In this document: positions 1 to 50,369 of the stretch, piece by piece
How the letters are laid out: every line of letters begins with the position of its first letter
Position numbering within the stretch: the first letter of the stretch is position 1
The notes under the pieces: model-generated
The model's input: only the letters and a program-made list of their open reading frames with translations
Told to the model about the DNA's origin: nothing
The model's database searches: none
DNA from: Rhodoferax sp.
Lineage (GTDB): Bacteria > Pseudomonadota > Gammaproteobacteria > Burkholderiales > Burkholderiaceae_C
Direction: 5' to 3'
DNA: 50,369 bases
NCBI RefSeq assembly: GCF_025354435.1
Contig: NZ_JANXMU010000071.1
Coordinates: 1-50,369 of the forward strand
Position numbers and translations under genes: made by a program

Positions 1-150
1 GGGCGCAAAGTGGGCCCAAAGGCCCGCGAACCTAGCCCCAAGGGGTTAGAAAACGACTCGTTTTGGCCGGATTCGGCGCATTCTTGTTATCAGTACCCCG
101 GAAGAGCCATTTTGAATGGCCTTGTTCAGCATTGCCCTAAGGCCCGCACC

Positions 151-1158
151 ATGAACCACCACATTGCGCTCCAGTTTGAAGACGGTGTCACCCGCTTCAT
201 CGATGCGTCTGCTACAGAAACCGTAGCTGATGCCGCTTATCGCCAGGGCATGAACATCCCTTTGGACTGCCGTGACGGGGCCTGCGGCACCTGCAAGTGT
301 TTTGCCGAATCCGGCCAGTACACCCTGGGCGAATACATCGACGATGCCATGACCGAAGACGAAGCCCGGCAGGGCTACGTGCTCACCTGCCAGATGCGGG
401 CAAAAAGCGACTGCGTGGTGCGGGTGCCCGCGTCGTCCAGCGTGTGCCGCACCCAGCAAGCCCGCTACGAGGCCGCCATCACCCAGGTACGCCAAGTATC
501 GCCGAGCACGATTTCGCTGTCGATCCAGAGCGAGACCCTGAACAAGCTGGCTTTCCTGCCGGGCCAGTACGTCAACCTGCAAGTTCCGGGCAGCACCCAG
601 ACGCGTGCGTACTCGTTCAGCTCGCTGGTGCGCGACGGCACGGTGTCCTTTCTGGTGCGCAACGTGCCCGGCGGCCTGATGAGCAGCTACCTCACAGGCC
701 AGGCCAAACCCGGCGACACCCTGACCCTGGCCGGGCCGCTGGGCAGCTTTTACCTGCGCGATATCCAGCGACCCCTGCTGCTGCTGGCGGGCGGCACCGG
801 TCTGGCCCCGTTCACCGCGATGCTGGAAAAAATTGCCCAGCAAGGCAGCGCCCACCCGCTGCACCTGGTGTACGGCGTCACCCACGATGCCGACCTGGTG
901 GAGATGGACACGCTGCAAGCCCTGGCCGAGCGCATCCCGAACTTCAGCTTCTCTGCCTGCGTGGCCAGCGCCGACAGCCACTACCCCCACAAGGGCTACG
1001 TGACGCAGCACATCGCGCCCGCGCACCTGAACGACGGCAATGTGGACATCTACCTGTGCGGCCCTCCGCCCATGGTGGAAGCCGTGGGCCAGTTCATCCG
1101 CGACAAGAACCTGAAGCCCGCCAACTTCTACTACGAAAAATTCTCGGCCAGCGCCTGA
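151..1158 (+). CDS. benC: Benzoate 1,2-dioxygenase electron transfer component (ferredoxin:NADH reductase)
   Basis: This protein passes electrons from NADH through FAD and a plant-type 2Fe-2S cluster to the ring-hydroxylating oxygenase BenAB, the first step of benzoate breakdown. The N-terminal ferredoxin domain has cluster cysteines at residues 40, 45, 48 and 80 (CRDGACGTCKC and LTCQM). A flavin-binding RAYSFSS follows at 152-158, then a nucleotide-binding AGGTGLAP at 213-220 and a C-terminal CGPPPMVEA. At 335 residues it has the usual family length. The frame is open upstream to position 10, but the extra residues are unlike BenC. AAGG eight bases before ATG 151 serves as the ribosome site. 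benD follows in the same direction. benA and benB presumably lie left of the window. Confidence 0.95.
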   Translation: MNHHIALQFEDGVTRFIDASATETVADAAYRQGMNIPLDCRDGACGTCKCFAESGQYTLGEYIDDAMTEDEARQGYVLTCQMRAKSDCVVRVPASSSVCRTQQARYEAAITQVRQVSPSTISLSIQSETLNKLAFLPGQYVNLQVPGSTQTRAYSFSSLVRDGTVSFLVRNVPGGLMSSYLTGQAKPGDTLTLAGPLGSFYLRDIQRPLLLLAGGTGLAPFTAMLEKIAQQGSAHPLHLVYGVTHDADLVEMDTLQALAERIPNFSFSACVASADSHYPHKGYVTQHIAPAHLNDGNVDIYLCGPPPMVEAVGQFIRDKNLKPANFYYEKFSASA

Positions 1159-1211
1159 GCGCCTGCCCCCGCCTACGGCCCGATCCATACGGGCATTTTT
1201 GGAGTGACACC

Positions 1212-1997
1212 ATGAACCCACGATTTCACACCCAGGTCGCCGTCATCACCGGCGCGGCCCAGGGCATTGGCCGCAGCGTGGCCCTGCGCATGGCGGCCGA
1301 AGGTGCCAGCCTGGTGCTGGTTGACCGCTCAGAACTGATCTTTGAACTGCGCGACGAACTGGCCCGCAGCGCCAACGCCACACCGGTGCTGGCACTGACC
1401 GCCGACATGGAGAAAAGCGCCGATTGCCAGCGCACCATGGATGCCGCCGTGGAGCGGTTTGGCCGCATCGACGTGCTGGTCAACAACGTGGGCGGCACCA
1501 TCTGGGCCAAGCCTTTTGAGCACTACCAAGTGGAGGAGATCGAGGCAGAAGTGCGCCGCTCGCTGTTCCCCACCCTGTGGTGCTGCCATGCCGCCTTGCC
1601 CACCATGCTTAAGCAGGGCAAGGGTGCCATCGTCAATGTCTCGTCGATTGCAACGCGCAGCCTCAACCGCGTGCCCTACGGCGCAGCCAAGGGCGGCGTA
1701 AATGCCTTGACCGCCTGCCTGGCATTGGAAACCGGTGAGCGGGGCGTGCGGGTCAACGCGGTGGCCACAGGCGGCACCGAGGCCCCGCCACGCCGCATCC
1801 CGCGCAACACCGCAGAGCAGACCGCTCAGGAAAAAGTCTGGTACCAGCAAATCATCGACCAGACCACCTCGTCCAGCCTGATGAAACGCTACGGAACCAT
1901 TGACGAGCAGGTCAACGCCATTGTGTTCCTGGCCTCCCATGAGGCCTCCTACATCACCGGCATCACCATGCCGGTGGGTGGCGGCGACCTCGGCTGA
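1212..1997 (+). CDS. benD: 1,6-dihydroxycyclohexa-2,4-diene-1-carboxylate dehydrogenase
   Basis: A short-chain dehydrogenase that oxidises the cis-diol made by BenABC to catechol with NAD+, releasing CO2. The Rossmann glycine motif TGAAQGIG lies at residues 13-20, NNVGG near 91-95, the catalytic serine at 144/145, and Tyr156-x3-Lys160 in YGAAK. The 261-residue length and the position directly after benC support BenD rather than a generic SDR. The start is ATG 1212 preceded by GGAG. The longer open frame reaching back to 297 lies inside benC and is not coding. Confidence 0.92.
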   Translation: MNPRFHTQVAVITGAAQGIGRSVALRMAAEGASLVLVDRSELIFELRDELARSANATPVLALTADMEKSADCQRTMDAAVERFGRIDVLVNNVGGTIWAKPFEHYQVEEIEAEVRRSLFPTLWCCHAALPTMLKQGKGAIVNVSSIATRSLNRVPYGAAKGGVNALTACLALETGERGVRVNAVATGGTEAPPRRIPRNTAEQTAQEKVWYQQIIDQTTSSSLMKRYGTIDEQVNAIVFLASHEASYITGITMPVGGGDLG

Positions 1998-2044
1998 GGC
2001 AATTTTTTGCAAGCATTTCAACAATATCCACAAAGAGACAAACC

Positions 2045-3409
2045 ATGCGACACATCAATGTACACAAGCTGTCCGACGAAGCCACATTCAATGGCTTCCA
2101 CGGCAAGGTTCTTCTATGGTGCGCCCTGATCATCATCTTTGACGGCTATGACCTGGCGGTGGCGGGCATTGCACTGCCGTCCATCATGAAGGAGATGGGT
2201 GTCACCGCCCAGAACGCGGGCTTCATGGTCAGCTCGGCCCTGTTTGGCATGATGTTCGGAGCCATCTTCCTCGGCACTATCGCCGACAAGATCGGCCGCC
2301 GCAAGGCCATCGCCATCTGCATCTTTTTGTTCAGCGTGTTCACCGCAGCCGCAGGCTTTACCCACGACCCGGTTGCCTTCACTGCCATGCGCTTCCTGGC
2401 CGGTCTGGGCATCGGCGGTGTCATGCCCAACGTGGTGGCGCAGATGACCGAATACTCGCCCAAGAAGATCCGCGCCACCATGGTCACGCTGATGTTCAGC
2501 GGCTATGCCGTGGGCGGCATGCTGGCCGCCTTGCTGGGCAAGGGCCTAATCGAAGCCTACGGCTGGGCATCCGTCTTTCTGGCCGCCGGTTTGCCGGTGC
2601 TCCTGATTCCGTTCATCCTGAAGCCGCTACCCGAATCCATGCCCTTCCTGATCCAACAAAACCGCCTGGACGAGTTGAAGAAAATCGTCTCGCAACTCTC
2701 CCCGAGTTACCGGCCCGATGCCAATGACCGCTTCGCGCTGCCATCCACAGACCGGGCAGAAGGCGCGCCCATCGGCAAGCTCTTCCAGGATGGCCGGGGC
2801 TTCAGCACGGTGATGTTCTGGATCACCTTTTTCATGTGCCTATTCATGGTGTATGCCCTCAGTTCGTGGTTGACCAAGCTGATGGCCGGTGCGGGCTACA
2901 GCCTGGGTTCCGCACTGACCTTTGTGCTGGTGCTCAACTTTGGAGCGATGGTTGGCGCAGTGGGCGGCGGCTGGCTGGCCGACCGCTTCCACATCAAATA
3001 TGTGCTGGTGGGCATGTACGCGCTGGCCGCCGTGTCGATCACGCTGCTGGGCTACAAGGTATCGACAGAAATGCTGTTTGTGCTGGTCGGGCTGGCCGGT
3101 GCATCGACCATCGGCACGCAAATCGTCACCTATGCCTATGCGGGCCAGTTCTACCCGATGGCCGTGCGCTCGACCGGCATCGGCTGGGCATCGGGCGTGG
3201 GCCGCAGTGGGGCCATCCTGGCACCCATTGTGATCGGCACGCTGGTGGGCATGGCGCTGCCACTGCAGCAGAACTTCATGGCGATTGCCATTCCCGCCGT
3301 GATCGCCATGCTGGCCGCATCGATGATCAACCACCGCCGATCGGCCTCGGCCAGCCATGAAAACCTGGGCCTGGCAGTGCCTGCGGCTTCGGCTGTCGCG
3401 GGCAAGTAA
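2045..3409 (+). CDS. benK: MFS transporter, aromatic acid:H+ symporter family (benzoate uptake)
   Basis: An inner-membrane major facilitator of the AAHS group (BenK/PcaK type), with twelve predicted hydrophobic segments over 454 residues. The first helix carries the family hallmark FDGYDLAVAGIALPSI. The loop between helices 2 and 3 holds the MFS motif ADKIGRRKA. It lies 47 bp after benD and before a second benzoate transporter, so benzoate is the likely substrate, although AAHS members can carry 4-hydroxybenzoate or vanillate. AAAGAGA upstream of ATG 2045 is a fair ribosome site. Confidence 0.85.
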   Translation: MRHINVHKLSDEATFNGFHGKVLLWCALIIIFDGYDLAVAGIALPSIMKEMGVTAQNAGFMVSSALFGMMFGAIFLGTIADKIGRRKAIAICIFLFSVFTAAAGFTHDPVAFTAMRFLAGLGIGGVMPNVVAQMTEYSPKKIRATMVTLMFSGYAVGGMLAALLGKGLIEAYGWASVFLAAGLPVLLIPFILKPLPESMPFLIQQNRLDELKKIVSQLSPSYRPDANDRFALPSTDRAEGAPIGKLFQDGRGFSTVMFWITFFMCLFMVYALSSWLTKLMAGAGYSLGSALTFVLVLNFGAMVGAVGGGWLADRFHIKYVLVGMYALAAVSITLLGYKVSTEMLFVLVGLAGASTIGTQIVTYAYAGQFYPMAVRSTGIGWASGVGRSGAILAPIVIGTLVGMALPLQQNFMAIAIPAVIAMLAASMINHRRSASASHENLGLAVPAASAVAGK

Positions 3410-3436
3410 GCGCCCCGGTTCCGGCGCAGCTTCGCT

Positions 3437-4615
3437 ATGTACAAAGACTTTTCCCTGTCGGCGATAACGGCGGGATTCCTGGCGGTGCTGATTTCCTATT
3501 CCGGCCCGCTGGTGATCTTTTTTCAGGCGGCCCAGAATGCCCACGTATCCCCGGACATGATGGCTTCTTGGGTCTGGGCGATCTCCATCGGTGCCGGGGT
3601 CTCAGGCATTGTGCTGAGCTGGTGGCTCAAGGTGCCGGTGGTGACCGCCTGGTCGGCCCCGGGCACGGCCTTGTTGGTGACGCTGTTTCCGCACATTTCG
3701 CTGGAACAAGCCGTAGGGGCCTACCTGGTGGCGGCGGTGGTCATTCTGGGCATCGGTACCTCGGGCTACTTTGACAAGCTGATGCACGCCATCCTCAAGG
3801 GCATTGCCAGCGCCATGATGGCGGGCATCTTGTTCCAGTTTGGGGTGGGCACATTCCAGGCGGTTAAAACCATGCCCGCCATCACCTTCGGCATGATCGC
3901 TGTCTACTTGCTGTTCCGGCGCTTGCTGCCCCGATACTGTCTGGTGGTCTTGCTCATCGCCAGTCTGGCCATGGCGGTCGCCTTCAAAGGCGTGAGCCTG
4001 GCCGGGGTGGGTTTGCACCTGGCCAGCCCAGTGTTCATCCGACCGGAATGGACCTGGGGTGCCACCCTCAGCCTGGCGCTGCCCCTGGTACTGGTCAGCG
4101 TGACGGGGCAGTTCCTGCCGGGCATGGCGATTTTGCGCAGCGCGGGCTACAGCACACCGGCCCGGCCCATCATCATGGTGACCAGCCTGGCATCCATAGG
4201 AGCGGCCTTTTTTGGCGGCATCACGGTGGTGATTGCGGCCATCACCGCCGCACTCTGCACCGGCAAAGATGCGCACGAAGATGCCCGCAAGCGCTATGTG
4301 GCCGGTATCGCCAACGGCGTTTTCTATCTGGTAGGTGGCTGCTTTGCAGGCACCATCATTTTGTTTTTTGCGGCCCTGCCCAAAGAGCTGATCGCGGTGC
4401 TGGCCGGGCTGGCCTTGGTCGGGGCTATATCGGGCAGCCTGGCCGGAGCCATGCAGGAGGCCGACCACCGCGAGGCATCGGTCATCACCTTTTTGGCCAC
4501 TGCATCGGGCATGGGCTTCTGGGGCCTGGGGTCGGCGTTTTGGGGCGTGGTGTTGGGGGCGGTCGCCTACCTGCTGTTGCACAAGCGCTGGTCCGCCCCA
4601 GCGCAGTCTGTTTAG
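3437..4615 (+). CDS. benE: Benzoate/H+ symporter BenE
   Basis: An integral membrane protein of the BenE family, 392 residues and almost wholly hydrophobic with about twelve transmembrane segments. Recognisable stretches include the N-terminal SAITAGFLAVLISYSGP, VVTAWSAPGTALLVT and a glycine-rich GSLAGAMQ near the C-terminus. It is the last gene of the ben run. It overlaps by four bases the end of the convergent IclR-type regulator, so the two transcription units meet tail to tail without a visible terminator. Having both BenK and BenE suggests uptake by two different carriers. Confidence 0.9.
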   Translation: MYKDFSLSAITAGFLAVLISYSGPLVIFFQAAQNAHVSPDMMASWVWAISIGAGVSGIVLSWWLKVPVVTAWSAPGTALLVTLFPHISLEQAVGAYLVAAVVILGIGTSGYFDKLMHAILKGIASAMMAGILFQFGVGTFQAVKTMPAITFGMIAVYLLFRRLLPRYCLVVLLIASLAMAVAFKGVSLAGVGLHLASPVFIRPEWTWGATLSLALPLVLVSVTGQFLPGMAILRSAGYSTPARPIIMVTSLASIGAAFFGGITVVIAAITAALCTGKDAHEDARKRYVAGIANGVFYLVGGCFAGTIILFFAALPKELIAVLAGLALVGAISGSLAGAMQEADHREASVITFLATASGMGFWGLGSAFWGVVLGAVAYLLLHKRWSAPAQSV

Positions 4616-5418
4616 CGGGCCCGGCTGGAGCGCAACAGCATGGAAATCGTACTGGCCGCCTCGCGCAGAGCGGGCAGCATGGTCTGCTGCATGGCCTCGG
4701 CGCTGCTGCGGTTGGCCTGGCCTGAAATGTTCAGCGCCGCCACGGTCACACCAGCCCGGTTGAACACCGGGGCCGCCATGGAAATCAGGCCCTCCTCCAG
4801 CTCCTGGTCCACCAGGCACCAGCCCTGGGCATGCACCTGCTGCACCTGCCGCAGCAGCTCGGCCGGGTCGGTCAGGGTGTGGCGGGTGCGGGCCTGCAGA
4901 TCGGTAGCGCGCAAATGATCCACCACCTCGGCATCCGACAAACCCGCCAGCAGCACCCGGCCCAGCGAGGTGCAGTAAGCCGGCAGGCGCGAGCCCACGC
5001 CCAGGTTCAGCGACATGATTTTGTGGGTGTGCACGCGCAGCACATAAACGATGTCGCTGCGGTCCAGCACGGCGGCGGAGCACGACTCCTTGACCTGGTC
5101 GGCTAGGCGCTCCATCACCGGCTCGGCCAGGTTCCAGATCGGCAAGGACGACAGATAGGCAAAGCCCAGCTCCAGGATGCGCGGCGTGAGGTGGAAATAC
5201 TTGCCGTCGCCGTCCACATAGCCCAGGGTTTGCAGGGTCAGCAGGATGCGGCGCGCACCGGCGCGGGTCAGGCCCGTGCTGGCCGCCACCTCGCTCAGGG
5301 TTTGCTGCTGCGCCTGGGCGTTGAACGAGCGGATCACCTCCAGCCCGCGGGCGAAGGACTGCACGTAGCTGTCGCCGGGCTCGGGAGCGCTCTCCGAGCG
5401 GACTGCGGAATTTGCCAT
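4612..5418 (-). CDS. IclR-family transcriptional regulator (PcaR/CatR/PobR type)
   Basis: A 268-residue regulator. The N-terminal winged helix (about 20-85) includes SFARGLEVIRSFN and the recognition region LSEVAASTGLTRAGARRIL. The C-terminal IclR effector domain (about 90-255) includes the SLGRVLLAGL motif and the QELEEGLISMAAPV stretch. These marks fit the subgroup that controls beta-ketoadipate genes (PcaR, CatR, PobR), probably answering to beta-ketoadipate or muconate. It diverges from pcaI across a 100-bp gap with inverted repeats and is convergent with benE. Control of pcaIJF and perhaps of the ben genes is inferred from position only. Confidence 0.88.
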   Translation of the reverse strand: MANSAVRSESAPEPGDSYVQSFARGLEVIRSFNAQAQQQTLSEVAASTGLTRAGARRILLTLQTLGYVDGDGKYFHLTPRILELGFAYLSSLPIWNLAEPVMERLADQVKESCSAAVLDRSDIVYVLRVHTHKIMSLNLGVGSRLPAYCTSLGRVLLAGLSDAEVVDHLRATDLQARTRHTLTDPAELLRQVQQVHAQGWCLVDQELEEGLISMAAPVFNRAGVTVAALNISGQANRSSAEAMQQTMLPALREAASTISMLLRSSRAR

Positions 5419-5518
5419 AGTCAGTGAAATCTTTTAAAATTCATTATACGAACATTTGTTCTTATTGAGAACAACGGGATGCCGCACCCTTTGCGGAAAA
5501 CATTGCAGGAGTGAGTGT
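5419..5518. promoter_or_regulatory. Divergent control region between the IclR regulator and pcaI
   Basis: An AT-rich 100-bp gap. It contains the perfect palindrome GAACATTTGTTC at 5450-5461 and, overlapping it, GTTCT-TATTG-AGAAC at 5458-5472. Three alternating GAAC/GTTC-type half sites in this arrangement suit the binding of an IclR-family protein such as PcaU or PobR. A pcaI ribosome site, GCAGGAG, lies at 5506-5512. I cannot fix the promoter elements with confidence. Confidence 0.6.
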
Positions 5519-6235
5519 GTGATCAACAAAATTGCGGCCTCGGTTGCCGAGGCATTGTCAGGTATCCAGGACGGGGCCACCGTGCTGATCGGTGGCTTCG
5601 GCACCGCCGGTATCCCCAACGAACTCATAGACGGTTTGATAGACCAAGGGGCCCGCGACCTGACCGTGGTCAACAACAACGCGGGCAATGGCGAGACCGG
5701 GCTGGCCGCGCTGCTCAAGGCCGGACGGGTGCGCAAGATCATCTGCAGCTTTCCGCGCCAGGCCGACAGCCAGGTGTTTGACGGCCTGTACCGCAGCGGC
5801 CAACTCGAACTGGAACTGGTGCCCCAGGGCAACCTGGCCGAGCGCCTACGCGCCGCCGGGGCCGGCGTGGGTGCATTCTTTACCCCTACCGGCTTTGGCA
5901 CGGAGCTGGCCAAGCATGCCGACGGCAGCCCCAAGGAGACCCGGACCATCAACGGCAAGCCGTACGTGCTGGAGTACCCGATCTACGGCGACGTGGCCTT
6001 GATCAAGGCCGAGAGCGGTGACCGCTGGGGCAACCTGGTCTACCGCAAGGCAGCCCGCAACTTTGGCCCGGTGATGGCCACCGCCGCCAAGTGCACCGTA
6101 GCCACCGTGCACTCCATCGTGGAACTGGGCACGCTGGACCCCGAGGCCATCGTCACGCCCGGCATCTTTGTTTCCAAGATCGTCCAGATCCACCACGTGG
6201 CCACCCAAGCCGGTGGCTTCAAACACGCCGCATAG
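5519..6235 (+). CDS. pcaI: 3-oxoadipate CoA-transferase subunit A
   Basis: The alpha subunit of the transferase that moves CoA from succinyl-CoA to beta-ketoadipate. The 238-residue protein has the CoA-binding glycine run GGFGTAGIPNELID, then VVNNNAGNGETGLAALL and the FFTPTGFGT segment of family I CoA transferases. I place the start at GTG 5519 because GCAGGAG lies seven bases before it and VINKIAASVAEAL matches the family N-terminus. The frame extends upstream to 5456 into the operator. pcaJ follows after 14 bases. Confidence 0.93.
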   Translation: MINKIAASVAEALSGIQDGATVLIGGFGTAGIPNELIDGLIDQGARDLTVVNNNAGNGETGLAALLKAGRVRKIICSFPRQADSQVFDGLYRSGQLELELVPQGNLAERLRAAGAGVGAFFTPTGFGTELAKHADGSPKETRTINGKPYVLEYPIYGDVALIKAESGDRWGNLVYRKAARNFGPVMATAAKCTVATVHSIVELGTLDPEAIVTPGIFVSKIVQIHHVATQAGGFKHAA

Positions 6236-6249
6236 GCCGGAGATACAGC

Positions 6250-6894
6250 ATGAGCAGCTACCAAAAACGCAGCAAAGACGAACTCGCCCAGCGTGTGGCC
6301 CAAGACATCCACGACGGGGCCTACGTCAACCTCGGCATCGGCCAACCCACCCTGGTGGCCAACCACATCCCGGCCCATAGGGAAGTGGTGCTGCACAGCG
6401 AAAACGGCATCCTCGGCATGGGCCCGGCCCCCGCTGCGGGGGAGGAAGACTACGACCTGATCAACGCGGGCAAGCAACCGGTGACCTTGCTGGACGGCGG
6501 CGCGTTCTTCCACCACGCCGACAGCTTCGCCATGATGCGCGGCGGCCACCTGGACATCTGCGTGCTGGGCGCGTTCCAGGTCTCTGCCACCGGCGACCTG
6601 GCCAACTGGAGCACCGGCGAGCCCGGCTCCATCCCCGCCGTGGGCGGTGCCATGGACCTGGCCATCGGTGCCAAACAGACCTGGGTGATGATGGATTTGC
6701 TGACCAAAAAGGGCGAAAGCAAGGTGGTCGAGGCCTGCAGCTACCCCCTTACCGGCATCGCCTGCGTCAAGCGCATCTACTCCGACCTGGCCACCCTGGC
6801 GTGCACGCCGCAAGGCCTGCAGCTGATCGACAAGGTCGATGGGCTGGAACACGCCGAACTCGAGCGTCTGGTGGGCCTGCCCATCCAGGCCTGA
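6250..6894 (+). CDS. pcaJ: 3-oxoadipate CoA-transferase subunit B
   Basis: The beta subunit of the same heteromeric transferase, 214 residues. The catalytic glutamate sits in HSENGILGMGP, the family I signature, near residue 50. GGGAMDLAIGAKQTWVM-like text follows (here GGAMDLAIGAKQTWVM). The start is ATG 6250 after GGAGATACAGC. The 14-base distance from pcaI fits co-transcription and coupled assembly. Confidence 0.93.
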   Translation: MSSYQKRSKDELAQRVAQDIHDGAYVNLGIGQPTLVANHIPAHREVVLHSENGILGMGPAPAAGEEDYDLINAGKQPVTLLDGGAFFHHADSFAMMRGGHLDICVLGAFQVSATGDLANWSTGEPGSIPAVGGAMDLAIGAKQTWVMMDLLTKKGESKVVEACSYPLTGIACVKRIYSDLATLACTPQGLQLIDKVDGLEHAELERLVGLPIQA

Positions 6895-6929
6895 CCGCCA
6901 CCGTTGCCCCCACCCCTACCGAGAACCCC

Positions 6930-8132
6930 ATGAACCAAGCATTTATCTGCGATGCCATCCGCACCCCCTTTGGCCGCTACGGCGGTGCCCTGAGCAGCGT
7001 GCGCGCCGATGACCTCGGTGCCATTCCCCTGCGGGCGCTGATGGCCCGCAACCCCAAGGTTGACTGGGCGGCAGTCACCGATGTCATCTACGGCTGCGCC
7101 AACCAGGCCGGTGAAGACAACCGCAACGTGGCCCGCATGAGCGCGCTGCTGGCGGGCCTGCCGCTGGCGGTGCCCGGCTCTACCGTGAACCGCCTGTGCG
7201 GCTCGGGTTTGGATGCTTTAGGCACTGCAGCGCGCGCCATCAAAGCTGGAGAAGCTACATTAATGATAGCAGGCGGTGTGGAAAGCATGAGCCGTGCCCC
7301 CTTCGTCATGCCCAAGGCCGAGTCCGCCTTCAGCCGCAGCAACGCGGTGCACGACACCACCATCGGCTGGCGCTTTATCAACCGGCTGATGAAAGAGCAG
7401 TACGGCGTGGACTCCATGCCCGAAACGGCAGAGAACGTGGCTACCGACTTCCGCATCAGCCGCGAAGACCAGGACACCATGGCCTTGCACAGCCAGTTGC
7501 GTGCCGTGGCCGCGCAAAAAGCCGGGCACCTGGCGCGCGAGATCACCGCCGTCACCATCCCGCAAAAAAAAGGCGACGCCACCGTGGTGGACACCGACGA
7601 GCACCCGCGTGCCACCAGCATGGAGACCCTGGCCAAGCTCAAGCCCGTGGTGCGTCCCGGCGGCACAGTCACGGCAGGCAATGTCTCGGGGGTGAACGAT
7701 GGCGCCTGCGCCCTGTTGCTGGCCGATGCAGCCAGCGCTGCTAAATACGGCCTGACTCCGCGTGCCCGCGTGGTGGGTATGGCGACGGCCGGTGTGGCCC
7801 CGCGTGTCATGGGCATCGGCCCGGCACCTGCCACCGAAAAAGTGCTGGCCCTCACCGGCCTGACGCTGGCACAGCTCGACGTGATCGAGCTAAACGAGGC
7901 CTTTGCTGCGCAAGGCCTGGCGGTGCTTCGCCAATTGGGCCTGCAAGACGATGACGAACGGGTGAATGCCTGGGGGGGCGCCATTGCGTTGGGCCACCCT
8001 TTGGGCGCCAGCGGCGCGCGCCTGGCCACCACCGCCATCAATCGCCTGCACGCTACCGGTGGCCGCTATGCGCTGTGCACCATGTGCATCGGCGTGGGCC
8101 AGGGCATTGCCCTTGTATTGGAAAGAATGTGA
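6930..8132 (+). CDS. pcaF: 3-oxoadipyl-CoA thiolase
   Basis: The last step of the beta-ketoadipate pathway: CoA-dependent cleavage of 3-oxoadipyl-CoA to succinyl-CoA and acetyl-CoA. The 400-residue thiolase has nucleophile Cys90 in NRLCGSGLDALG, the histidine in GGAIALGHPLGASGAR and the second cysteine in CTMCIGVGQG. The family insertion is present and complete. Codons at about 7211-7270 switch sharply to A/T-rich forms (TTA, ATA, GCT) while encoding a highly conserved stretch. That patch matches the dispersed 48-bp element. An 18-bp near-palindrome starts two bases after the stop. Confidence 0.95.
   Translation: MNQAFICDAIRTPFGRYGGALSSVRADDLGAIPLRALMARNPKVDWAAVTDVIYGCANQAGEDNRNVARMSALLAGLPLAVPGSTVNRLCGSGLDALGTAARAIKAGEATLMIAGGVESMSRAPFVMPKAESAFSRSNAVHDTTIGWRFINRLMKEQYGVDSMPETAENVATDFRISREDQDTMALHSQLRAVAAQKAGHLAREITAVTIPQKKGDATVVDTDEHPRATSMETLAKLKPVVRPGGTVTAGNVSGVNDGACALLLADAASAAKYGLTPRARVVGMATAGVAPRVMGIGPAPATEKVLALTGLTLAQLDVIELNEAFAAQGLAVLRQLGLQDDDERVNAWGGAIALGHPLGASGARLATTAINRLHATGGRYALCTMCIGVGQGIALVLERM
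7223..7270 (-). repeat. 48-bp dispersed element, copy inside pcaF
   Basis: Read on the minus strand this is GCTAT-N7-GTAGC-N20-GCGCTGCAGTG. The spacing is exact and the last block has 7 of 11 matches. It encodes thiolase residues around 99-113, which are highly conserved in the family, so the element replaces codons rather than adding sequence. Confidence 0.6.
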
Positions 8133-8412
8133 TGGCTGGATGCATCCGGCCGCCCATTCCCACAATGGATCGGCGATGCCAGGCCCAGTCAGATGGTGGA
8201 TGGCGAGATGGATAAACCTTGGAGCACTTTAAGTGCGCGTTGGTAGAGATAGCCGGGAACGTGTACGTCGTCGCTTCAGCGCCGTTTTGGCGGCCGAAGA
8301 TGGAGAAGGCATTGGGGGCTACTCCATGTAGAGCCATGAAGAACCCGACCGAGTAACGCCCGATACCAATTCGGGTGGTACCGCAAACCCACAAGCCATA
8401 TCGCAGAAAATG
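8133..8412. other. Unassigned gap after pcaF
   Basis: 280 bp with no gene I can support. It opens with a near-palindrome GGCTGGATGCATCCGGCC (8134-8151), possibly a weak terminator of pcaF. It also contains the palindrome GCACTT-T-AAGTGC at 8224-8236. A minus-strand open frame covers 8053-8394 but resembles no family I know and runs into pcaF. The gap may be a decayed gene or mobile-element remnant. Confidence 0.4.
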
Positions 8413-8451
8413 AAAAAGTCGTTGTAAATCATAGATTTACAACGACTTTTT
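8413..8451 (-). terminator. Strong bidirectional terminator after the tRNA cluster
   Basis: A perfect 18-bp inverted repeat (8413-8430 and 8434-8451) with a three-base loop and A/T tracts at both ends. It can stop transcripts from either side: the minus-strand tRNA cluster and plus-strand readthrough from pcaF. Confidence 0.9.
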
Positions 8452-8458
8452 ACTTACG

Positions 8459-8535
8459 TGGCGGAGTGGACGGGACTCGAACCCGCGACCCCCGGCGTGA
8501 CAGGCCGGTATTCTAACCAACTGAACTACCACTCC
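8459..8535 (-). tRNA. tRNA-Asp (GTC)
   Basis: A 77-base cloverleaf on the minus strand beginning GGAGTGGTAGTTCAG. It has anticodon loop CCTGTCACG (anticodon GTC), T-loop GGTTCGAGTCC and an encoded CCA end at 8459-8461. It is the last gene of the Ala-Glu-Asp cluster. Confidence 0.97.
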
Positions 8536-8592
8536 TGGTAGATAGCTTTCGGCACATGACTCTTGCGAGTAACATACCCAAGCGCTACAACT

Positions 8593-8668
8593 TGGCGACC
8601 CTACGGGGATTCGAACCCCGGTACCTACCGTGAAAGGGTAGTGTCCTAGGCCTCTAGACGATAGGGTC
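8593..8668 (-). tRNA. tRNA-Glu (TTC)
   Basis: A 76-base minus-strand cloverleaf starting GACCCTATCGTCTAGAGG. It has anticodon TTC in CCTTTCACG, T-arm GGGGTTCGAATCCCC and an encoded CCA at 8593-8595. It lies in the middle of the cluster, next to gltX, the enzyme that charges it. Confidence 0.97.
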
Positions 8669-8717
8669 AAAACCTTGGAACAACGTTATCAAAAATAACT
8701 TCCACACTTGAAAGAAG

Positions 8718-8793
<76 letters not shown>

Positions 8794-8859
8794 CAACTTT
8801 GTCTCCAACTCTGCTTTGCCTTGTAAGCTCTGCTTTGTTGTTAACCTTCCAAGCCTTGA

Positions 8860-8889
8860 ATTATAGCGCGCAAATTACGATGTTTGCAA
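8860..8889 (-). promoter_or_regulatory. Promoter of the tRNA-Ala/Glu/Asp cluster
   Basis: On the minus strand a perfect TATAAT (8860-8865) is preceded 18 bp upstream by TTGCAA (8884-8889). A GC-rich GCGCGC block lies just before the -10, a discriminator-like feature common at stable RNA promoters. It overlaps the last codons of gltX. Confidence 0.7.
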
Positions 8890-10257
8890 GCGTTGCAAAA
8901 CTTTTTCGCGAGAACTTAAAAAAAGCACCGCATCCAGCGATGGCGTCTGGGCCGTTCCCATAACCAGCACGCGCACCGGCATGGCCAGTTGGGGCATCTT
9001 CAGGCCCTGCGCCGCCAGCACCTCCTTGATGGCCGCCGCAATGCTAGGCTTGTCCCAGGCGCAGCTAGCGAGCTTCTCGCGCAGCAAAGCCAGCGCGGGC
9101 CGGATGGCCGGTGTGACGTGCTGGGCCAGCTCTTCGGCTTTGGGTGTTACATCGGCGTAAAAGGTAGCGGCCCATTCGGCCAGCACCACGGTGGTATCGC
9201 AGCGGTCTTTGAACAGGCCGCAGATGGCGGGCAGGCGCTCGTCGCTGGCGATGCACTTGGCCTGTAGGTGCACGGCTACCAGCGCCGCCAGTGCGTCGTC
9301 GGCCATAGCCTTCAGATGCTGGGCGTTGACCCAGCGCAGCTTGGCTTCGTCGAACTGCGCGGCACTCTTGCCCAGGTGGTCCAGGTTGAACCACTGCAGG
9401 AATTGTTCGCGGCTGAAGATTTCGTCGTCACCATGGCTCCAGCCCAGGCGGGCCAGGTAATTGACCATGGCATCGGGCAAGTAACCTTCTAACGCGTACT
9501 GCGTCACCGGTTTGGCACCGTTGCGCTTGCTCATCTTCTCGCCCAGCTCGTTGAGCACGGTGGGCAAATGGGCGTACACCGGCGGCTCTTTGCCCAGGGC
9601 GCGGAAGATATTGATCTGGCGCGGCGTGTTGTTGACGTGGTCGTCGCCCCGGATGACGTGGGTGATGTCCATGTCCAGGTCGTCCACCACCACGCAGAAG
9701 TTGTAGGTGGGCGTGCCGTCGGGGCGGGCAATCACCAGGTCGTCCAGCTCGTCGTTGCTGATCTCGATACGGCCCTTGACCTTATCGTCCCACACCACCA
9801 AGCCGCCCTGCGGGTTCTTGAAGCGCAGCACGGGCTGCACGCCTGCGGGAATGGGTGGCAGGGTTTTACCGTCTGCAGGTCGCCAGGTGCCGTCGTAACG
9901 GGGCTTTTCCTTGGCCTCCATTTGCGCGTCGCGCAGGGCATCCAACTTGGCCACTGACATATAGCAGGGGTACACGTGCCCGGCGGCCACCATATCGGCC
10001 AGCACGGCCTTGTAACGCTCCATGCGTTGCATTTGGTAGAACGGGCCTTCGTCATAGTCCAGGCCCAACCACTGCATGCCTTCGATAATCACGTCCACCG
10101 CGACCTGGGTGGAGCGCTCCACGTCGGTGTCTTCGATGCGCAAGATGAAATCGCCGCCGGTGGCACGCGCAAAGGCCCAGGGGTACAGGGCGGAACGGAT
10201 GTTGCCCAGGTGGATAAAGCCGGTGGGCGACGGGGCGAAACGGGTACGGGTCTTCAT
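8875..10257 (-). CDS. gltX: Glutamyl-tRNA synthetase
   Basis: Class I synthetase that charges tRNA-Glu, 460 residues. The HIGH motif is HLGN at residues 16-19, within [13 protein letters not shown]. The KMSKS motif is KMSKR at 241-245. [10 protein letters not shown] near residue 40 is also typical. The C-terminal anticodon-binding region is complete. It lies between the tRNA cluster, which includes tRNA-Glu, and purF, all on the minus strand, with 14 bases separating it from purF. Confidence 0.97.
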
Positions 10258-10271
10258 AACACTCTTAAAAA

Positions 10272-11798
10272 TTAGGCGGGTTCGGCATTGGGCAGGGCCA
10301 GACGGGAGTTTTCGCCACCCGACTCTTGCTCTACTGGGCGGTTGTCGCGCATGCGCTGTATGTCGTCGGTAGTGATGTCGCCGGTGACGTACACGCCGTC
10401 AAAGCAAGAGGCATCGAAGCCGCTGATGGGCATATTGGGCGAACCGGCAGAGGTGTCGGTGGCGGCCCAGATGGCGCGCTTCATGCCGTCCACATCCTGG
10501 TAAATCAGCGCATCGCAGCCGATCAGCTCGCGGATCTGCTCCACGGTGCGGCCATGCGCTACCAGCTCGTCCTTGGTCGGCATGTCGATGCCGTAGACGT
10601 TGGGGAAGCGCACCGGTGGCGCGGCGCTTGCCATGTAGACCTTGCGGGCACCGGCGTCGCGGGCCATCTGCACGATTTCTTTCGAGGTGGTGCCACGCAC
10701 GATGGAGTCGTCTACCAGCAGCACGTTGCGGCCCTTGAATTCGCTGGCAATCGCGTTGAGCTTCTGGCGCACCGACTTTTTGCGGACTTCGTGGCCGGGC
10801 ATGATGAAGGTGCGGCCCACGTAGCGGTTTTTCACAAAACCTTCGCGGTACGGCAGGCCCAGCAACTGCGCCAGCTGCATGGCGCTGGGGCGGCTGGACT
10901 CGGGAATCGGGATCACCACGTCGATGTCTTGCGGCGGCACGGTGGAAATCACCCGCTTGGCCAGGGTCTCACCCAGGTTCAAACGCGCCTGGTAGACCGA
11001 GATGCCATCCATCACCGAATCGGGTCGGGCCAGGTAGACGTATTCAAAGATGCAGGGGTTCAGCGTGGGCGCATCGGCGCACTGCTGGGCGTGCACATTG
11101 CCTTCCAGGTCGATGAACACGGCTTCACCGGGGGCCAGATTTCGCTCCAGGGTATGCATGGTGCCTTCCAGGGCCACCGATTCGCTGGCGAACATCACCG
11201 AGCCGGGCGCGCGGCCCATGCACATGGGGCGGATGCCATACGGGTCGCGGAACGCCAGCAGGCCGTGGCCCGCGATAGAGGCGATCACGGCGTACGAGCC
11301 GCGCACCCGGCGGTGCACATTGCGCACGGCGGCAAACACGTCCATCGGCGACAGCGGCAAACCACGGGTGGATTTTTCGATCTCGTGCGCCAGCACGTTG
11401 AGCAGCACTTCGGAGTCGCTCTCGGTGTTGATGTGGCGGTGGTCGGTATTGAACAGCTCGGCCTTCAGCGCGTGGGCATTGGTCAGGTTGCCGTTGTGCA
11501 CCAGCACGATGCCAAAGGGCGCGTTCACGTAGAAGGGCTGCGCCTCTTCTTCGCTGTAGGCATTGCCCGCCGTGGGATAGCGCACCTGGCCCAAGCCACA
11601 ATTGCCCGGCAGGCCGCGCATGTCGCGGGTACGGAACGCATCGCGCACCATGCCCTTGGCCTTGTGCATGAAGAACTTGCGGTCCAGCTGGGTGGCGATA
11701 CCCGCCGCATCCTGGCCCCGGTGCTGCAACAGCAGCAAGGCGTCATAGATCAACTGGTTCACAGGGGCGTTGCTAACAACTCCAACGATTCCACACAT
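10272..11798 (-). CDS. purF: Amidophosphoribosyltransferase
   Basis: The first committed step of purine synthesis: glutamine plus PRPP gives 5-phosphoribosylamine. The N-terminal nucleophile hydrolase domain begins MCGIVGVV, so Cys2 becomes the catalytic N-terminus after Met removal. The C-terminal phosphoribosyltransferase domain has the PRPP loop [16 protein letters not shown] near residues 355-375. At 508 residues it has full length. cvpA lies upstream with a 27-bp gap, the classical cvpA-purF pair. Confidence 0.97.
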
Positions 11799-11825
11799 GG
11801 TTTATTCCCTAGCGAGTGACTTGCG

Positions 11826-12323
11826 TCATGGTAAAAATTTAGAAAAAGCCTCCGGCAACACGGGCCGGGCGGTGTGCAGCACTTCGGTGACCACACCGGC
11901 GCTGCGCGACTCTTGCCACCATGCACCTTGGTGCATGCCTGTCAGGTGGACGACGACACCGCCGATCAACACCAAAATGACACCGCGCAGCAGGCCAAAC
12001 ACAGCCCCCAGCACGCGGTCCACTGATCGCAGGCCTACAGCCTGCACCAGCGTTTTGATCAAACGGGCGACCAGTCCGGCGGCAAACGCGGCCGCCACAA
12101 ATACCAGCACAAATCCGGCGGCAAACCGCAGCGTGCCAGAGGCGGTGCCCATGGGCAGCTTGGCGGCCACGTCGGCGGCAAACCACTGCGCCGCCACAAA
12201 AGCCGCAATCCAGCCCAGCACCGACAATACTTCGTACACCAGCCCCCGGAACGCGCCCAACAAAAGGGACATGAACAAAATGGCCAGCACAGCCCAGTCC
12301 AGCAGGGCCACGGAAGCCAGCAC
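11826..12323 (-). CDS. cvpA: CvpA family membrane protein (colicin V production homologue)
   Basis: A 165-residue inner-membrane protein with four hydrophobic segments. It has the family pattern LLLGAFRGLVYEVLSVLGW near the start and DRVLGAVFGLLRG in the third loop. The start is GTG 12323, which abuts the dedD stop (TAG immediately followed by GTG), so translation is probably coupled. A GTG four codons later is an alternative start. Its exact role is not settled. The gene order with purF matches many proteobacteria. Confidence 0.88.
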   Translation of the reverse strand: MLASVALLDWAVLAILFMSLLLGAFRGLVYEVLSVLGWIAAFVAAQWFAADVAAKLPMGTASGTLRFAAGFVLVFVAAAFAAGLVARLIKTLVQAVGLRSVDRVLGAVFGLLRGVILVLIGGVVVHLTGMHQGAWWQESRSAGVVTEVLHTARPVLPEAFSKFLP

Positions 12324-13088
12324 CTACAAAGACAAGATCGAGGCGGGCAAAGCCAGGCCCTTGATCTTGTTGGCGGCCTTTTCGGCCTCGGCCTTGCCAG
12401 TGAACGGACCCACCCGTACCCGGGTCCGTGGGCCATCTTTGGTATCTACGACCTGGGTGTAGGTTTTCAAGCCCGCGTGCTCCAGTTTCAGACGGGCTTC
12501 GCGGGCCTTGTCGGCATCTGCAAAAGCCCCCACCTGGACAATGAAACGGCCATCGCCTGCGTCGGCAACGGCTTTGCCATCCAACAGCGCGCGGGCCTTG
12601 GCCGCGTCGTCATCGGGCTTGTGGACGGGCTTAGGTTCCGCTTTGGGTTCAGGCTTGGATTCGGGTTTAGGTTCTGGCTTGGGCTCAGGTTTGGCGGGCT
12701 TTTCGGCCTTGGCCACGGGCCGGGAAGCCACCACTTCTTCTTTGGCATCCAGGCTGGACTCGGCCGACACCTTGGGTTCTTTGGCGTCCTTGACCTCTTT
12801 GGCGGGGGCGGCCACGGGCTCTTCGGTTTCGACTGGTTTCTCGACCTTGACGACGTTGAGCGGCTTGACCTTGGCTTTGTCGGGGATATCGATCGGGATA
12901 TCGGACGCTACGGGGCGTGGCTGGGTGTCGAACAACAACGGGAAGCCGACCACGCCGACCAGCACCAGCAGCGCCGCGCCAATCAGGCGGTGCCGGGCGC
13001 GGCGGCGCATGCCGTCGATGGTTTCAGCGGGACCTGCCGACTGTTCGTCGCCTTTGGAGCCGCTGGGGCGAAACTTGAAAAATGCCAT
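12324..13088 (-). CDS. dedD: SPOR-domain cell division protein DedD-like
   Basis: 254 residues. A short cytoplasmic N-terminus is followed by one membrane helix (about 35-53, LIGAALLVLVGVVGFPLLF), a long low-complexity linker rich in Lys, Pro, Glu and Ala (about 65-170), and a C-terminal SPOR domain (about 178-252, with RFIVQVGAFADADKA). SPOR domains bind denuded septal peptidoglycan. It sits between folC and cvpA as DedD does in E. coli. The repeated KPEPK units in the linker are imperfect tandem repeats and may vary in number. Confidence 0.88.
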   Translation of the reverse strand: MAFFKFRPSGSKGDEQSAGPAETIDGMRRRARHRLIGAALLVLVGVVGFPLLFDTQPRPVASDIPIDIPDKAKVKPLNVVKVEKPVETEEPVAAPAKEVKDAKEPKVSAESSLDAKEEVVASRPVAKAEKPAKPEPKPEPKPESKPEPKAEPKPVHKPDDDAAKARALLDGKAVADAGDGRFIVQVGAFADADKAREARLKLEHAGLKTYTQVVDTKDGPRTRVRVGPFTGKAEAEKAANKIKGLALPASILSL

Positions 13089-13099
13089 GCTGAGGAGAG

Positions 13100-14389
13100 T
13101 CAGGAACCCATGTGTTTGGCAGTCAGCCGGGGAATACCGCCTTGGAGGACGCCGCCGACCGTGTAAAACGAGCCAAAGACCACAATTCTATCAGCGGGGT
13201 CTGCGGCAGCGATGGCCGCCTGCAACGCCTGCATGGGGTCGGCGTGAACCGTGCTGGCTGCATTTTTACGGGTATTTTGGGCCAGCCACTGGGTTTGCAA
13301 GTGCGCCGCCGTGGCCGCACGGGGGGTGGGCATGTCGGTGAAATACCAGCGGTCGATCAGCGGGCCGATGCGCGCCAGCATGGGCAGCAAGTCTTTATCG
13401 GCCATGGCCCCGAAAACCGCATGGGTGGTGGGATAAAAGCCCATGGCATCCAGGTTCGCCGCCAGCGCCGCCACCGCGTGCGGGTTGTGCGCCACGTCCA
13501 GCACCAAGGTGGGCTGGCCGGGCACGATCTGGAAGCGGCCCGGCAGTTCGACCATGGACAAACCGGTGCGCACCGCCTGGGCGGTGATGGGCAACTGTTC
13601 GCGCAGCGCGGTCAGCGCCGCCAGCACGCCCGAGGCGTTCACGAGCTGGTTGGCCCCGCGCAGCCCCGGGTAGCCCAGGCCCGCGTACCGGCGCCCGCGC
13701 CCGGCCCAGCCCCACTGCTGCTTGTCGCCCGAGAAGTTGAAGTCTTCGCCAAAGCGCCACAGGTCGGCACCGATAGATTTGGCGTGGTCCAGCACGCTTT
13801 GCGGCGGCATGGGGTCGCTGACCACCACCGGCTTGCCCGCGCGCATGATGCCGGCCTTCTCGAAGCCAATGGCTTCGCGGGTGGTGCCCAAAAATTCCAT
13901 GTGGTCCAGGTCGATGCTGGTGATGATGGCGCAGTCAGTATCGATGATGTTGACGGCATCCAGCCGCCCGCCCAGGCCCACTTCCAGAATCGCCACATCC
14001 AGCTGGGACTGCGCCATCAGCGCCAAAATCGCCAGGGTCGAAAATTCAAAATAGCTTAAGGAAATATCGCCTCTTGCGCTCTCCACCTCTGCAAAGTGCG
14101 CTACAAAATCCGCAGCACCTGCAATCTCGCCGCCAATCCGGCAGCGCTCTTCAAAATGCACTAGGTGCGGCGAGGTGTAGACCCCCGTGCGGTAGCCCGA
14201 TTGCAGCAGGATGGCTTCCAGCATGGCGCAGGTCGAGCCCTTGCCGTTGGTGCCCGCTACGGTGATGACCGGGCAGGCAAGCGCCAAGCCCATGCGTTGG
14301 GCCACGGTGCGGACCCGGTCCAGGCCGAGTTCGATGATGGTGGGGTGGAGCCGCTCGCAGTGCGCCAGCCAGTCGTTCAAAGTGTCCAT
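13100..14389 (-). CDS. folC: Bifunctional folylpolyglutamate/dihydrofolate synthase
   Basis: Adds glutamate to folates, and in many bacteria also makes dihydrofolate. The P-loop VAGTNGKGSTCAML lies at residues about 44-57, YTSPHLVHFEERC near 75 and the conserved SLSYFEFSTLAIL near 115. I choose ATG 14389 (MDTLNDWLAH) because the frame's earlier methionine at 14422 adds unlike residues and would overlap the divergent gene. A patch of A/T-rich codons around 14069-14116 matches the 48-bp element. Confidence 0.94.
   Translation of the reverse strand: MDTLNDWLAHCERLHPTIIELGLDRVRTVAQRMGLALACPVITVAGTNGKGSTCAMLEAILLQSGYRTGVYTSPHLVHFEERCRIGGEIAGAADFVAHFAEVESARGDISLSYFEFSTLAILALMAQSQLDVAILEVGLGGRLDAVNIIDTDCAIITSIDLDHMEFLGTTREAIGFEKAGIMRAGKPVVVSDPMPPQSVLDHAKSIGADLWRFGEDFNFSGDKQQWGWAGRGRRYAGLGYPGLRGANQLVNASGVLAALTALREQLPITAQAVRTGLSMVELPGRFQIVPGQPTLVLDVAHNPHAVAALAANLDAMGFYPTTHAVFGAMADKDLLPMLARIGPLIDRWYFTDMPTPRAATAAHLQTQWLAQNTRKNAASTVHADPMQALQAAIAAADPADRIVVFGSFYTVGGVLQGGIPRLTAKHMGS
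14069..14116 (-). repeat. 48-bp dispersed element, copy inside folC
   Basis: On the minus strand this is GCTGC-N7-GTAGC-N20-GCGCAAGAGGC, with the exact spacing of the intergenic copies and 10 of 11 matches in the last block. It is read in the sense direction of folC and encodes residues roughly 91-107, just before the conserved SYFEF motif, without disturbing the frame. Confidence 0.65.
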
Positions 14390-14420
14390 AGCCCCTATTG
14401 TCGCAAACGATAATCGGCCC

Positions 14421-14774
14421 ATGATTACCCTCTACGGCATCCCCAATTGCGACACGGTCAAAAAGGCCCGCGCCTGGCTCGACACCCACGCCCTGCCCTA
14501 CAGCTTCCACGACTTCAAAAAAGCCGGTGTACCCGCTGACCGGCTGGCCACCTGGACCCAGATTTTGGGCTGGGAGAAAGTGCTGAACCGCCAGGGCACC
14601 ACTTGGCGCAAGCTGGACGCGGCCACCCAGGCCAGCGTGACCGATGCGGCCAGCGCCCAGGCGGTAATGCTGGCGCATGCCAGCACAGTCAAGCGCCCGG
14701 TGGTGGAATGGGGGGGTGATGTCCTTACAGTGGGCTTTAGCCCGGATGCCTGGGCCGACAAGATTCCCGGTTAA
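14421..14774 (+). CDS. ArsC/Spx/YffB-family thioredoxin-fold protein
   Basis: A 117-residue protein of the ArsC-like fold. The N-terminus is MITLYGIPNCDTVKKARAWL, with one cysteine in the place of the thioredoxin motif. SFHDFKKAGVP and the C-terminal KRPVVEW segment follow. It matches the YffB-type reductase branch rather than true arsenate reductases, which have extra arsenate-binding arginines. It diverges from folC with about 31 bp between starts. No strong ribosome site is visible. Function unknown, possibly glutathione-dependent thiol reduction. Confidence 0.8.
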   Translation: MITLYGIPNCDTVKKARAWLDTHALPYSFHDFKKAGVPADRLATWTQILGWEKVLNRQGTTWRKLDAATQASVTDAASAQAVMLAHASTVKRPVVEWGGDVLTVGFSPDAWADKIPG

Positions 14775-14817
14775 TCCCTAGACTGGGCGGTCTTTCACTA
14801 ACCCACCCAGTCACCCC

Positions 14818-15420
14818 ATGATCAAACACCTGATAGCCGGCCTGGCCCTGTGCAGCGCCAGCGCCCTTGTTTTCGCGCAAGCCACCGCCACCACCGTGCG
14901 TTTGCGCGGCACCATCGAGAAGGTGGAGCCAGGCAGCATCACCCTCAAGGAGCGCAGCGGCGAGGTGGTGCAACTGGTGATGACCTCTGCCACGCCGGTG
15001 TCCGAGGTATTGCCGATCGCCCTGTCCGAAATCAAAGCCAGTAGTTTCATCGGCACCGCCGCCATGCCGCAGGCCGATGGCAGCCAACTGGCGCTGGAAG
15101 TACTGGTGTTTCCCGAGGCCGCACGCGGCGCGGGCGAGGGCCATTACCCATGGGACCTGCAGCCGCAAAGCACCATGACCAACGCCACCGTGGCCGATCT
15201 GGTGACCGCAGGCGATGGCCGCACGCTGACGCTGAAGTACAAAGACGGCGAAAAGAAGCTGCTGGTGCCCGCCAACGTGCCGGTGGTGACCTTCCAGCCC
15301 GCCGATGCCAGCCTGCTGGTACCCGGTGCCAAGGTGCTGGTGAACGCCCAGGTGGTAGACGGCAAGCCTACCGCGCAGCGCATTCTGGCGGGCCGCAACG
15401 GCTTCACGCCGCCCATGTAA
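14818..15420 (+). CDS. Exported protein of unknown function
   Basis: 200 residues with a clear signal peptide (LIAGLALCSASALVFAQA; cleavage likely after residue 20). The mature part is beta-rich, with RLRGTIEKVEPGSITLKE and a second similar strand set (TVADLVTAGDGRTLTLKYKDGEKKL). It resembles small periplasmic DUF5666-like OB-fold proteins. It stands alone between the ArsC-like gene and a dispersed repeat. I do not recognise a specific function. Confidence 0.7.
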   Translation: MIKHLIAGLALCSASALVFAQATATTVRLRGTIEKVEPGSITLKERSGEVVQLVMTSATPVSEVLPIALSEIKASSFIGTAAMPQADGSQLALEVLVFPEAARGAGEGHYPWDLQPQSTMTNATVADLVTAGDGRTLTLKYKDGEKKLLVPANVPVVTFQPADASLLVPGAKVLVNAQVVDGKPTAQRILAGRNGFTPPM

Positions 15421-15491
15421 GCCAACCATGTCAGCACAATTGCAGCGCTTAAAATCCGGGAACGCGTAGCTGCCGAATTTAGATAAAAAGT

Positions 15492-15539
15492 GCCTCTAGC
15501 GCATGTTATATCTAGGCAAGAAGCTACACAAACAGTAGC
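15492..15539 (-). repeat. 48-bp dispersed element, intergenic copy
   Basis: On the minus strand this is GCTAC-N7-GTAGC-N20-GCGCTAGAGGC, a perfect copy of the three fixed blocks. It lies in the 136-bp gap before ppnP, ending 17 bp before its start codon, so it would be part of the ppnP leader. An A-run (AAAAAG) precedes it at 15485-15490. Confidence 0.85.
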
Positions 15540-15556
15540 AAACTCTCTTTGTATCC

Positions 15557-15874
15557 ATGATCACCACCCACATCCCCAGCGTCACCGTCACCACCCAAGC
15601 CAGCGTCTACTTCGACGGCAAGTGCATCAGCCACGGCATCACCTTTGCCGACGGCACGAAGAAAAGCGTCGGCGTGATCCTGCCCGCCACGCTGACCTTC
15701 AACACCGGTGCGCCAGAGATCATGGAAGGCGTGGGCGGCGAATGCGAATACATGCTGGCCGGTACGGACGTGTGGGTGAAGTCCGGCGAAGGCGAAACCT
15801 TCAATGTGGCGGGCAACACCAGCTTCCAAATTCGTGTAACCGCCCCGTACCACTACATCTGCCACTTTGGCTAA
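15557..15874 (+). CDS. ppnP: Pyrimidine/purine nucleoside phosphorylase
   Basis: A 105-residue cupin-like protein of the PpnP (YaiE, DUF1255) family, which phosphorolyses a broad set of nucleosides. Family marks are YFDGKCISHGITFADGTKK at about 16-34, GECEYMLAG near 60, and the C-terminal FQIRV..PYHYICHFG. It stands alone. Its leader contains a 48-bp element. Confidence 0.93.
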   Translation: MITTHIPSVTVTTQASVYFDGKCISHGITFADGTKKSVGVILPATLTFNTGAPEIMEGVGGECEYMLAGTDVWVKSGEGETFNVAGNTSFQIRVTAPYHYICHFG

Positions 15875-15892
15875 AGCAGCCGCCCGCGCCCG

Positions 15893-16312
15893 CTAGTTCT
15901 TCTGGAACAGCGGGTGCAGGTTGTTGTATTTACCGTCAAACACCTCGGGGCCCACGTCGATCTGCAACGTGATGCCGATCGGACGTTGGTCGAAGATGGG
16001 CGCGAAATGCGCCCGGGTACAGGCCAGCAAGGCCTCGCCCGCGCGCTGCTGGGTGGCCTCGCTGCGGCCCTTGCCCATGCGCAGATTCAGGTACACAAAC
16101 GCGTAGTCCTCCTTGCCATCGGCCACCGCGTAGTGTGCCGCCGGGTAGGCCAGCACGCGCGTGCCGCCGGTGGGAAAGAGCTGTTTACCCGCGTCGTCCA
16201 GTACCCCCAGCATGGTGTCGGCCAAGCTGCGGCAGAGTTGGCCGATGTCGCTGCCGCCCTGGGCGGCGGGTGCGTCGAGTTGACCGGTGTAGAGGATGAC
16301 GAGGTGCGGCAT
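15893..16312 (-). CDS. 5-carboxymethyl-2-hydroxymuconate isomerase-like protein
   Basis: A 139-residue tautomerase-fold protein. I take ATG 16312 (MPHLVILYTGQL) as the start so that Pro becomes the catalytic N-terminus after Met removal. The frame extends eight residues further up. RMGKGRSEATQQRAGEALL is the family helix. Homologues are annotated as CHMI of homoprotocatechuate breakdown, but no other hpa gene is near, so the substrate is uncertain. It lies 13 bp downstream of murB on the same strand. Confidence 0.8.
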   Translation of the reverse strand: MPHLVILYTGQLDAPAAQGGSDIGQLCRSLADTMLGVLDDAGKQLFPTGGTRVLAYPAAHYAVADGKEDYAFVYLNLRMGKGRSEATQQRAGEALLACTRAHFAPIFDQRPIGITLQIDVGPEVFDGKYNNLHPLFQKN

Positions 16313-16325
16313 AGGAAATAAGAAG

Positions 16326-17366
16326 TTAAACAACAACCGGCTCGGGCTCCAGGCGGATGCCGAAGCGCTCGTACACGCTGGTCTGGATGGCTTTGGCCAG
16401 GGTCATCACCTCGCCGCCGGTGGCCGGGTGCTCGGCCCCGCCGCGGTTCACCAGCACCAGCGCCTGCTTGTCGTACACGGCGGCGTTGCCGACCGACTTG
16501 CCCTTCCAGCCACACGCGTCGATCAACCAGCCTGCGGCCAGCTTCACCGTGCCGTTGGCCAGCTGGTAATACACCACGCGGGGCTCGCGGGCGATGATGT
16601 CGGCGCACTGCTCGGCGCTGACGGTGGGGTTCTTGAAGAAGCTGCCCGCGTTGCCCAGCACCTGCGGGTCGGGCAGCTTGGCGCGGCGGATCTCGCAAAT
16701 CCAGTCGAAGATCTGGCGCGCGCTGGGCGCGGTGATGCCGGTAGCGGCCATTTTCTTTTCCAGATCGAGGTAGCCCAGCACGGGTTTCCAGGCCTTGGAC
16801 AGATGGAAACGCACGCGGGTGATCAGCGCCCGGCCCTCCAGCCCCATACCGCCCTGGTGCTTGAAGACCGAATCGCGGTAGCCAAAGGCGCACTGGGCGG
16901 CGTTCAGGGTAAAGCTGTCGCCGGTCAATAAATCCACCGCGTCCAGCGCCTCGAAGCGGTCTTGCAGCTCCACGCCGTAGGCTCCGATGTTTTGCACCGG
17001 CGTGGCCCCCACGGTGCCGGGGATGAGGGCCAGGTTTTCCAGCCCCCAGTAGCCCTGGTCCATCGTCCAGGCCACGAAGTCGTGCCAGTTCTCCCCGGCT
17101 CCGGCCTCGACCACCCAGGCTTTATCGGTCTCGGACACCAGGCGCTTGCCAAGCACTTCGACCTTGAGCACCAGGGGTTTCACATCGCCGGTGATGACGA
17201 TGTTGCTGCCACCGCCCAGCACAAACTTGGGCTGCGGATGCAGCGTGGCATCGGAGCGCAGCGCCTGCAGATCGGCCTCGCTGCGGATGCGCACCAGCGT
17301 GTGGGCGCGGGCATGGATGCCAAAGCTGTTATAGCCGCGCAAGGGAACATTTTTCTCGATTAACAT
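16326..17366 (-). CDS. murB: UDP-N-acetylenolpyruvoylglucosamine reductase
   Basis: The NADPH- and FAD-dependent reductase that completes UDP-MurNAc. At 346 residues it is of the long (E. coli-like) type. The N-terminal NSFGIHARA and FVLGGGSN form the FAD site, [13 protein letters not shown] is the central signature, and GSFFKNP carries the proton-donor serine. The start is ATG 17366 ([16 protein letters not shown]). The frame to 17450 overlaps the divergent yajQ start region. Confidence 0.95.
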
Positions 17367-17440
17367 GCCTAGATTGTCCCACCGGGCGGCGGGCCATCTG
17401 CCAATACAGCCCTCGCCCACACCATATTTCCGAGAAAACC

Positions 17441-17926
17441 ATGCCTTCATTCGATACCGTTTGCGAACCCGACATGCCCGAAGTGCGCAATGCCGTGGAC
17501 AACACCACCAAAGAAATCACCACCCGCTTCGACTTCAAGGGCACCTCGGCCAGCATTGCGCTGAAAGACAAGGAAATCACCCTGATCGGCGACGCCGAAT
17601 TCCAGCTCGACCAGATCATGGACGTGCTGACCAACAAGCTCACCAAGCGCAATGTGGACGTGAAGTTCCTCGATAAGGGCGACGTGCAGAAGATGGGCGG
17701 CGACAAGGTCAAAGTGGTCATCACGGTGCGCAGCGGCATCGAGACCGAAGTGTCGAAAAAAATCACCCGCGCCATCAAGGACAGCAAGCTCAAGGTCACC
17801 GCCGCCATTCAAGGCGATTCGGTGCGCATTACCGGTGCCAAGCGCGACGATCTGCAATCGGCCATGGCGCTGATCCGCAAAGAGATCACCGACCTGCCTC
17901 TGAGCTTCAACAACCAAAGAGACTGA
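17441..17926 (+). CDS. yajQ: YajQ family nucleotide-binding protein
   Basis: 161 residues with the family N-terminus [37 protein letters not shown], and the C-terminal [16 protein letters not shown] with [15 protein letters not shown]. Members bind cyclic di-GMP in some bacteria (Xanthomonas) and RNA in others; which applies here is unknown. It diverges from murB. Its stop overlaps the next start as TGATG, so the two are translationally coupled. Confidence 0.94.
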
Positions 17927-18567
17927 TGCACACCCTGCGCCGCCTCGGCCTGACCGTGCTCTGCGCGGCCGTGGTGGCGGGCGCGCAAGCCCAAACCGTG
18001 GCACTGAGCGGCATGATGGGCGGCAAGGCCCTGCTGCTGGTCGATGGCCGTGCGCCTAAAAGCGTAGCGCCGGGCGAAACCTATTTGGGGGTAAAGCTGG
18101 TGTCGGCTGCCAACGAAGAAGCGGTGGTGGAGATTGCGGGCAAGCGCGCCACGCTGCACATGGGCGAGTCGCCGGTCAGCGTCAAAGGCAAAGGGGCGGG
18201 CAACAAGATCGTGCTCACGGCCGACAGCCAGGGCCACTTCATCGGCCCCGGCAAGATCAATGGCCAGGCCATGCAGTTTGTGGTGGACACCGGTGCCACG
18301 GCGGTCAGCCTGAGCGTGAACGAGGCCGAGCGCATAGGCATCAATTACAAAACTGGCCAGCAGGTCAACATGAGCACGGCCAATGGCAACTCGGTCGGCT
18401 GGCGGGTACGGCTGGCCTCGGTGCGCATTGGCGATGTGGAGCTGCCGGGCGTAGAGGCGGTGATCACCCCGGCATCCATGCCCTACGTGTTGCTGGGCAA
18501 CAGCTTTTTGACCCAGTTCCAGATGACCCGCATCAACGACCAGATGGTGTTGGAACGGCGCTACTAG
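17926..18567 (+). CDS. Periplasmic retropepsin-like aspartic protease (clan AA)
   Basis: 213 residues. A signal peptide (about 1-22, LGLTVLCAAVVAGAQA) precedes a linker. A single retropepsin-like domain from about residue 100 has the catalytic motif VVDTGATAVSLS with Asp121 and a later hydrophobic-Gly turn in MPYVLLGNSFL. One aspartate per chain means it should work as a dimer. It resembles TIGR02281-type proteins common in proteobacteria. Overlap with yajQ indicates an operon. The substrate is unknown. Confidence 0.85.
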   Translation: MHTLRRLGLTVLCAAVVAGAQAQTVALSGMMGGKALLLVDGRAPKSVAPGETYLGVKLVSAANEEAVVEIAGKRATLHMGESPVSVKGKGAGNKIVLTADSQGHFIGPGKINGQAMQFVVDTGATAVSLSVNEAERIGINYKTGQQVNMSTANGNSVGWRVRLASVRIGDVELPGVEAVITPASMPYVLLGNSFLTQFQMTRINDQMVLERRY

Positions 18568-18648
18568 CGCGCCCCACAGTTGGCAAACTACGTTCTCTGA
18601 TAAATTCCGCCTGCAGACGATACAAGCAAGACTGCCCCACCCCGATCC

Positions 18649-19629
18649 ATGTCCACCACCCAACTGCCCCACCCGCAGGATGCCGACTACGAAGACCTGC
18701 TCAGCCTGTGGGCCGATCTGGAGTCGGGCCTGGCCATGGTGCTGGCCAATCCGCGCAACATCCCCGACTTTGAATCCAAGATCCGGCAGTACGACCGCTG
18801 GATGCAAGACCTGCTGCAACAAGACACCGACACCGCGCTGTATTTGCTGTTCCAGTTGGCCACCAATGCGTCGGTCGGCTACAGCGCCCTGCACGCCCTG
18901 GTGTGCGCCGTGCTGTGCCACATCACCGCCCAGGAGCTGCGGCTGGTAGACAGCGAGCGCGACAGCCTGGTGTGTGCCGCCATGACCATGAACATCGGCA
19001 TGACCCAGTTGCAAGACACCCTGGCCGTGCAAACCAGCCAACCCAGCGACACCCAGCAGGCGCAGATCCGTACCCATGCCGCCACCAGCCGCGAGGTGCT
19101 GGTGGACGTAGGCATCACCGACACCGACTGGCTGGACGTGGTGGCCACCCACCACAGCGCACACGACCCACGCAGCGACATCCAAAGCCTGGGCCTGGTG
19201 CCCCGGCTGGCCCACACCCTGCGGGTGGTGGACCGCTATGCCGCCATGGTCAGCCCGCGCAAATCGCGCACCGGGCGCAGCGTAACGGATTCGGTGCGCA
19301 GCATCATGGCCAGCGCCCTGGGCGCGCACGACCCGGTAGGTTTTGCGCTGGTGCGCGCCATTGGTCTGTGCCCACCCGGCACCTATGTGCGCATGGACAG
19401 TGGCGAAACCGCCGTGGTGTTGCGCCGCAGCGCCAAAGCCAACCACCCGCTGGTGGCCATGCTGTTGAACCGCAAGGGCGAAGCGTTTGCGCCACCCCGC
19501 CTGCACCGCACCGCCACCAGCAGCCCGTTGATCCAGGCCGCGCTGACCCAGGACGCGGTGAAGGTCCGCGTGAACCACCAGAGCCTGCTGCGCCAGGGCA
19601 TCTACGCAGACCGGGCCGCAGCCCGCTAG
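18649..19629 (+). CDS. Degenerate HD-GYP-type domain protein
   Basis: 326 residues. The general layout is HD-GYP: a first histidine helix (YSALHALVCAVL), the segment IRTHAATSREVL, VVATHHSAHD, RLAHTLRVVDRYAAM and the C-terminal PPGTYVRMDSGETAVVL. The metal-binding HD pair is replaced by MN in MTMNIGM, and the GYP loop is not recognisable. Cyclic di-GMP hydrolysis is therefore doubtful; it may bind a nucleotide or act as a scaffold. It follows the aspartic protease after 81 bp and is convergent with plsY. Confidence 0.72.
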   Translation: MSTTQLPHPQDADYEDLLSLWADLESGLAMVLANPRNIPDFESKIRQYDRWMQDLLQQDTDTALYLLFQLATNASVGYSALHALVCAVLCHITAQELRLVDSERDSLVCAAMTMNIGMTQLQDTLAVQTSQPSDTQQAQIRTHAATSREVLVDVGITDTDWLDVVATHHSAHDPRSDIQSLGLVPRLAHTLRVVDRYAAMVSPRKSRTGRSVTDSVRSIMASALGAHDPVGFALVRAIGLCPPGTYVRMDSGETAVVLRRSAKANHPLVAMLLNRKGEAFAPPRLHRTATSSPLIQAALTQDAVKVRVNHQSLLRQGIYADRAAAR

Positions 19630-19630
19630 T

Positions 19631-20278
19631 TCAAGCCGGTTTTTTGCCTTTGCCCAGGCGAGACTCTTTGCCGCCCAGCAAACGCACGATGTTTTCGCGG
19701 TGCCGGTAGAACAGCAGCGCACCCATCACGCAGATAGAGATGAGCACCGGCGTTTCGCTGTACCAGGCTCCACCGCTGCCCAGCACATAGACCACAGGGG
19801 CCAGGGCCGTGGCCACCAGCGAAGCCAGTGACGAAAATCGGAAGATGAAGGCTACCAGCAGCCAGGTCAGCATGGCCACCAGGCCCAGCAGCGGGTGGAT
19901 GCCCAGCAGCACACCCAGCGCGGTGGCCACGCCCTTGCCGCCCACAAACTTGAAGAAGACCGGGTACAGATGGCCCAGAAACGCTGCCAGCGCGACCAAG
20001 GCAATGGTGCCGTCTTCCATGCCGTAGGGTGCGCCGTACCAGCCCACCAGCGCCACCGGCAGCCAACCCTTCACGCCGTCCAGCAGCAAGGTGGCGATGG
20101 CGGCGGGCTTGCTGCCCGAGCGCAGCACGTTGGTAGCCCCGGGGTTTTTGCTGCCAAAGGTGCGCGGATCGCTCAGACCCATCACCCGGCTGACGATGAC
20201 GGCAAACGACAAAGAGCCCAGCAGGTAGGCGGCCAGGGTGGCCAAAACAGGGTAGATGGTCGGGTAAATCGTGGTCAA
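19631..20278 (-). CDS. plsY: Glycerol-3-phosphate acyltransferase PlsY
   Basis: Inner-membrane acyltransferase that uses acyl-phosphate to make lysophosphatidic acid. About 215 residues with five or more membrane segments and the three family loops: FGSKNPGATNVLR, VGGKGVATALG and the RHRENIVRLLGGKE C-terminus. No ATG fits. I choose TTG 20278 because GGAGA lies eight bases before it and the translated start TTIYPTIYPVLA matches the family. The frame to 20350 runs into ybaK. Confidence 0.92.
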   Translation of the reverse strand: MTTIYPTIYPVLATLAAYLLGSLSFAVIVSRVMGLSDPRTFGSKNPGATNVLRSGSKPAAIATLLLDGVKGWLPVALVGWYGAPYGMEDGTIALVALAAFLGHLYPVFFKFVGGKGVATALGVLLGIHPLLGLVAMLTWLLVAFIFRFSSLASLVATALAPVVYVLGSGGAWYSETPVLISICVMGALLFYRHRENIVRLLGGKESRLGKGKKPA

Positions 20279-20315
20279 AATGTGTCTCCAAACTGGAGCG
20301 CATTTTGCCTGTTCG

Positions 20316-20807
20316 TCACAGGGGTATGGCGCAGTCCACCGGCTTTGCATTCAATAGCTGCACGCACACCTGCGGGTCCAGCCCCACCAGGTAGCCGCGC
20401 CGCCCGCCGTTGATGGCGATGCGGGGAAGTTCCAAAATGGCGGCCTCGATGTACACCGGCATGGTTTTACGGGTGGCGAACGGCGAGGTGCCGCCGACCA
20501 GGTAGCCGCTGTGCCGGTTCGCCACCTCGGGTTTGCAGGGCGTGACGGATTTGCAGCCGATCTGCCGCGCCAGGTTCTTCAGCGACACCGCGCGGTTGCC
20601 GTGCATCAGCACGAGCAGCGGCTTGGCGTGCTCGTCCTCCATCACCAGGGTTTTGACGACTGTGAACGGGTCCAACCCCAGCACCTCGGCACTGTGCTGG
20701 GCCCCGCCGTGCTCTACGTAGGCGTAGGGGTGCTCAGTGAAAGCCACGCCCTGCGCTTTGAGAAACTGGGTGGCGGGGGTCTCGGAAATATGCGCAGCTT
20801 TGGCCAT
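20316..20807 (-). CDS. ybaK: YbaK/EbsC-family aminoacyl-tRNA deacylase
   Basis: A trans-editing deacylase that hydrolyses Cys-tRNA(Pro), 163 residues. Family signatures are SAEVLGLDPFTVVKTLVM, the catalytic-lysine region, VGGTSPFATRKTMPVYI and the C-terminal NGGRRGYLVGLDP. The start is ATG 20807; a TTG two codons earlier is possible. plsY is 37 bp downstream on the same strand. The upstream gap holds a 48-bp element. Confidence 0.9.
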   Translation of the reverse strand: MAKAAHISETPATQFLKAQGVAFTEHPYAYVEHGGAQHSAEVLGLDPFTVVKTLVMEDEHAKPLLVLMHGNRAVSLKNLARQIGCKSVTPCKPEVANRHSGYLVGGTSPFATRKTMPVYIEAAILELPRIAINGGRRGYLVGLDPQVCVQLLNAKPVDCAIPL

Positions 20808-20830
20808 ACTCAAAAATTTATATAAAAAGT

Positions 20831-20878
20831 GCCTCTAGCGCATGTACCACCTACGCTAGTAGCTATTTAAATTATAAC
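20831..20878 (-). repeat. 48-bp dispersed element, intergenic copy
   Basis: On the minus strand this is GTTAT-N7-ATAGC-N20-GCGCTAGAGGC, preceded on the plus strand by AAAAAGT. It lies 23 bp upstream of the ybaK start. By my count it matches the glycosylase-gene copy at 35 of 48 bases, the same as its match to the other intergenic copy at 23078. Confidence 0.85.
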
Positions 20879-20913
20879 AACCTAAAAACACCTCCGATGC
20901 ACATTAACACTCC

Positions 20914-21017
20914 GGGCTTATCCCAGAGAACCCGCGGGACCGGCTTCGCCGGACCGCTGGGTTCGCCCCCTGCAAGGGGGTTGGCGGAAACACGAAGTGT
21001 GAGCCTGGGGGTGAGCC
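20914..21017. repeat. GC-rich multi-hairpin intergenic element
   Basis: Three hairpins follow one another: CCGGC-TTC-GCCGG, CCCCC-TGCAA-GGGGG and ACAC-GAA-GTGT. GGGTT/AACCC-like words flank them. It ends just past the stop of the aldo-keto reductase, on whose strand it could act as a terminator. Its composition suggests a dispersed element of its own, but this window has only one copy. Confidence 0.5.
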
Positions 21018-21020
21018 TAA

Positions 21021-22082
21021 TCACTGGGCTGGATCGCGCAGTTCCCAGCGGATTTTGTCGATGGCGGCCAGCAGGTCGGCGGGCAGGGTCTTGCCCCAGG
21101 CATCCAGGCACTCGTCCAGTTGCGCCAGGGACGTGACCCCGATGATGGTGCTGGCCACCTGCCATTTGGAATTACAAAACGCCAGCGCCATTTGCGTGGG
21201 GGTCATGCCGTTGGCGCGGGCCAGGGCGTTGTAGCGGCGCGCGGCTTCCAGCGCCTCGGGGCGGCCCCAGCGCTGTTTGCGCATCGACTCAAACATGGCC
21301 ATGCGGCCCTGCGGTGCGTCCGGGCCGGTGGTGCCCGAGGCATCGTACTTGCCCGTCAACAGGCCAAAGCCCAGCGGCGAATAGGCCAACAGCGACACGC
21401 CCAGGCGGTGCATGGTTTCGTCCAGGCCGTTTTCCAGGGTGCGGTTGATCAGGCAGTAGGGGTTTTGCACGGTGGCCACGCGCGGCAGGCCGTGCTGCTC
21501 GGCCAAGCGCACAAACTCGTGCACGCCGTACGGGGTTTCATTCGACAGGCCGATGTTGCGCACCTTGCCCTGCTTGACCAGGGAGGCTAGGGCCTCCAGT
21601 TGCTCGTGGATGGAGGACACCGGCAGGTCTTTGTCCGGGTCGAAGTAGACGCCGCCAAACGCGGGCACGTGGCGCACCGGCCAGTGGATCTGGTAGAGGT
21701 CGATTACGTCGGTGTGCAGGCGGTGCAGGCTGCCATGGCAGGCGTCGATGATCTCGGCGCGGGTCAGGTCGGCGCTGCCGTTGCGGATCCAGCCCATACC
21801 GCGCGCCGGGCCCGCCACCTTGGTGGCCAACACCACTTTGTGCCGTGCACCGGGGTTTTTCATGAACCAGTGGCCCAGGATGGTTTCGGTGGCACCGTAG
21901 GTTTCGGCCCGGGCGGGCACGGAATATATCTCGGCCGTGTCCACAAAGTTCACGCCGCGCTCCAGCGAGCGGTCGAGGATGGCGTGGGCATGGGCTTCAT
22001 CCACCTGCTCGCCAAAGGTCATGGTGCCCAGGCAAACGGCGGTGACTTGCAGGTCGCTTTGACCGAGTTGGATTTTTTTCAT
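21021..22082 (-). CDS. Aldo/keto reductase (Tas-like)
   Basis: A 353-residue NADPH-dependent oxidoreductase with a TIM-barrel fold. The N-terminus LGQSDLQVTAVCLGTMTFGEQ is typical. Asp and Tyr of the catalytic tetrad lie in NFVDTAEIYSVPA, Lys in VVLATKVAG and His in YQIHWPVR. LLAYSPLGFGLLTGKYD is the family beta-strand 7 region. It is closest to Tas-type reductases. It diverges from an alpha/beta hydrolase across 66 bp. The substrate is not deducible. Confidence 0.88.
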   Translation of the reverse strand: MKKIQLGQSDLQVTAVCLGTMTFGEQVDEAHAHAILDRSLERGVNFVDTAEIYSVPARAETYGATETILGHWFMKNPGARHKVVLATKVAGPARGMGWIRNGSADLTRAEIIDACHGSLHRLHTDVIDLYQIHWPVRHVPAFGGVYFDPDKDLPVSSIHEQLEALASLVKQGKVRNIGLSNETPYGVHEFVRLAEQHGLPRVATVQNPYCLINRTLENGLDETMHRLGVSLLAYSPLGFGLLTGKYDASGTTGPDAPQGRMAMFESMRKQRWGRPEALEAARRYNALARANGMTPTQMALAFCNSKWQVASTIIGVTSLAQLDECLDAWGKTLPADLLAAIDKIRWELRDPAQ

Positions 22083-22148
22083 GGGGTCGGAGGTAGTCAG
22101 AAGGGGGTTTTTTCCATCCTACAACATGGCTGTGGCTAATATTGCGCC

Positions 22149-23063
22149 ATGTACGCCATCCAACGCCCCTCGCGCAGCGAGTTCATCCCTATCCGCACCA
22201 TCCGCTACCACGTCCGCCAATGGGGCCAGCCCCGCCCCGGCCAGCCGCCCCTGGTGCTGCTGCACGGCTGGATGGACGTGGCCGCCAGCTACCAGTTCAT
22301 GGTGGATGCCCTGGCGCAAGACCGCCACATCCTGGCCCCCGACTGGCGCGGCTTTGGCCAGACCGGCAGCGGCGGGGCCGACAGCTTCTGGTTTCCCGAC
22401 TACCTGGCCGACCTGGACTTTCTGCTGGACCACTACGCACCCGGCCAGGCCGTGGACCTGGTGGGCCACAGCATGGGCGGCCACGTGGCCATGCTGTATG
22501 CGGGTGTGCGCCCCGAGCGCATCCGCCGCTTGGTGAACCTGGAGGGCTTTGGCATGCCCGCCACCAAGGCCGCCCAGGCACCGGGCCGCTTCGCCCAATG
22601 GATGGACGGCCTGCACAGCCTGCACCAGGGCGAGATGGGCCTGAAAACCTACCCCGACCTGCGCGGCGTGGCCCGCCGCCTGATGAAGACCAACCCCCGC
22701 CTGCCCCAGGACAAGGCCGACTGGCTGGCCCAGCACTGGTCGGCCCCTACCATCCAGAACGACGGCACCCGGCCCTGGCAGATTCTGGGCGACCCGGCCC
22801 ACAAGCTGCGCAACCCCCAGCTGTTCCGCGTGGACGAGGCTGTGGCCGTGTACCAGCGCATCACCGCGCCCACGCTGTCGGTCGAAGCCTCGGACGACAG
22901 CCTGGCCCGCTGGGGCCTGGGCTACACGCTGGCCGAATACCACGAGCGCCTGCAGTCGGTGCCCCAGGCCACGGTGGCGGTGGTCCAGGACGCGGGCCAC
23001 ATGCTGCACCACGACCAGCCCGCAGCATTGGCCCGGTTGGTAGAGGATTTTTTAGCCGAATAA
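22149..23063 (+). CDS. Alpha/beta hydrolase
   Basis: A 304-residue serine hydrolase. The oxyanion-hole segment VLLHGWMD lies near residue 37 and the nucleophile elbow GHSMGGH near 105. The acid is in SVEASDDS near 240, and the final histidine is in DAGHMLHHDQPAAL near 280. The layout is that of epoxide-hydrolase or esterase-like family members. The substrate is unknown. It is transcribed away from the aldo-keto reductase and followed at once by a 48-bp element. Confidence 0.85.
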   Translation: MYAIQRPSRSEFIPIRTIRYHVRQWGQPRPGQPPLVLLHGWMDVAASYQFMVDALAQDRHILAPDWRGFGQTGSGGADSFWFPDYLADLDFLLDHYAPGQAVDLVGHSMGGHVAMLYAGVRPERIRRLVNLEGFGMPATKAAQAPGRFAQWMDGLHSLHQGEMGLKTYPDLRGVARRLMKTNPRLPQDKADWLAQHWSAPTIQNDGTRPWQILGDPAHKLRNPQLFRVDEAVAVYQRITAPTLSVEASDDSLARWGLGYTLAEYHERLQSVPQATVAVVQDAGHMLHHDQPAALARLVEDFLAE

Positions 23064-23077
23064 TGCAAGCTTTTTAG

Positions 23078-23125
23078 GCCTCTAGCGCATGTTCCACCTT
23101 GACATATAGCTATTAATTAAATAGC
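23078..23125 (-). repeat. 48-bp dispersed element, intergenic copy
   Basis: On the minus strand this is GCTAT-N7-ATAGC-N20-GCGCTAGAGGC, all three blocks perfect. The N7 and flanks are fully A/T (TTAATTA), making a strong small hairpin. It starts 15 bases after the hydrolase stop, upstream of the chemoreceptor gene. Confidence 0.88.
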
Positions 23126-23206
23126 AATTGATTGCATAGCGCCTGGCGGTGATCTGTGTCAGTATGTAAGCACCTTGGCTACACGGGCGCTGCAAAGCGG
23201 TTAAGT

Positions 23207-24751
23207 ATGAAACTGAGTCTCAAACTTCCCCTGGCGTTTGCCGCCGCCATGGTGCTGGTGCTGTGTGCCGCGCTGTTTGGCATCTACCAGCTGAACCAGT
23301 CGCTCAACACCTACCAGACCACGGTGCAGTCCAGCCACGCCAACGAACGCGCCATTTCCCACCTGCTCAATGACTTCAAGGTGCAGGTGCAGGAATGGAA
23401 AAACGTCTTGCTGCGCGGCAAAAACTCCGAGGCACTGGCGCGCTACTGGAAGTCGTTTGAAACCCAGGAGAGCAGCATTGCCAAAGCCGCCAGCACCTTG
23501 CAACAGGCCCTGCCGTCGGGCGAAGCGCGCAATCTGGTCGAGCGCTTTGCGCAGGCCCACCAAACCATGGGTGCAGCCTACCGCAAGGGGCTGGAAGCCT
23601 TCAAAGCCGCCGACTTCGACCCCACCGTGGGCGACAAGGCCGTGCAAGGCATGGACCGCGAACCCGCCAAGCTGCTGGACGATGCCGAAAAAACCATCGC
23701 CGCTGACAGCAGTGCCGTGGCCGACCTGGCCGCCCAGACCGGCCAACGCGCCACCCGCATCAGCCTGGCCGTCATGCTGCTAGTCTGCCTGGCCGTGATG
23801 CTGGCGAGCTGGCGCTTCAGCCGCACCATCACCACCCGCATCGGCCATGCGCTGGGCGTGCCCCGGTCGGTGGCCAGCGGCGACCTGACCGCCGCCCAGG
23901 CCGTGGTGGGTAAAAACGAGCTGGCCGACCTGCTCAACGCCCTCAATAGCATGCAAACCAGCCTGTCCAAGGTGGTCGGCAGCGTACGCGCCAGCGCCGA
24001 AAGCGTCTCCAGCGCCAGCCACCAGATCGCCGCAGGCAACCACGATCTGAGCGCCCGCACCGAAGCCCAGGCCTCGGCCCTGGAAGAAACCGCCGCCAGC
24101 ATGGAAGAACTGGGCGCCACCATCCAACAAAACACCGACGGTGCCCAGCACGCCAACCAGCTGGCGCTGCAGGCCTCTAGCGTGGCCGTACGCGGCTCCG
24201 AGGTGTTTACCCGCGCGGCCGACACCATGACCGGCATTGCCCAGGCCTCTAGCAAGATCGCCGACATCGTGGGCGTGATCGACGGCATTGCCTTCCAGAC
24301 CAACATCCTGGCGCTGAACGCCGCCGTAGAAGCCGCCCGCGCCGGGGAGCAGGGCCGGGGCTTTGCGGTGGTGGCCAGCGAGGTGCGCCTGCTGGCCCAG
24401 CGCAGCGCCGATGCCGCCCGCGAAATCAAAGGCCTGATCCAGACCAGCGTGCAGCGCATGGCCCAGGGCACGGCGCTGGTGGATGAGAGCGGGGCCGCCA
24501 TGCAGGAAGTGGTGGCCTCCATCCGCCGCGTCACCGACATCATGGGCGACATCAGCGCCGCCAGCCGCGAGCAGACCCTGGGGGTGCAGCAAATCAGCGA
24601 AGCAATCACCCAGATCGACCAGACCACCCAGCAAAACGCCGCCCTGGTCGAGCAAAGCGCGGCTGCCGCCGACAGCCTGAAGCACCAGGCGGCCGAACTG
24701 GTGCACACCGTGTCGGTATTCCGGCTGGGCGGAACACGGCTTTTGGCCTGA
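23207..24751 (+). CDS. Methyl-accepting chemotaxis protein
   Basis: A 514-residue chemoreceptor. TM1 is at about 8-28, followed by a periplasmic four-helix-bundle-like sensor of about 160 residues, TM2 at about 188-207, a HAMP linker, and the cytoplasmic signalling hairpin with the conserved tip [20 protein letters not shown]. Methylation helices flank the tip. No NWETF-like CheR/CheB tether is present; the end is GGTRLLA. The start is ATG 23207. The ligand cannot be inferred. Confidence 0.93.
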
Positions 24752-24831
24752 AGCGCACAGCCGCAAAACGGCACTGCGTGGCATGAGAAAATAATCGGTT
24801 AGCCCCCGGCACCCACTTCAGGAAGAATCTC

Positions 24832-25936
24832 ATGGACGCAGAACGTATCAACACCATTGGCAACCAACTCAGCACCCTGAGCGTGCGGACGGAAGATTTA
24901 CGGAGGTATCTTTGACGTCGATGCCAAAGCCGAACGCCTGCGCACCGTCAATGCCTCGCTAGAAGACCCCAGCGTCTGGAACGACCCGAAAAAAGCCCAG
25001 GAACTAGGCAAGGAAAAAAAGTCGCTCGACGCCGTGGTGCTGATGCTGGAAAAGCTCACCCGTGAGCTGGCCGACAACACCGAACTGTTCGAAATGTCGA
25101 AGGAAGAAGGCGACGACGACGGCCTGCTGACCATCGAAACGGACACCGCCGGTCTGGCCGTCGAGGTCGAAACCCTCGAATTCCGCCGCATGTTCAACAA
25201 CCCGGCCGACCCCCTGCCCTGCTTCCTGGACATCCAGGCCGGTGCCGGTGGTACGGAAGCCTGCGACTGGGCCAGCATGCTGCTGCGCCAGTACCTGCGC
25301 TACGCCGAGCGCAAGGGCTTCACCGCCACGGTGGAAGACATCACCGACGGCGACACCGCCGGCATCAAGGGCGCGACCATCAAGATCGAGGGCGAATACG
25401 CCTTCGGCCTGCTGCGCACCGAGACCGGCGTGCACCGCCTGGTGCGCAAGAGCCCGTTCGACTCGTCGGGCGGCCGCCACACCAGCTTTGCCAGCGTGTT
25501 TGTCTACCCCGAGATCGACGACTCGATCCAGATCGACATCAACCCCAGCGATGTGCGCACCGACACCTTCCGCGCCAGCGGCGCAGGCGGCCAGCACATC
25601 AACAAGACCGATTCGGCCGTGCGCCTGACCCACTTGCCCACCGGCATCGTGGTGCAGTGCCAGGATGGCCGCAGCCAGCACAGCAACCGCGACGTCGCCT
25701 GGAAGCGCCTGCGCAGCCGCCTGTACGACTTCGAACTGCGCAAACAGCAAGAAGCCCAGCAAAAGCTGGAAGACACCAAGACCGACGTAGGCTGGGGCCA
25801 CCAGATCCGCAGCTATGTGCTGGACAACAGCCGCATCAAGGATTTGCGCACCAACGTCGAAGTCTCGGCCACGCAGAAGGTGCTGGACGGGGATTTGGAC
25901 ATCTTTATTGAAGCCTCTTTGAAGCAAGGCGTGTAA
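24832..25936 (+). CDS. prfB: Peptide chain release factor 2 (programmed +1 frameshift)
   Basis: Recognises UGA and UAA stop codons. The reading frame starts at ATG 24832 (after AGGAAGA), runs 27 codons to an in-frame TGA at 24913-24915, then continues +1 from GAC 24914 to 25936, giving 367 residues, the normal length. The domains are intact: the SPF stop-recognition tripeptide in KSPFDSSG and the GGQ motif in [10 protein letters not shown]. The shift is the autoregulatory device known for prfB and is not a mutation. The stop overlaps the next start as TAATG. Confidence 0.97.
24901..24916 (+). promoter_or_regulatory. prfB +1 frameshift site
   Basis: The site carries a Shine-Dalgarno-like GGAGG-TAT before the slippery CTT-TGA-C. 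When RF2 is scarce the ribosome pauses at TGA and slips forward one base on CTT, so RF2 controls its own synthesis. The motif matches the E. coli site in order and spacing. Confidence 0.95.
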
Positions 25937-26625
25937 TGCAAGCTCTTCTCTCGCAGCCAGTGAAGGCCATCCTCTTCGACATGGACGGCACCATGATTGA
26001 CTCCATGCCGCACCACACGTCCACCTGGCTGGACTTTGCCCAGAAGCATGGCCTGGAAATGGACATTGCCGAGCTGATGCGCCGCACCACGGGCCGCACC
26101 GGCCTGGAATGCGTGCGCCTGATCCTTGACCAGCCGGAGATGGACGAGGCACACGCCTGGGCGCTGGTGCACGAGAAAGAGCAGCTCTACCGCGATATCT
26201 TTGGGCCGATCTTCCAAGAGGTCAAAGGCTTCACCGCCTTTTACGCCGCCACCCGGGCGCGGGGCCTGAAGGTGGGCGTGGGCACGGCGGGCGATATCCA
26301 CAATGTGGAATTCGCACTGGGCCATTTGCAAATGAACCCACCGCCGGATGCGATTGCGCGCGGCGACGAGGGCTTGAGTGGCAAGCCCACACCCGCTATC
26401 TTTTTAGCAGCTGCACAGCGCGTGGGTATTGCGCCAGAGCACTGTATCGTGTTCGAAGATGCACCCTTTGGCATAGAAGCTGCACGCCGGGCCGGGATGC
26501 GGGCCGTAGCCATCTGCACCAGCAACACGCCCGAGGAGCTGGCCGGGCCGCACGTCATCGCCACTGTGCACAATTACGAAGAACTTTTGCAATCGAATTT
26601 TTTGGAGACCCTCCATGTACCGTGA
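25936..26625 (+). CDS. HAD-superfamily sugar-phosphatase/phosphoglucomutase-like hydrolase
   Basis: 229 residues. HAD motif I is FDMDGTMIDS (nucleophile Asp and acid/base Asp). Motif II is VGVGTAGD near 115, the motif III lysine is in SGKPTPAIF near 150, and motif IV is VFEDAPFGIEAARRAGM. It resembles beta-phosphoglucomutase and sugar phosphatases. It overlaps prfB upstream (TAATG) and pepN downstream by 11 bases, so the three are one unit. An A/T-rich codon patch in the motif III to IV region matches the 48-bp element. Confidence 0.88.
   Translation: MQALLSQPVKAILFDMDGTMIDSMPHHTSTWLDFAQKHGLEMDIAELMRRTTGRTGLECVRLILDQPEMDEAHAWALVHEKEQLYRDIFGPIFQEVKGFTAFYAATRARGLKVGVGTAGDIHNVEFALGHLQMNPPPDAIARGDEGLSGKPTPAIFLAAAQRVGIAPEHCIVFEDAPFGIEAARRAGMRAVAICTSNTPEELAGPHVIATVHNYEELLQSNFLETLHVP
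26395..26441 (+). repeat. Dispersed element, copy inside the HAD phosphatase gene
   Basis: This is GCTAT-N7-GCAGC-N19-GCGCCAGAGCA, one base shorter than the other copies. It encodes the stretch between HAD motifs III and IV (AIFLAAAQRVGIAPE), which has normal family length and sequence. Confidence 0.55.
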
Positions 26626-29308
26626 AGGACAGGCGACAGCCATCCACCGGGCCGACTACACCGCGCCTGCTTTCTTGATCGACACGGTGGAGCTGTGCTT
26701 TGACCTGGACCCTGCCAAAACCCGCGTGCTCAACAAGATGTGCATGCGCCGCAACCCCGACGTGCCCGCCCAGGCGCTGCGCCTAGACGGCGAAGAGCTG
26801 AACCTGGCGCGCGTGCTGGTCAACGGCCAAGGGGCTTCCTTCAAGATCGAAGGCAGCCAGCTGGTGCTGGAGAACCTGCCCAGCGTGGACGACGGCGCGT
26901 TTGACCTGGAGATTTTCACCACCTGCGCGCCCATCAAGAACACCAAGCTGATGGGCCTGTTTGTCAGCAACGACACCTTCTTCACCCAGTGCGAGGCCGA
27001 GGGCTTTCGCCGCATCACCTACTTCCTGGACCGCCCGGACGTGATGTCCACCTACACCGTGGTGCTGCGCGCCGACCAGGCCAAGTACCCGGTGCTGCTG
27101 AGCAACGGCAACCTGGTAGACCACGGCCTGCTCGACGATGGCCGCCATTTCGCCAAGTGGGAAGACCCGTTCCGCAAGCCCTGCTACCTGTTTGCACTGG
27201 TGGCTGGCCAGCTGGTGAGCCGCGAGCAGCGCATCACCGCGCGCAACGGCAAAGACCACCTGCTGCAGGTCTTTGTGCGCCCTGGCGACCTGGACAAGAC
27301 CGAACACGCCATGCATTCGCTGATGGCTTCCATCGCCTGGGACGAAGCCCGCTTCAACCTGCCGCTGGACCTGGAGCGCTTCATGATCGTCGCCACCAGC
27401 GACTTCAACATGGGCGCAATGGAAAACAAGGGCCTGAACATCTTCAACACCAAGTACGTGCTGGCGAATCAGGCCACCGCCACGGACACCGATTTCGCCA
27501 ATATCGAGTCGGTGGTGGGCCACGAGTACTTCCACAACTGGAGCGGCAACCGCGTCACCTGCCGCGACTGGTTCCAGCTGAGCCTGAAAGAAGGCCTGAC
27601 CGTCTTCCGCGACCAGGAGTTCAGCCTGGACCTGTGCCGCGACCCGTCGGCCAAAGCCGTCAAGCGCATCGAAGACGTGCGCGTGCTGCGCACCGCCCAG
27701 TTCCCCGAAGATGCGGGCCCCATGGCCCACCCGGTGCGGCCCGACAGCTACATCGAGATCAACAACTTCTACACCGTCACCATCTACGAAAAGGGTGCCG
27801 AGGTGGTTCGCATGATGCAAACCCTGGTGGGCCGCGACGGCTTTGCCAAGGGCATGACCTTGTACTTTGAGCGCTTCGACGGCCAGGCCGTGACCTGCGA
27901 CGATTTCGCCCAGGCGATTGCCGATGCCAATCCACAGTCCGACCTAGCGCGCCTGCTGCCCCAGTTCAAACGCTGGTACAACCAGGCCGGTACGCCGCGC
28001 GTGCAGGCCTCAGGCATGTATGACGCAGCCTCGCGCAGCTACACGCTGACCCTGGCGCAAAGCTGCGCGCCCACGCTGGGGCAGGCCGCCAAGGAGCCGT
28101 TCGTGATCCCTATCGGCCTGGGCCTGCTGGCGCAAGACGGCACCGAGCTCGCCCTGCACAGCGCCGACGGCTCCACACTCACCGCGCCCTACACCTTCGT
28201 GATGTCGGAGGCCGAAGAAACGCTGACCTTCGTCAACCTGGATGCCGAGCCCGTGCCCAGCATCTTGCGCGGCTTCTCGGCCCCGGTGGTGCTGGCGTTT
28301 GACTACACCGACACCCAGCTGCTGACCCTGCTGGCGCATGACACCGATGCCTTCAACCGCTGGGAAGCCGGGCAGCGCCTGGCCGTGCGGTCCGCTATTT
28401 CTTTAATAGCTGCCCACGCTGATCCAATCAGCGCAAACCCTCTAAACGATGCCTATATCGAGGCCATGCGCAGCGTCTTGCGCCACCCCGATCTGGATGC
28501 TGCCTTCAAGGAACTGGTGCTGACCCTGCCGTCGGAAACCTACCTGGCCGAGCAGTTGGATGTGGTCGATCCGCAGCGCATCCACGCAGTGCGCGAAGCC
28601 ATGCGCAGCCAGCTCGCGCAGGCGCTGGCAGAAGACTGGGCTTGGGTCTACGCCACCTACAGCGATACCGGGGCCTACTCGCCCGACCCGCTGTCCAGCG
28701 GCCGCCGCGCCCTGACCGGCATGGCCCTGAGCCAGCTCTGCCTGGCGGCGCAAGCCAGTGGCGACACGGTCTGGCCCGGTAAATCGCTGCAGCGCTTCAA
28801 GGATGCGGGCAATATGACCGACCGCTTCAACGCGCTCAGCGCCCTGGTCTCCAGCGGCCACCCGCTGGCGGCGCAGGCCCTGCCCCGCTTCCACGCCTTG
28901 TTTAAGAACGAGCCGCTGGTGCTGGACAAATGGTTTGCCCTGCAAGCCGGTGCCACCGACCGCAACGGTGACATCCTGCCCGCCGTGCGCCAGTTGCTCA
29001 AGCACCCCGATTTCAGCCTGCGCAACCCGAACCGCGCCCGCAGCGTGGTGTTTAGCTACTGCAGCGCCAACCCGGGTGCCTTCCACCGCAAGGATGCGGC
29101 GGGCTATGTGTTCTGGAGTGAGCGCGTCATCGAGCTGGACGGCATCAACCCCCAGGTGGCCGCCCGCCTGGCACGCGCCCTAGACCGCTGGAAAAATCTG
29201 GCCGAACCCTACCGCACCGCCGCCCGCGAAGCGCTGGGCCGCGTGGCCGCCAAAACCGACCTCAGCAACGACGTGCGCGAGGTGGTTTCCCGTGCACTGG
29301 CAGACTAA
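26615..29308 (+). CDS. pepN: Aminopeptidase N (M1 zinc metallopeptidase)
   Basis: An 897-residue cytoplasmic aminopeptidase of broad specificity. The substrate N-terminus binding motif GAMEN lies at residues 267-271. The zinc site HEYFHNW (His303, Glu304, His307) is followed by the third ligand Glu in the KEGLTVFRDQEF segment. The long helical C-terminal domain is complete. The start at ATG 26615 overlaps the HAD gene. A short A/T-rich patch in the C-terminal part, at 28394-28441, carries a copy of the 48-bp element. Confidence 0.96.
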   Translation: MYREGQATAIHRADYTAPAFLIDTVELCFDLDPAKTRVLNKMCMRRNPDVPAQALRLDGEELNLARVLVNGQGASFKIEGSQLVLENLPSVDDGAFDLEIFTTCAPIKNTKLMGLFVSNDTFFTQCEAEGFRRITYFLDRPDVMSTYTVVLRADQAKYPVLLSNGNLVDHGLLDDGRHFAKWEDPFRKPCYLFALVAGQLVSREQRITARNGKDHLLQVFVRPGDLDKTEHAMHSLMASIAWDEARFNLPLDLERFMIVATSDFNMGAMENKGLNIFNTKYVLANQATATDTDFANIESVVGHEYFHNWSGNRVTCRDWFQLSLKEGLTVFRDQEFSLDLCRDPSAKAVKRIEDVRVLRTAQFPEDAGPMAHPVRPDSYIEINNFYTVTIYEKGAEVVRMMQTLVGRDGFAKGMTLYFERFDGQAVTCDDFAQAIADANPQSDLARLLPQFKRWYNQAGTPRVQASGMYDAASRSYTLTLAQSCAPTLGQAAKEPFVIPIGLGLLAQDGTELALHSADGSTLTAPYTFVMSEAEETLTFVNLDAEPVPSILRGFSAPVVLAFDYTDTQLLTLLAHDTDAFNRWEAGQRLAVRSAISLIAAHADPISANPLNDAYIEAMRSVLRHPDLDAAFKELVLTLPSETYLAEQLDVVDPQRIHAVREAMRSQLAQALAEDWAWVYATYSDTGAYSPDPLSSGRRALTGMALSQLCLAAQASGDTVWPGKSLQRFKDAGNMTDRFNALSALVSSGHPLAAQALPRFHALFKNEPLVLDKWFALQAGATDRNGDILPAVRQLLKHPDFSLRNPNRARSVVFSYCSANPGAFHRKDAAGYVFWSERVIELDGINPQVAARLARALDRWKNLAEPYRTAAREALGRVAAKTDLSNDVREVVSRALAD
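28394..28441 (+). repeat. 48-bp dispersed element, copy inside pepN
   Basis: This is GCTAT-N7-ATAGC-N20-GCGCAAACCCT. The hairpin half and the spacing are exact; the last block keeps GCGC but diverges after it. It is sense-oriented in pepN and lies in a less conserved loop of the helical domain. Confidence 0.55.
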
Positions 29309-29326
29309 CAAGAAGGAATAATCCCC

Positions 29327-30334
29327 ATGTCGCAACACATCTCTCTCACCCGCTACCTGGTCGAACAGCAACGCGTAGACGGCTTGATCCCGTCGCAGCT
29401 GCGCCTGCTGATCGAAGTCGTGGCCCGCGCCTGCAAAGGCATCAGCCACGCCGTCAACAAGGGCGCGCTCGGTGGCGTGCTGGGCTCGGCCGAATCGGAA
29501 AACGTGCAGGGCGAAATCCAGAAAAAGCTGGACATCATCGCCAACGAAGTGCTCATCGAAGCCAACGAATGGGGCGGCCACCTGGCGGCCATGGCCTCGG
29601 AAGAAATGGAAGAAATCTACGCCGTGCCTAACGGCTACCCGCAGGGCGAATACCTGCTGCTGTTCGACCCCCTGGACGGCTCGAGCAACATCGACGTGAA
29701 CGTCAGCATCGGCACCATCTTCAGCGTGCTGAAAAAGCCCAAGGGCGATGCCGCCGTGGTCGAGCAAGACTTCTACCAGCCCGGCAAGAACCAGGTCGCC
29801 GCAGGCTACTGCCTTTACGGCCCGCAAACCACGCTGGTGCTGACGGTGGGCAACGGCGTTGCCATGTTCACCCTGGACCGCGAGCAGGGCTCGTTCTTCC
29901 TCACGCAAGAAAACGTCCAGATCCCGGTGGACACGCAAGAATTTGCCATCAACATGAGCAATATGCGCCACTGGGACACACCGGTGAAGCGCTACATCGA
30001 CGACTGTCTGCAAGGCACGGAAGGCCCGCGCGGCAAAGACTTCAACATGCGCTGGATCGCCAGCATGGTCACCGACGTGCACCGCATCCTCACCCGCGGC
30101 GGCATCTTCCTCTACCCCTGGGACAAGCGCGAACCCGGCAAACCCGGCAAGCTGCGCCTGATGTACGAAGCCAACCCCATGGGCTGGCTGGTCGAACAGG
30201 CCGGTGGTGCCGCCAGCACCGGCACCCAGCGCATCCTCGACATCGTCCCGCAAAAGCTCCATGAGCGCGTGAGCGTGGTGCTGGGGTCCAAAAATGAAGT
30301 CGCCCAGGCAGTGGCCTATTTCGACAAGCTATAA
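29327..30334 (+). CDS. fbp: Fructose-1,6-bisphosphatase class 1
   Basis: A gluconeogenic phosphatase, 335 residues. The metal site [12 protein letters not shown] near 118, the earlier SEEMEEI and the C-terminal [20 protein letters not shown] are class 1 signatures. GAAGGAAT before ATG 29327 is a good ribosome site. It is 18 bp after pepN, so possibly co-transcribed. Its last bases contain the -10 of the tRNA-Thr promoter. Confidence 0.96.
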
Positions 30335-30335
30335 T
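30330..30335 (+). promoter_or_regulatory. -10 element of the tRNA-Thr promoter
   Basis: A perfect TATAAT sits across the stop codon of fbp, 13 bases before the tRNA. I see no good -35 at the usual distance. Confidence 0.5.
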
Positions 30336-30348
30336 TGAAGGCTTATGT

Positions 30349-30424
30349 GCCGGTGTAGCTCAGTTGGTAGAGCAGCTCATTCGTAATGAGAAGGTCGGAT
30401 GTTCGATTCATCTCTCCGGCACCA
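30349..30424 (+). tRNA. tRNA-Thr (CGT)
   Basis: A 76-base cloverleaf with anticodon CGT in CATTCGTAATG, T-arm GTTCGATTC and an encoded CCA. The acceptor stem has one T-T mismatch at its sixth pair. Its 3' end is the attachment site of the island that follows, and insertion keeps the tRNA whole. Confidence 0.96.
30409..30424 (+). repeat. attL: island left attachment repeat
   Basis: CATCTCTCCGGCACCA forms the 3' half of the T-arm, the acceptor strand and the CCA of tRNA-Thr. It is identical to 36814-36829. Confidence 0.9.
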
Positions 30425-30431
30425 TCCAAAA

Positions 30432-30467
30432 GTCCCGCAGCCCGCGTCAATGCTGGGTTTGCGGGAC
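30432..30467 (+). terminator. Hairpin just inside the left island end
   Basis: GTCCCGCA pairs with TGCGGGAC around an inner AGCCC/GGGTT pairing. No long T-run follows. It may replace the displaced native terminator for the tRNA or shield the integrase from readthrough. Confidence 0.5.
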
Positions 30468-30483
30468 ACCTAGGGTCTTCTGT

Positions 30484-30502
30484 GTGGTAATTTCCGTGGT
30501 AA
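30484..30502 (+). promoter_or_regulatory. Candidate integrase arm sites, left
   Basis: GTGGTAA occurs twice with a 12-bp period (30484 and 30496). The same word pair with the same period occurs near the right end (36725 and 36737). Placement inside both ends of a tyrosine-integrase element fits arm-type sites. Confidence 0.55.
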
Positions 30503-30520
30503 CTCCACGGCATACCGCCC

Positions 30521-31888
30521 ATGTTCAAGGCTTTTGGCCCCCTCCTAGTGACAATAAAGAACACGTACCAGCGCGGTGATTCCATCTATTACCAGCGGGC
30601 CATTCCACGGGCCTTGCGGGGCCGCTATACGTCCAGCCTGATAAAAATCAACCTCGGCCCCGTGGACATTCCCACAGCCGCCCGGCGGGTTGCAGCCCTG
30701 AACAAGGAGTTCGAGGCGGAATGGTCTGGCTTGCTGGCTGCGCCTGAGTCCTCCCCGCAGGCCCTCAGGGTCCACGCTGCAGCCCTCCTACAGACCTTCG
30801 GGGTCATTCCAGGCACAGCGGATGCAGCGGCATCAATTGAGGCGGAACACTTCCTGGGGGCACTGGAAGACAAAGCCCACGCCCATGCTATCGCTCTGGG
30901 CTTGGACGATGCGGCATACCAAGAATTAACGCCTGCGGAAGTCTTGCCACCTTTGGAGCTTGCGGCCCTCAAGCTGTTGCATGCCCATACATTGCCGCCT
31001 ATCTTGTCTGAGGCGTTGGAGTTGCATCTACGCATCCACAAAAAGCGGGATGATCTCAAATTCACCACTTACCAGCGCAGGGCATGGGCGGCTCTCTTGG
31101 CGGTGACCGGGGACAAGGCTGTAAAAGACCTCTCCCGCGACGATGTGCGCAGCTACATTGAAAAGGCATTGGCAGGAGGGAGCAAAACAACCACCGTGCG
31201 CCGATTGATGGGCGCTATGCGTGCGGTGCTCACCACGTGGCGAATTGAGAAAGACCCACAGCAAGCAAACCCGTTCGAGAACATCGCCATCGCAGGTGAA
31301 GGCGACGACAGAGAAGAACGCAACCCGTATTCCGCTGCGGACCTGTCCAAGCTCTACGCTGAGTGCGTCAAGAAAGACGATTCCGCCCGCTGGTTGATAG
31401 CCCTTTGCGCTGACACCGGGGCGCGACTTGCGGAACTCACGGGCATGGCCCTGGCGGATATTCACATTGACACGCCCACACCGTACATCGACATCAAGCC
31501 GCACCCGTGGCGCAGCCTCAAGAACAAAGCCTCCGCCCGCAAAGTGCCCCTCGTGGGTGCGGCTCTGTGGGGCGCACAACGCGTAGTTGCCACCGTAGCA
31601 CCGGGTCAGCGGTTCGCCTTTCCGCAGTACACAACCGCCACAGAGTGCAACGCCACTTCCGCATCGGCCACGCTCGTTAGCTGGATACGGCGCAGGGGCA
31701 TAGACCATGTTATCCACGAACTGCGCCACACGATGGCCGATAGGCTGCGGGATGTGAGCTGCTCCAAGGAAATCCGCTATGCCATCGACGGCCACGCTGC
31801 GCAGGATGTGGGCGACACCTACGGCAACGGGCACGGCCTCAAGGCGCTTGCGGGGTGGCTGGATAAGGTCGCACTACCCCCGCCGTGA
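30521..31888 (+). CDS. Tyrosine-type site-specific integrase
   Basis: 455 residues. The N-terminal part resembles the DUF6538-like and SAM-like integrase start (YYQRAIPRALRGRY), the core-binding domain spans about 160-255, and the catalytic domain follows. Arg302 lies in DTGARLAELTG, His399 and Arg402 in HELRHTMADRL, and then come a histidine in IDGHAAQ and the nucleophile Tyr in VGDTYGNGH. It reads away from tRNA-Thr, about 100 bp from the attachment site, as usual for tRNA-targeting integrases. The start at ATG 30521 is the first in frame. Confidence 0.92.
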   Translation: MFKAFGPLLVTIKNTYQRGDSIYYQRAIPRALRGRYTSSLIKINLGPVDIPTAARRVAALNKEFEAEWSGLLAAPESSPQALRVHAAALLQTFGVIPGTADAAASIEAEHFLGALEDKAHAHAIALGLDDAAYQELTPAEVLPPLELAALKLLHAHTLPPILSEALELHLRIHKKRDDLKFTTYQRRAWAALLAVTGDKAVKDLSRDDVRSYIEKALAGGSKTTTVRRLMGAMRAVLTTWRIEKDPQQANPFENIAIAGEGDDREERNPYSAADLSKLYAECVKKDDSARWLIALCADTGARLAELTGMALADIHIDTPTPYIDIKPHPWRSLKNKASARKVPLVGAALWGAQRVVATVAPGQRFAFPQYTTATECNATSASATLVSWIRRRGIDHVIHELRHTMADRLRDVSCSKEIRYAIDGHAAQDVGDTYGNGHGLKALAGWLDKVALPPP

Positions 31889-32093
31889 GGACTCCAGGGG
31901 GTTCGGCGTGCCGTTTTCAAAAACCCGACGAAAAGCGTCAAAAAGTCCAATGCTGACAACAACTTAAGCCCTCTCCTGTTCACTGCACCTGTTCATTTTG
32001 AACAGTAGCCCAGTCGGCCCCCTCAAGTTGCCCCTGTGGCGCGCCGACTGCGGCCCTGTTGTGCCCCGAACTGGGGCCTTGAGACTCACGCCA
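31889..32093. other. Convergent gap with CTGTTCA repeats
   Basis: 205 bp between the integrase and the convergent ParB-like gene. CTGTTCA occurs at 31976 and 31989, and the second copy forms a perfect inverted repeat CTGTTCA-TTT-TGAACAG (31989-32005). GCCCC-GAACT-GGGGC lies near 32074. These may be a terminator pair or binding sites. No gene is evident. Confidence 0.5.
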
Positions 32094-32852
32094 TCAGAAC
32101 GCGCTTACCTCGGCCTCCATGCCCAGGCGCTCCGCCTCCTGCAAGACCTCCCGCAGGTGCTCCGCAACCTTGTGCCGTTGCTGCGGGGACAAGCCGGGGA
32201 GTGCCAGCAAGGCCATCTTTGCTGCCTGCACCGCCTCGGCGCACTGCTCATCCGCCAGCGTGACAAGCTCAGCCGGGGGCTGTTCTGCATTCACATTTCC
32301 GCCTTCATCCCCGCCCATCCGCTCGGCGATGCTTGCGAAGTCCGCCATCATCCAGGTTCTGATTGTGGTGTGGCCTTTTCCAATGAGCGGGGCAATCTCC
32401 CGATAACTCATCAGCCGCCCACGGGGGAGCTTGCACTTGCCCGCCTTCACGAACGCCCGGAATACCTCCCGGTACTCCTTCGGCTTCAGTTGCACGCCGT
32501 GGCCCATGTTGGCCTGCGCGGCCTCCCATCGGACCTCCCGCTCTGACAGGTCCGCCACCAGGGCCAAGACCTCCCGCCCGTTCAGCTCATCGACCGTTTG
32601 CAGTGCCCCGGCTTCCATGCGATGCCACCCATCGACCAAGAACAGAGCGCCCGTGGGGGTCCGTCCAATCTTGATAGGGGGCGGCAGACTCCCGGCCCGC
32701 GTCTGGTCCTGGTAGCGCTTGATTGCCCCCTCGTTAAGTCTGTGCCGAACCTGCAGCCCGTGGACCTGCTGAATGGCCGCAAAGGGAATCCACTCCTCGG
32801 CCCATTCGGGGGCCTTGAGGGCCACGGGCTGGGGGGCTTTGCCGGGCTTCAT
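32094..32852 (-). CDS. ParB-like nuclease/HTH domain protein
   Basis: About 252 residues from ATG 32852. A ParB N-terminal-like region (about 18-105) carries LFLVDGWHRMEAGAL in the position of the ParB DGxHR box. A KorB/ParB-like helix-turn-helix follows (SYREIAPLIGKGHTTIRTWM, about 150-170), with an acidic coiled C-terminus. Phage- and island-borne members often act as regulators or modulators, and no parA is present, so partitioning is unlikely. The start overlaps the Bro-N stop as ATGA. Confidence 0.7.
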   Translation of the reverse strand: MKPGKAPQPVALKAPEWAEEWIPFAAIQQVHGLQVRHRLNEGAIKRYQDQTRAGSLPPPIKIGRTPTGALFLVDGWHRMEAGALQTVDELNGREVLALVADLSEREVRWEAAQANMGHGVQLKPKEYREVFRAFVKAGKCKLPRGRLMSYREIAPLIGKGHTTIRTWMMADFASIAERMGGDEGGNVNAEQPPAELVTLADEQCAEAVQAAKMALLALPGLSPQQRHKVAEHLREVLQEAERLGMEAEVSAF

Positions 32853-33454
32853 CGTGTGCCCGCCTTCTTGGAAGCGGCCCGGCTGGTGGCTTTCGGTTTC
32901 TTGTGAGGCTTGCGGTTCCTGCTCATGATCTTCCACGCACTGCGCTGCCCATCTCGCTCCTCAAGGGTATCTTCGCGGGTGCGCTCATACTTTGCCGCCA
33001 AGCCCTGCGCGGCCACCTCGGCCAGCACCTGCGCCTGTGCCTGCGCCTCCTCGGGAGAGGTCGCCTGCAGTAGCCTCTCCTCCCCTCGGACATACACGCC
33101 ATCACGCTGGATGGCTGGGAGCACATGCCCCGTAACCCACTTGCGGAACTCAACGGCGGCAGGCTTGCGGCTTTGCAGGGCCATTGCATATAGCCCTGAC
33201 TGGTTCACGGTGACAAACGTCTGCACACCTCCGGGGGTGGACAATTGTGTAGAACCCTTTTCCTCGGGGCTCAGCGCAAGCAGGGAGCGGTAGGCATTGG
33301 ACAAGCCCAGCGCCGCGCAGGCATCTTTGACCACAAACCAATGTTGCCCATCGGGGCCTATGGATGTGCGCAGGGCGTGTGCCTGTCCTTCACGGATGAA
33401 GTGCAGGGCCGGGACGGCTGAGGATTCAGCGAGAGATAAAGAGAGCTGGAACAT
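32849..33454 (-). CDS. Bro-N family phage antirepressor-like protein
   Basis: About 201 residues. The Bro-N domain (about 15-115) is recognisable from WFVVKDACAALGLSNAYRSL, the FVTVNQSGLYAMALQSRK core and the EFRKWVTGHVLPAIQRDG end. The rest is a charged, lysine-rich tail (KPHKKPKATSRAASKK) likely to bind nucleic acid. Bro-N proteins are DNA-binding antirepressors of temperate phages. I prefer ATG 33454; GTG 33469 would add five residues. It overlaps genes on both sides. Confidence 0.82.
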   Translation of the reverse strand: MFQLSLSLAESSAVPALHFIREGQAHALRTSIGPDGQHWFVVKDACAALGLSNAYRSLLALSPEEKGSTQLSTPGGVQTFVTVNQSGLYAMALQSRKPAAVEFRKWVTGHVLPAIQRDGVYVRGEERLLQATSPEEAQAQAQVLAEVAAQGLAAKYERTREDTLEERDGQRSAWKIMSRNRKPHKKPKATSRAASKKAGTR

Positions 33455-33668
33455 TGTTTTGTGCTTCACTGCGGATTGACCGCTCAGGGGTTGAATGGGT
33501 TTGGTGTTCGCGGATGATCTGGCTGACCACCTGCGAAATGCTCAGACGGTCTCCGTGGCGGGCCTCTTGGCCGCGCTGGGTGTCCTTGATGTAGTCAAAG
33601 ACCGAGACCGGGAGGGCCAGATTGCGGAAGACCGCCTTTTCTGGGTGGGGGCTCGTGGCGGCGCTCAT
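33426..33668 (-). CDS. Small ribbon-helix-helix-type protein
   Basis: 80 residues starting at ATG 33668, which overlaps the upstream stop (ATGA). The core KAVFRNLALPVSVFDYIKDT followed by RLSISQVVSQIIREHQ has the strand-helix-helix pattern of Arc/MetJ-like repressors. It is a candidate repressor of its own operon, with the downstream Bro-N protein as possible antirepressor. Assignment rests on pattern only. Confidence 0.6.
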   Translation of the reverse strand: MSAATSPHPEKAVFRNLALPVSVFDYIKDTQRGQEARHGDRLSISQVVSQIIREHQTHSTPERSIRSEAQNNVPALFISR

Positions 33669-34048
33669 GCTTTGAATGCCGTGATACCCGTGGAATCCAA
33701 CTTCCATAGCGGGTCATTCTGAATGTCGTAGTTCGCCCGCATCGCCGCCCGTTGTGCCTCATCGGTGGCATTGAGCGCAGCCTCTCGGATGCCCCGGGAG
33801 TCGGCGATAAGCATCCGCACGAGGGCATCAACGGGGGCTGTTTCGCCAGATTCAAAGGCCCCGCGTAGCTCAAGGCCGTGCGAGATACAGAGCACGCCCC
33901 ATATTTCCTCCTGGTAGTCCACCAGCTCCTGCAAGGTTTCCGGTGTGATGGATGCGCGAAGTGCTTTAACTTGGCGGGGGTCTAACCACACGTCCGGCAT
34001 TGCGGGGGCTTGAGGTGCGGGCGTGGCTGTGGCTTTGGTGGTTTTCAT
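33665..34048 (-). CDS. Unknown island protein, first gene of the minus-strand operon
   Basis: 127 residues, acidic and mostly helical (VKALRASITPETLQELVDYQ; DALVRMLIADSRGIREAALN). An Ala/Pro/Thr-rich N-terminal 20 residues may be disordered. No family is recognised. The ATG at 34048 has GAAAG upstream. The four genes 34048 to 32094 overlap by a few bases each, so this product is made with the ribbon-helix-helix, Bro-N and ParB-like proteins. Confidence 0.65.
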   Translation of the reverse strand: MKTTKATATPAPQAPAMPDVWLDPRQVKALRASITPETLQELVDYQEEIWGVLCISHGLELRGAFESGETAPVDALVRMLIADSRGIREAALNATDEAQRAAMRANYDIQNDPLWKLDSTGITAFKA

Positions 34049-34559
34049 TGATTCAATCTTTCGGGGTTGGTAAGTGCTGCGGAAGTGCAGCGGAGACGGG
34101 TGATAAAACGGCAGAAACCGCCGGGCGAAATACCCGGCTTTTGGCTCTTTGTTTTAGCGATGGTGTGGGTTTAGCAAGGAAAACGGCCCCAGCCCTTATC
34201 TGGCTTTAATTTCACAGCAGTTTTTCATAGCACTGAAAACGATTTAACCGGCACATAGCTACACCAGCATCAAAAGTCCAATAAGTCGGCTCACGCAGCC
34301 TCTGGATAGCCTTCCTGAGCCCCTGCAAATATCCTTCCGTGTTGGGTGGGCTGCACTGCGCACTGGCGGTTTCTTCTGTTCTAGCTAGGGTCGGGGGCAT
34401 GGAGGGGGAAACATCCAGAAAACCTACGCAAGCCTTTGATTCATATGGCGATAGCACCGCGTGCACGGCCTCTGCCAGCCCCCAGAAACACCAAAGGACC
34501 GATACGGCCCCTTGCTTGGCCCTTCACGGGGCCGGTGATTGCCCCGCTGGGCGCTGTGG
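34049..34559. other. Island region without a secure gene
   Basis: Contains the leader of the minus-strand operon. A hairpin CCGGG-CGAAATA-CCCGG lies at about 34121-34137. A minus-strand open frame from GTG 34466 to 34212 (84 codons) is possible but resembles nothing I know and lacks a clear ribosome site. Open frames on the plus strand are no better supported. Confidence 0.35.
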
Positions 34560-34850
34560 TCAGCCAGCACGCCGCGCCTCACGGAAGAATGCGAACTCCC
34601 CCCGCCCGACGTGCAGGTAATAGCACCTGTCGCTACCTGAATTCACCGCCCATGCATCGGTGTGCGCCATATGCTGGGGATGAACCTGAAAATGAACGCC
34701 CCATACATCCGGCGTGAACCGGGAAACGATGGCCGCTGCGCCCTCCCCAAGTACATCCAGGACATGCACCGTGCGGCCTAGGAGGCGGTCCCATGCCCGC
34801 TGTGCAATGGTGGTGGGGGCTGGTGTGATGGGGTCGGTAGCGCTGTGCAT
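34560..34850 (-). CDS. Small unknown island protein
   Basis: 96 residues from ATG 34850, with AAGGGA about 11 bases upstream. The sequence looks like a real folded protein (LLGRTVHVLDVLGEGAAAIV; DVWGVHFQVHPQHMAHTDAW; CYYLHVGRGEFAFF). No family is recognised. A 15-bp-arm inverted repeat lies 100 bp upstream and may control it. Confidence 0.5.
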   Translation of the reverse strand: MHSATDPITPAPTTIAQRAWDRLLGRTVHVLDVLGEGAAAIVSRFTPDVWGVHFQVHPQHMAHTDAWAVNSGSDRCYYLHVGRGEFAFFREARRAG

Positions 34851-34951
34851 TCTGTGGTGTCCCTTGAGGTGAATTGCAGGGCACCGAATGCGCCCTGTGC
34901 GGCGGACTATACCACTCAAAAATCATAGCTACATAGCAAGCACCCATATAT

Positions 34952-34996
34952 GGAATCGTCTCATTTGTGGAATGATTACCGAAGTGAGATGATTCC
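34952..34996. promoter_or_regulatory. Long imperfect inverted repeat, candidate operator
   Basis: GGAATCGTCTCATTT (34952-34966) is repeated in inverse form at 34982-34996 with two mismatches, separated by 15 bp. It lies between the recombinase gene's 3' end and the start of the small gene at 34850, in an A/T-rich stretch. Confidence 0.55.
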
Positions 34997-35073
34997 AAAA
35001 ATGGATTAAACCGGGGCGGGCTATTCACCGCTGCATCGGTGCGCAAAAAACAGGTGCAGACAGCCCCGCGCCC

Positions 35074-35664
35074 TCAATCCTTCAAGGCCGCATAAACCGT
35101 GGTCCGTGAGACGCCCAGTTTCACCGCCGCCTGCGCCTTGGGCATTCCTCCCACCACCAGCGCCCGCAGCTCCACCACCTGCGCAGGGCTCAGCGAAGCC
35201 TTGCGGCCCGTGTAAACGCCCCTGGTCTTGGCACTGGCGATGCCCTCACGCTGGCGTTCCAGGATCAGGGAGCGCTCAAACTGCCCCACGGCCCCTAGCA
35301 GTTGCAGCAGCAGCGTATTCATAGGCGAATCATCCCCGGTGAACGTCATATTCTGGGTGACGAAATTGACCGCCACGCCTTTGGCCGTGAGTCCCTTCAC
35401 GATACCCTCAAGGTCACCCAAAGACCGGGCCAAGCGGTCCATGCTGTGAACTAGCACCGTATCACCTGCACGGACGAACTCAAGCATGGCCTGCAACTGT
35501 GGCCGCTGGGTGTCCTTCCCGCTGGCCTTGTCGGTGAAGGTCTTATTGGTGTGGATGCCATCCAGTTGGCGGGCGGTGTTCTGGTCAACACTGCTAACGC
35601 GGACATAGCCTACAGTTTGGCCCTTGGGGGCTGCTGGCGCTGTGCTGGGGGTGCTGGTGCTCAT
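35074..35664 (-). CDS. Serine recombinase (resolvase/invertase family)
   Basis: 196 residues from ATG 35664. The catalytic N-terminal domain has the nucleophile serine in GYVRVSSVDQNTARQL. It continues with KDTQRPQLQAMLEFVRAGDT and the arginine-containing SMDRLARSLGDL. The C-terminal helix-turn-helix of resolvase type is GMPKAQAAVKLGVSRTTVYA. It could invert or resolve DNA within the island or be a tool of excision. A textbook promoter lies 38 bp upstream. The longer frame to 35730 is unlikely to be used because that promoter lies inside it. Confidence 0.9.
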   Translation of the reverse strand: MSTSTPSTAPAAPKGQTVGYVRVSSVDQNTARQLDGIHTNKTFTDKASGKDTQRPQLQAMLEFVRAGDTVLVHSMDRLARSLGDLEGIVKGLTAKGVAVNFVTQNMTFTGDDSPMNTLLLQLLGAVGQFERSLILERQREGIASAKTRGVYTGRKASLSPAQVVELRALVVGGMPKAQAAVKLGVSRTTVYAALKD

Positions 35665-35701
35665 GGTCAATCTGTCCGTATGGTTGGTTGTGTACAGATA
35701 G

Positions 35702-35730
35702 ATTCTAAGACCCAATACGTAAAGTGTCAA
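35702..35730 (-). promoter_or_regulatory. Promoter of the serine recombinase gene
   Basis: On the minus strand, TTGACA (35725-35730), a 17-bp spacer and TAGAAT (35702-35707). It is one of the few near-consensus promoters in the window. Confidence 0.8.
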
Positions 35731-35802
35731 TCAATTTATAAAACCACCCCAGACGAACACAATCCACGGGCATTACGCCTGTGCAGTTAGGGTGTACTCC
35801 AG

Positions 35803-36585
35803 ATGGATTCCCCGCAAGCGGTGCAAAATCAACGGATGAACCAATTCACAGGGGCACAACAGATTGAGGACCTCACGGCAGACGCTCTCCAATTTATCGC
35901 AGAGCTGAACCGCTTTGCAGAGAGTGTCCTAGGAGGGCCGCAAATTGGACTAACTGACAGGGACCAGTTTCTTCTAGCTCACCGCTGGAGAATGCTGCGG
36001 TTTTCTCAAGGCATTGAAAGCACGGCAGCCGGCGGACTCATAGACCCCGCTGGGGCCTTGCTGCGCGTCCTCATAGAGCTTTGGTATGTGCTCGTAGCGA
36101 TTGCAGATAACCCGGACAAATTAAGCGACCTCTTTAGTCAGGGCCAAGCCGAAGGCCGCAACGCTCTTGAAGGACTCAAACAATTAGGGCCGGATGAACG
36201 CGATGATCTGCTGACTGATGACTTTCTTGATGCCGAGATGGCTAACCTGAATGCAGGAACTAAGTTCGTGGCACACAACTGGGCGGGGCTGGCGAAATCA
36301 AAAGGCAACTACGTCACCATCTATCGTTTATTGTGCAGACATTCGCACGGCGGTTCAGCAGGCACTTGCGACTACTTCGATGGGCTCAACACTGACTCAC
36401 CACGCCTGCGCCCTAATATTCCAAGGCGGTTGGCACCTGAATATTGTCTAACCGCAGCCTCATTGATGTTCGATGCGCTCACCGTGCTTCCATTGCAAAC
36501 GATGACCGACGACAGGAAAACGAAACTATTGAGAATGCAAACGACCTTGAACACTTTTAGGGTGCGCGCAGACAAGCGAGACTAA
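35803..36585 (+). CDS. Unknown protein, DUF5677-like, island cargo
   Basis: 260 residues, soluble and helical. The pattern GALLRVLIELWYVLVAIADN, then YVTIYRLLCRHSHGG, recalls DUF5677-type proteins, with a helix pair and a conserved Tyr...His region. The R-x4-H-x-H text in that segment also resembles the RNase motif of HEPN proteins, but this is only a resemblance. Its codons are noticeably more A/T-rich than host genes, and it is the gene nearest the right attachment site, a usual place for accessory cargo. A defence role is conjecture. Confidence 0.5.
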   Translation: MDSPQAVQNQRMNQFTGAQQIEDLTADALQFIAELNRFAESVLGGPQIGLTDRDQFLLAHRWRMLRFSQGIESTAAGGLIDPAGALLRVLIELWYVLVAIADNPDKLSDLFSQGQAEGRNALEGLKQLGPDERDDLLTDDFLDAEMANLNAGTKFVAHNWAGLAKSKGNYVTIYRLLCRHSHGGSAGTCDYFDGLNTDSPRLRPNIPRRLAPEYCLTAASLMFDALTVLPLQTMTDDRKTKLLRMQTTLNTFRVRADKRD

Positions 36586-36813
36586 GGCACGATGGACAGA
36601 AACGCTTGCCCGGCCTCTATACACAGGGCATCAATGAGAACCGAGGGGGGGGGGGGCACGGGGGGAAGACCGCAGAACGAACATATACATAGACCCCAGA
36701 CATTTTTGTGAAGAAAATACGGGAGTGGTAGACTGCGTGGTAACTTCAACCCAGCCACACAGCAAGTCCGTTTAAAATCAACATCTTGCGCTTGGATGTA
36801 TGGTGCATAAAAG
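36586..36813. other. Non-coding right end of the island with a G12 tract
   Basis: 228 bp without a gene. A run of twelve G at 36645-36656 is followed by six more at 36660-36665. Further on are the candidate arm sites and an A/T-rich stretch leading into attR. Confidence 0.6.
36725..36743 (+). promoter_or_regulatory. Candidate integrase arm sites, right
   Basis: GTGGTAG (36725) and GTGGTAACT (36737) repeat with a 12-bp period. The pair matches the left pair at 30484/30496 in word, period and direction. Confidence 0.55.
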
Positions 36814-36829
36814 CATCTCTCCGGCACCA
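36814..36829 (+). repeat. attR: island right attachment repeat
   Basis: An exact 16-bp copy of the tRNA-Thr 3' end. Beyond it host sequence resumes with the tRNA terminator. Confidence 0.9.
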
Positions 36830-36835
36830 CATACA

Positions 36836-36872
36836 AAAAAAGCCCGCTGCTGTCAAAAGTAGTGGGCTTTTT
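36836..36872 (+). terminator. Displaced native terminator of tRNA-Thr
   Basis: An A-run, then AGCCCGCTGCT paired (two G-T wobbles) with AGTAGTGGGCT and a T-run. It stands 7 bp after attR. Before integration it would have followed the tRNA directly. Confidence 0.8.
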
Positions 36873-36914
36873 CATGCCTGAAAGCATGTCAAGGAGGCTT
36901 TTCTCTGACAAGGC

Positions 36915-37075
36915 TATAATCACAGACTTTACTGAATTTTGCGACCTCTTCCAAGGTCTTGCAAGACAAGGTAAATTACTTTTACCGCCACCTTCATGGA
37001 TGGCGAGGTGCGGCATTTGCCGTTAATTGGCTGGGATAGCTTGTCTGCTGCCCCGGCTCTGATTGGAGTGTCCTC
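36915..37075 (+). promoter_or_regulatory. rpmB-rpmG promoter and structured leader
   Basis: TATAAT at 36915-36920 starts a roughly 150-base leader with a chain of hairpins: GACCT/AGGTC (36943-36958); the palindrome GTCTTGCAAGAC (36956-36967), which overlaps and so competes with the first; GGTAAA/TTTACC (36970-36986); and CACCT/AGGTG with an extended CCG/CGG base (36985-37013). No -35 is convincing. The leader suits autogenous control by a ribosomal protein. I know no named family for it. Confidence 0.6.
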
Positions 37076-37309
37076 ATGGCACGCGTATGCGAAGTAACGG
37101 GCAAAGGCCCGATGACGGGGAACAATGTCTCCCACGCCAACAACAAAACCAAACGTCGGTTCCTGCCGAACCTGCAATACCGCCGCTTCTGGGTCGAAAC
37201 AGAAAACCGTTGGATTCGCTTGCGCATCTCCAACGCCGGTCTGCGTTTGATCGACAAAAACGGTATCGACTCTGTGCTCGCCGATTTGCGCGCACGTGGC
37301 CAAGCATAA
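37076..37309 (+). CDS. rpmB: 50S ribosomal protein L28
   Basis: 77 residues with the family start [20 protein letters not shown] and the core [18 protein letters not shown] lies eight bases before the ATG. It is co-transcribed with rpmG, 11 bp later. Confidence 0.97.
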
Positions 37310-37320
37310 GGAGCTGAATC

Positions 37321-37491
37321 ATGGCAACCAAAGGCGGACGCGAAAAAATCAAGCTGGAATCTACAGCGGGTACGGGGCACTTCTACACCACGACCAAAAA
37401 CAAGAAAACCATGCCCGAGAAAATGTTGATCAGCAAGTTTGATCCCAAAGCTCGTAAGCATGTGGACTACAAAGAAATCAAGCTGAAGTAA
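37321..37491 (+). CDS. rpmG: 50S ribosomal protein L33
   Basis: 56 residues: [20 protein letters not shown] at the start, the core [15 protein letters not shown] and the end [17 protein letters not shown]. It is of the cysteine-free, zinc-independent type. AAGGAG lies upstream. A strong terminator follows. Confidence 0.97.
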
Positions 37492-37515
37492 TTCAGACTG
37501 GTCTTTGTGTCCAAC

Positions 37516-37545
37516 AAAAACCCGCCCTAATCCGGCGGGTTTTTT
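37516..37545 (+). terminator. Terminator of rpmB-rpmG
   Basis: AAAAACCCGCC pairs with GGCGGGTTTTT around a short loop, and the T-run follows. A typical intrinsic terminator. Confidence 0.92.
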
Positions 37546-37605
37546 ATTGCCAGCCGATTGCCGATGTCGGGGGCAGGGAAAACCCATACCGCCTAAAATC
37601 AACCC

Positions 37606-38460
37606 GTGACCTCCATACTCAACGCCGATCTCCATTGCCACTCGGTCGTATCCGACGGCACACTCACCCCCGAACAACTCGCAGCCCGCGCCAGCGCCAA
37701 CGGCGTCGAGCTATGGGCCTTGACCGACCACGACGAGGTGGGCGGCCAGCAGCGTGCCGCTGCGGCCGCCAAAGCACACGGCATGAAATACCTGACCGGA
37801 GCCGAGATTTCAGTGACGTTTGCCAATGAAACCGTGCACATCGTCGGCCTGGGCTTTGATGCCAACAACCCGCCGATGCGCCAAGGCCTGGAAGCCACCC
37901 GCGGGGGCCGGGGACAGCGTGCGATGGAAATGGCAGCAGGCTTGGCAGCGGTTGGCATTCCCAACGCCTACGAGGGCGCACTCAAGTTTGTAGGCAACCC
38001 CGAGCTGATCTCGCGCACTCATTTCGCCCGCTTTCTGGTCGAATCCGGTGCCTGTACCGACACTTACGAGGTGTTTCGCAAATACCTCACCGAAGGCAAG
38101 CCCGGCTACGTGCCGCACCGCTGGGCAGCGCTCAAGGATGCCGTGGGCTGGATCACCCAAACCGGCGGCATCGCCGTGATCGCCCACCCCGGCCGCTATA
38201 AATTTACCGCCAACGAAGAGTACGCCCTGTTCAGCGAATTCAAGGCGCACGGCGGGCGCGGTGTAGAGGTGGTCACCGGCAGCCACACGGTGGCCGAATA
38301 CACCGAATACGCCGACGTAGCGCGTGAATTTGGCCTGGCCGCCTCGCGCGGCAGCGACTTCCACAGCCCCCTTGAGAGCCACACCGATCTGGGCACCCTG
38401 CCCTACCTGCCAAAAGACCTCACACCGGTGTGGGAGCTGCTGGCGGACCGCATCCAGTGA
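37606..38460 (+). CDS. PHP-domain phosphoesterase (nucleoside 3',5'-bisphosphate phosphatase/RNase AM type)
   Basis: 284 residues with metal ligands of the PHP fold: DLHCHSVVSDG (His10, His12) at the start, LTDHDEVGG near 40, GAEIS near 66, AVIAHPGRYK near 190 and GSDFHSP near 248. Relatives (TrpH/YciV/RnaAM) hydrolyse pAp and trim 5' ends of RNA. The start is GTG 37606. Its TGA overlaps the GTG start of the next gene, so translation is coupled. Confidence 0.9.
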   Translation: MTSILNADLHCHSVVSDGTLTPEQLAARASANGVELWALTDHDEVGGQQRAAAAAKAHGMKYLTGAEISVTFANETVHIVGLGFDANNPPMRQGLEATRGGRGQRAMEMAAGLAAVGIPNAYEGALKFVGNPELISRTHFARFLVESGACTDTYEVFRKYLTEGKPGYVPHRWAALKDAVGWITQTGGIAVIAHPGRYKFTANEEYALFSEFKAHGGRGVEVVTGSHTVAEYTEYADVAREFGLAASRGSDFHSPLESHTDLGTLPYLPKDLTPVWELLADRIQ

Positions 38461-39347
38461 ACCGCCCCCGCTCTGCGCTAGCCGGCATTGCGCTGGTGAC
38501 GGTGGCGGTAGCGTGCTTTGCCGTGCTGGACACCACCACCAAATGGACCACCGTCAGCGTGCCCCTGCTAATGGCTCTGTGGTTCCGCTACGCCTTCCAG
38601 GCGGTGGTAACTACGGTCACCATGCTGCCGGTACGCGGGAAGGCTTTACTGCGCACCGCGCATCCCAAATTCCAGTGCCTGCGTGGCGTACTGCTGCTGT
38701 TGACCAGCCTGTTTGCATTTTTCAGCCTCAAGTTCATGCCAGTGGGGGAATTCACCGCGATTGTGATGATCACGCCACTGGTCATCACCCTGGTGGCGGC
38801 CGTGCTGGGCGAACGCGTGTCGGGCTTGCGCTGGCTGCTGGTAGCAGGCGGCTTTATGGGCACGCTGGTCATCATCAGGCCCGGCGGCGACACCTTTGCC
38901 TGGGCCATGCTGCTGCCTCTGGCCGTGGTGGCCTGCAACGCCTGGTTCCAGGTGCTGACCAGTCGGCTCGCCCGCACCGAAGACCCCTTGACCATGCATT
39001 TCTACACCGGCTGGATTGGTACCGTGGTGGCCTCGCTGGCTGTGCCCTTCGTTTGGGAAACCATCACCGACTGGCATTTGTGGATGGGCATGGTGGTCAT
39101 GGGGGTGATGGCCAGCGTCGGCCATTTGCTGCTGATCCTGGCCTATGCCCGCACCCCGGCGGCCACGCTGATGCCATTTTTGTACGGGCAGATTGGCTTT
39201 GCCATGCTGGGCGGCTGGCTGGTGTTCGACCACGTGCCTGACCTGTGGGCCACACTGGGCATCATCCTGGTGGCCATTTGCGGTGCTGCCGGAGCCTGGC
39301 TGACCGTGCGGGAAAGCCGCATTACCGTGCAACCCACCGAATCTTAA
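38457..39347 (+). CDS. EamA/DMT-family transporter
   Basis: A 296-residue inner-membrane protein with ten hydrophobic helices in two EamA repeats (about 5-135 and 150-285). The start is GTG 38457 inside the stop of the PHP gene. The second repeat ends FLYGQIGFAMLGGWLVFDHVPD, typical of the family. Exporters of amino acids or nucleotide-linked compounds belong here; the substrate cannot be told. It forms a likely operon with the PHP gene and yciO. Confidence 0.85.
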   Translation: MNRPRSALAGIALVTVAVACFAVLDTTTKWTTVSVPLLMALWFRYAFQAVVTTVTMLPVRGKALLRTAHPKFQCLRGVLLLLTSLFAFFSLKFMPVGEFTAIVMITPLVITLVAAVLGERVSGLRWLLVAGGFMGTLVIIRPGGDTFAWAMLLPLAVVACNAWFQVLTSRLARTEDPLTMHFYTGWIGTVVASLAVPFVWETITDWHLWMGMVVMGVMASVGHLLLILAYARTPAATLMPFLYGQIGFAMLGGWLVFDHVPDLWATLGIILVAICGAAGAWLTVRESRITVQPTES

Positions 39348-39359
39348 AATCACAACGAT

Positions 39360-39995
39360 ATGGCCCAGCACTTCGAAATCCACCCCGACAACCCGCAGGT
39401 CCGCCTGCTCAAACAAACCGTGGCTCTGCTAGGCCAGGGCAAGCTGGTGGCGGTGCCTACCGACTCCAGCTACGCCCTGGTGTGCCACCTGGATGACAAG
39501 GCCGCCGCCGACCTGCTGCGCCGCACCCGGGGCGTGGACGACAAGCACCACCTGACCCTGCTGTGCCGCGACCTCAGCGAGCTGGCCAACTACGCGCGGG
39601 TAGACAACAAGCAGTACCGCCTGCTCAAGGCCGCCACGCCCGGCCCCTACACCTTCATTCTGGAAGCCAGCAAGGAAGTGCCGCGCCGCCTGAGCCACCC
39701 GTCGCGCAAGACCATCGGCCTGCGCGTGCCCGACCACAAGACCCTGCAAGCCCTGCTGGAACTGCACGGCGGCCCGCTGCTGGCCACCACGCTGATTCCG
39801 CCGGGCGAGACCGAGCCACTGAACGACGCACACGCCATCCGCGATATGTTCGAGCACCAGATTGCCGCCGTGCTGGATGCCGGGGCCTGCCCGCTGGAGC
39901 CCACCACCGTGATCGACCTGACCGAGATGGGCAACGGCGGCGACCCGGTGCTGGTGCGCCAAGGCCGGGGCGACTTGGCCTCAATAGGCCTTTAA
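39360..39995 (+). CDS. yciO: YciO/Sua5-family (threonylcarbamoyl-AMP synthase-like) protein
   Basis: 211 residues with a single YrdC-like domain: VAVPTDSSYALVCHLDD near 33, RRTRGVDDKHHLTLLCRD near 55 and SRKTIGLRVPDHK near 120. It lacks the C-terminal Sua5 domain and looks like YciO. YciO proteins show weak or no tRNA t6A activity, so its role is uncertain. It lies 12 bp after the EamA gene and 24 bp before the M50 protease. Confidence 0.88.
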   Translation: MAQHFEIHPDNPQVRLLKQTVALLGQGKLVAVPTDSSYALVCHLDDKAAADLLRRTRGVDDKHHLTLLCRDLSELANYARVDNKQYRLLKAATPGPYTFILEASKEVPRRLSHPSRKTIGLRVPDHKTLQALLELHGGPLLATTLIPPGETEPLNDAHAIRDMFEHQIAAVLDAGACPLEPTTVIDLTEMGNGGDPVLVRQGRGDLASIGL

Positions 39996-40019
39996 ACTTT
40001 TTACCGAGACACCTCCCCC

Positions 40020-40688
40020 GTGGATATTGCCAACCTGATCCAGACCGTCATGGTCTATGCCCTGCCCGTGCTGTTTGCCATCACGGTGCACGAAGCCGCA
40101 CACGGCTATGTGGCCCATTACTTTGGCGACAACACCGCCGCGCGAATGGGCCGCATCACGCTTAACCCGATGAAGCACATCGACCCTGTCGGCACCATCC
40201 TGATGCCGCTGATCCTTTACTTCGCCACCTCGGGCACCTTTTTGTTTGGCTATGCCAAGCCGGTGCCGGTCAACTTTGGCAACCTGCGCAACCCCAAACG
40301 CGACATGGTGTGGGTGGCCCTGGCGGGTCCAGGTGCCAACCTGATCCAGGCCTTTTTGTGGGGCGTGCTGATGTATGTGCTGGTGGCTACCGGCACCACC
40401 GAGCCGTTCTTCCTGAAGATGTGCAAGGCTGGCATGCTGGTCAACGTGGTAATGTTTGCTTTCAACCTGTTCCCGCTGCCGCCGCTGGACGGGGGCCGCA
40501 TTCTGGTGGGGCTGCTGCCCTACCGCCAGGCCGTGCTGGTGTCGCGGGTGGAGCCCTGGGGCTTTTTCATCGTCATGGCCCTGGTGATTTCCGGCATCGT
40601 CAGCACGCTATGGATGCAACCGGTGATGGGCCTGACCTTTGGCCTGCTGGACATCTTGCTGAGCCCGTTGAACTTTTTGATCCGCTGA
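40020..40688 (+). CDS. Site-2 protease family (M50) zinc metallopeptidase
   Basis: A 222-residue membrane protease with about six helices. The zinc motif HEAAH is at residues 24-28 and the distal aspartate is in NLFPLPPLDGGRI near 158. The start is GTG 40020. Short M50 proteins of this type without a PDZ domain are common next to trpS in related bacteria. The substrate is unknown. Confidence 0.88.
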   Translation: MDIANLIQTVMVYALPVLFAITVHEAAHGYVAHYFGDNTAARMGRITLNPMKHIDPVGTILMPLILYFATSGTFLFGYAKPVPVNFGNLRNPKRDMVWVALAGPGANLIQAFLWGVLMYVLVATGTTEPFFLKMCKAGMLVNVVMFAFNLFPLPPLDGGRILVGLLPYRQAVLVSRVEPWGFFIVMALVISGIVSTLWMQPVMGLTFGLLDILLSPLNFLIR

Positions 40689-40693
40689 TTTTT

Positions 40694-41986
40694 ATGACCA
40701 CCTCCCGTGCGACTTCCCGCGTCCTCACCGGCATCACCACCTCCGGCACCCCCCATTTGGGCAACTACGTGGGCTCCATCCGCCCCTCGGTGCGCGCCAG
40801 CCTGGCTCCCGGGGTCGAGAGCTTCTACTTCCTGGCCGACTACCACGCGCTGATCAAGATCGACGACCCGGCGCGCATCCAGCGCTCCACGCTGGAGATT
40901 GCCGCCAGCTGGCTGGCCGCCGGGCTGGACCCGAGCCGCGTGGCCTTCTACCGCCAGTCCGACATCCCTGAAATCCCCGAGCTCACCTGGCTGCTGACCT
41001 GCATGACGGCCAAGGGCCTGCTCAACCGCGCCCATGCCTACAAGGCCTCGGTGGACAAGAACGTTGCCGCCCAGGCCGACCCGGATGCCGAGATCAACGC
41101 CGGGCTGTTTATGTACCCGGTGCTGATGGCCGCCGACATTGTGATGTTCAACGCCCACAAAGTACCGGTGGGCCGCGACCAGATCCAGCACATCGAGATG
41201 GCGCGCGACATCGCCCAGCGCTTCAACCACAGCTACGGCGATCACTTCGTACTGCCCGAGGCGCTGATCGAAGAGTCCGTGGCCACCCTGCCCGGCCTGG
41301 ATGGCCGCAAGATGAGCAAGAGCTACGACAACACAATTCCGCTGTTCGCACCCAAGGCCGAGCTGCGCAAGCTGATTGCGGGCATCGTCACCGACTCGCG
41401 CGCCCCCGGTGAACCCAAGGACACCGAGGGCTCGGCCCTGTTCCAGATCTACCAAGCCTTTGCCAGCGAAGAGGAAACCGCCCAGTTGCGCCAAGCCTAT
41501 GCCGACGGCATTGCCTGGGGCGATGCCAAACAAACCCTGTTTGAGCGCATCGACTGCGAAGTCGCACCCATGCGCGAGGCCTACCAGCGCTACATGGACA
41601 ACCCCGGTGAGGTGGAAACCATTCTGCGCGCCGGAGCCCTCAAGGCCCGCCAGACCGCCACCCCGTTCATCGCCAAGCTGCGCCACGCCGTCGGCCTGCG
41701 CGACCTGAACGCCCAGGCCACGCAAAAATCGACCAAGGCCGCCAAGGCCGCACTGCCCAGCTTCAAGCAGTACCGCGAAGCGGACGGCAAATTCCATTTC
41801 AAGCTGGTCGATGCCCACGGGCGCTTGCTATTGCTGAGCGCCGGTTTCGATGCCCCCAAGGATGCGGGCACGGCGGTCCGCCAGTTGCAGACCGAAGGCA
41901 TTGCCGCCTTGGGCACGCTGCAGCCGGCCGACGGCGTCACCTTGGACGAGGTAACCCAGGCCCTGGAAGCACTGCAGGCGGCTTAA
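40694..41986 (+). CDS. trpS: Tryptophanyl-tRNA synthetase with C-terminal extension
   Basis: 430 residues from ATG 40694. Class I motifs are HLGN at 21-24 (TPHLGNYVGS) and KMSKS at 206-210. The catalytic body ends near residue 350. An extra 70-80 residues (KFHFKLVDAHGRLLLLSAGF and onward) look like a small YegP/DUF1508-like beta module. This makes the enzyme longer than the roughly 330-residue E. coli form. It is six bases after the M50 gene and overlaps the convergent SDR by four bases. Confidence 0.95.
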   Translation: MTTSRATSRVLTGITTSGTPHLGNYVGSIRPSVRASLAPGVESFYFLADYHALIKIDDPARIQRSTLEIAASWLAAGLDPSRVAFYRQSDIPEIPELTWLLTCMTAKGLLNRAHAYKASVDKNVAAQADPDAEINAGLFMYPVLMAADIVMFNAHKVPVGRDQIQHIEMARDIAQRFNHSYGDHFVLPEALIEESVATLPGLDGRKMSKSYDNTIPLFAPKAELRKLIAGIVTDSRAPGEPKDTEGSALFQIYQAFASEEETAQLRQAYADGIAWGDAKQTLFERIDCEVAPMREAYQRYMDNPGEVETILRAGALKARQTATPFIAKLRHAVGLRDLNAQATQKSTKAAKAALPSFKQYREADGKFHFKLVDAHGRLLLLSAGFDAPKDAGTAVRQLQTEGIAALGTLQPADGVTLDEVTQALEALQAA

Positions 41987-42777
41987 AACGTCCCCGGATA
42001 CGCCCCACCATCGGCCAACACGTTCTGGCCGGTGATGTAGCCCGCATGCGTGCTGCACAAAAACGCGCAGATGGCCCCAAATTCCTCCGGCGTGCCAAAG
42101 CGCTGGGCCGGAATGTCCTGGCGACGCACATCGGCCAGTGCCTCCACGCTTTGGCCGGACTTAGTGGCCGCGCCCTGCATATTGCCGCGCAGGCGGTCGG
42201 TGTCGAACGAGCCCGGCAGCAGATTGTTGATAGTCACGCCCTGCGCCGCCAGCGGGCTGCGCGCCACACCGGCCACAAATCCCGTCAGGCCGCTGCGCGC
42301 ACCGTTGCTCAGGCCCAGCACGTCGATGGGCGACTTCACCGCGCTGCTGGTGATGTTGACGATGCGCCCAAAGCCCCGCGCCGCCATGCCGTCCACCGTG
42401 GCCTTGATCAGTTCGATGGGGGTCAGCATGTTGGCATCCACCGCCTTGATCCAGGTGTCGCGGTCCCAACTGCGGAAGTCGCCCGTGGGCGGACCGCCCG
42501 CGTTGGTGACCACAATGTCAAAGTCAGAGCGGATGGCGAACACGGCGGCCCGGCCTTCTGGCGTGGTGATATCTGCAGCACAAAATAGCACGCTAGCGTA
42601 GGTGCTACCTGCACTATCAGCTATTAATTGCATAGCAGCTGCCTCCAGTACCTCCGCACCGCGCGCCACGATGAGCACGTTCACCCCCTCGCGCACCAGC
42701 GCCTGCGCGCAACCCAGCCCCAGGCCCTTGCTGGCCCCGCACACCAAGGCCCAGCGGCCTGCGATTCCTAAGTCCAT
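41983..42777 (-). CDS. Short-chain dehydrogenase/reductase
   Basis: 264 residues. The cofactor motif is GASKGLGLG at about 14-22. NAGGPPTGDF follows the fourth strand. The catalytic serines are in NITSSAVKSP, and the usual YxxxK tyrosine position is occupied by SNGARSGLTG, so the standard Tyr is missing. This substitution is seen in a subgroup of SDRs resembling 3-oxoacyl-ACP reductases. An A/T-rich patch at 42589-42636 matches the 48-bp element. The substrate is unknown. Confidence 0.85.
   Translation of the reverse strand: MDLGIAGRWALVCGASKGLGLGCAQALVREGVNVLIVARGAEVLEAAAMQLIADSAGSTYASVLFCAADITTPEGRAAVFAIRSDFDIVVTNAGGPPTGDFRSWDRDTWIKAVDANMLTPIELIKATVDGMAARGFGRIVNITSSAVKSPIDVLGLSNGARSGLTGFVAGVARSPLAAQGVTINNLLPGSFDTDRLRGNMQGAATKSGQSVEALADVRRQDIPAQRFGTPEEFGAICAFLCSTHAGYITGQNVLADGGAYPGTF
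42589..42636 (-). repeat. 48-bp dispersed element, copy inside the SDR gene
   Basis: On the minus strand this is GCTAT-N7-ATAGC-N20-ACGCTAGCGTG. The hairpin half is perfect and the spacing exact; the last block has 7 of 11 matches. It encodes residues about 48-63 between two Rossmann strands, a variable part of the fold. Confidence 0.6.
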
Positions 42778-42803
42778 GATTTTTCCTTTGCGTATGTGAA
42801 GAT

Positions 42804-43691
42804 TCAGCGCCCGCTGCGGGTAAATACATAAATTCCGGCCACCACCAGCACCGTGCCTGCGGCCACCCAGCCGGTAAACGGCTCACCCAAGATCACCACG
42901 CCCATCAGAATGGTGGACAGCGGCCCCACCATGCCCACCTGCGCGGCCAGGCCAGCGCCCAGGCGTTCGATGGCCATCATCACCATCAGCACCGGGGCGG
43001 CGGTGCAGGCCGTGGCGTTCAGCACCGACAGCCAGATAACTTCGGGTGCCACGATGGCCGCCGACATCGGCCGCACCAGCACAAACTGCAGCAGGCAGCA
43101 CAGACAAGCCACAGTGGTCGCCAGGCCCACCAGCCGGATGGAGCCCAGGCGCTGCACCATCTGGCCGCTGTAGACCAGGTAGATGGCGTAGCTGATGGCG
43201 CTGCCAAACACCAGCACGGCACCCAGGCTCGCGTTCGCGCCCTGGATGTTGATCTCGTGGCCAAACACCAGCACCACACCGGCGTAGCACACGGCCATGC
43301 CCAGGGCCTGGATGCGGGTGATGGGCTTGCGGTACAGCACCCAGCCCATGGCAACGACGATGGTAGGGTTCAGGTACAGGATGAGCCGCTCCAGCGAGGC
43401 GCTGATGTAGCCCAGCCCGGCAAAGTCCAGAAAGCTGGCCAGGTAATAGCCGGTAAAGCCCAGGCCCAGCACGCCCCACCAGTCCTTGCGCGTCAGCGGC
43501 GGTTTGCCGCGGCTGGACCACCAGGCCATGGTGGCAAAGATGGGCAGCGCAAACAGCATGCGGTACATGATGAGCGTGACGGCATCGACCCCGTAGCGGT
43601 AGGCGAGCTTGACGATGATGGCTTTGCCGCTGAAGGCAATCGAACCCACGAGGGCCAGCAGAAGGCCGGATGCTCTATTTTTTGTAGCCAC
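42804..43691 (-). CDS. EamA/DMT-family transporter
   Basis: 295 residues with ten predicted helices in two EamA repeats (AFSGKAIIVKLAYRYGVDA at the start; AAPVLMVMMAIERLGAGLAAQ in the second). The start is GTG 43691, which lies inside a copy of the 48-bp element, so the first codons (MATKNRAS) come from the repeat. No ribosome site is seen. It diverges from a MarR-GNAT gene, a common regulator-exporter arrangement. Confidence 0.85.
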   Translation of the reverse strand: MATKNRASGLLLALVGSIAFSGKAIIVKLAYRYGVDAVTLIMYRMLFALPIFATMAWWSSRGKPPLTRKDWWGVLGLGFTGYYLASFLDFAGLGYISASLERLILYLNPTIVVAMGWVLYRKPITRIQALGMAVCYAGVVLVFGHEINIQGANASLGAVLVFGSAISYAIYLVYSGQMVQRLGSIRLVGLATTVACLCCLLQFVLVRPMSAAIVAPEVIWLSVLNATACTAAPVLMVMMAIERLGAGLAAQVGMVGPLSTILMGVVILGEPFTGWVAAGTVLVVAGIYVFTRSGR

Positions 43692-43719
43692 TGGTGCAGA
43701 TGGAATAAGCGCTGGAGCC
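43672..43719 (+). repeat. 48-bp dispersed element covering the start of the EamA gene
   Basis: GCTCT-N7-GTAGC-N20-GCGCTGGAGCC in exact 48-bp spacing. It spans from codon 7 of the transporter to 28 bp upstream of its GTG. Confidence 0.7.
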
Positions 43720-43854
43720 TTATTTTATGTTGAAGGCTAAAAAACCTGCAGTCCACCGCGATACGCCGCAGCAATGGCCCGCACCGCGCGGCCCATGCAG
43801 CCCTGGTGGCGCACCCACATGGCGTGGAGCCCATGGTGCACGCACGGCGCCTAG

Positions 43855-43867
43855 TTGTATGATGCAA
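43855..43867. promoter_or_regulatory. Candidate MarR-type operator
   Basis: TTGTATGATGCAA is a 13-bp near-palindrome (TTGNATNATNCAA) of the size and type bound by MarR proteins. It lies 20 bp before the start of the MarR-GNAT gene, in the gap shared with the divergent transporter. Confidence 0.5.
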
Positions 43868-43887
43868 CCTTTTTAGGCCGCCCCCAC

Positions 43888-44856
43888 ATGCCTGGCATAG
43901 CCCCTTCCCTGGTCGATTCGGTGCGCAGCGCTTCGCGCAAGATGGTGCGCGAACTCGGCTTCATGCAATCGACACTGGCAGCCACAGATTACCCACCGTC
44001 GGCGGTCCACGCGATTCTGGAAATCGGCCGACAGCAGTCGCTGACGGCTGCCCAGTTGGCCGACATCCTGAACCTCGACAAATCCAGCGTCAGCCGCATG
44101 GTGCGCAAGCTGGTAGAGGCAGATGAGGTGCAAGAAAGTGCCAGCGGGGCCGACGGCCGCGCCAAGACGCTCACCCTGACCCCGCAAGGCCAACGCACAT
44201 GGGCGGCGGTAGAGGCTTTTGGCAGGCAGCAGGTGGCCGCCGCCCTGGCCCCATTGGCCAAAGCGCAACACAGCGTGGTGCGCGATGGGCTGGTCGCCTA
44301 CGCCCAGGCGCTGGAAGCCCTGCGCCTGGGCCCGGTGGCCAGCACTGCGGAGCAGACCCGCATTGCACGCGGATACCAGCCCGGCGTGATTGGACGGGTG
44401 GCGCAGATGCATGCCGACTACTACGCCCACAACTTCGGTTTCGGCCAGTTCTTTGAGAGCCAGGTCGCCACCGGCATGGCCGAATTCACCGCCCGGTTGG
44501 ACTGCCCTCACAACGCGCTGTGGACCGCCGTGCAGGCCGGTCGCACCGTCGGATCGATTGCCATTGACGGCGAAGACCTGGGTGGCGAGATCGCCCACCT
44601 GCGCTGGTTCATCGTGGACGACAGCCAGCGGGGGTCGGGTGTGGGCCGCGCGCTATTGCAGCAGGCCCTGGCGTTTTGCGACCAACAGGGGCGGGCGGCG
44701 GTCCACCTGTGGACATTCCAGGGGCTGGATGCCGCCCGCCGCCTGTATGAAAGCGAGGGCTTTGTGCTGGCGCAAGAGCAGCCTGGCAGCCAATGGGGCA
44801 CGGAACTGGTCGAACAGCGCTTCGTCCGGCTACGGGAAGCGGCACCGACCGTGTAA
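43888..44856 (+). CDS. MarR/GNAT fusion: helix-turn-helix regulator with N-acetyltransferase domain
   Basis: 322 residues from ATG 43888. The N-terminal MarR domain (about 8-150) has the winged helix LTAAQLADILNLDKSSVSRMVRKL. The C-terminal GNAT domain (about 165-315) has the acetyl-CoA loop DSQRGSGVGRALLQQA and the family end LYESEGFVLAQEQ. Such fusions are known regulators in several proteobacteria. The divergent EamA exporter is its likely target. The acetyl acceptor is unknown. Confidence 0.88.
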   Translation: MPGIAPSLVDSVRSASRKMVRELGFMQSTLAATDYPPSAVHAILEIGRQQSLTAAQLADILNLDKSSVSRMVRKLVEADEVQESASGADGRAKTLTLTPQGQRTWAAVEAFGRQQVAAALAPLAKAQHSVVRDGLVAYAQALEALRLGPVASTAEQTRIARGYQPGVIGRVAQMHADYYAHNFGFGQFFESQVATGMAEFTARLDCPHNALWTAVQAGRTVGSIAIDGEDLGGEIAHLRWFIVDDSQRGSGVGRALLQQALAFCDQQGRAAVHLWTFQGLDAARRLYESEGFVLAQEQPGSQWGTELVEQRFVRLREAAPTV

Positions 44857-44861
44857 CGGCC

Positions 44862-46634
<1,773 letters not shown>

Positions 46635-46641
46635 GGTGGGT

Positions 46642-47412
46642 TCAGGCCACAACGGGTTTAAATACTTTCAGCCACTTGGCGGCAGGCAGGCCCCAGCGGG
46701 TCTGGATCACATCGGCGCGTTCCACCAGCGCCTCGCGTGTGGGCCGGGTGGGGTTGCGCTGGGCCAGCACCACGGTGTTGCCCTCGCGCGTGGGTTTGAA
46801 GGCCCACACCGCATCGGCCCCAAAGGCAGCGGTGATCTTCTCCACACTAGCCGGGTAGCTGCTGGATTCGCCAAAAAGATTGACGGTCATGCAGCCTTCT
46901 TCGGTGAGCAACTTGCGGCAGTCGGCGTAGAAGTCGGCGCTGTCCAGCACGGGGGCGGCGGCATCTTCGTCGTACAGGTCCACCTGCAGTGCGTCTACCG
47001 TGCCCGCCCAGTCGGTGTTCTGGATTTTCAGGGCCGCGTCGCCCAGCACGATGTGCAGGCGCTCGTCATCCGGCGGCAGCTTGAACCAGAAGCGGCAGGC
47101 CGAAACGACCTGCGGGTTCAGCTCCACCGCCGTGGTGTTCATGCGCAGCTTCTTGCGGCAAAACTTGGTCAGCGCCGCTGCGCCCAGGCCGAGCTGCATG
47201 GCGTGGCGCTTGGCCACGCTGCTGGGCGGCACAAACAGCAGCCAGGCCATCATGCGCTGCACGTATTCCAGCTCGATCTCGTACGGGGTGTCCAGCAGCA
47301 TCGAGCCCTGGACCCACTCGGTGCCCAGGTGCAGGGTGCGCACGTCGCCGTAGTCGCAAAAGTTGACTTCAGGCAGGGCGGAGGTTGCGCTTGCAACAGA
47401 TTTACGGGCCAT
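46642..47412 (-). CDS. Spermidine synthase-like methyltransferase-fold protein
   Basis: 256 residues from ATG 47412 with the Rossmann-like core of the polyamine synthase superfamily: MQLGLGAAALTKFCRKKL (nucleotide-binding loop), TTAVELNPQVV and DALQVDLYDEDAAAPVL. The usual decarboxylated-SAM gatekeeper motif GGGDG is not seen, so real spermidine synthesis is doubtful. It starts inside the end of the glycosylase gene (11-bp overlap) and ends 7 bp before the GspE start, in one minus-strand unit with tatD. Confidence 0.75.
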   Translation of the reverse strand: MARKSVASATSALPEVNFCDYGDVRTLHLGTEWVQGSMLLDTPYEIELEYVQRMMAWLLFVPPSSVAKRHAMQLGLGAAALTKFCRKKLRMNTTAVELNPQVVSACRFWFKLPPDDERLHIVLGDAALKIQNTDWAGTVDALQVDLYDEDAAAPVLDSADFYADCRKLLTEEGCMTVNLFGESSSYPASVEKITAAFGADAVWAFKPTREGNTVVLAQRNPTRPTREALVERADVIQTRWGLPAAKWLKVFKPVVA

Positions 47413-47938
47413 TAATTTCAATCAGTCCAAATTGTTCAAATACATCCCGCCACGCGGCCAGCTTGCGCTCAAAGCTCCAGCTGGCATTGGCGGGGCTGGT
47501 GGATGGCAGGCGCACGGTAGGCAGGCCCAGATTTTCCAGCCGGGCGGTGTGGCGAAAACTCTCGGCCCCATTGTGCGCGACGGCCCGCAGCTGCGGGCAG
47601 CGCTGGCGCAGGGCCGCGAAGTCATTCACCTCGGCATTGCGGATCTGGCTGTCCAAGCTGCCCTGGCGCTCGCAACTGGCGTACACGTCCCACAGGCCCA
47701 CGCCGTGCGACAGCATCCATTCGCTACGTTTTTCATAGCTACTAGTGTAGATAGCATCTGCGCCAGAGGCATAAATAGCTTGCAAAATCCGCCAAAACTG
47801 GTTTTGCTTATGACCGTAGTACTGCTGCGCCGCCAGCGAGGCTGCCCCCGGAAAACTGCCCAGCACCAGCAGCCGGGTATTGGCCGACACGAGCGGCGGC
47901 AAACCAAACAGCCGGGTGAGCGGGGTGAGCGGGATCAT
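47402..47938 (-). CDS. Uracil-DNA-glycosylase-family DNA-deoxyinosine glycosylase
   Basis: 178 residues. The N-terminal motif VLGSFPGAASLAAQQYYGHK matches motif 1 of the hypoxanthine/uracil glycosylase branch. NQFWRIL and HGVGLWDVYASCER are family signatures, and LPSTSPAN is the C-terminal intercalation motif. It probably removes deaminated adenine from DNA. Its ATG overlaps the tatD stop (ATGA). The stretch between FWRIL and WML is encoded by A/T-rich codons that match the 48-bp element. Confidence 0.85.
   Translation of the reverse strand: MIPLTPLTRLFGLPPLVSANTRLLVLGSFPGAASLAAQQYYGHKQNQFWRILQAIYASGADAIYTSSYEKRSEWMLSHGVGLWDVYASCERQGSLDSQIRNAEVNDFAALRQRCPQLRAVAHNGAESFRHTARLENLGLPTVRLPSTSPANASWSFERKLAAWRDVFEQFGLIEINGP
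47723..47770 (+). repeat. 48-bp dispersed element, copy inside the glycosylase gene
   Basis: GCTAC-N7-ATAGC-N20-GCGCCAGAGGC in exact spacing, antisense to the gene. It matches the intergenic copy at 20831 at 35 of 48 bases. It encodes the loop between FWRIL and SEWML. Confidence 0.8.
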
Positions 47939-48786
47939 GGCAACAAGGCCCGCAAACGCGGCAAGGCGGCCAGCGCGTTGGCGGTGGTGGCAGCTTCAAT
48001 CGCGTCCACCGGCAGCCCACGCAGCCCGGCCAGCACTGCGCCAATGCGCGGCAACTCCAGCGGTGAGTTGATGCCCTGCGGCTGGCCCGCCGCGCGCTGG
48101 GCGGTGGTGGTGTACAGCCACTGGGGCGGAATATCAGGTGCGTCGGTTTCCAGCACCAGGGAATCGAGCGGCAGGCTGGCAGCCAGGCGGCGCAACTGGT
48201 TCGCGGCCTCGAAAGTCATGGCACCGCCAAAGCCGAGCTTGAGCCCGATGGCTATGCAAGCTTGCGCCTGCTGCGGGCTGCCGTTGAAAGCATGGGCAAT
48301 GCCCAGCCAGCGCCCGCCCGGCCCGGCCACGGCGCGCAGGTGTTTCAGCACATGGTCGGCGCTGCGGCGTACGTGCAAGATCACCGGCAGGCCGTGCTTT
48401 TTGGCCAGCTTGAGTTGGGCGCGGTAAAAGAATTGTTGGCGTGCCAGCAGGGTGGGCTCTTGCAGCGCGGGCACAAAGTAGTCCAGCCCGATCTCGCCCA
48501 CGGCTACCAGGCGCGGGTCGTCGCGGTGGGTGGTCAGGGCGGTATCCAGCAGGTCCAGGTCGCCATCTTGGGCGCGGGCCACAAACAGCGGGTGGATGCC
48601 CAGCGCGTAGGCATCGCCCGTTTGGTGGGCCAGCCGGCGCACGGTGTCAAAGTTGGCGGCCAGCACGCCCTGCAAAACACATAACGCTACATTTTTAATA
48701 GCTGCTTGCGCACGTAGATCATGCGCTAGCGCATGATTTTCTTTAAATTCTGGGGCATCCAGATGGCAGTGCGTGTCGATCCACAT
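47935..48786 (-). CDS. tatD: TatD-family metal-dependent DNase
   Basis: 283 residues. The metal-binding HxH is in MWIDTHCHLDAPEF (His6, His8), Glu is in GEIGLDYF, His is in PVILHVRRSADH, and Asp is in LVLETDAPDIPPQ. TatD enzymes are 3'-5' DNases linked to DNA repair. It is first in a minus-strand run with the glycosylase. An A/T-rich patch at 48686-48733 matches the 48-bp element. Confidence 0.92.
   Translation of the reverse strand: MWIDTHCHLDAPEFKENHALAHDLRAQAAIKNVALCVLQGVLAANFDTVRRLAHQTGDAYALGIHPLFVARAQDGDLDLLDTALTTHRDDPRLVAVGEIGLDYFVPALQEPTLLARQQFFYRAQLKLAKKHGLPVILHVRRSADHVLKHLRAVAGPGGRWLGIAHAFNGSPQQAQACIAIGLKLGFGGAMTFEAANQLRRLAASLPLDSLVLETDAPDIPPQWLYTTTAQRAAGQPQGINSPLELPRIGAVLAGLRGLPVDAIEAATTANALAALPRLRALLP
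48686..48733 (+). repeat. 48-bp dispersed element, copy inside tatD
   Basis: GCTAC-N7-ATAGC-N20-GCGCTAGCGCA in exact spacing, antisense to tatD. It encodes residues about 19-33 (ALAHDLRAQAAIKNVA), where the family has a helix and loop of the same length. The reading phase differs from that of the glycosylase copy. Confidence 0.75.
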
Positions 48787-48805
48787 AGGGGGCCGACTTT
48801 ACCCC

Positions 48806-50182
48806 TCAGCGCCCGGGTCGGGTGTCTTCAAACTCCGACCGCTCTAGTAGATCGGGCACGGTGGTGGCATCGAAGTCTTGGTGGCCAGGCAGAAATAGGG
48901 TGGCGTTGTCCAAGTCTTTGGCGGTGATGCCCAACTGCAGTGCCGTCACGAACTTGCGCCAGGCCAGGTCCGGCTCGGCCAGCTTGAAACCGTAATAGTG
49001 GTATTCGCCATGCGCCTCACCTCGTACCGCCATCACCTGCATGGTCGATACCTCGTCACTGCCCAGTTGGATTTGCACGCTGGCCCAGACATTCAGCGGC
49101 ACCTCGCCTTTGGCGTGGGCCTGGAAGCCGTCGTCGGACAGCTCGACCAGTTGCAGCGCCATGGCCTGGTCGTCCACGGTCAGCACGCCACGGCATTTGA
49201 GCGAGTAGCGCTGGTGCTGGCGGATGTCTTGTTGCGAGTCGCTAAACCCGACCACGGAGGGCAGCACCGCCTGGTAATGGGGCATGTCGTAAATGGCGGC
49301 CAGCAGCAGTTTTTCGCGGTTGGACAGGTGGGCAAACACCTGGGTTCGCTGGTTGAAAAAGTAGTCCAGCATGGCGGGGGTCATCACCGGGTCGTTGGTG
49401 GTGAAATACCTGCGGGTGGGCAAGATAATATTTTTAAGCTTGGTTTTGACAAAATAAAAATACAGGTTTTTGCGCTTTGGCTTGCCCCCGTATATTTTCT
49501 TGAACAGCTTGGGGGCCTGCAACAAATTCAGCGTCGCCCCAATGGCCGGTGCACCATTGGCAAAGTCGTAGTTTTGCACCGCGTGCTTTTGCAGCCGCTT
49601 GAAGAACAGCAGCGACTCGTACATCTCGATCCGGTCGGGGTTCACCGCGATCACCAGGTGGTAGGTGTCGAAGAAGGTGGTGCTGTACTGGTACATGAAC
49701 TTCATCAGCGGGAACAGGATGGAGCCACCGCTTTTGCGGAACCGGGGGTGCACCGCCAGGGCCGAGATTTCGGCGATCTTGCCTTTTTCGGCGTGGATCT
49801 CGCTCAGGTCAAAAATCGCCTGCAGCGGAAAACCAAAGCTGCTCTGGCGGATCAGCGAAATGGTGCCCACCACCTCACCGTCAAACTTGGCGCACAGCGT
49901 GGTGGTGGTCGGCAGGGCGTGGTACACCGTGGCGCGCAGCCCGGACGGGTCGGGCTGCATGAAGCCGCTGCCTACATAGGCATCGTGCAATAGCTTGAAA
50001 CAGGCTTCCAGTTCCTCTTGGGTGTCGGCGATTTTCAGCACCAGCCGCGCATCGGGATTGGGGTCGCAATCGACAAAAGAGCGGTAAATGGAAAAGCGAA
50101 GTGGCCGGGGTAAAAAGGCAAAGGCCTTGCGCAGGCCATGGCGGACGAATTTGCGGGTATTGGATGCGCGCGAATGCTTCAT
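48806..50182 (-). CDS. N-acyl amino acid synthase-like (FeeM-type GNAT) protein fused to a PilZ domain
   Basis: 458 residues. Residues about 48-240 resemble the FeeM-type acyltransferase fold (GNAT superfamily): CAKFDGEVVGTISLI, EISALAVHPRFRKSGGSIL and LVIAVNPDRIEMYESLLFFK. A central region of about 100 residues is followed by a PilZ domain (about 325-430) with the RxxxR of RQHQRYSLKC and LVELSDDGFQ in place of the D/NxSxxG box. PilZ domains bind cyclic di-GMP, so acyltransfer may be under its control. No signal peptide; a basic N-terminus. Confidence 0.72.
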   Translation of the reverse strand: MKHSRASNTRKFVRHGLRKAFAFLPRPLRFSIYRSFVDCDPNPDARLVLKIADTQEELEACFKLLHDAYVGSGFMQPDPSGLRATVYHALPTTTTLCAKFDGEVVGTISLIRQSSFGFPLQAIFDLSEIHAEKGKIAEISALAVHPRFRKSGGSILFPLMKFMYQYSTTFFDTYHLVIAVNPDRIEMYESLLFFKRLQKHAVQNYDFANGAPAIGATLNLLQAPKLFKKIYGGKPKRKNLYFYFVKTKLKNIILPTRRYFTTNDPVMTPAMLDYFFNQRTQVFAHLSNREKLLLAAIYDMPHYQAVLPSVVGFSDSQQDIRQHQRYSLKCRGVLTVDDQAMALQLVELSDDGFQAHAKGEVPLNVWASVQIQLGSDEVSTMQVMAVRGEAHGEYHYYGFKLAEPDLAWRKFVTALQLGITAKDLDNATLFLPGHQDFDATTVPDLLERSEFEDTRPGR

Positions 50183-50229
50183 AAATGCGTTTTTAGTTAT
50201 TATTAATATGTTAGGTATTTTTTCAAATC

Positions 50230-50369
50230 TGACCTTGCCCCTGGAATCCGTATCCCATAACCGAGCTCATGAGTTGGCTTGCTTGGGCTGATTCGCAAGC
50301 CAGTTCTGCTCGAACTGCACCGGGCTGACATAGTCCAGCGTCGAATGCAGTCGAGTCCGGTTATACCAA
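50230..50369 (-). mobile_element. IS3-family insertion sequence, partial (right end in the element's own direction)
   Basis: The element enters from the window's edge. Its terminal sequence begins TGACCTTGCCCCTGGAATCC at 50230, in the style of IS3-family inverted repeats, followed by the transposase stop at 50267. The other end and the target duplication are outside the window. Confidence 0.8.
50267..50369 (-). CDS. IS3-family transposase OrfB, C-terminal end (partial)
   Basis: Translation on the minus strand gives YNRTRLHSTLDYVSPVQFEQ and a short tail before the stop. This is the C-terminal signature of IS3-family DDE transposases. The rest of the gene lies to the right of the window. Confidence 0.92.
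   Translation of the reverse strand, partial: WYNRTRLHSTLDYVSPVQFEQNWLANQPKQANS

What the first reader, a model, noticed from the sequence alone, without database searches (positions are those of the whole stretch)
7223..48733. A dispersed 48-bp element with fixed internal spacing, about one per 4.5 kb, two thirds of copies inside genes
I find GCTAY-N7-RTAGC-N20-GCGCTAGAGGC at 15492, 20831 and 23078 (intergenic), 43672 (over a start codon), and inside genes at 7223, 14069, 28394, 42589, 47723 and 48686, plus a 47-bp version at 26395. The spacing N7 and N20 is the same in all full copies, although the N bases differ. Intergenic copy 20831 matches the coding copy 47723 at 35 of 48 bases, no worse than it matches intergenic copy 23078. 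From memory, similar GCTAT-type repeats occur in other Comamonadaceae, but I know no description of copies inside genes. This could be a protein binding site, a chromosome-organising or uptake signal, or a mobile repeat.
Basis: seen in the sequence. Interest (0 to 1): 0.85.

Follow-up and report, generated by a model that had tools for sequence, protein, structure and literature searches.

The report
Dispersed DNA tag, probably uptake signal
One long DNA motif is written hundreds of times into both the genes and the gaps of this bacterium and some of its relatives, spelled differently in different species, and it looks most like the tags by which a few other bacteria recognise and take up DNA of their own kind, though uptake itself has not been tested.

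Summary
The repeat is real and about 66 bp long, not 48. A profile trained on other contigs gives 72 hits (20 bits or more) in 450,369 bp against 0 in the reversed sequence; after iteration 86 against 2, about one per 5.2 kb. About one third, not two thirds, lie in genes.

Genic copies did not arrive by insertion: related proteins without the motif align through the site with gaps of 0-9 residues, where an inserted 48-66 bp would give 16-22 (one of eight could not be judged). At 39 of 39 alignable sites a sister species (90% identical) has a copy too, but in its own spelling (held-out test 36/39 and 34/39), also inside genes, where amino-acid divergence is four times that outside. Little covariation, no strand bias, avoidance of foreign-looking DNA.

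Best explanation: a double-strand recognition signal kept by drive, most likely a DNA uptake signal for pilus-mediated transformation. Species-selective transformation is published for this family without a known sequence. Uptake and receptor are inferred.

The parts
14051..14116 (-). Borderline copy inside a Mur-ligase-type gene (13100-14422, minus; FolC-like by recall)
   Evidence: 18.7 bits; Pfam PF02875, PF08245; same place aligned without gaps in five genus relatives
15474..15539 (-). Intergenic copy
   Evidence: 71.6 bits; aligned with genus relatives
20813..20878 (-). Intergenic copy, near consensus
   Evidence: 91.2 bits; G002 ortholog has the other spelling, 72 bits
23060..23125 (-). 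Intergenic copy
   Evidence: 69.2 bits; G002 ortholog in the other spelling, 71 bits
28394..28459 (+). Copy inside the aminopeptidase N (PepN) gene 26615-29308, plus
   Evidence: 41.5 bits; PDB 4qhp aligns through the site with a one-residue gap; Pfam
42571..42636 (-). Copy inside a short-chain dehydrogenase gene 41983-42777, minus
   Evidence: 56.2 bits; present at the same place, ungapped, in G002, G003, G005, G006 and G007; Pfam PF13561
43672..43737 (+). Copy over the start of an EamA-type gene (42804-43691, minus)
   Evidence: 65.6 bits; present at the same place in G002, G003, G005, G007; Pfam PF00892
47723..47788 (+). Copy inside a uracil-DNA-glycosylase-superfamily gene 47402-47938, minus
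   Evidence: 69.8 bits; ungapped in genus relatives; the G004 ortholog has the same length without the motif; Pfam PF03167
48686..48751 (+). Copy inside a TatD-type gene 47935-48786, minus, near its N-terminus
   Evidence: 70.4 bits; Pfam PF01026 from residue 3; PDB 1zzm aligns through with a 3-residue gap

Best explanation
A sequence-specific recognition motif in double-stranded DNA, written into the chromosome in place and held there by a drive; not a mobile repeat. Anatomy: RCTAY, an A/T-rich 7, RTAGCT, a central part of about 25 bp with weak dyad symmetry and a species-specific spelling, GAGGC, an A/T tract and an A/T-rich end. Proposed mechanism: a surface DNA receptor of the type IV pilus uptake machine prefers fragments carrying the motif; after transformation and recombination, alleles nearer to the receptor's preference spread, so matches accumulate at permissive sites in and between genes. 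When the preference shifts, the sites are re-spelled where they stand; when it is lost, they decay. SHOWN here: motif, number, lack of insertion, shared sites, genome-specific spelling, re-spelling inside genes, avoidance of foreign-looking DNA. SHOWN by others: selective, pilus-dependent natural transformation in this family (PMC4212676). INFERRED: that this motif is what is selected at uptake, the receptor, and the drive.
For: Not inserted: 7 of 8 genic copies compared with element-free orthologs differ in length by 0-9 residues, two of them by none in the close orthologs (the eighth lies in a low-complexity linker); PDB relatives align with gaps of 1, 3 and 0 residues. Shared sites, own spelling: 39 of 39 aligned own sites have a G002 element and 39 of 39 aligned G002 elements have an own one; with profiles trained without these pairs, 36/39 own copies prefer the own profile and 34/39 G002 orthologs the G002 profile, genic pairs 15/18 and 15/18. 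Divergence is 0.82 and 0.72 at positions 27 and 37 and 0 at 15-17, against 0.10 over 205,075 aligned bases. Amino-acid divergence is 88/378 inside the element, 405/6983 outside it in the same genes. The more distant G003 keeps the own-type spelling (50 of 66 copies, profile seeded with a blank centre), so the switch lies on the G002/G007 branch of the one-region tree. Foreign avoidance: 7 copies in the 18 5-kb bins of lowest coding score, 79 in the other 72 (Spearman 0.37, p 0.0003). Nearly absent from plasmids (1 and 6 of 72,556 records for two spellings). Orientation in genes 12 same, 15 opposite. ComEC is found in all 14 genomes with 10 or more pattern matches, in G010 in three pieces. Literature: Acidovorax temperans was transformed only by its own species' DNA, and V. 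eiseniae resists competition by unrelated DNA (PMC4212676, passages and discussion part 1); A. facilis carries the element.
Against: No uptake experiment. No receptor: the ComP_DUS pilin family (37 of 40 genomes) and ComEC (35 of 40) also occur in element-free relatives, so presence does not discriminate; G004, with few elements, has an intact-looking ComEC. The motif (48-66 bp, 51-60 bits) is much longer than DUS (12-13 nt) or USS (up to 32 nt). Species barriers in Acidovorax could also come from sequence divergence or restriction. Consensus dyad symmetry is partly re-paired between spellings (A27-T37 against T27-A37), which a hairpin would also show. The site-sharing test saw only alignable DNA: 31 of 70 own sites had no alignment. 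Small samples for G005, G006, G007 (9-10 elements each).
Confidence: 0.55

Rival explanations
1. Binding site of a chromosome-organising or other cellular DNA-binding protein, spread along the chromosome; the spelling changes as the protein's binding face changes.
For: Double-strand motif with dyad-like halves and A/T tracts; spacing in the own sample somewhat more even than random (CV 0.78 against 0.96 +/- 0.10; 1.25% of simulations as low); low in foreign-looking DNA.
Against: No two-arm strand polarity in G011 (53 sites; 88.7% of shuffles at least as polar), and spacing there is near random (CV 0.93). A cellular site in use at hundreds of places should resist wholesale re-spelling. No pattern match in 8 of 24 same-family genomes and few in G004.
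Confidence: 0.25
2. A REP- or MITE-like mobile repeat, perhaps moved by the RAYT-type transposase, with in-frame copies in genes as in Rickettsia palindromic elements (recalled).
For: Hundreds of copies; RTAG followed by an imperfect palindrome resembles REP (recalled); a single RAYT-type gene in the own genome; an element of 18 bits or more lies within about 100 bp of that gene in 10 of 21 loci examined (own, G002, G003, G005, G007, G011, G013, G019, G022 on the 3' side, G017 on the 5' side).
Against: No 16-22-residue insertions in genic copies; 39 of 39 shared sites; paired columns vary nearly independently; the RAYT gene occurs in element-free relatives and in several loci is bracketed by a different repeat, GGGGTCAGATTC (seen by eye); the 3' copies look like one inherited site.
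Confidence: 0.08
3. An RNA-level signal such as a terminator or stability hairpin.
For: Intergenic and gene-end copies are denser between convergent genes (20 in 8,665 bp) than co-directional (32 in 33,752 bp) or divergent ones (7 in 16,982 bp); the central dyad is partly re-paired between spellings.
Against: No orientation preference (codirectional gaps 17 same, 15 opposite; genes 12 same, 15 opposite); within genomes the stem columns pair about as often as independent columns would (largest excess 0.84 against 0.74 at 27-37 own and 0.47 against 0.38 at 28-36 G017); no Rfam match except tRNAs at gathering score.
Confidence: 0.05
4. Another signal of DNA exchange, for example a recombination hotspot or a packaging signal of a gene-transfer agent, with the same drive but a different machine.
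For: All the evidence for in-place drive and re-spelling applies equally.
Against: No such particle or hotspot enzyme was looked for or found; pilus-dependent selective uptake is the published activity in this family (PMC4212676).
Confidence: 0.06

Closest known systems
DNA uptake sequence (DUS) of Neisseriaceae, with dialects (PMC3630211; passages read)
   Same: Abundant, dispersed, in permissive parts of the core genome and inside genes, species-wide dialects, an invariant short core (there CTG, here AGC at 15-17), low in foreign DNA.
   Different: DUS is a contiguous 12-13-mer in thousands of copies; this is a 48-66-bp composite of 51-60 bits at an estimated 890 copies per genome (extrapolated). 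No uptake test and no receptor here.
Uptake signal sequence (USS) of Pasteurellaceae (PMC12616744; passages read)
   Same: A core plus A/T-rich flanking segments at helical spacing; dialects.
   Different: USS has a 9-nt core and reaches about 32 nt; here several conserved blocks with a re-spelled centre.
Spaced motif pairs in Acidovorax ebreus and Polaromonas naphthalenivorans (PMC5217627; passages, section 13 and section 7 part 1 read)
   Same: GCTTAT(N)5AAGCG and ATAGCT(N)22CAAAAG read like pieces of this element; convergent gaps preferred in A. ebreus.
   Different: Reported as unassigned motif pairs, mostly intergenic; no in-place substitution, dialects or uptake link in what I read. I did not align their copies to mine.
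REP elements with RAYT transposase (recalled)
   Same: RTAG followed by an imperfect palindrome, hundreds of copies, one RAYT-type gene.
   Different: Third of the copies in genes, no insertion, near-independent stem columns, shared sites.
BRE of Bordetella and other Betaproteobacteria (PMC3110155; passages and section 14 read)
   Same: Dispersed in Comamonadaceae, some inside coding sequence.
   Different: About 90 bp, GC 69%, often tandem, at most 29 copies; this element has GC 39.9%. Sequences were not aligned.
Rickettsia palindromic elements (recalled)
   Same: One preferred open reading frame in genes.
   Different: Those are in-frame insertions; these are substitutions with small indels.

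Membership tests
DNA uptake sequences (DUS/USS) | Presence raises DNA uptake or transformation | not testable with these tools
   No experiment possible; published selective transformation in Acidovorax and Verminephrobacter (PMC4212676) does not name a sequence in the parts I read
DNA uptake sequences (DUS/USS) | Hundreds to thousands of dispersed copies, far above chance | tested here: met
   517 against 5 for the reversed pattern; 72 against 0 with an independently trained profile
DNA uptake sequences (DUS/USS) | Copies in genes arise by substitution, not insertion | tested here: met
   0-9-residue differences in 7 of 8 cases, the eighth not judgeable; PDB alignments
DNA uptake sequences (DUS/USS) | Species-wide dialects with an invariant short core | tested here: met
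   Profiles of four genomes; held-out test 36/39 and 34/39; positions 15-17 at 98-99% in own, G002 and G017
DNA uptake sequences (DUS/USS) | Depleted in recently acquired DNA | tested here: met
   7 copies in the 18 lowest-scoring bins, 79 in the other 72; proxy is codon score, not a direct test of origin
DNA uptake sequences (DUS/USS) | Short motif (9-13 nt core, up to 32 nt for USS) | tested here: not met
   48-66 bp, 51-60 bits relative entropy; so it is not filed as a DUS or USS, only as working like one
DNA uptake sequences (DUS/USS) | A known pilin receptor (ComP) whose occurrence tracks the motif | tested here: inconclusive
   PF16732 in 37 of 40 genomes, element-free ones included
REP elements / RAYT | Hairpin kept by compensatory change | tested here: not met
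   Pair frequencies near the independence expectation in three genomes; partial re-pairing between dialects at 27-37 leans the other way
REP elements / RAYT | Copies flank the transposase gene | tested here: inconclusive
   Element beside the gene in 10 of 21 loci, on one side only; a different repeat brackets the gene in several
REP elements / RAYT | Extragenic | tested here: not met
   27 of 86 wholly genic
Rickettsia palindromic elements | In-frame insertion of the whole element | tested here: not met
BRE (Bordetella) | GC-rich (69%) repeat of about 90 bp, often tandem | tested here: not met
   GC 39.9% over 66 bp; gaps between copies 114 bp or more; sequences not aligned
Chi/KOPS-type polar signals | Strand polarity along the replichores | tested here: not met
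   G011, 53 sites: statistic 13 against a shuffled mean of 16.5; own sample 42 and 44 per strand on unordered contigs

The most novel reading that the evidence does not exclude
A third, independent family of self-DNA uptake signals, in Comamonadaceae, several times longer and richer than DUS or USS, whose receptor preference changed on one branch of a genus so that all the sites examined were re-spelled in place, amino acids in conserved enzymes included; it would account for the unexplained species barrier to transformation among Acidovorax species.
Probability: 0.5. Interest if true: 0.9.

Novelty: new variant of a known kind. Interest (0 to 1): 0.8.

Why it matters
Uptake signals are described in the papers I saw for Neisseriaceae and Pasteurellaceae only. 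A signal in Comamonadaceae, a large environmental group, would give an independent case of sequence-selective transformation, with close sister species that differ in spelling, one relative that seems to be losing it, and culturable strains already shown to be competent. That makes the old question of how uptake signals arise and change testable: the drive can be watched re-writing proteins. It also warns annotators that a segment of about 22 residues in many proteins (for example ALAQ-ESTQ-AIK-VA) reflects a DNA signal, not protein function.

Tried and rejected
Chance or codon bias: rejected by the reversed-sequence and synonymous-shuffle controls. Insertion of a mobile element: rejected for genic copies. 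RNA hairpin: disfavoured. RAYT transposase as mover: single-copy gene in 31 of 40 genomes, element-free ones included; one element lies beside it in 10 of 21 loci, which I could not fully explain. ComP_DUS pilin and ComEC as discriminating receptors or machinery: uninformative. Replication polarity: none in G011. Even spacing: seen in the own sample, not in G011. BRE of Bordetella: different by published length and GC, not aligned. Literature: nine searches listed no description of an uptake sequence in Comamonadaceae; the library lacks most subscription journals. PMC2755013 (passages) held nothing on this repeat.

My gene calls come from a simple codon-score finder and cut some starts short. 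The first own-against-G002 dialect count (37/39 and 37/39) used profiles trained on the same copies and was replaced by the held-out one. For the G004 200-kb sample I report only counts under the three existing profiles, 5, 7 and 7 hits of 20 bits or more; an iterated profile there also collected 13 sequences, several of them implausible.
Full report
WHAT IS THERE. The window is contig C40 of a 4.66-Mb draft genome (89 contigs). I took 400 kb from contigs C8, C33 and C29 plus the window, 450,369 bp in all, and built a profile from 22 copies on other contigs. It gives 72 hits of 20 bits or more and 0 in the reversed sequence; after iteration 86 against 2, at 25 bits 85 against 0. Scores are spread over 20-91 bits with only 4 hits between 8 and 20. 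Extrapolated, the genome holds about 890 copies. The conserved unit is about 66 bp: RCTAY, A/T-rich 7, RTAGCT, a centre, GCGCTAGAGGC, an A/T tract at 51-54 and an A/T-rich end; the tracts may be A-runs or T-runs. Relative entropy is 60, 56 and 51 bits in three genomes.

THE WINDOW COPIES. Eight of the eleven listed score 41.5-91.2 bits; 14069 scores 18.7; 7223 and 26395 are not copies. Their genes: PepN, a short-chain dehydrogenase, a uracil-DNA-glycosylase-superfamily gene, a TatD-type gene, the start of an EamA-type gene, and for 14069 a Mur-ligase-type gene.

WHERE COPIES LIE. Of 86, 27 are wholly in called genes, 7 overlap a gene end, 52 are intergenic. In genes 12 point with the gene and 15 against; 11 of 12 and 13 of 15 sit in one frame, the frame that keeps the motif's own TAG and CTA triplets out of register (my reading of the consensus). 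Intergenic and gene-end copies: 20 in 8,665 bp of convergent gaps, 32 in 33,752 bp of co-directional gaps, 7 in 16,982 bp of divergent gaps; co-directional ones 17 with and 15 against the genes; strands 42 and 44. Synonymous shuffling of 396 genes gives 1.65 hits per round against 28 real. The 18 five-kilobase bins with the lowest coding score hold 7 copies, the other 72 hold 79 (Spearman 0.37, p 0.0003). In the window no copy lies between 28,460 and 42,570, a stretch with a tRNA gene followed by a phage-type integrase and a resolvase.

NOT INSERTED. Eight genic copies were compared with orthologs, among them from G012, G014, G018 and G020, which had no pattern match. ABC transporter: no gap against G012 and G018 (the G014 match looks like a paralog, 3 gaps). 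ProA N-terminus: no gap in six genomes. TruB: 0 (G012) or 4 residues. LeuRS: 6-9. ProA, second copy: 4-9 (and G022, an element genome, is 10 longer). PurK: net 3. C29:18948: 4-5. C29:9502 lies in a low-complexity linker with differences of 2, 4 and 18 and cannot be judged. An insertion of 48 or 66 bp would add 16 or 22 residues. Solved relatives agree: PepN one residue, TatD three, BioF none.

RE-SPELLED IN PLACE. G002, same genus, is 89.9% identical over 205,075 aligned bases. In 400 kb it has 83 copies against 0 in the reversed sequence; G017, another genus, 90 against 0 in 400 kb. Spellings: own ATAGCTaCTaGCGCAGGTggaATATGCGCTAGAGGC; G002 ATAGCTGCTcACGCTgATggaATAAGCGCaAGaGGC; G017 ATAGCTGCTAGCGCTTGcTgGaCaaGCGCTagAGcC. 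Of 70 own sites outside C29, 39 fell in aligned DNA; all 39 have a G002 element, and all 39 G002 elements in aligned DNA have an own one; 31 own sites had no alignment, partly because I had not fetched the matching stretch. With profiles trained on other copies, 36/39 own copies prefer the own profile and 34/39 G002 orthologs the G002 profile; genic pairs 15/18 and 15/18, intergenic 16/16 and 14/16, partial 5/5 and 5/5. Divergence is 0.82 at position 27 and 0.72 at 37, 0 at 15-17, against about 0.10 overall. In the genic pairs 88 of 378 codons differ in amino acid inside the element and 405 of 6983 outside it. The variable positions differ from site to site and the A/T arms are inherited site by site (sequences), which speaks against wholesale gene conversion; that is my reading, not a test.

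WHICH SPELLING IS OLD. A tree from one 4.6-kb region gives (own,(G002,G007)) with full support, then G003 with G004, then G005 and G006. G003, 85% identical to own in that region, was profiled from a seed with a blank centre: 66 copies of 20 bits or more in 400 kb against 0, own-type centre, 50 of 66 preferring the own profile. Small samples agree: own profile preferred in G003 7/9, G005 9/10, G006 8/9; G002 profile in G002 9/10, G007 8/10. So the switch most simply lies on the G002/G007 branch. G002 shares T27 and A37 with G017, so it may be a return or a borrowed preference. G004, same genus, has 5-7 hits of 20 bits or more in 200 kb under three profiles, and G014 none.

DISTRIBUTION. With one mismatch, 16 of 40 genomes match, all within the 24 of the same family; the 16 of other families have none. 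This pattern is fixed on one spelling of the tail, so absence is not proof. Exact matches to a two-dialect pattern occur in Acidovorax, Paenacidovorax, Giesbergeria, Extensimonas, Diaphorobacter and Comamonas jiangduensis and in MAGs, 32 stretches in all; these 249,876 bp hold 56 elements, 32 of them the ones that brought the stretches in, against 0 reversed. Plasmids: 1 of 72,556 records for the own spelling and 6 for the Acidovorax spelling (how many of the records are from this family is not known). Acidovorax spelling: no match in phages or E. coli genomes.

WHAT IT IS NOT. Stem columns pair about as often as independent columns, though the consensus dyad is partly re-paired between dialects at 27-37. 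No strand polarity in G011. A RAYT-type gene is present but not tied to the element across genomes; an element lies beside it in 10 of 21 loci, and the gene has its own bracketing repeat in several.

MECHANISM. What re-spells scattered sites in place, inside conserved enzymes too, without moving them? A trans-acting recogniser with a changeable preference plus a drive. Uptake signals behave so: DUS dialects are species-wide, keep a CTG core and sit in permissive core-genome sites (PMC3630211, passages); USS join a core to A/T-rich segments (PMC12616744, passages). In this family natural transformation depends on type IV pili; A. temperans gave transformants only with its own species' DNA; V. 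eiseniae lost at most about tenfold to a 1500-fold excess of salmon DNA; the authors inferred sequence selectivity, and in the parts I read no sequence is named (PMC4212676). A. facilis, one of their competent species, carries the element (L128, L137). ComEC is in all 14 genomes with 10 or more pattern matches (in three pieces in G010), but also in element-free ones; the ComP_DUS pilin family is in 37 of 40. So the machinery is there and the receptor is not identified.

PRIOR ART. A 2017 survey lists what look like pieces of the element in Acidovorax ebreus and Polaromonas naphthalenivorans and gives Rhodoferax ferrireducens the highest number of motif pairs, 140, without a function (PMC5217627). 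Nothing on uptake sequences in Comamonadaceae was listed.

VERDICT. A real, unusual, genome-wide signal. In-place drive and dialects are well supported; the uptake role is the best reading at 0.55. The length test for DUS/USS is not met, so it is filed as a new variant of the kind, not as a member of either family.

Noticed in passing
window 30349-36600: A tRNA gene followed by a phage-type integrase (30521-31888) and a resolvase (35074-35730) with low coding scores: probably a genomic island; it holds no copy of the element.
   Followed up: partly
L253 (E. coli plasmid pP11b, NZ_MZ513635.1), 1352-1642: The DUF1010 cassette between dfrA12 and aadA2 in a class 1 integron carries a stretch 85% identical over 40 nt to the Acidovorax spelling (E 3e-3), which may hint that this cassette came from a Comamonadaceae genome.
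   Followed up: no
L306:2833-3531 and L329-L348: A single-copy RAYT-type transposase gene is shared by much of the family; in several loci it is bracketed by GGGGTCAGATTC repeats, and an element of this report lies just 3' of it in nine loci and 5' in one.
   Followed up: partly
window 50229-50369: The last about 141 bp of the contig recur at 100% at or near the ends of contigs C87, C88, C30 and C76: an assembly-breaking repeat.
   Followed up: no
L306:3713-8443: The glutamate synthase large subunit gene ends in an element (50 bits), so that its C-terminus reads ALAQAESTQAAIKNEA; in G022 the second ProA site carries 10 extra residues.
   Followed up: no
G010:C1:1836740-1837544: ComEC is hit in three frames in this genome, which has 13 pattern matches: a broken competence gene or assembly errors.
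   Followed up: no
L113, L115, L137: Three Acidovorax records carry an element with nearly identical flanks on both sides, apparently one conserved site.
   Followed up: no
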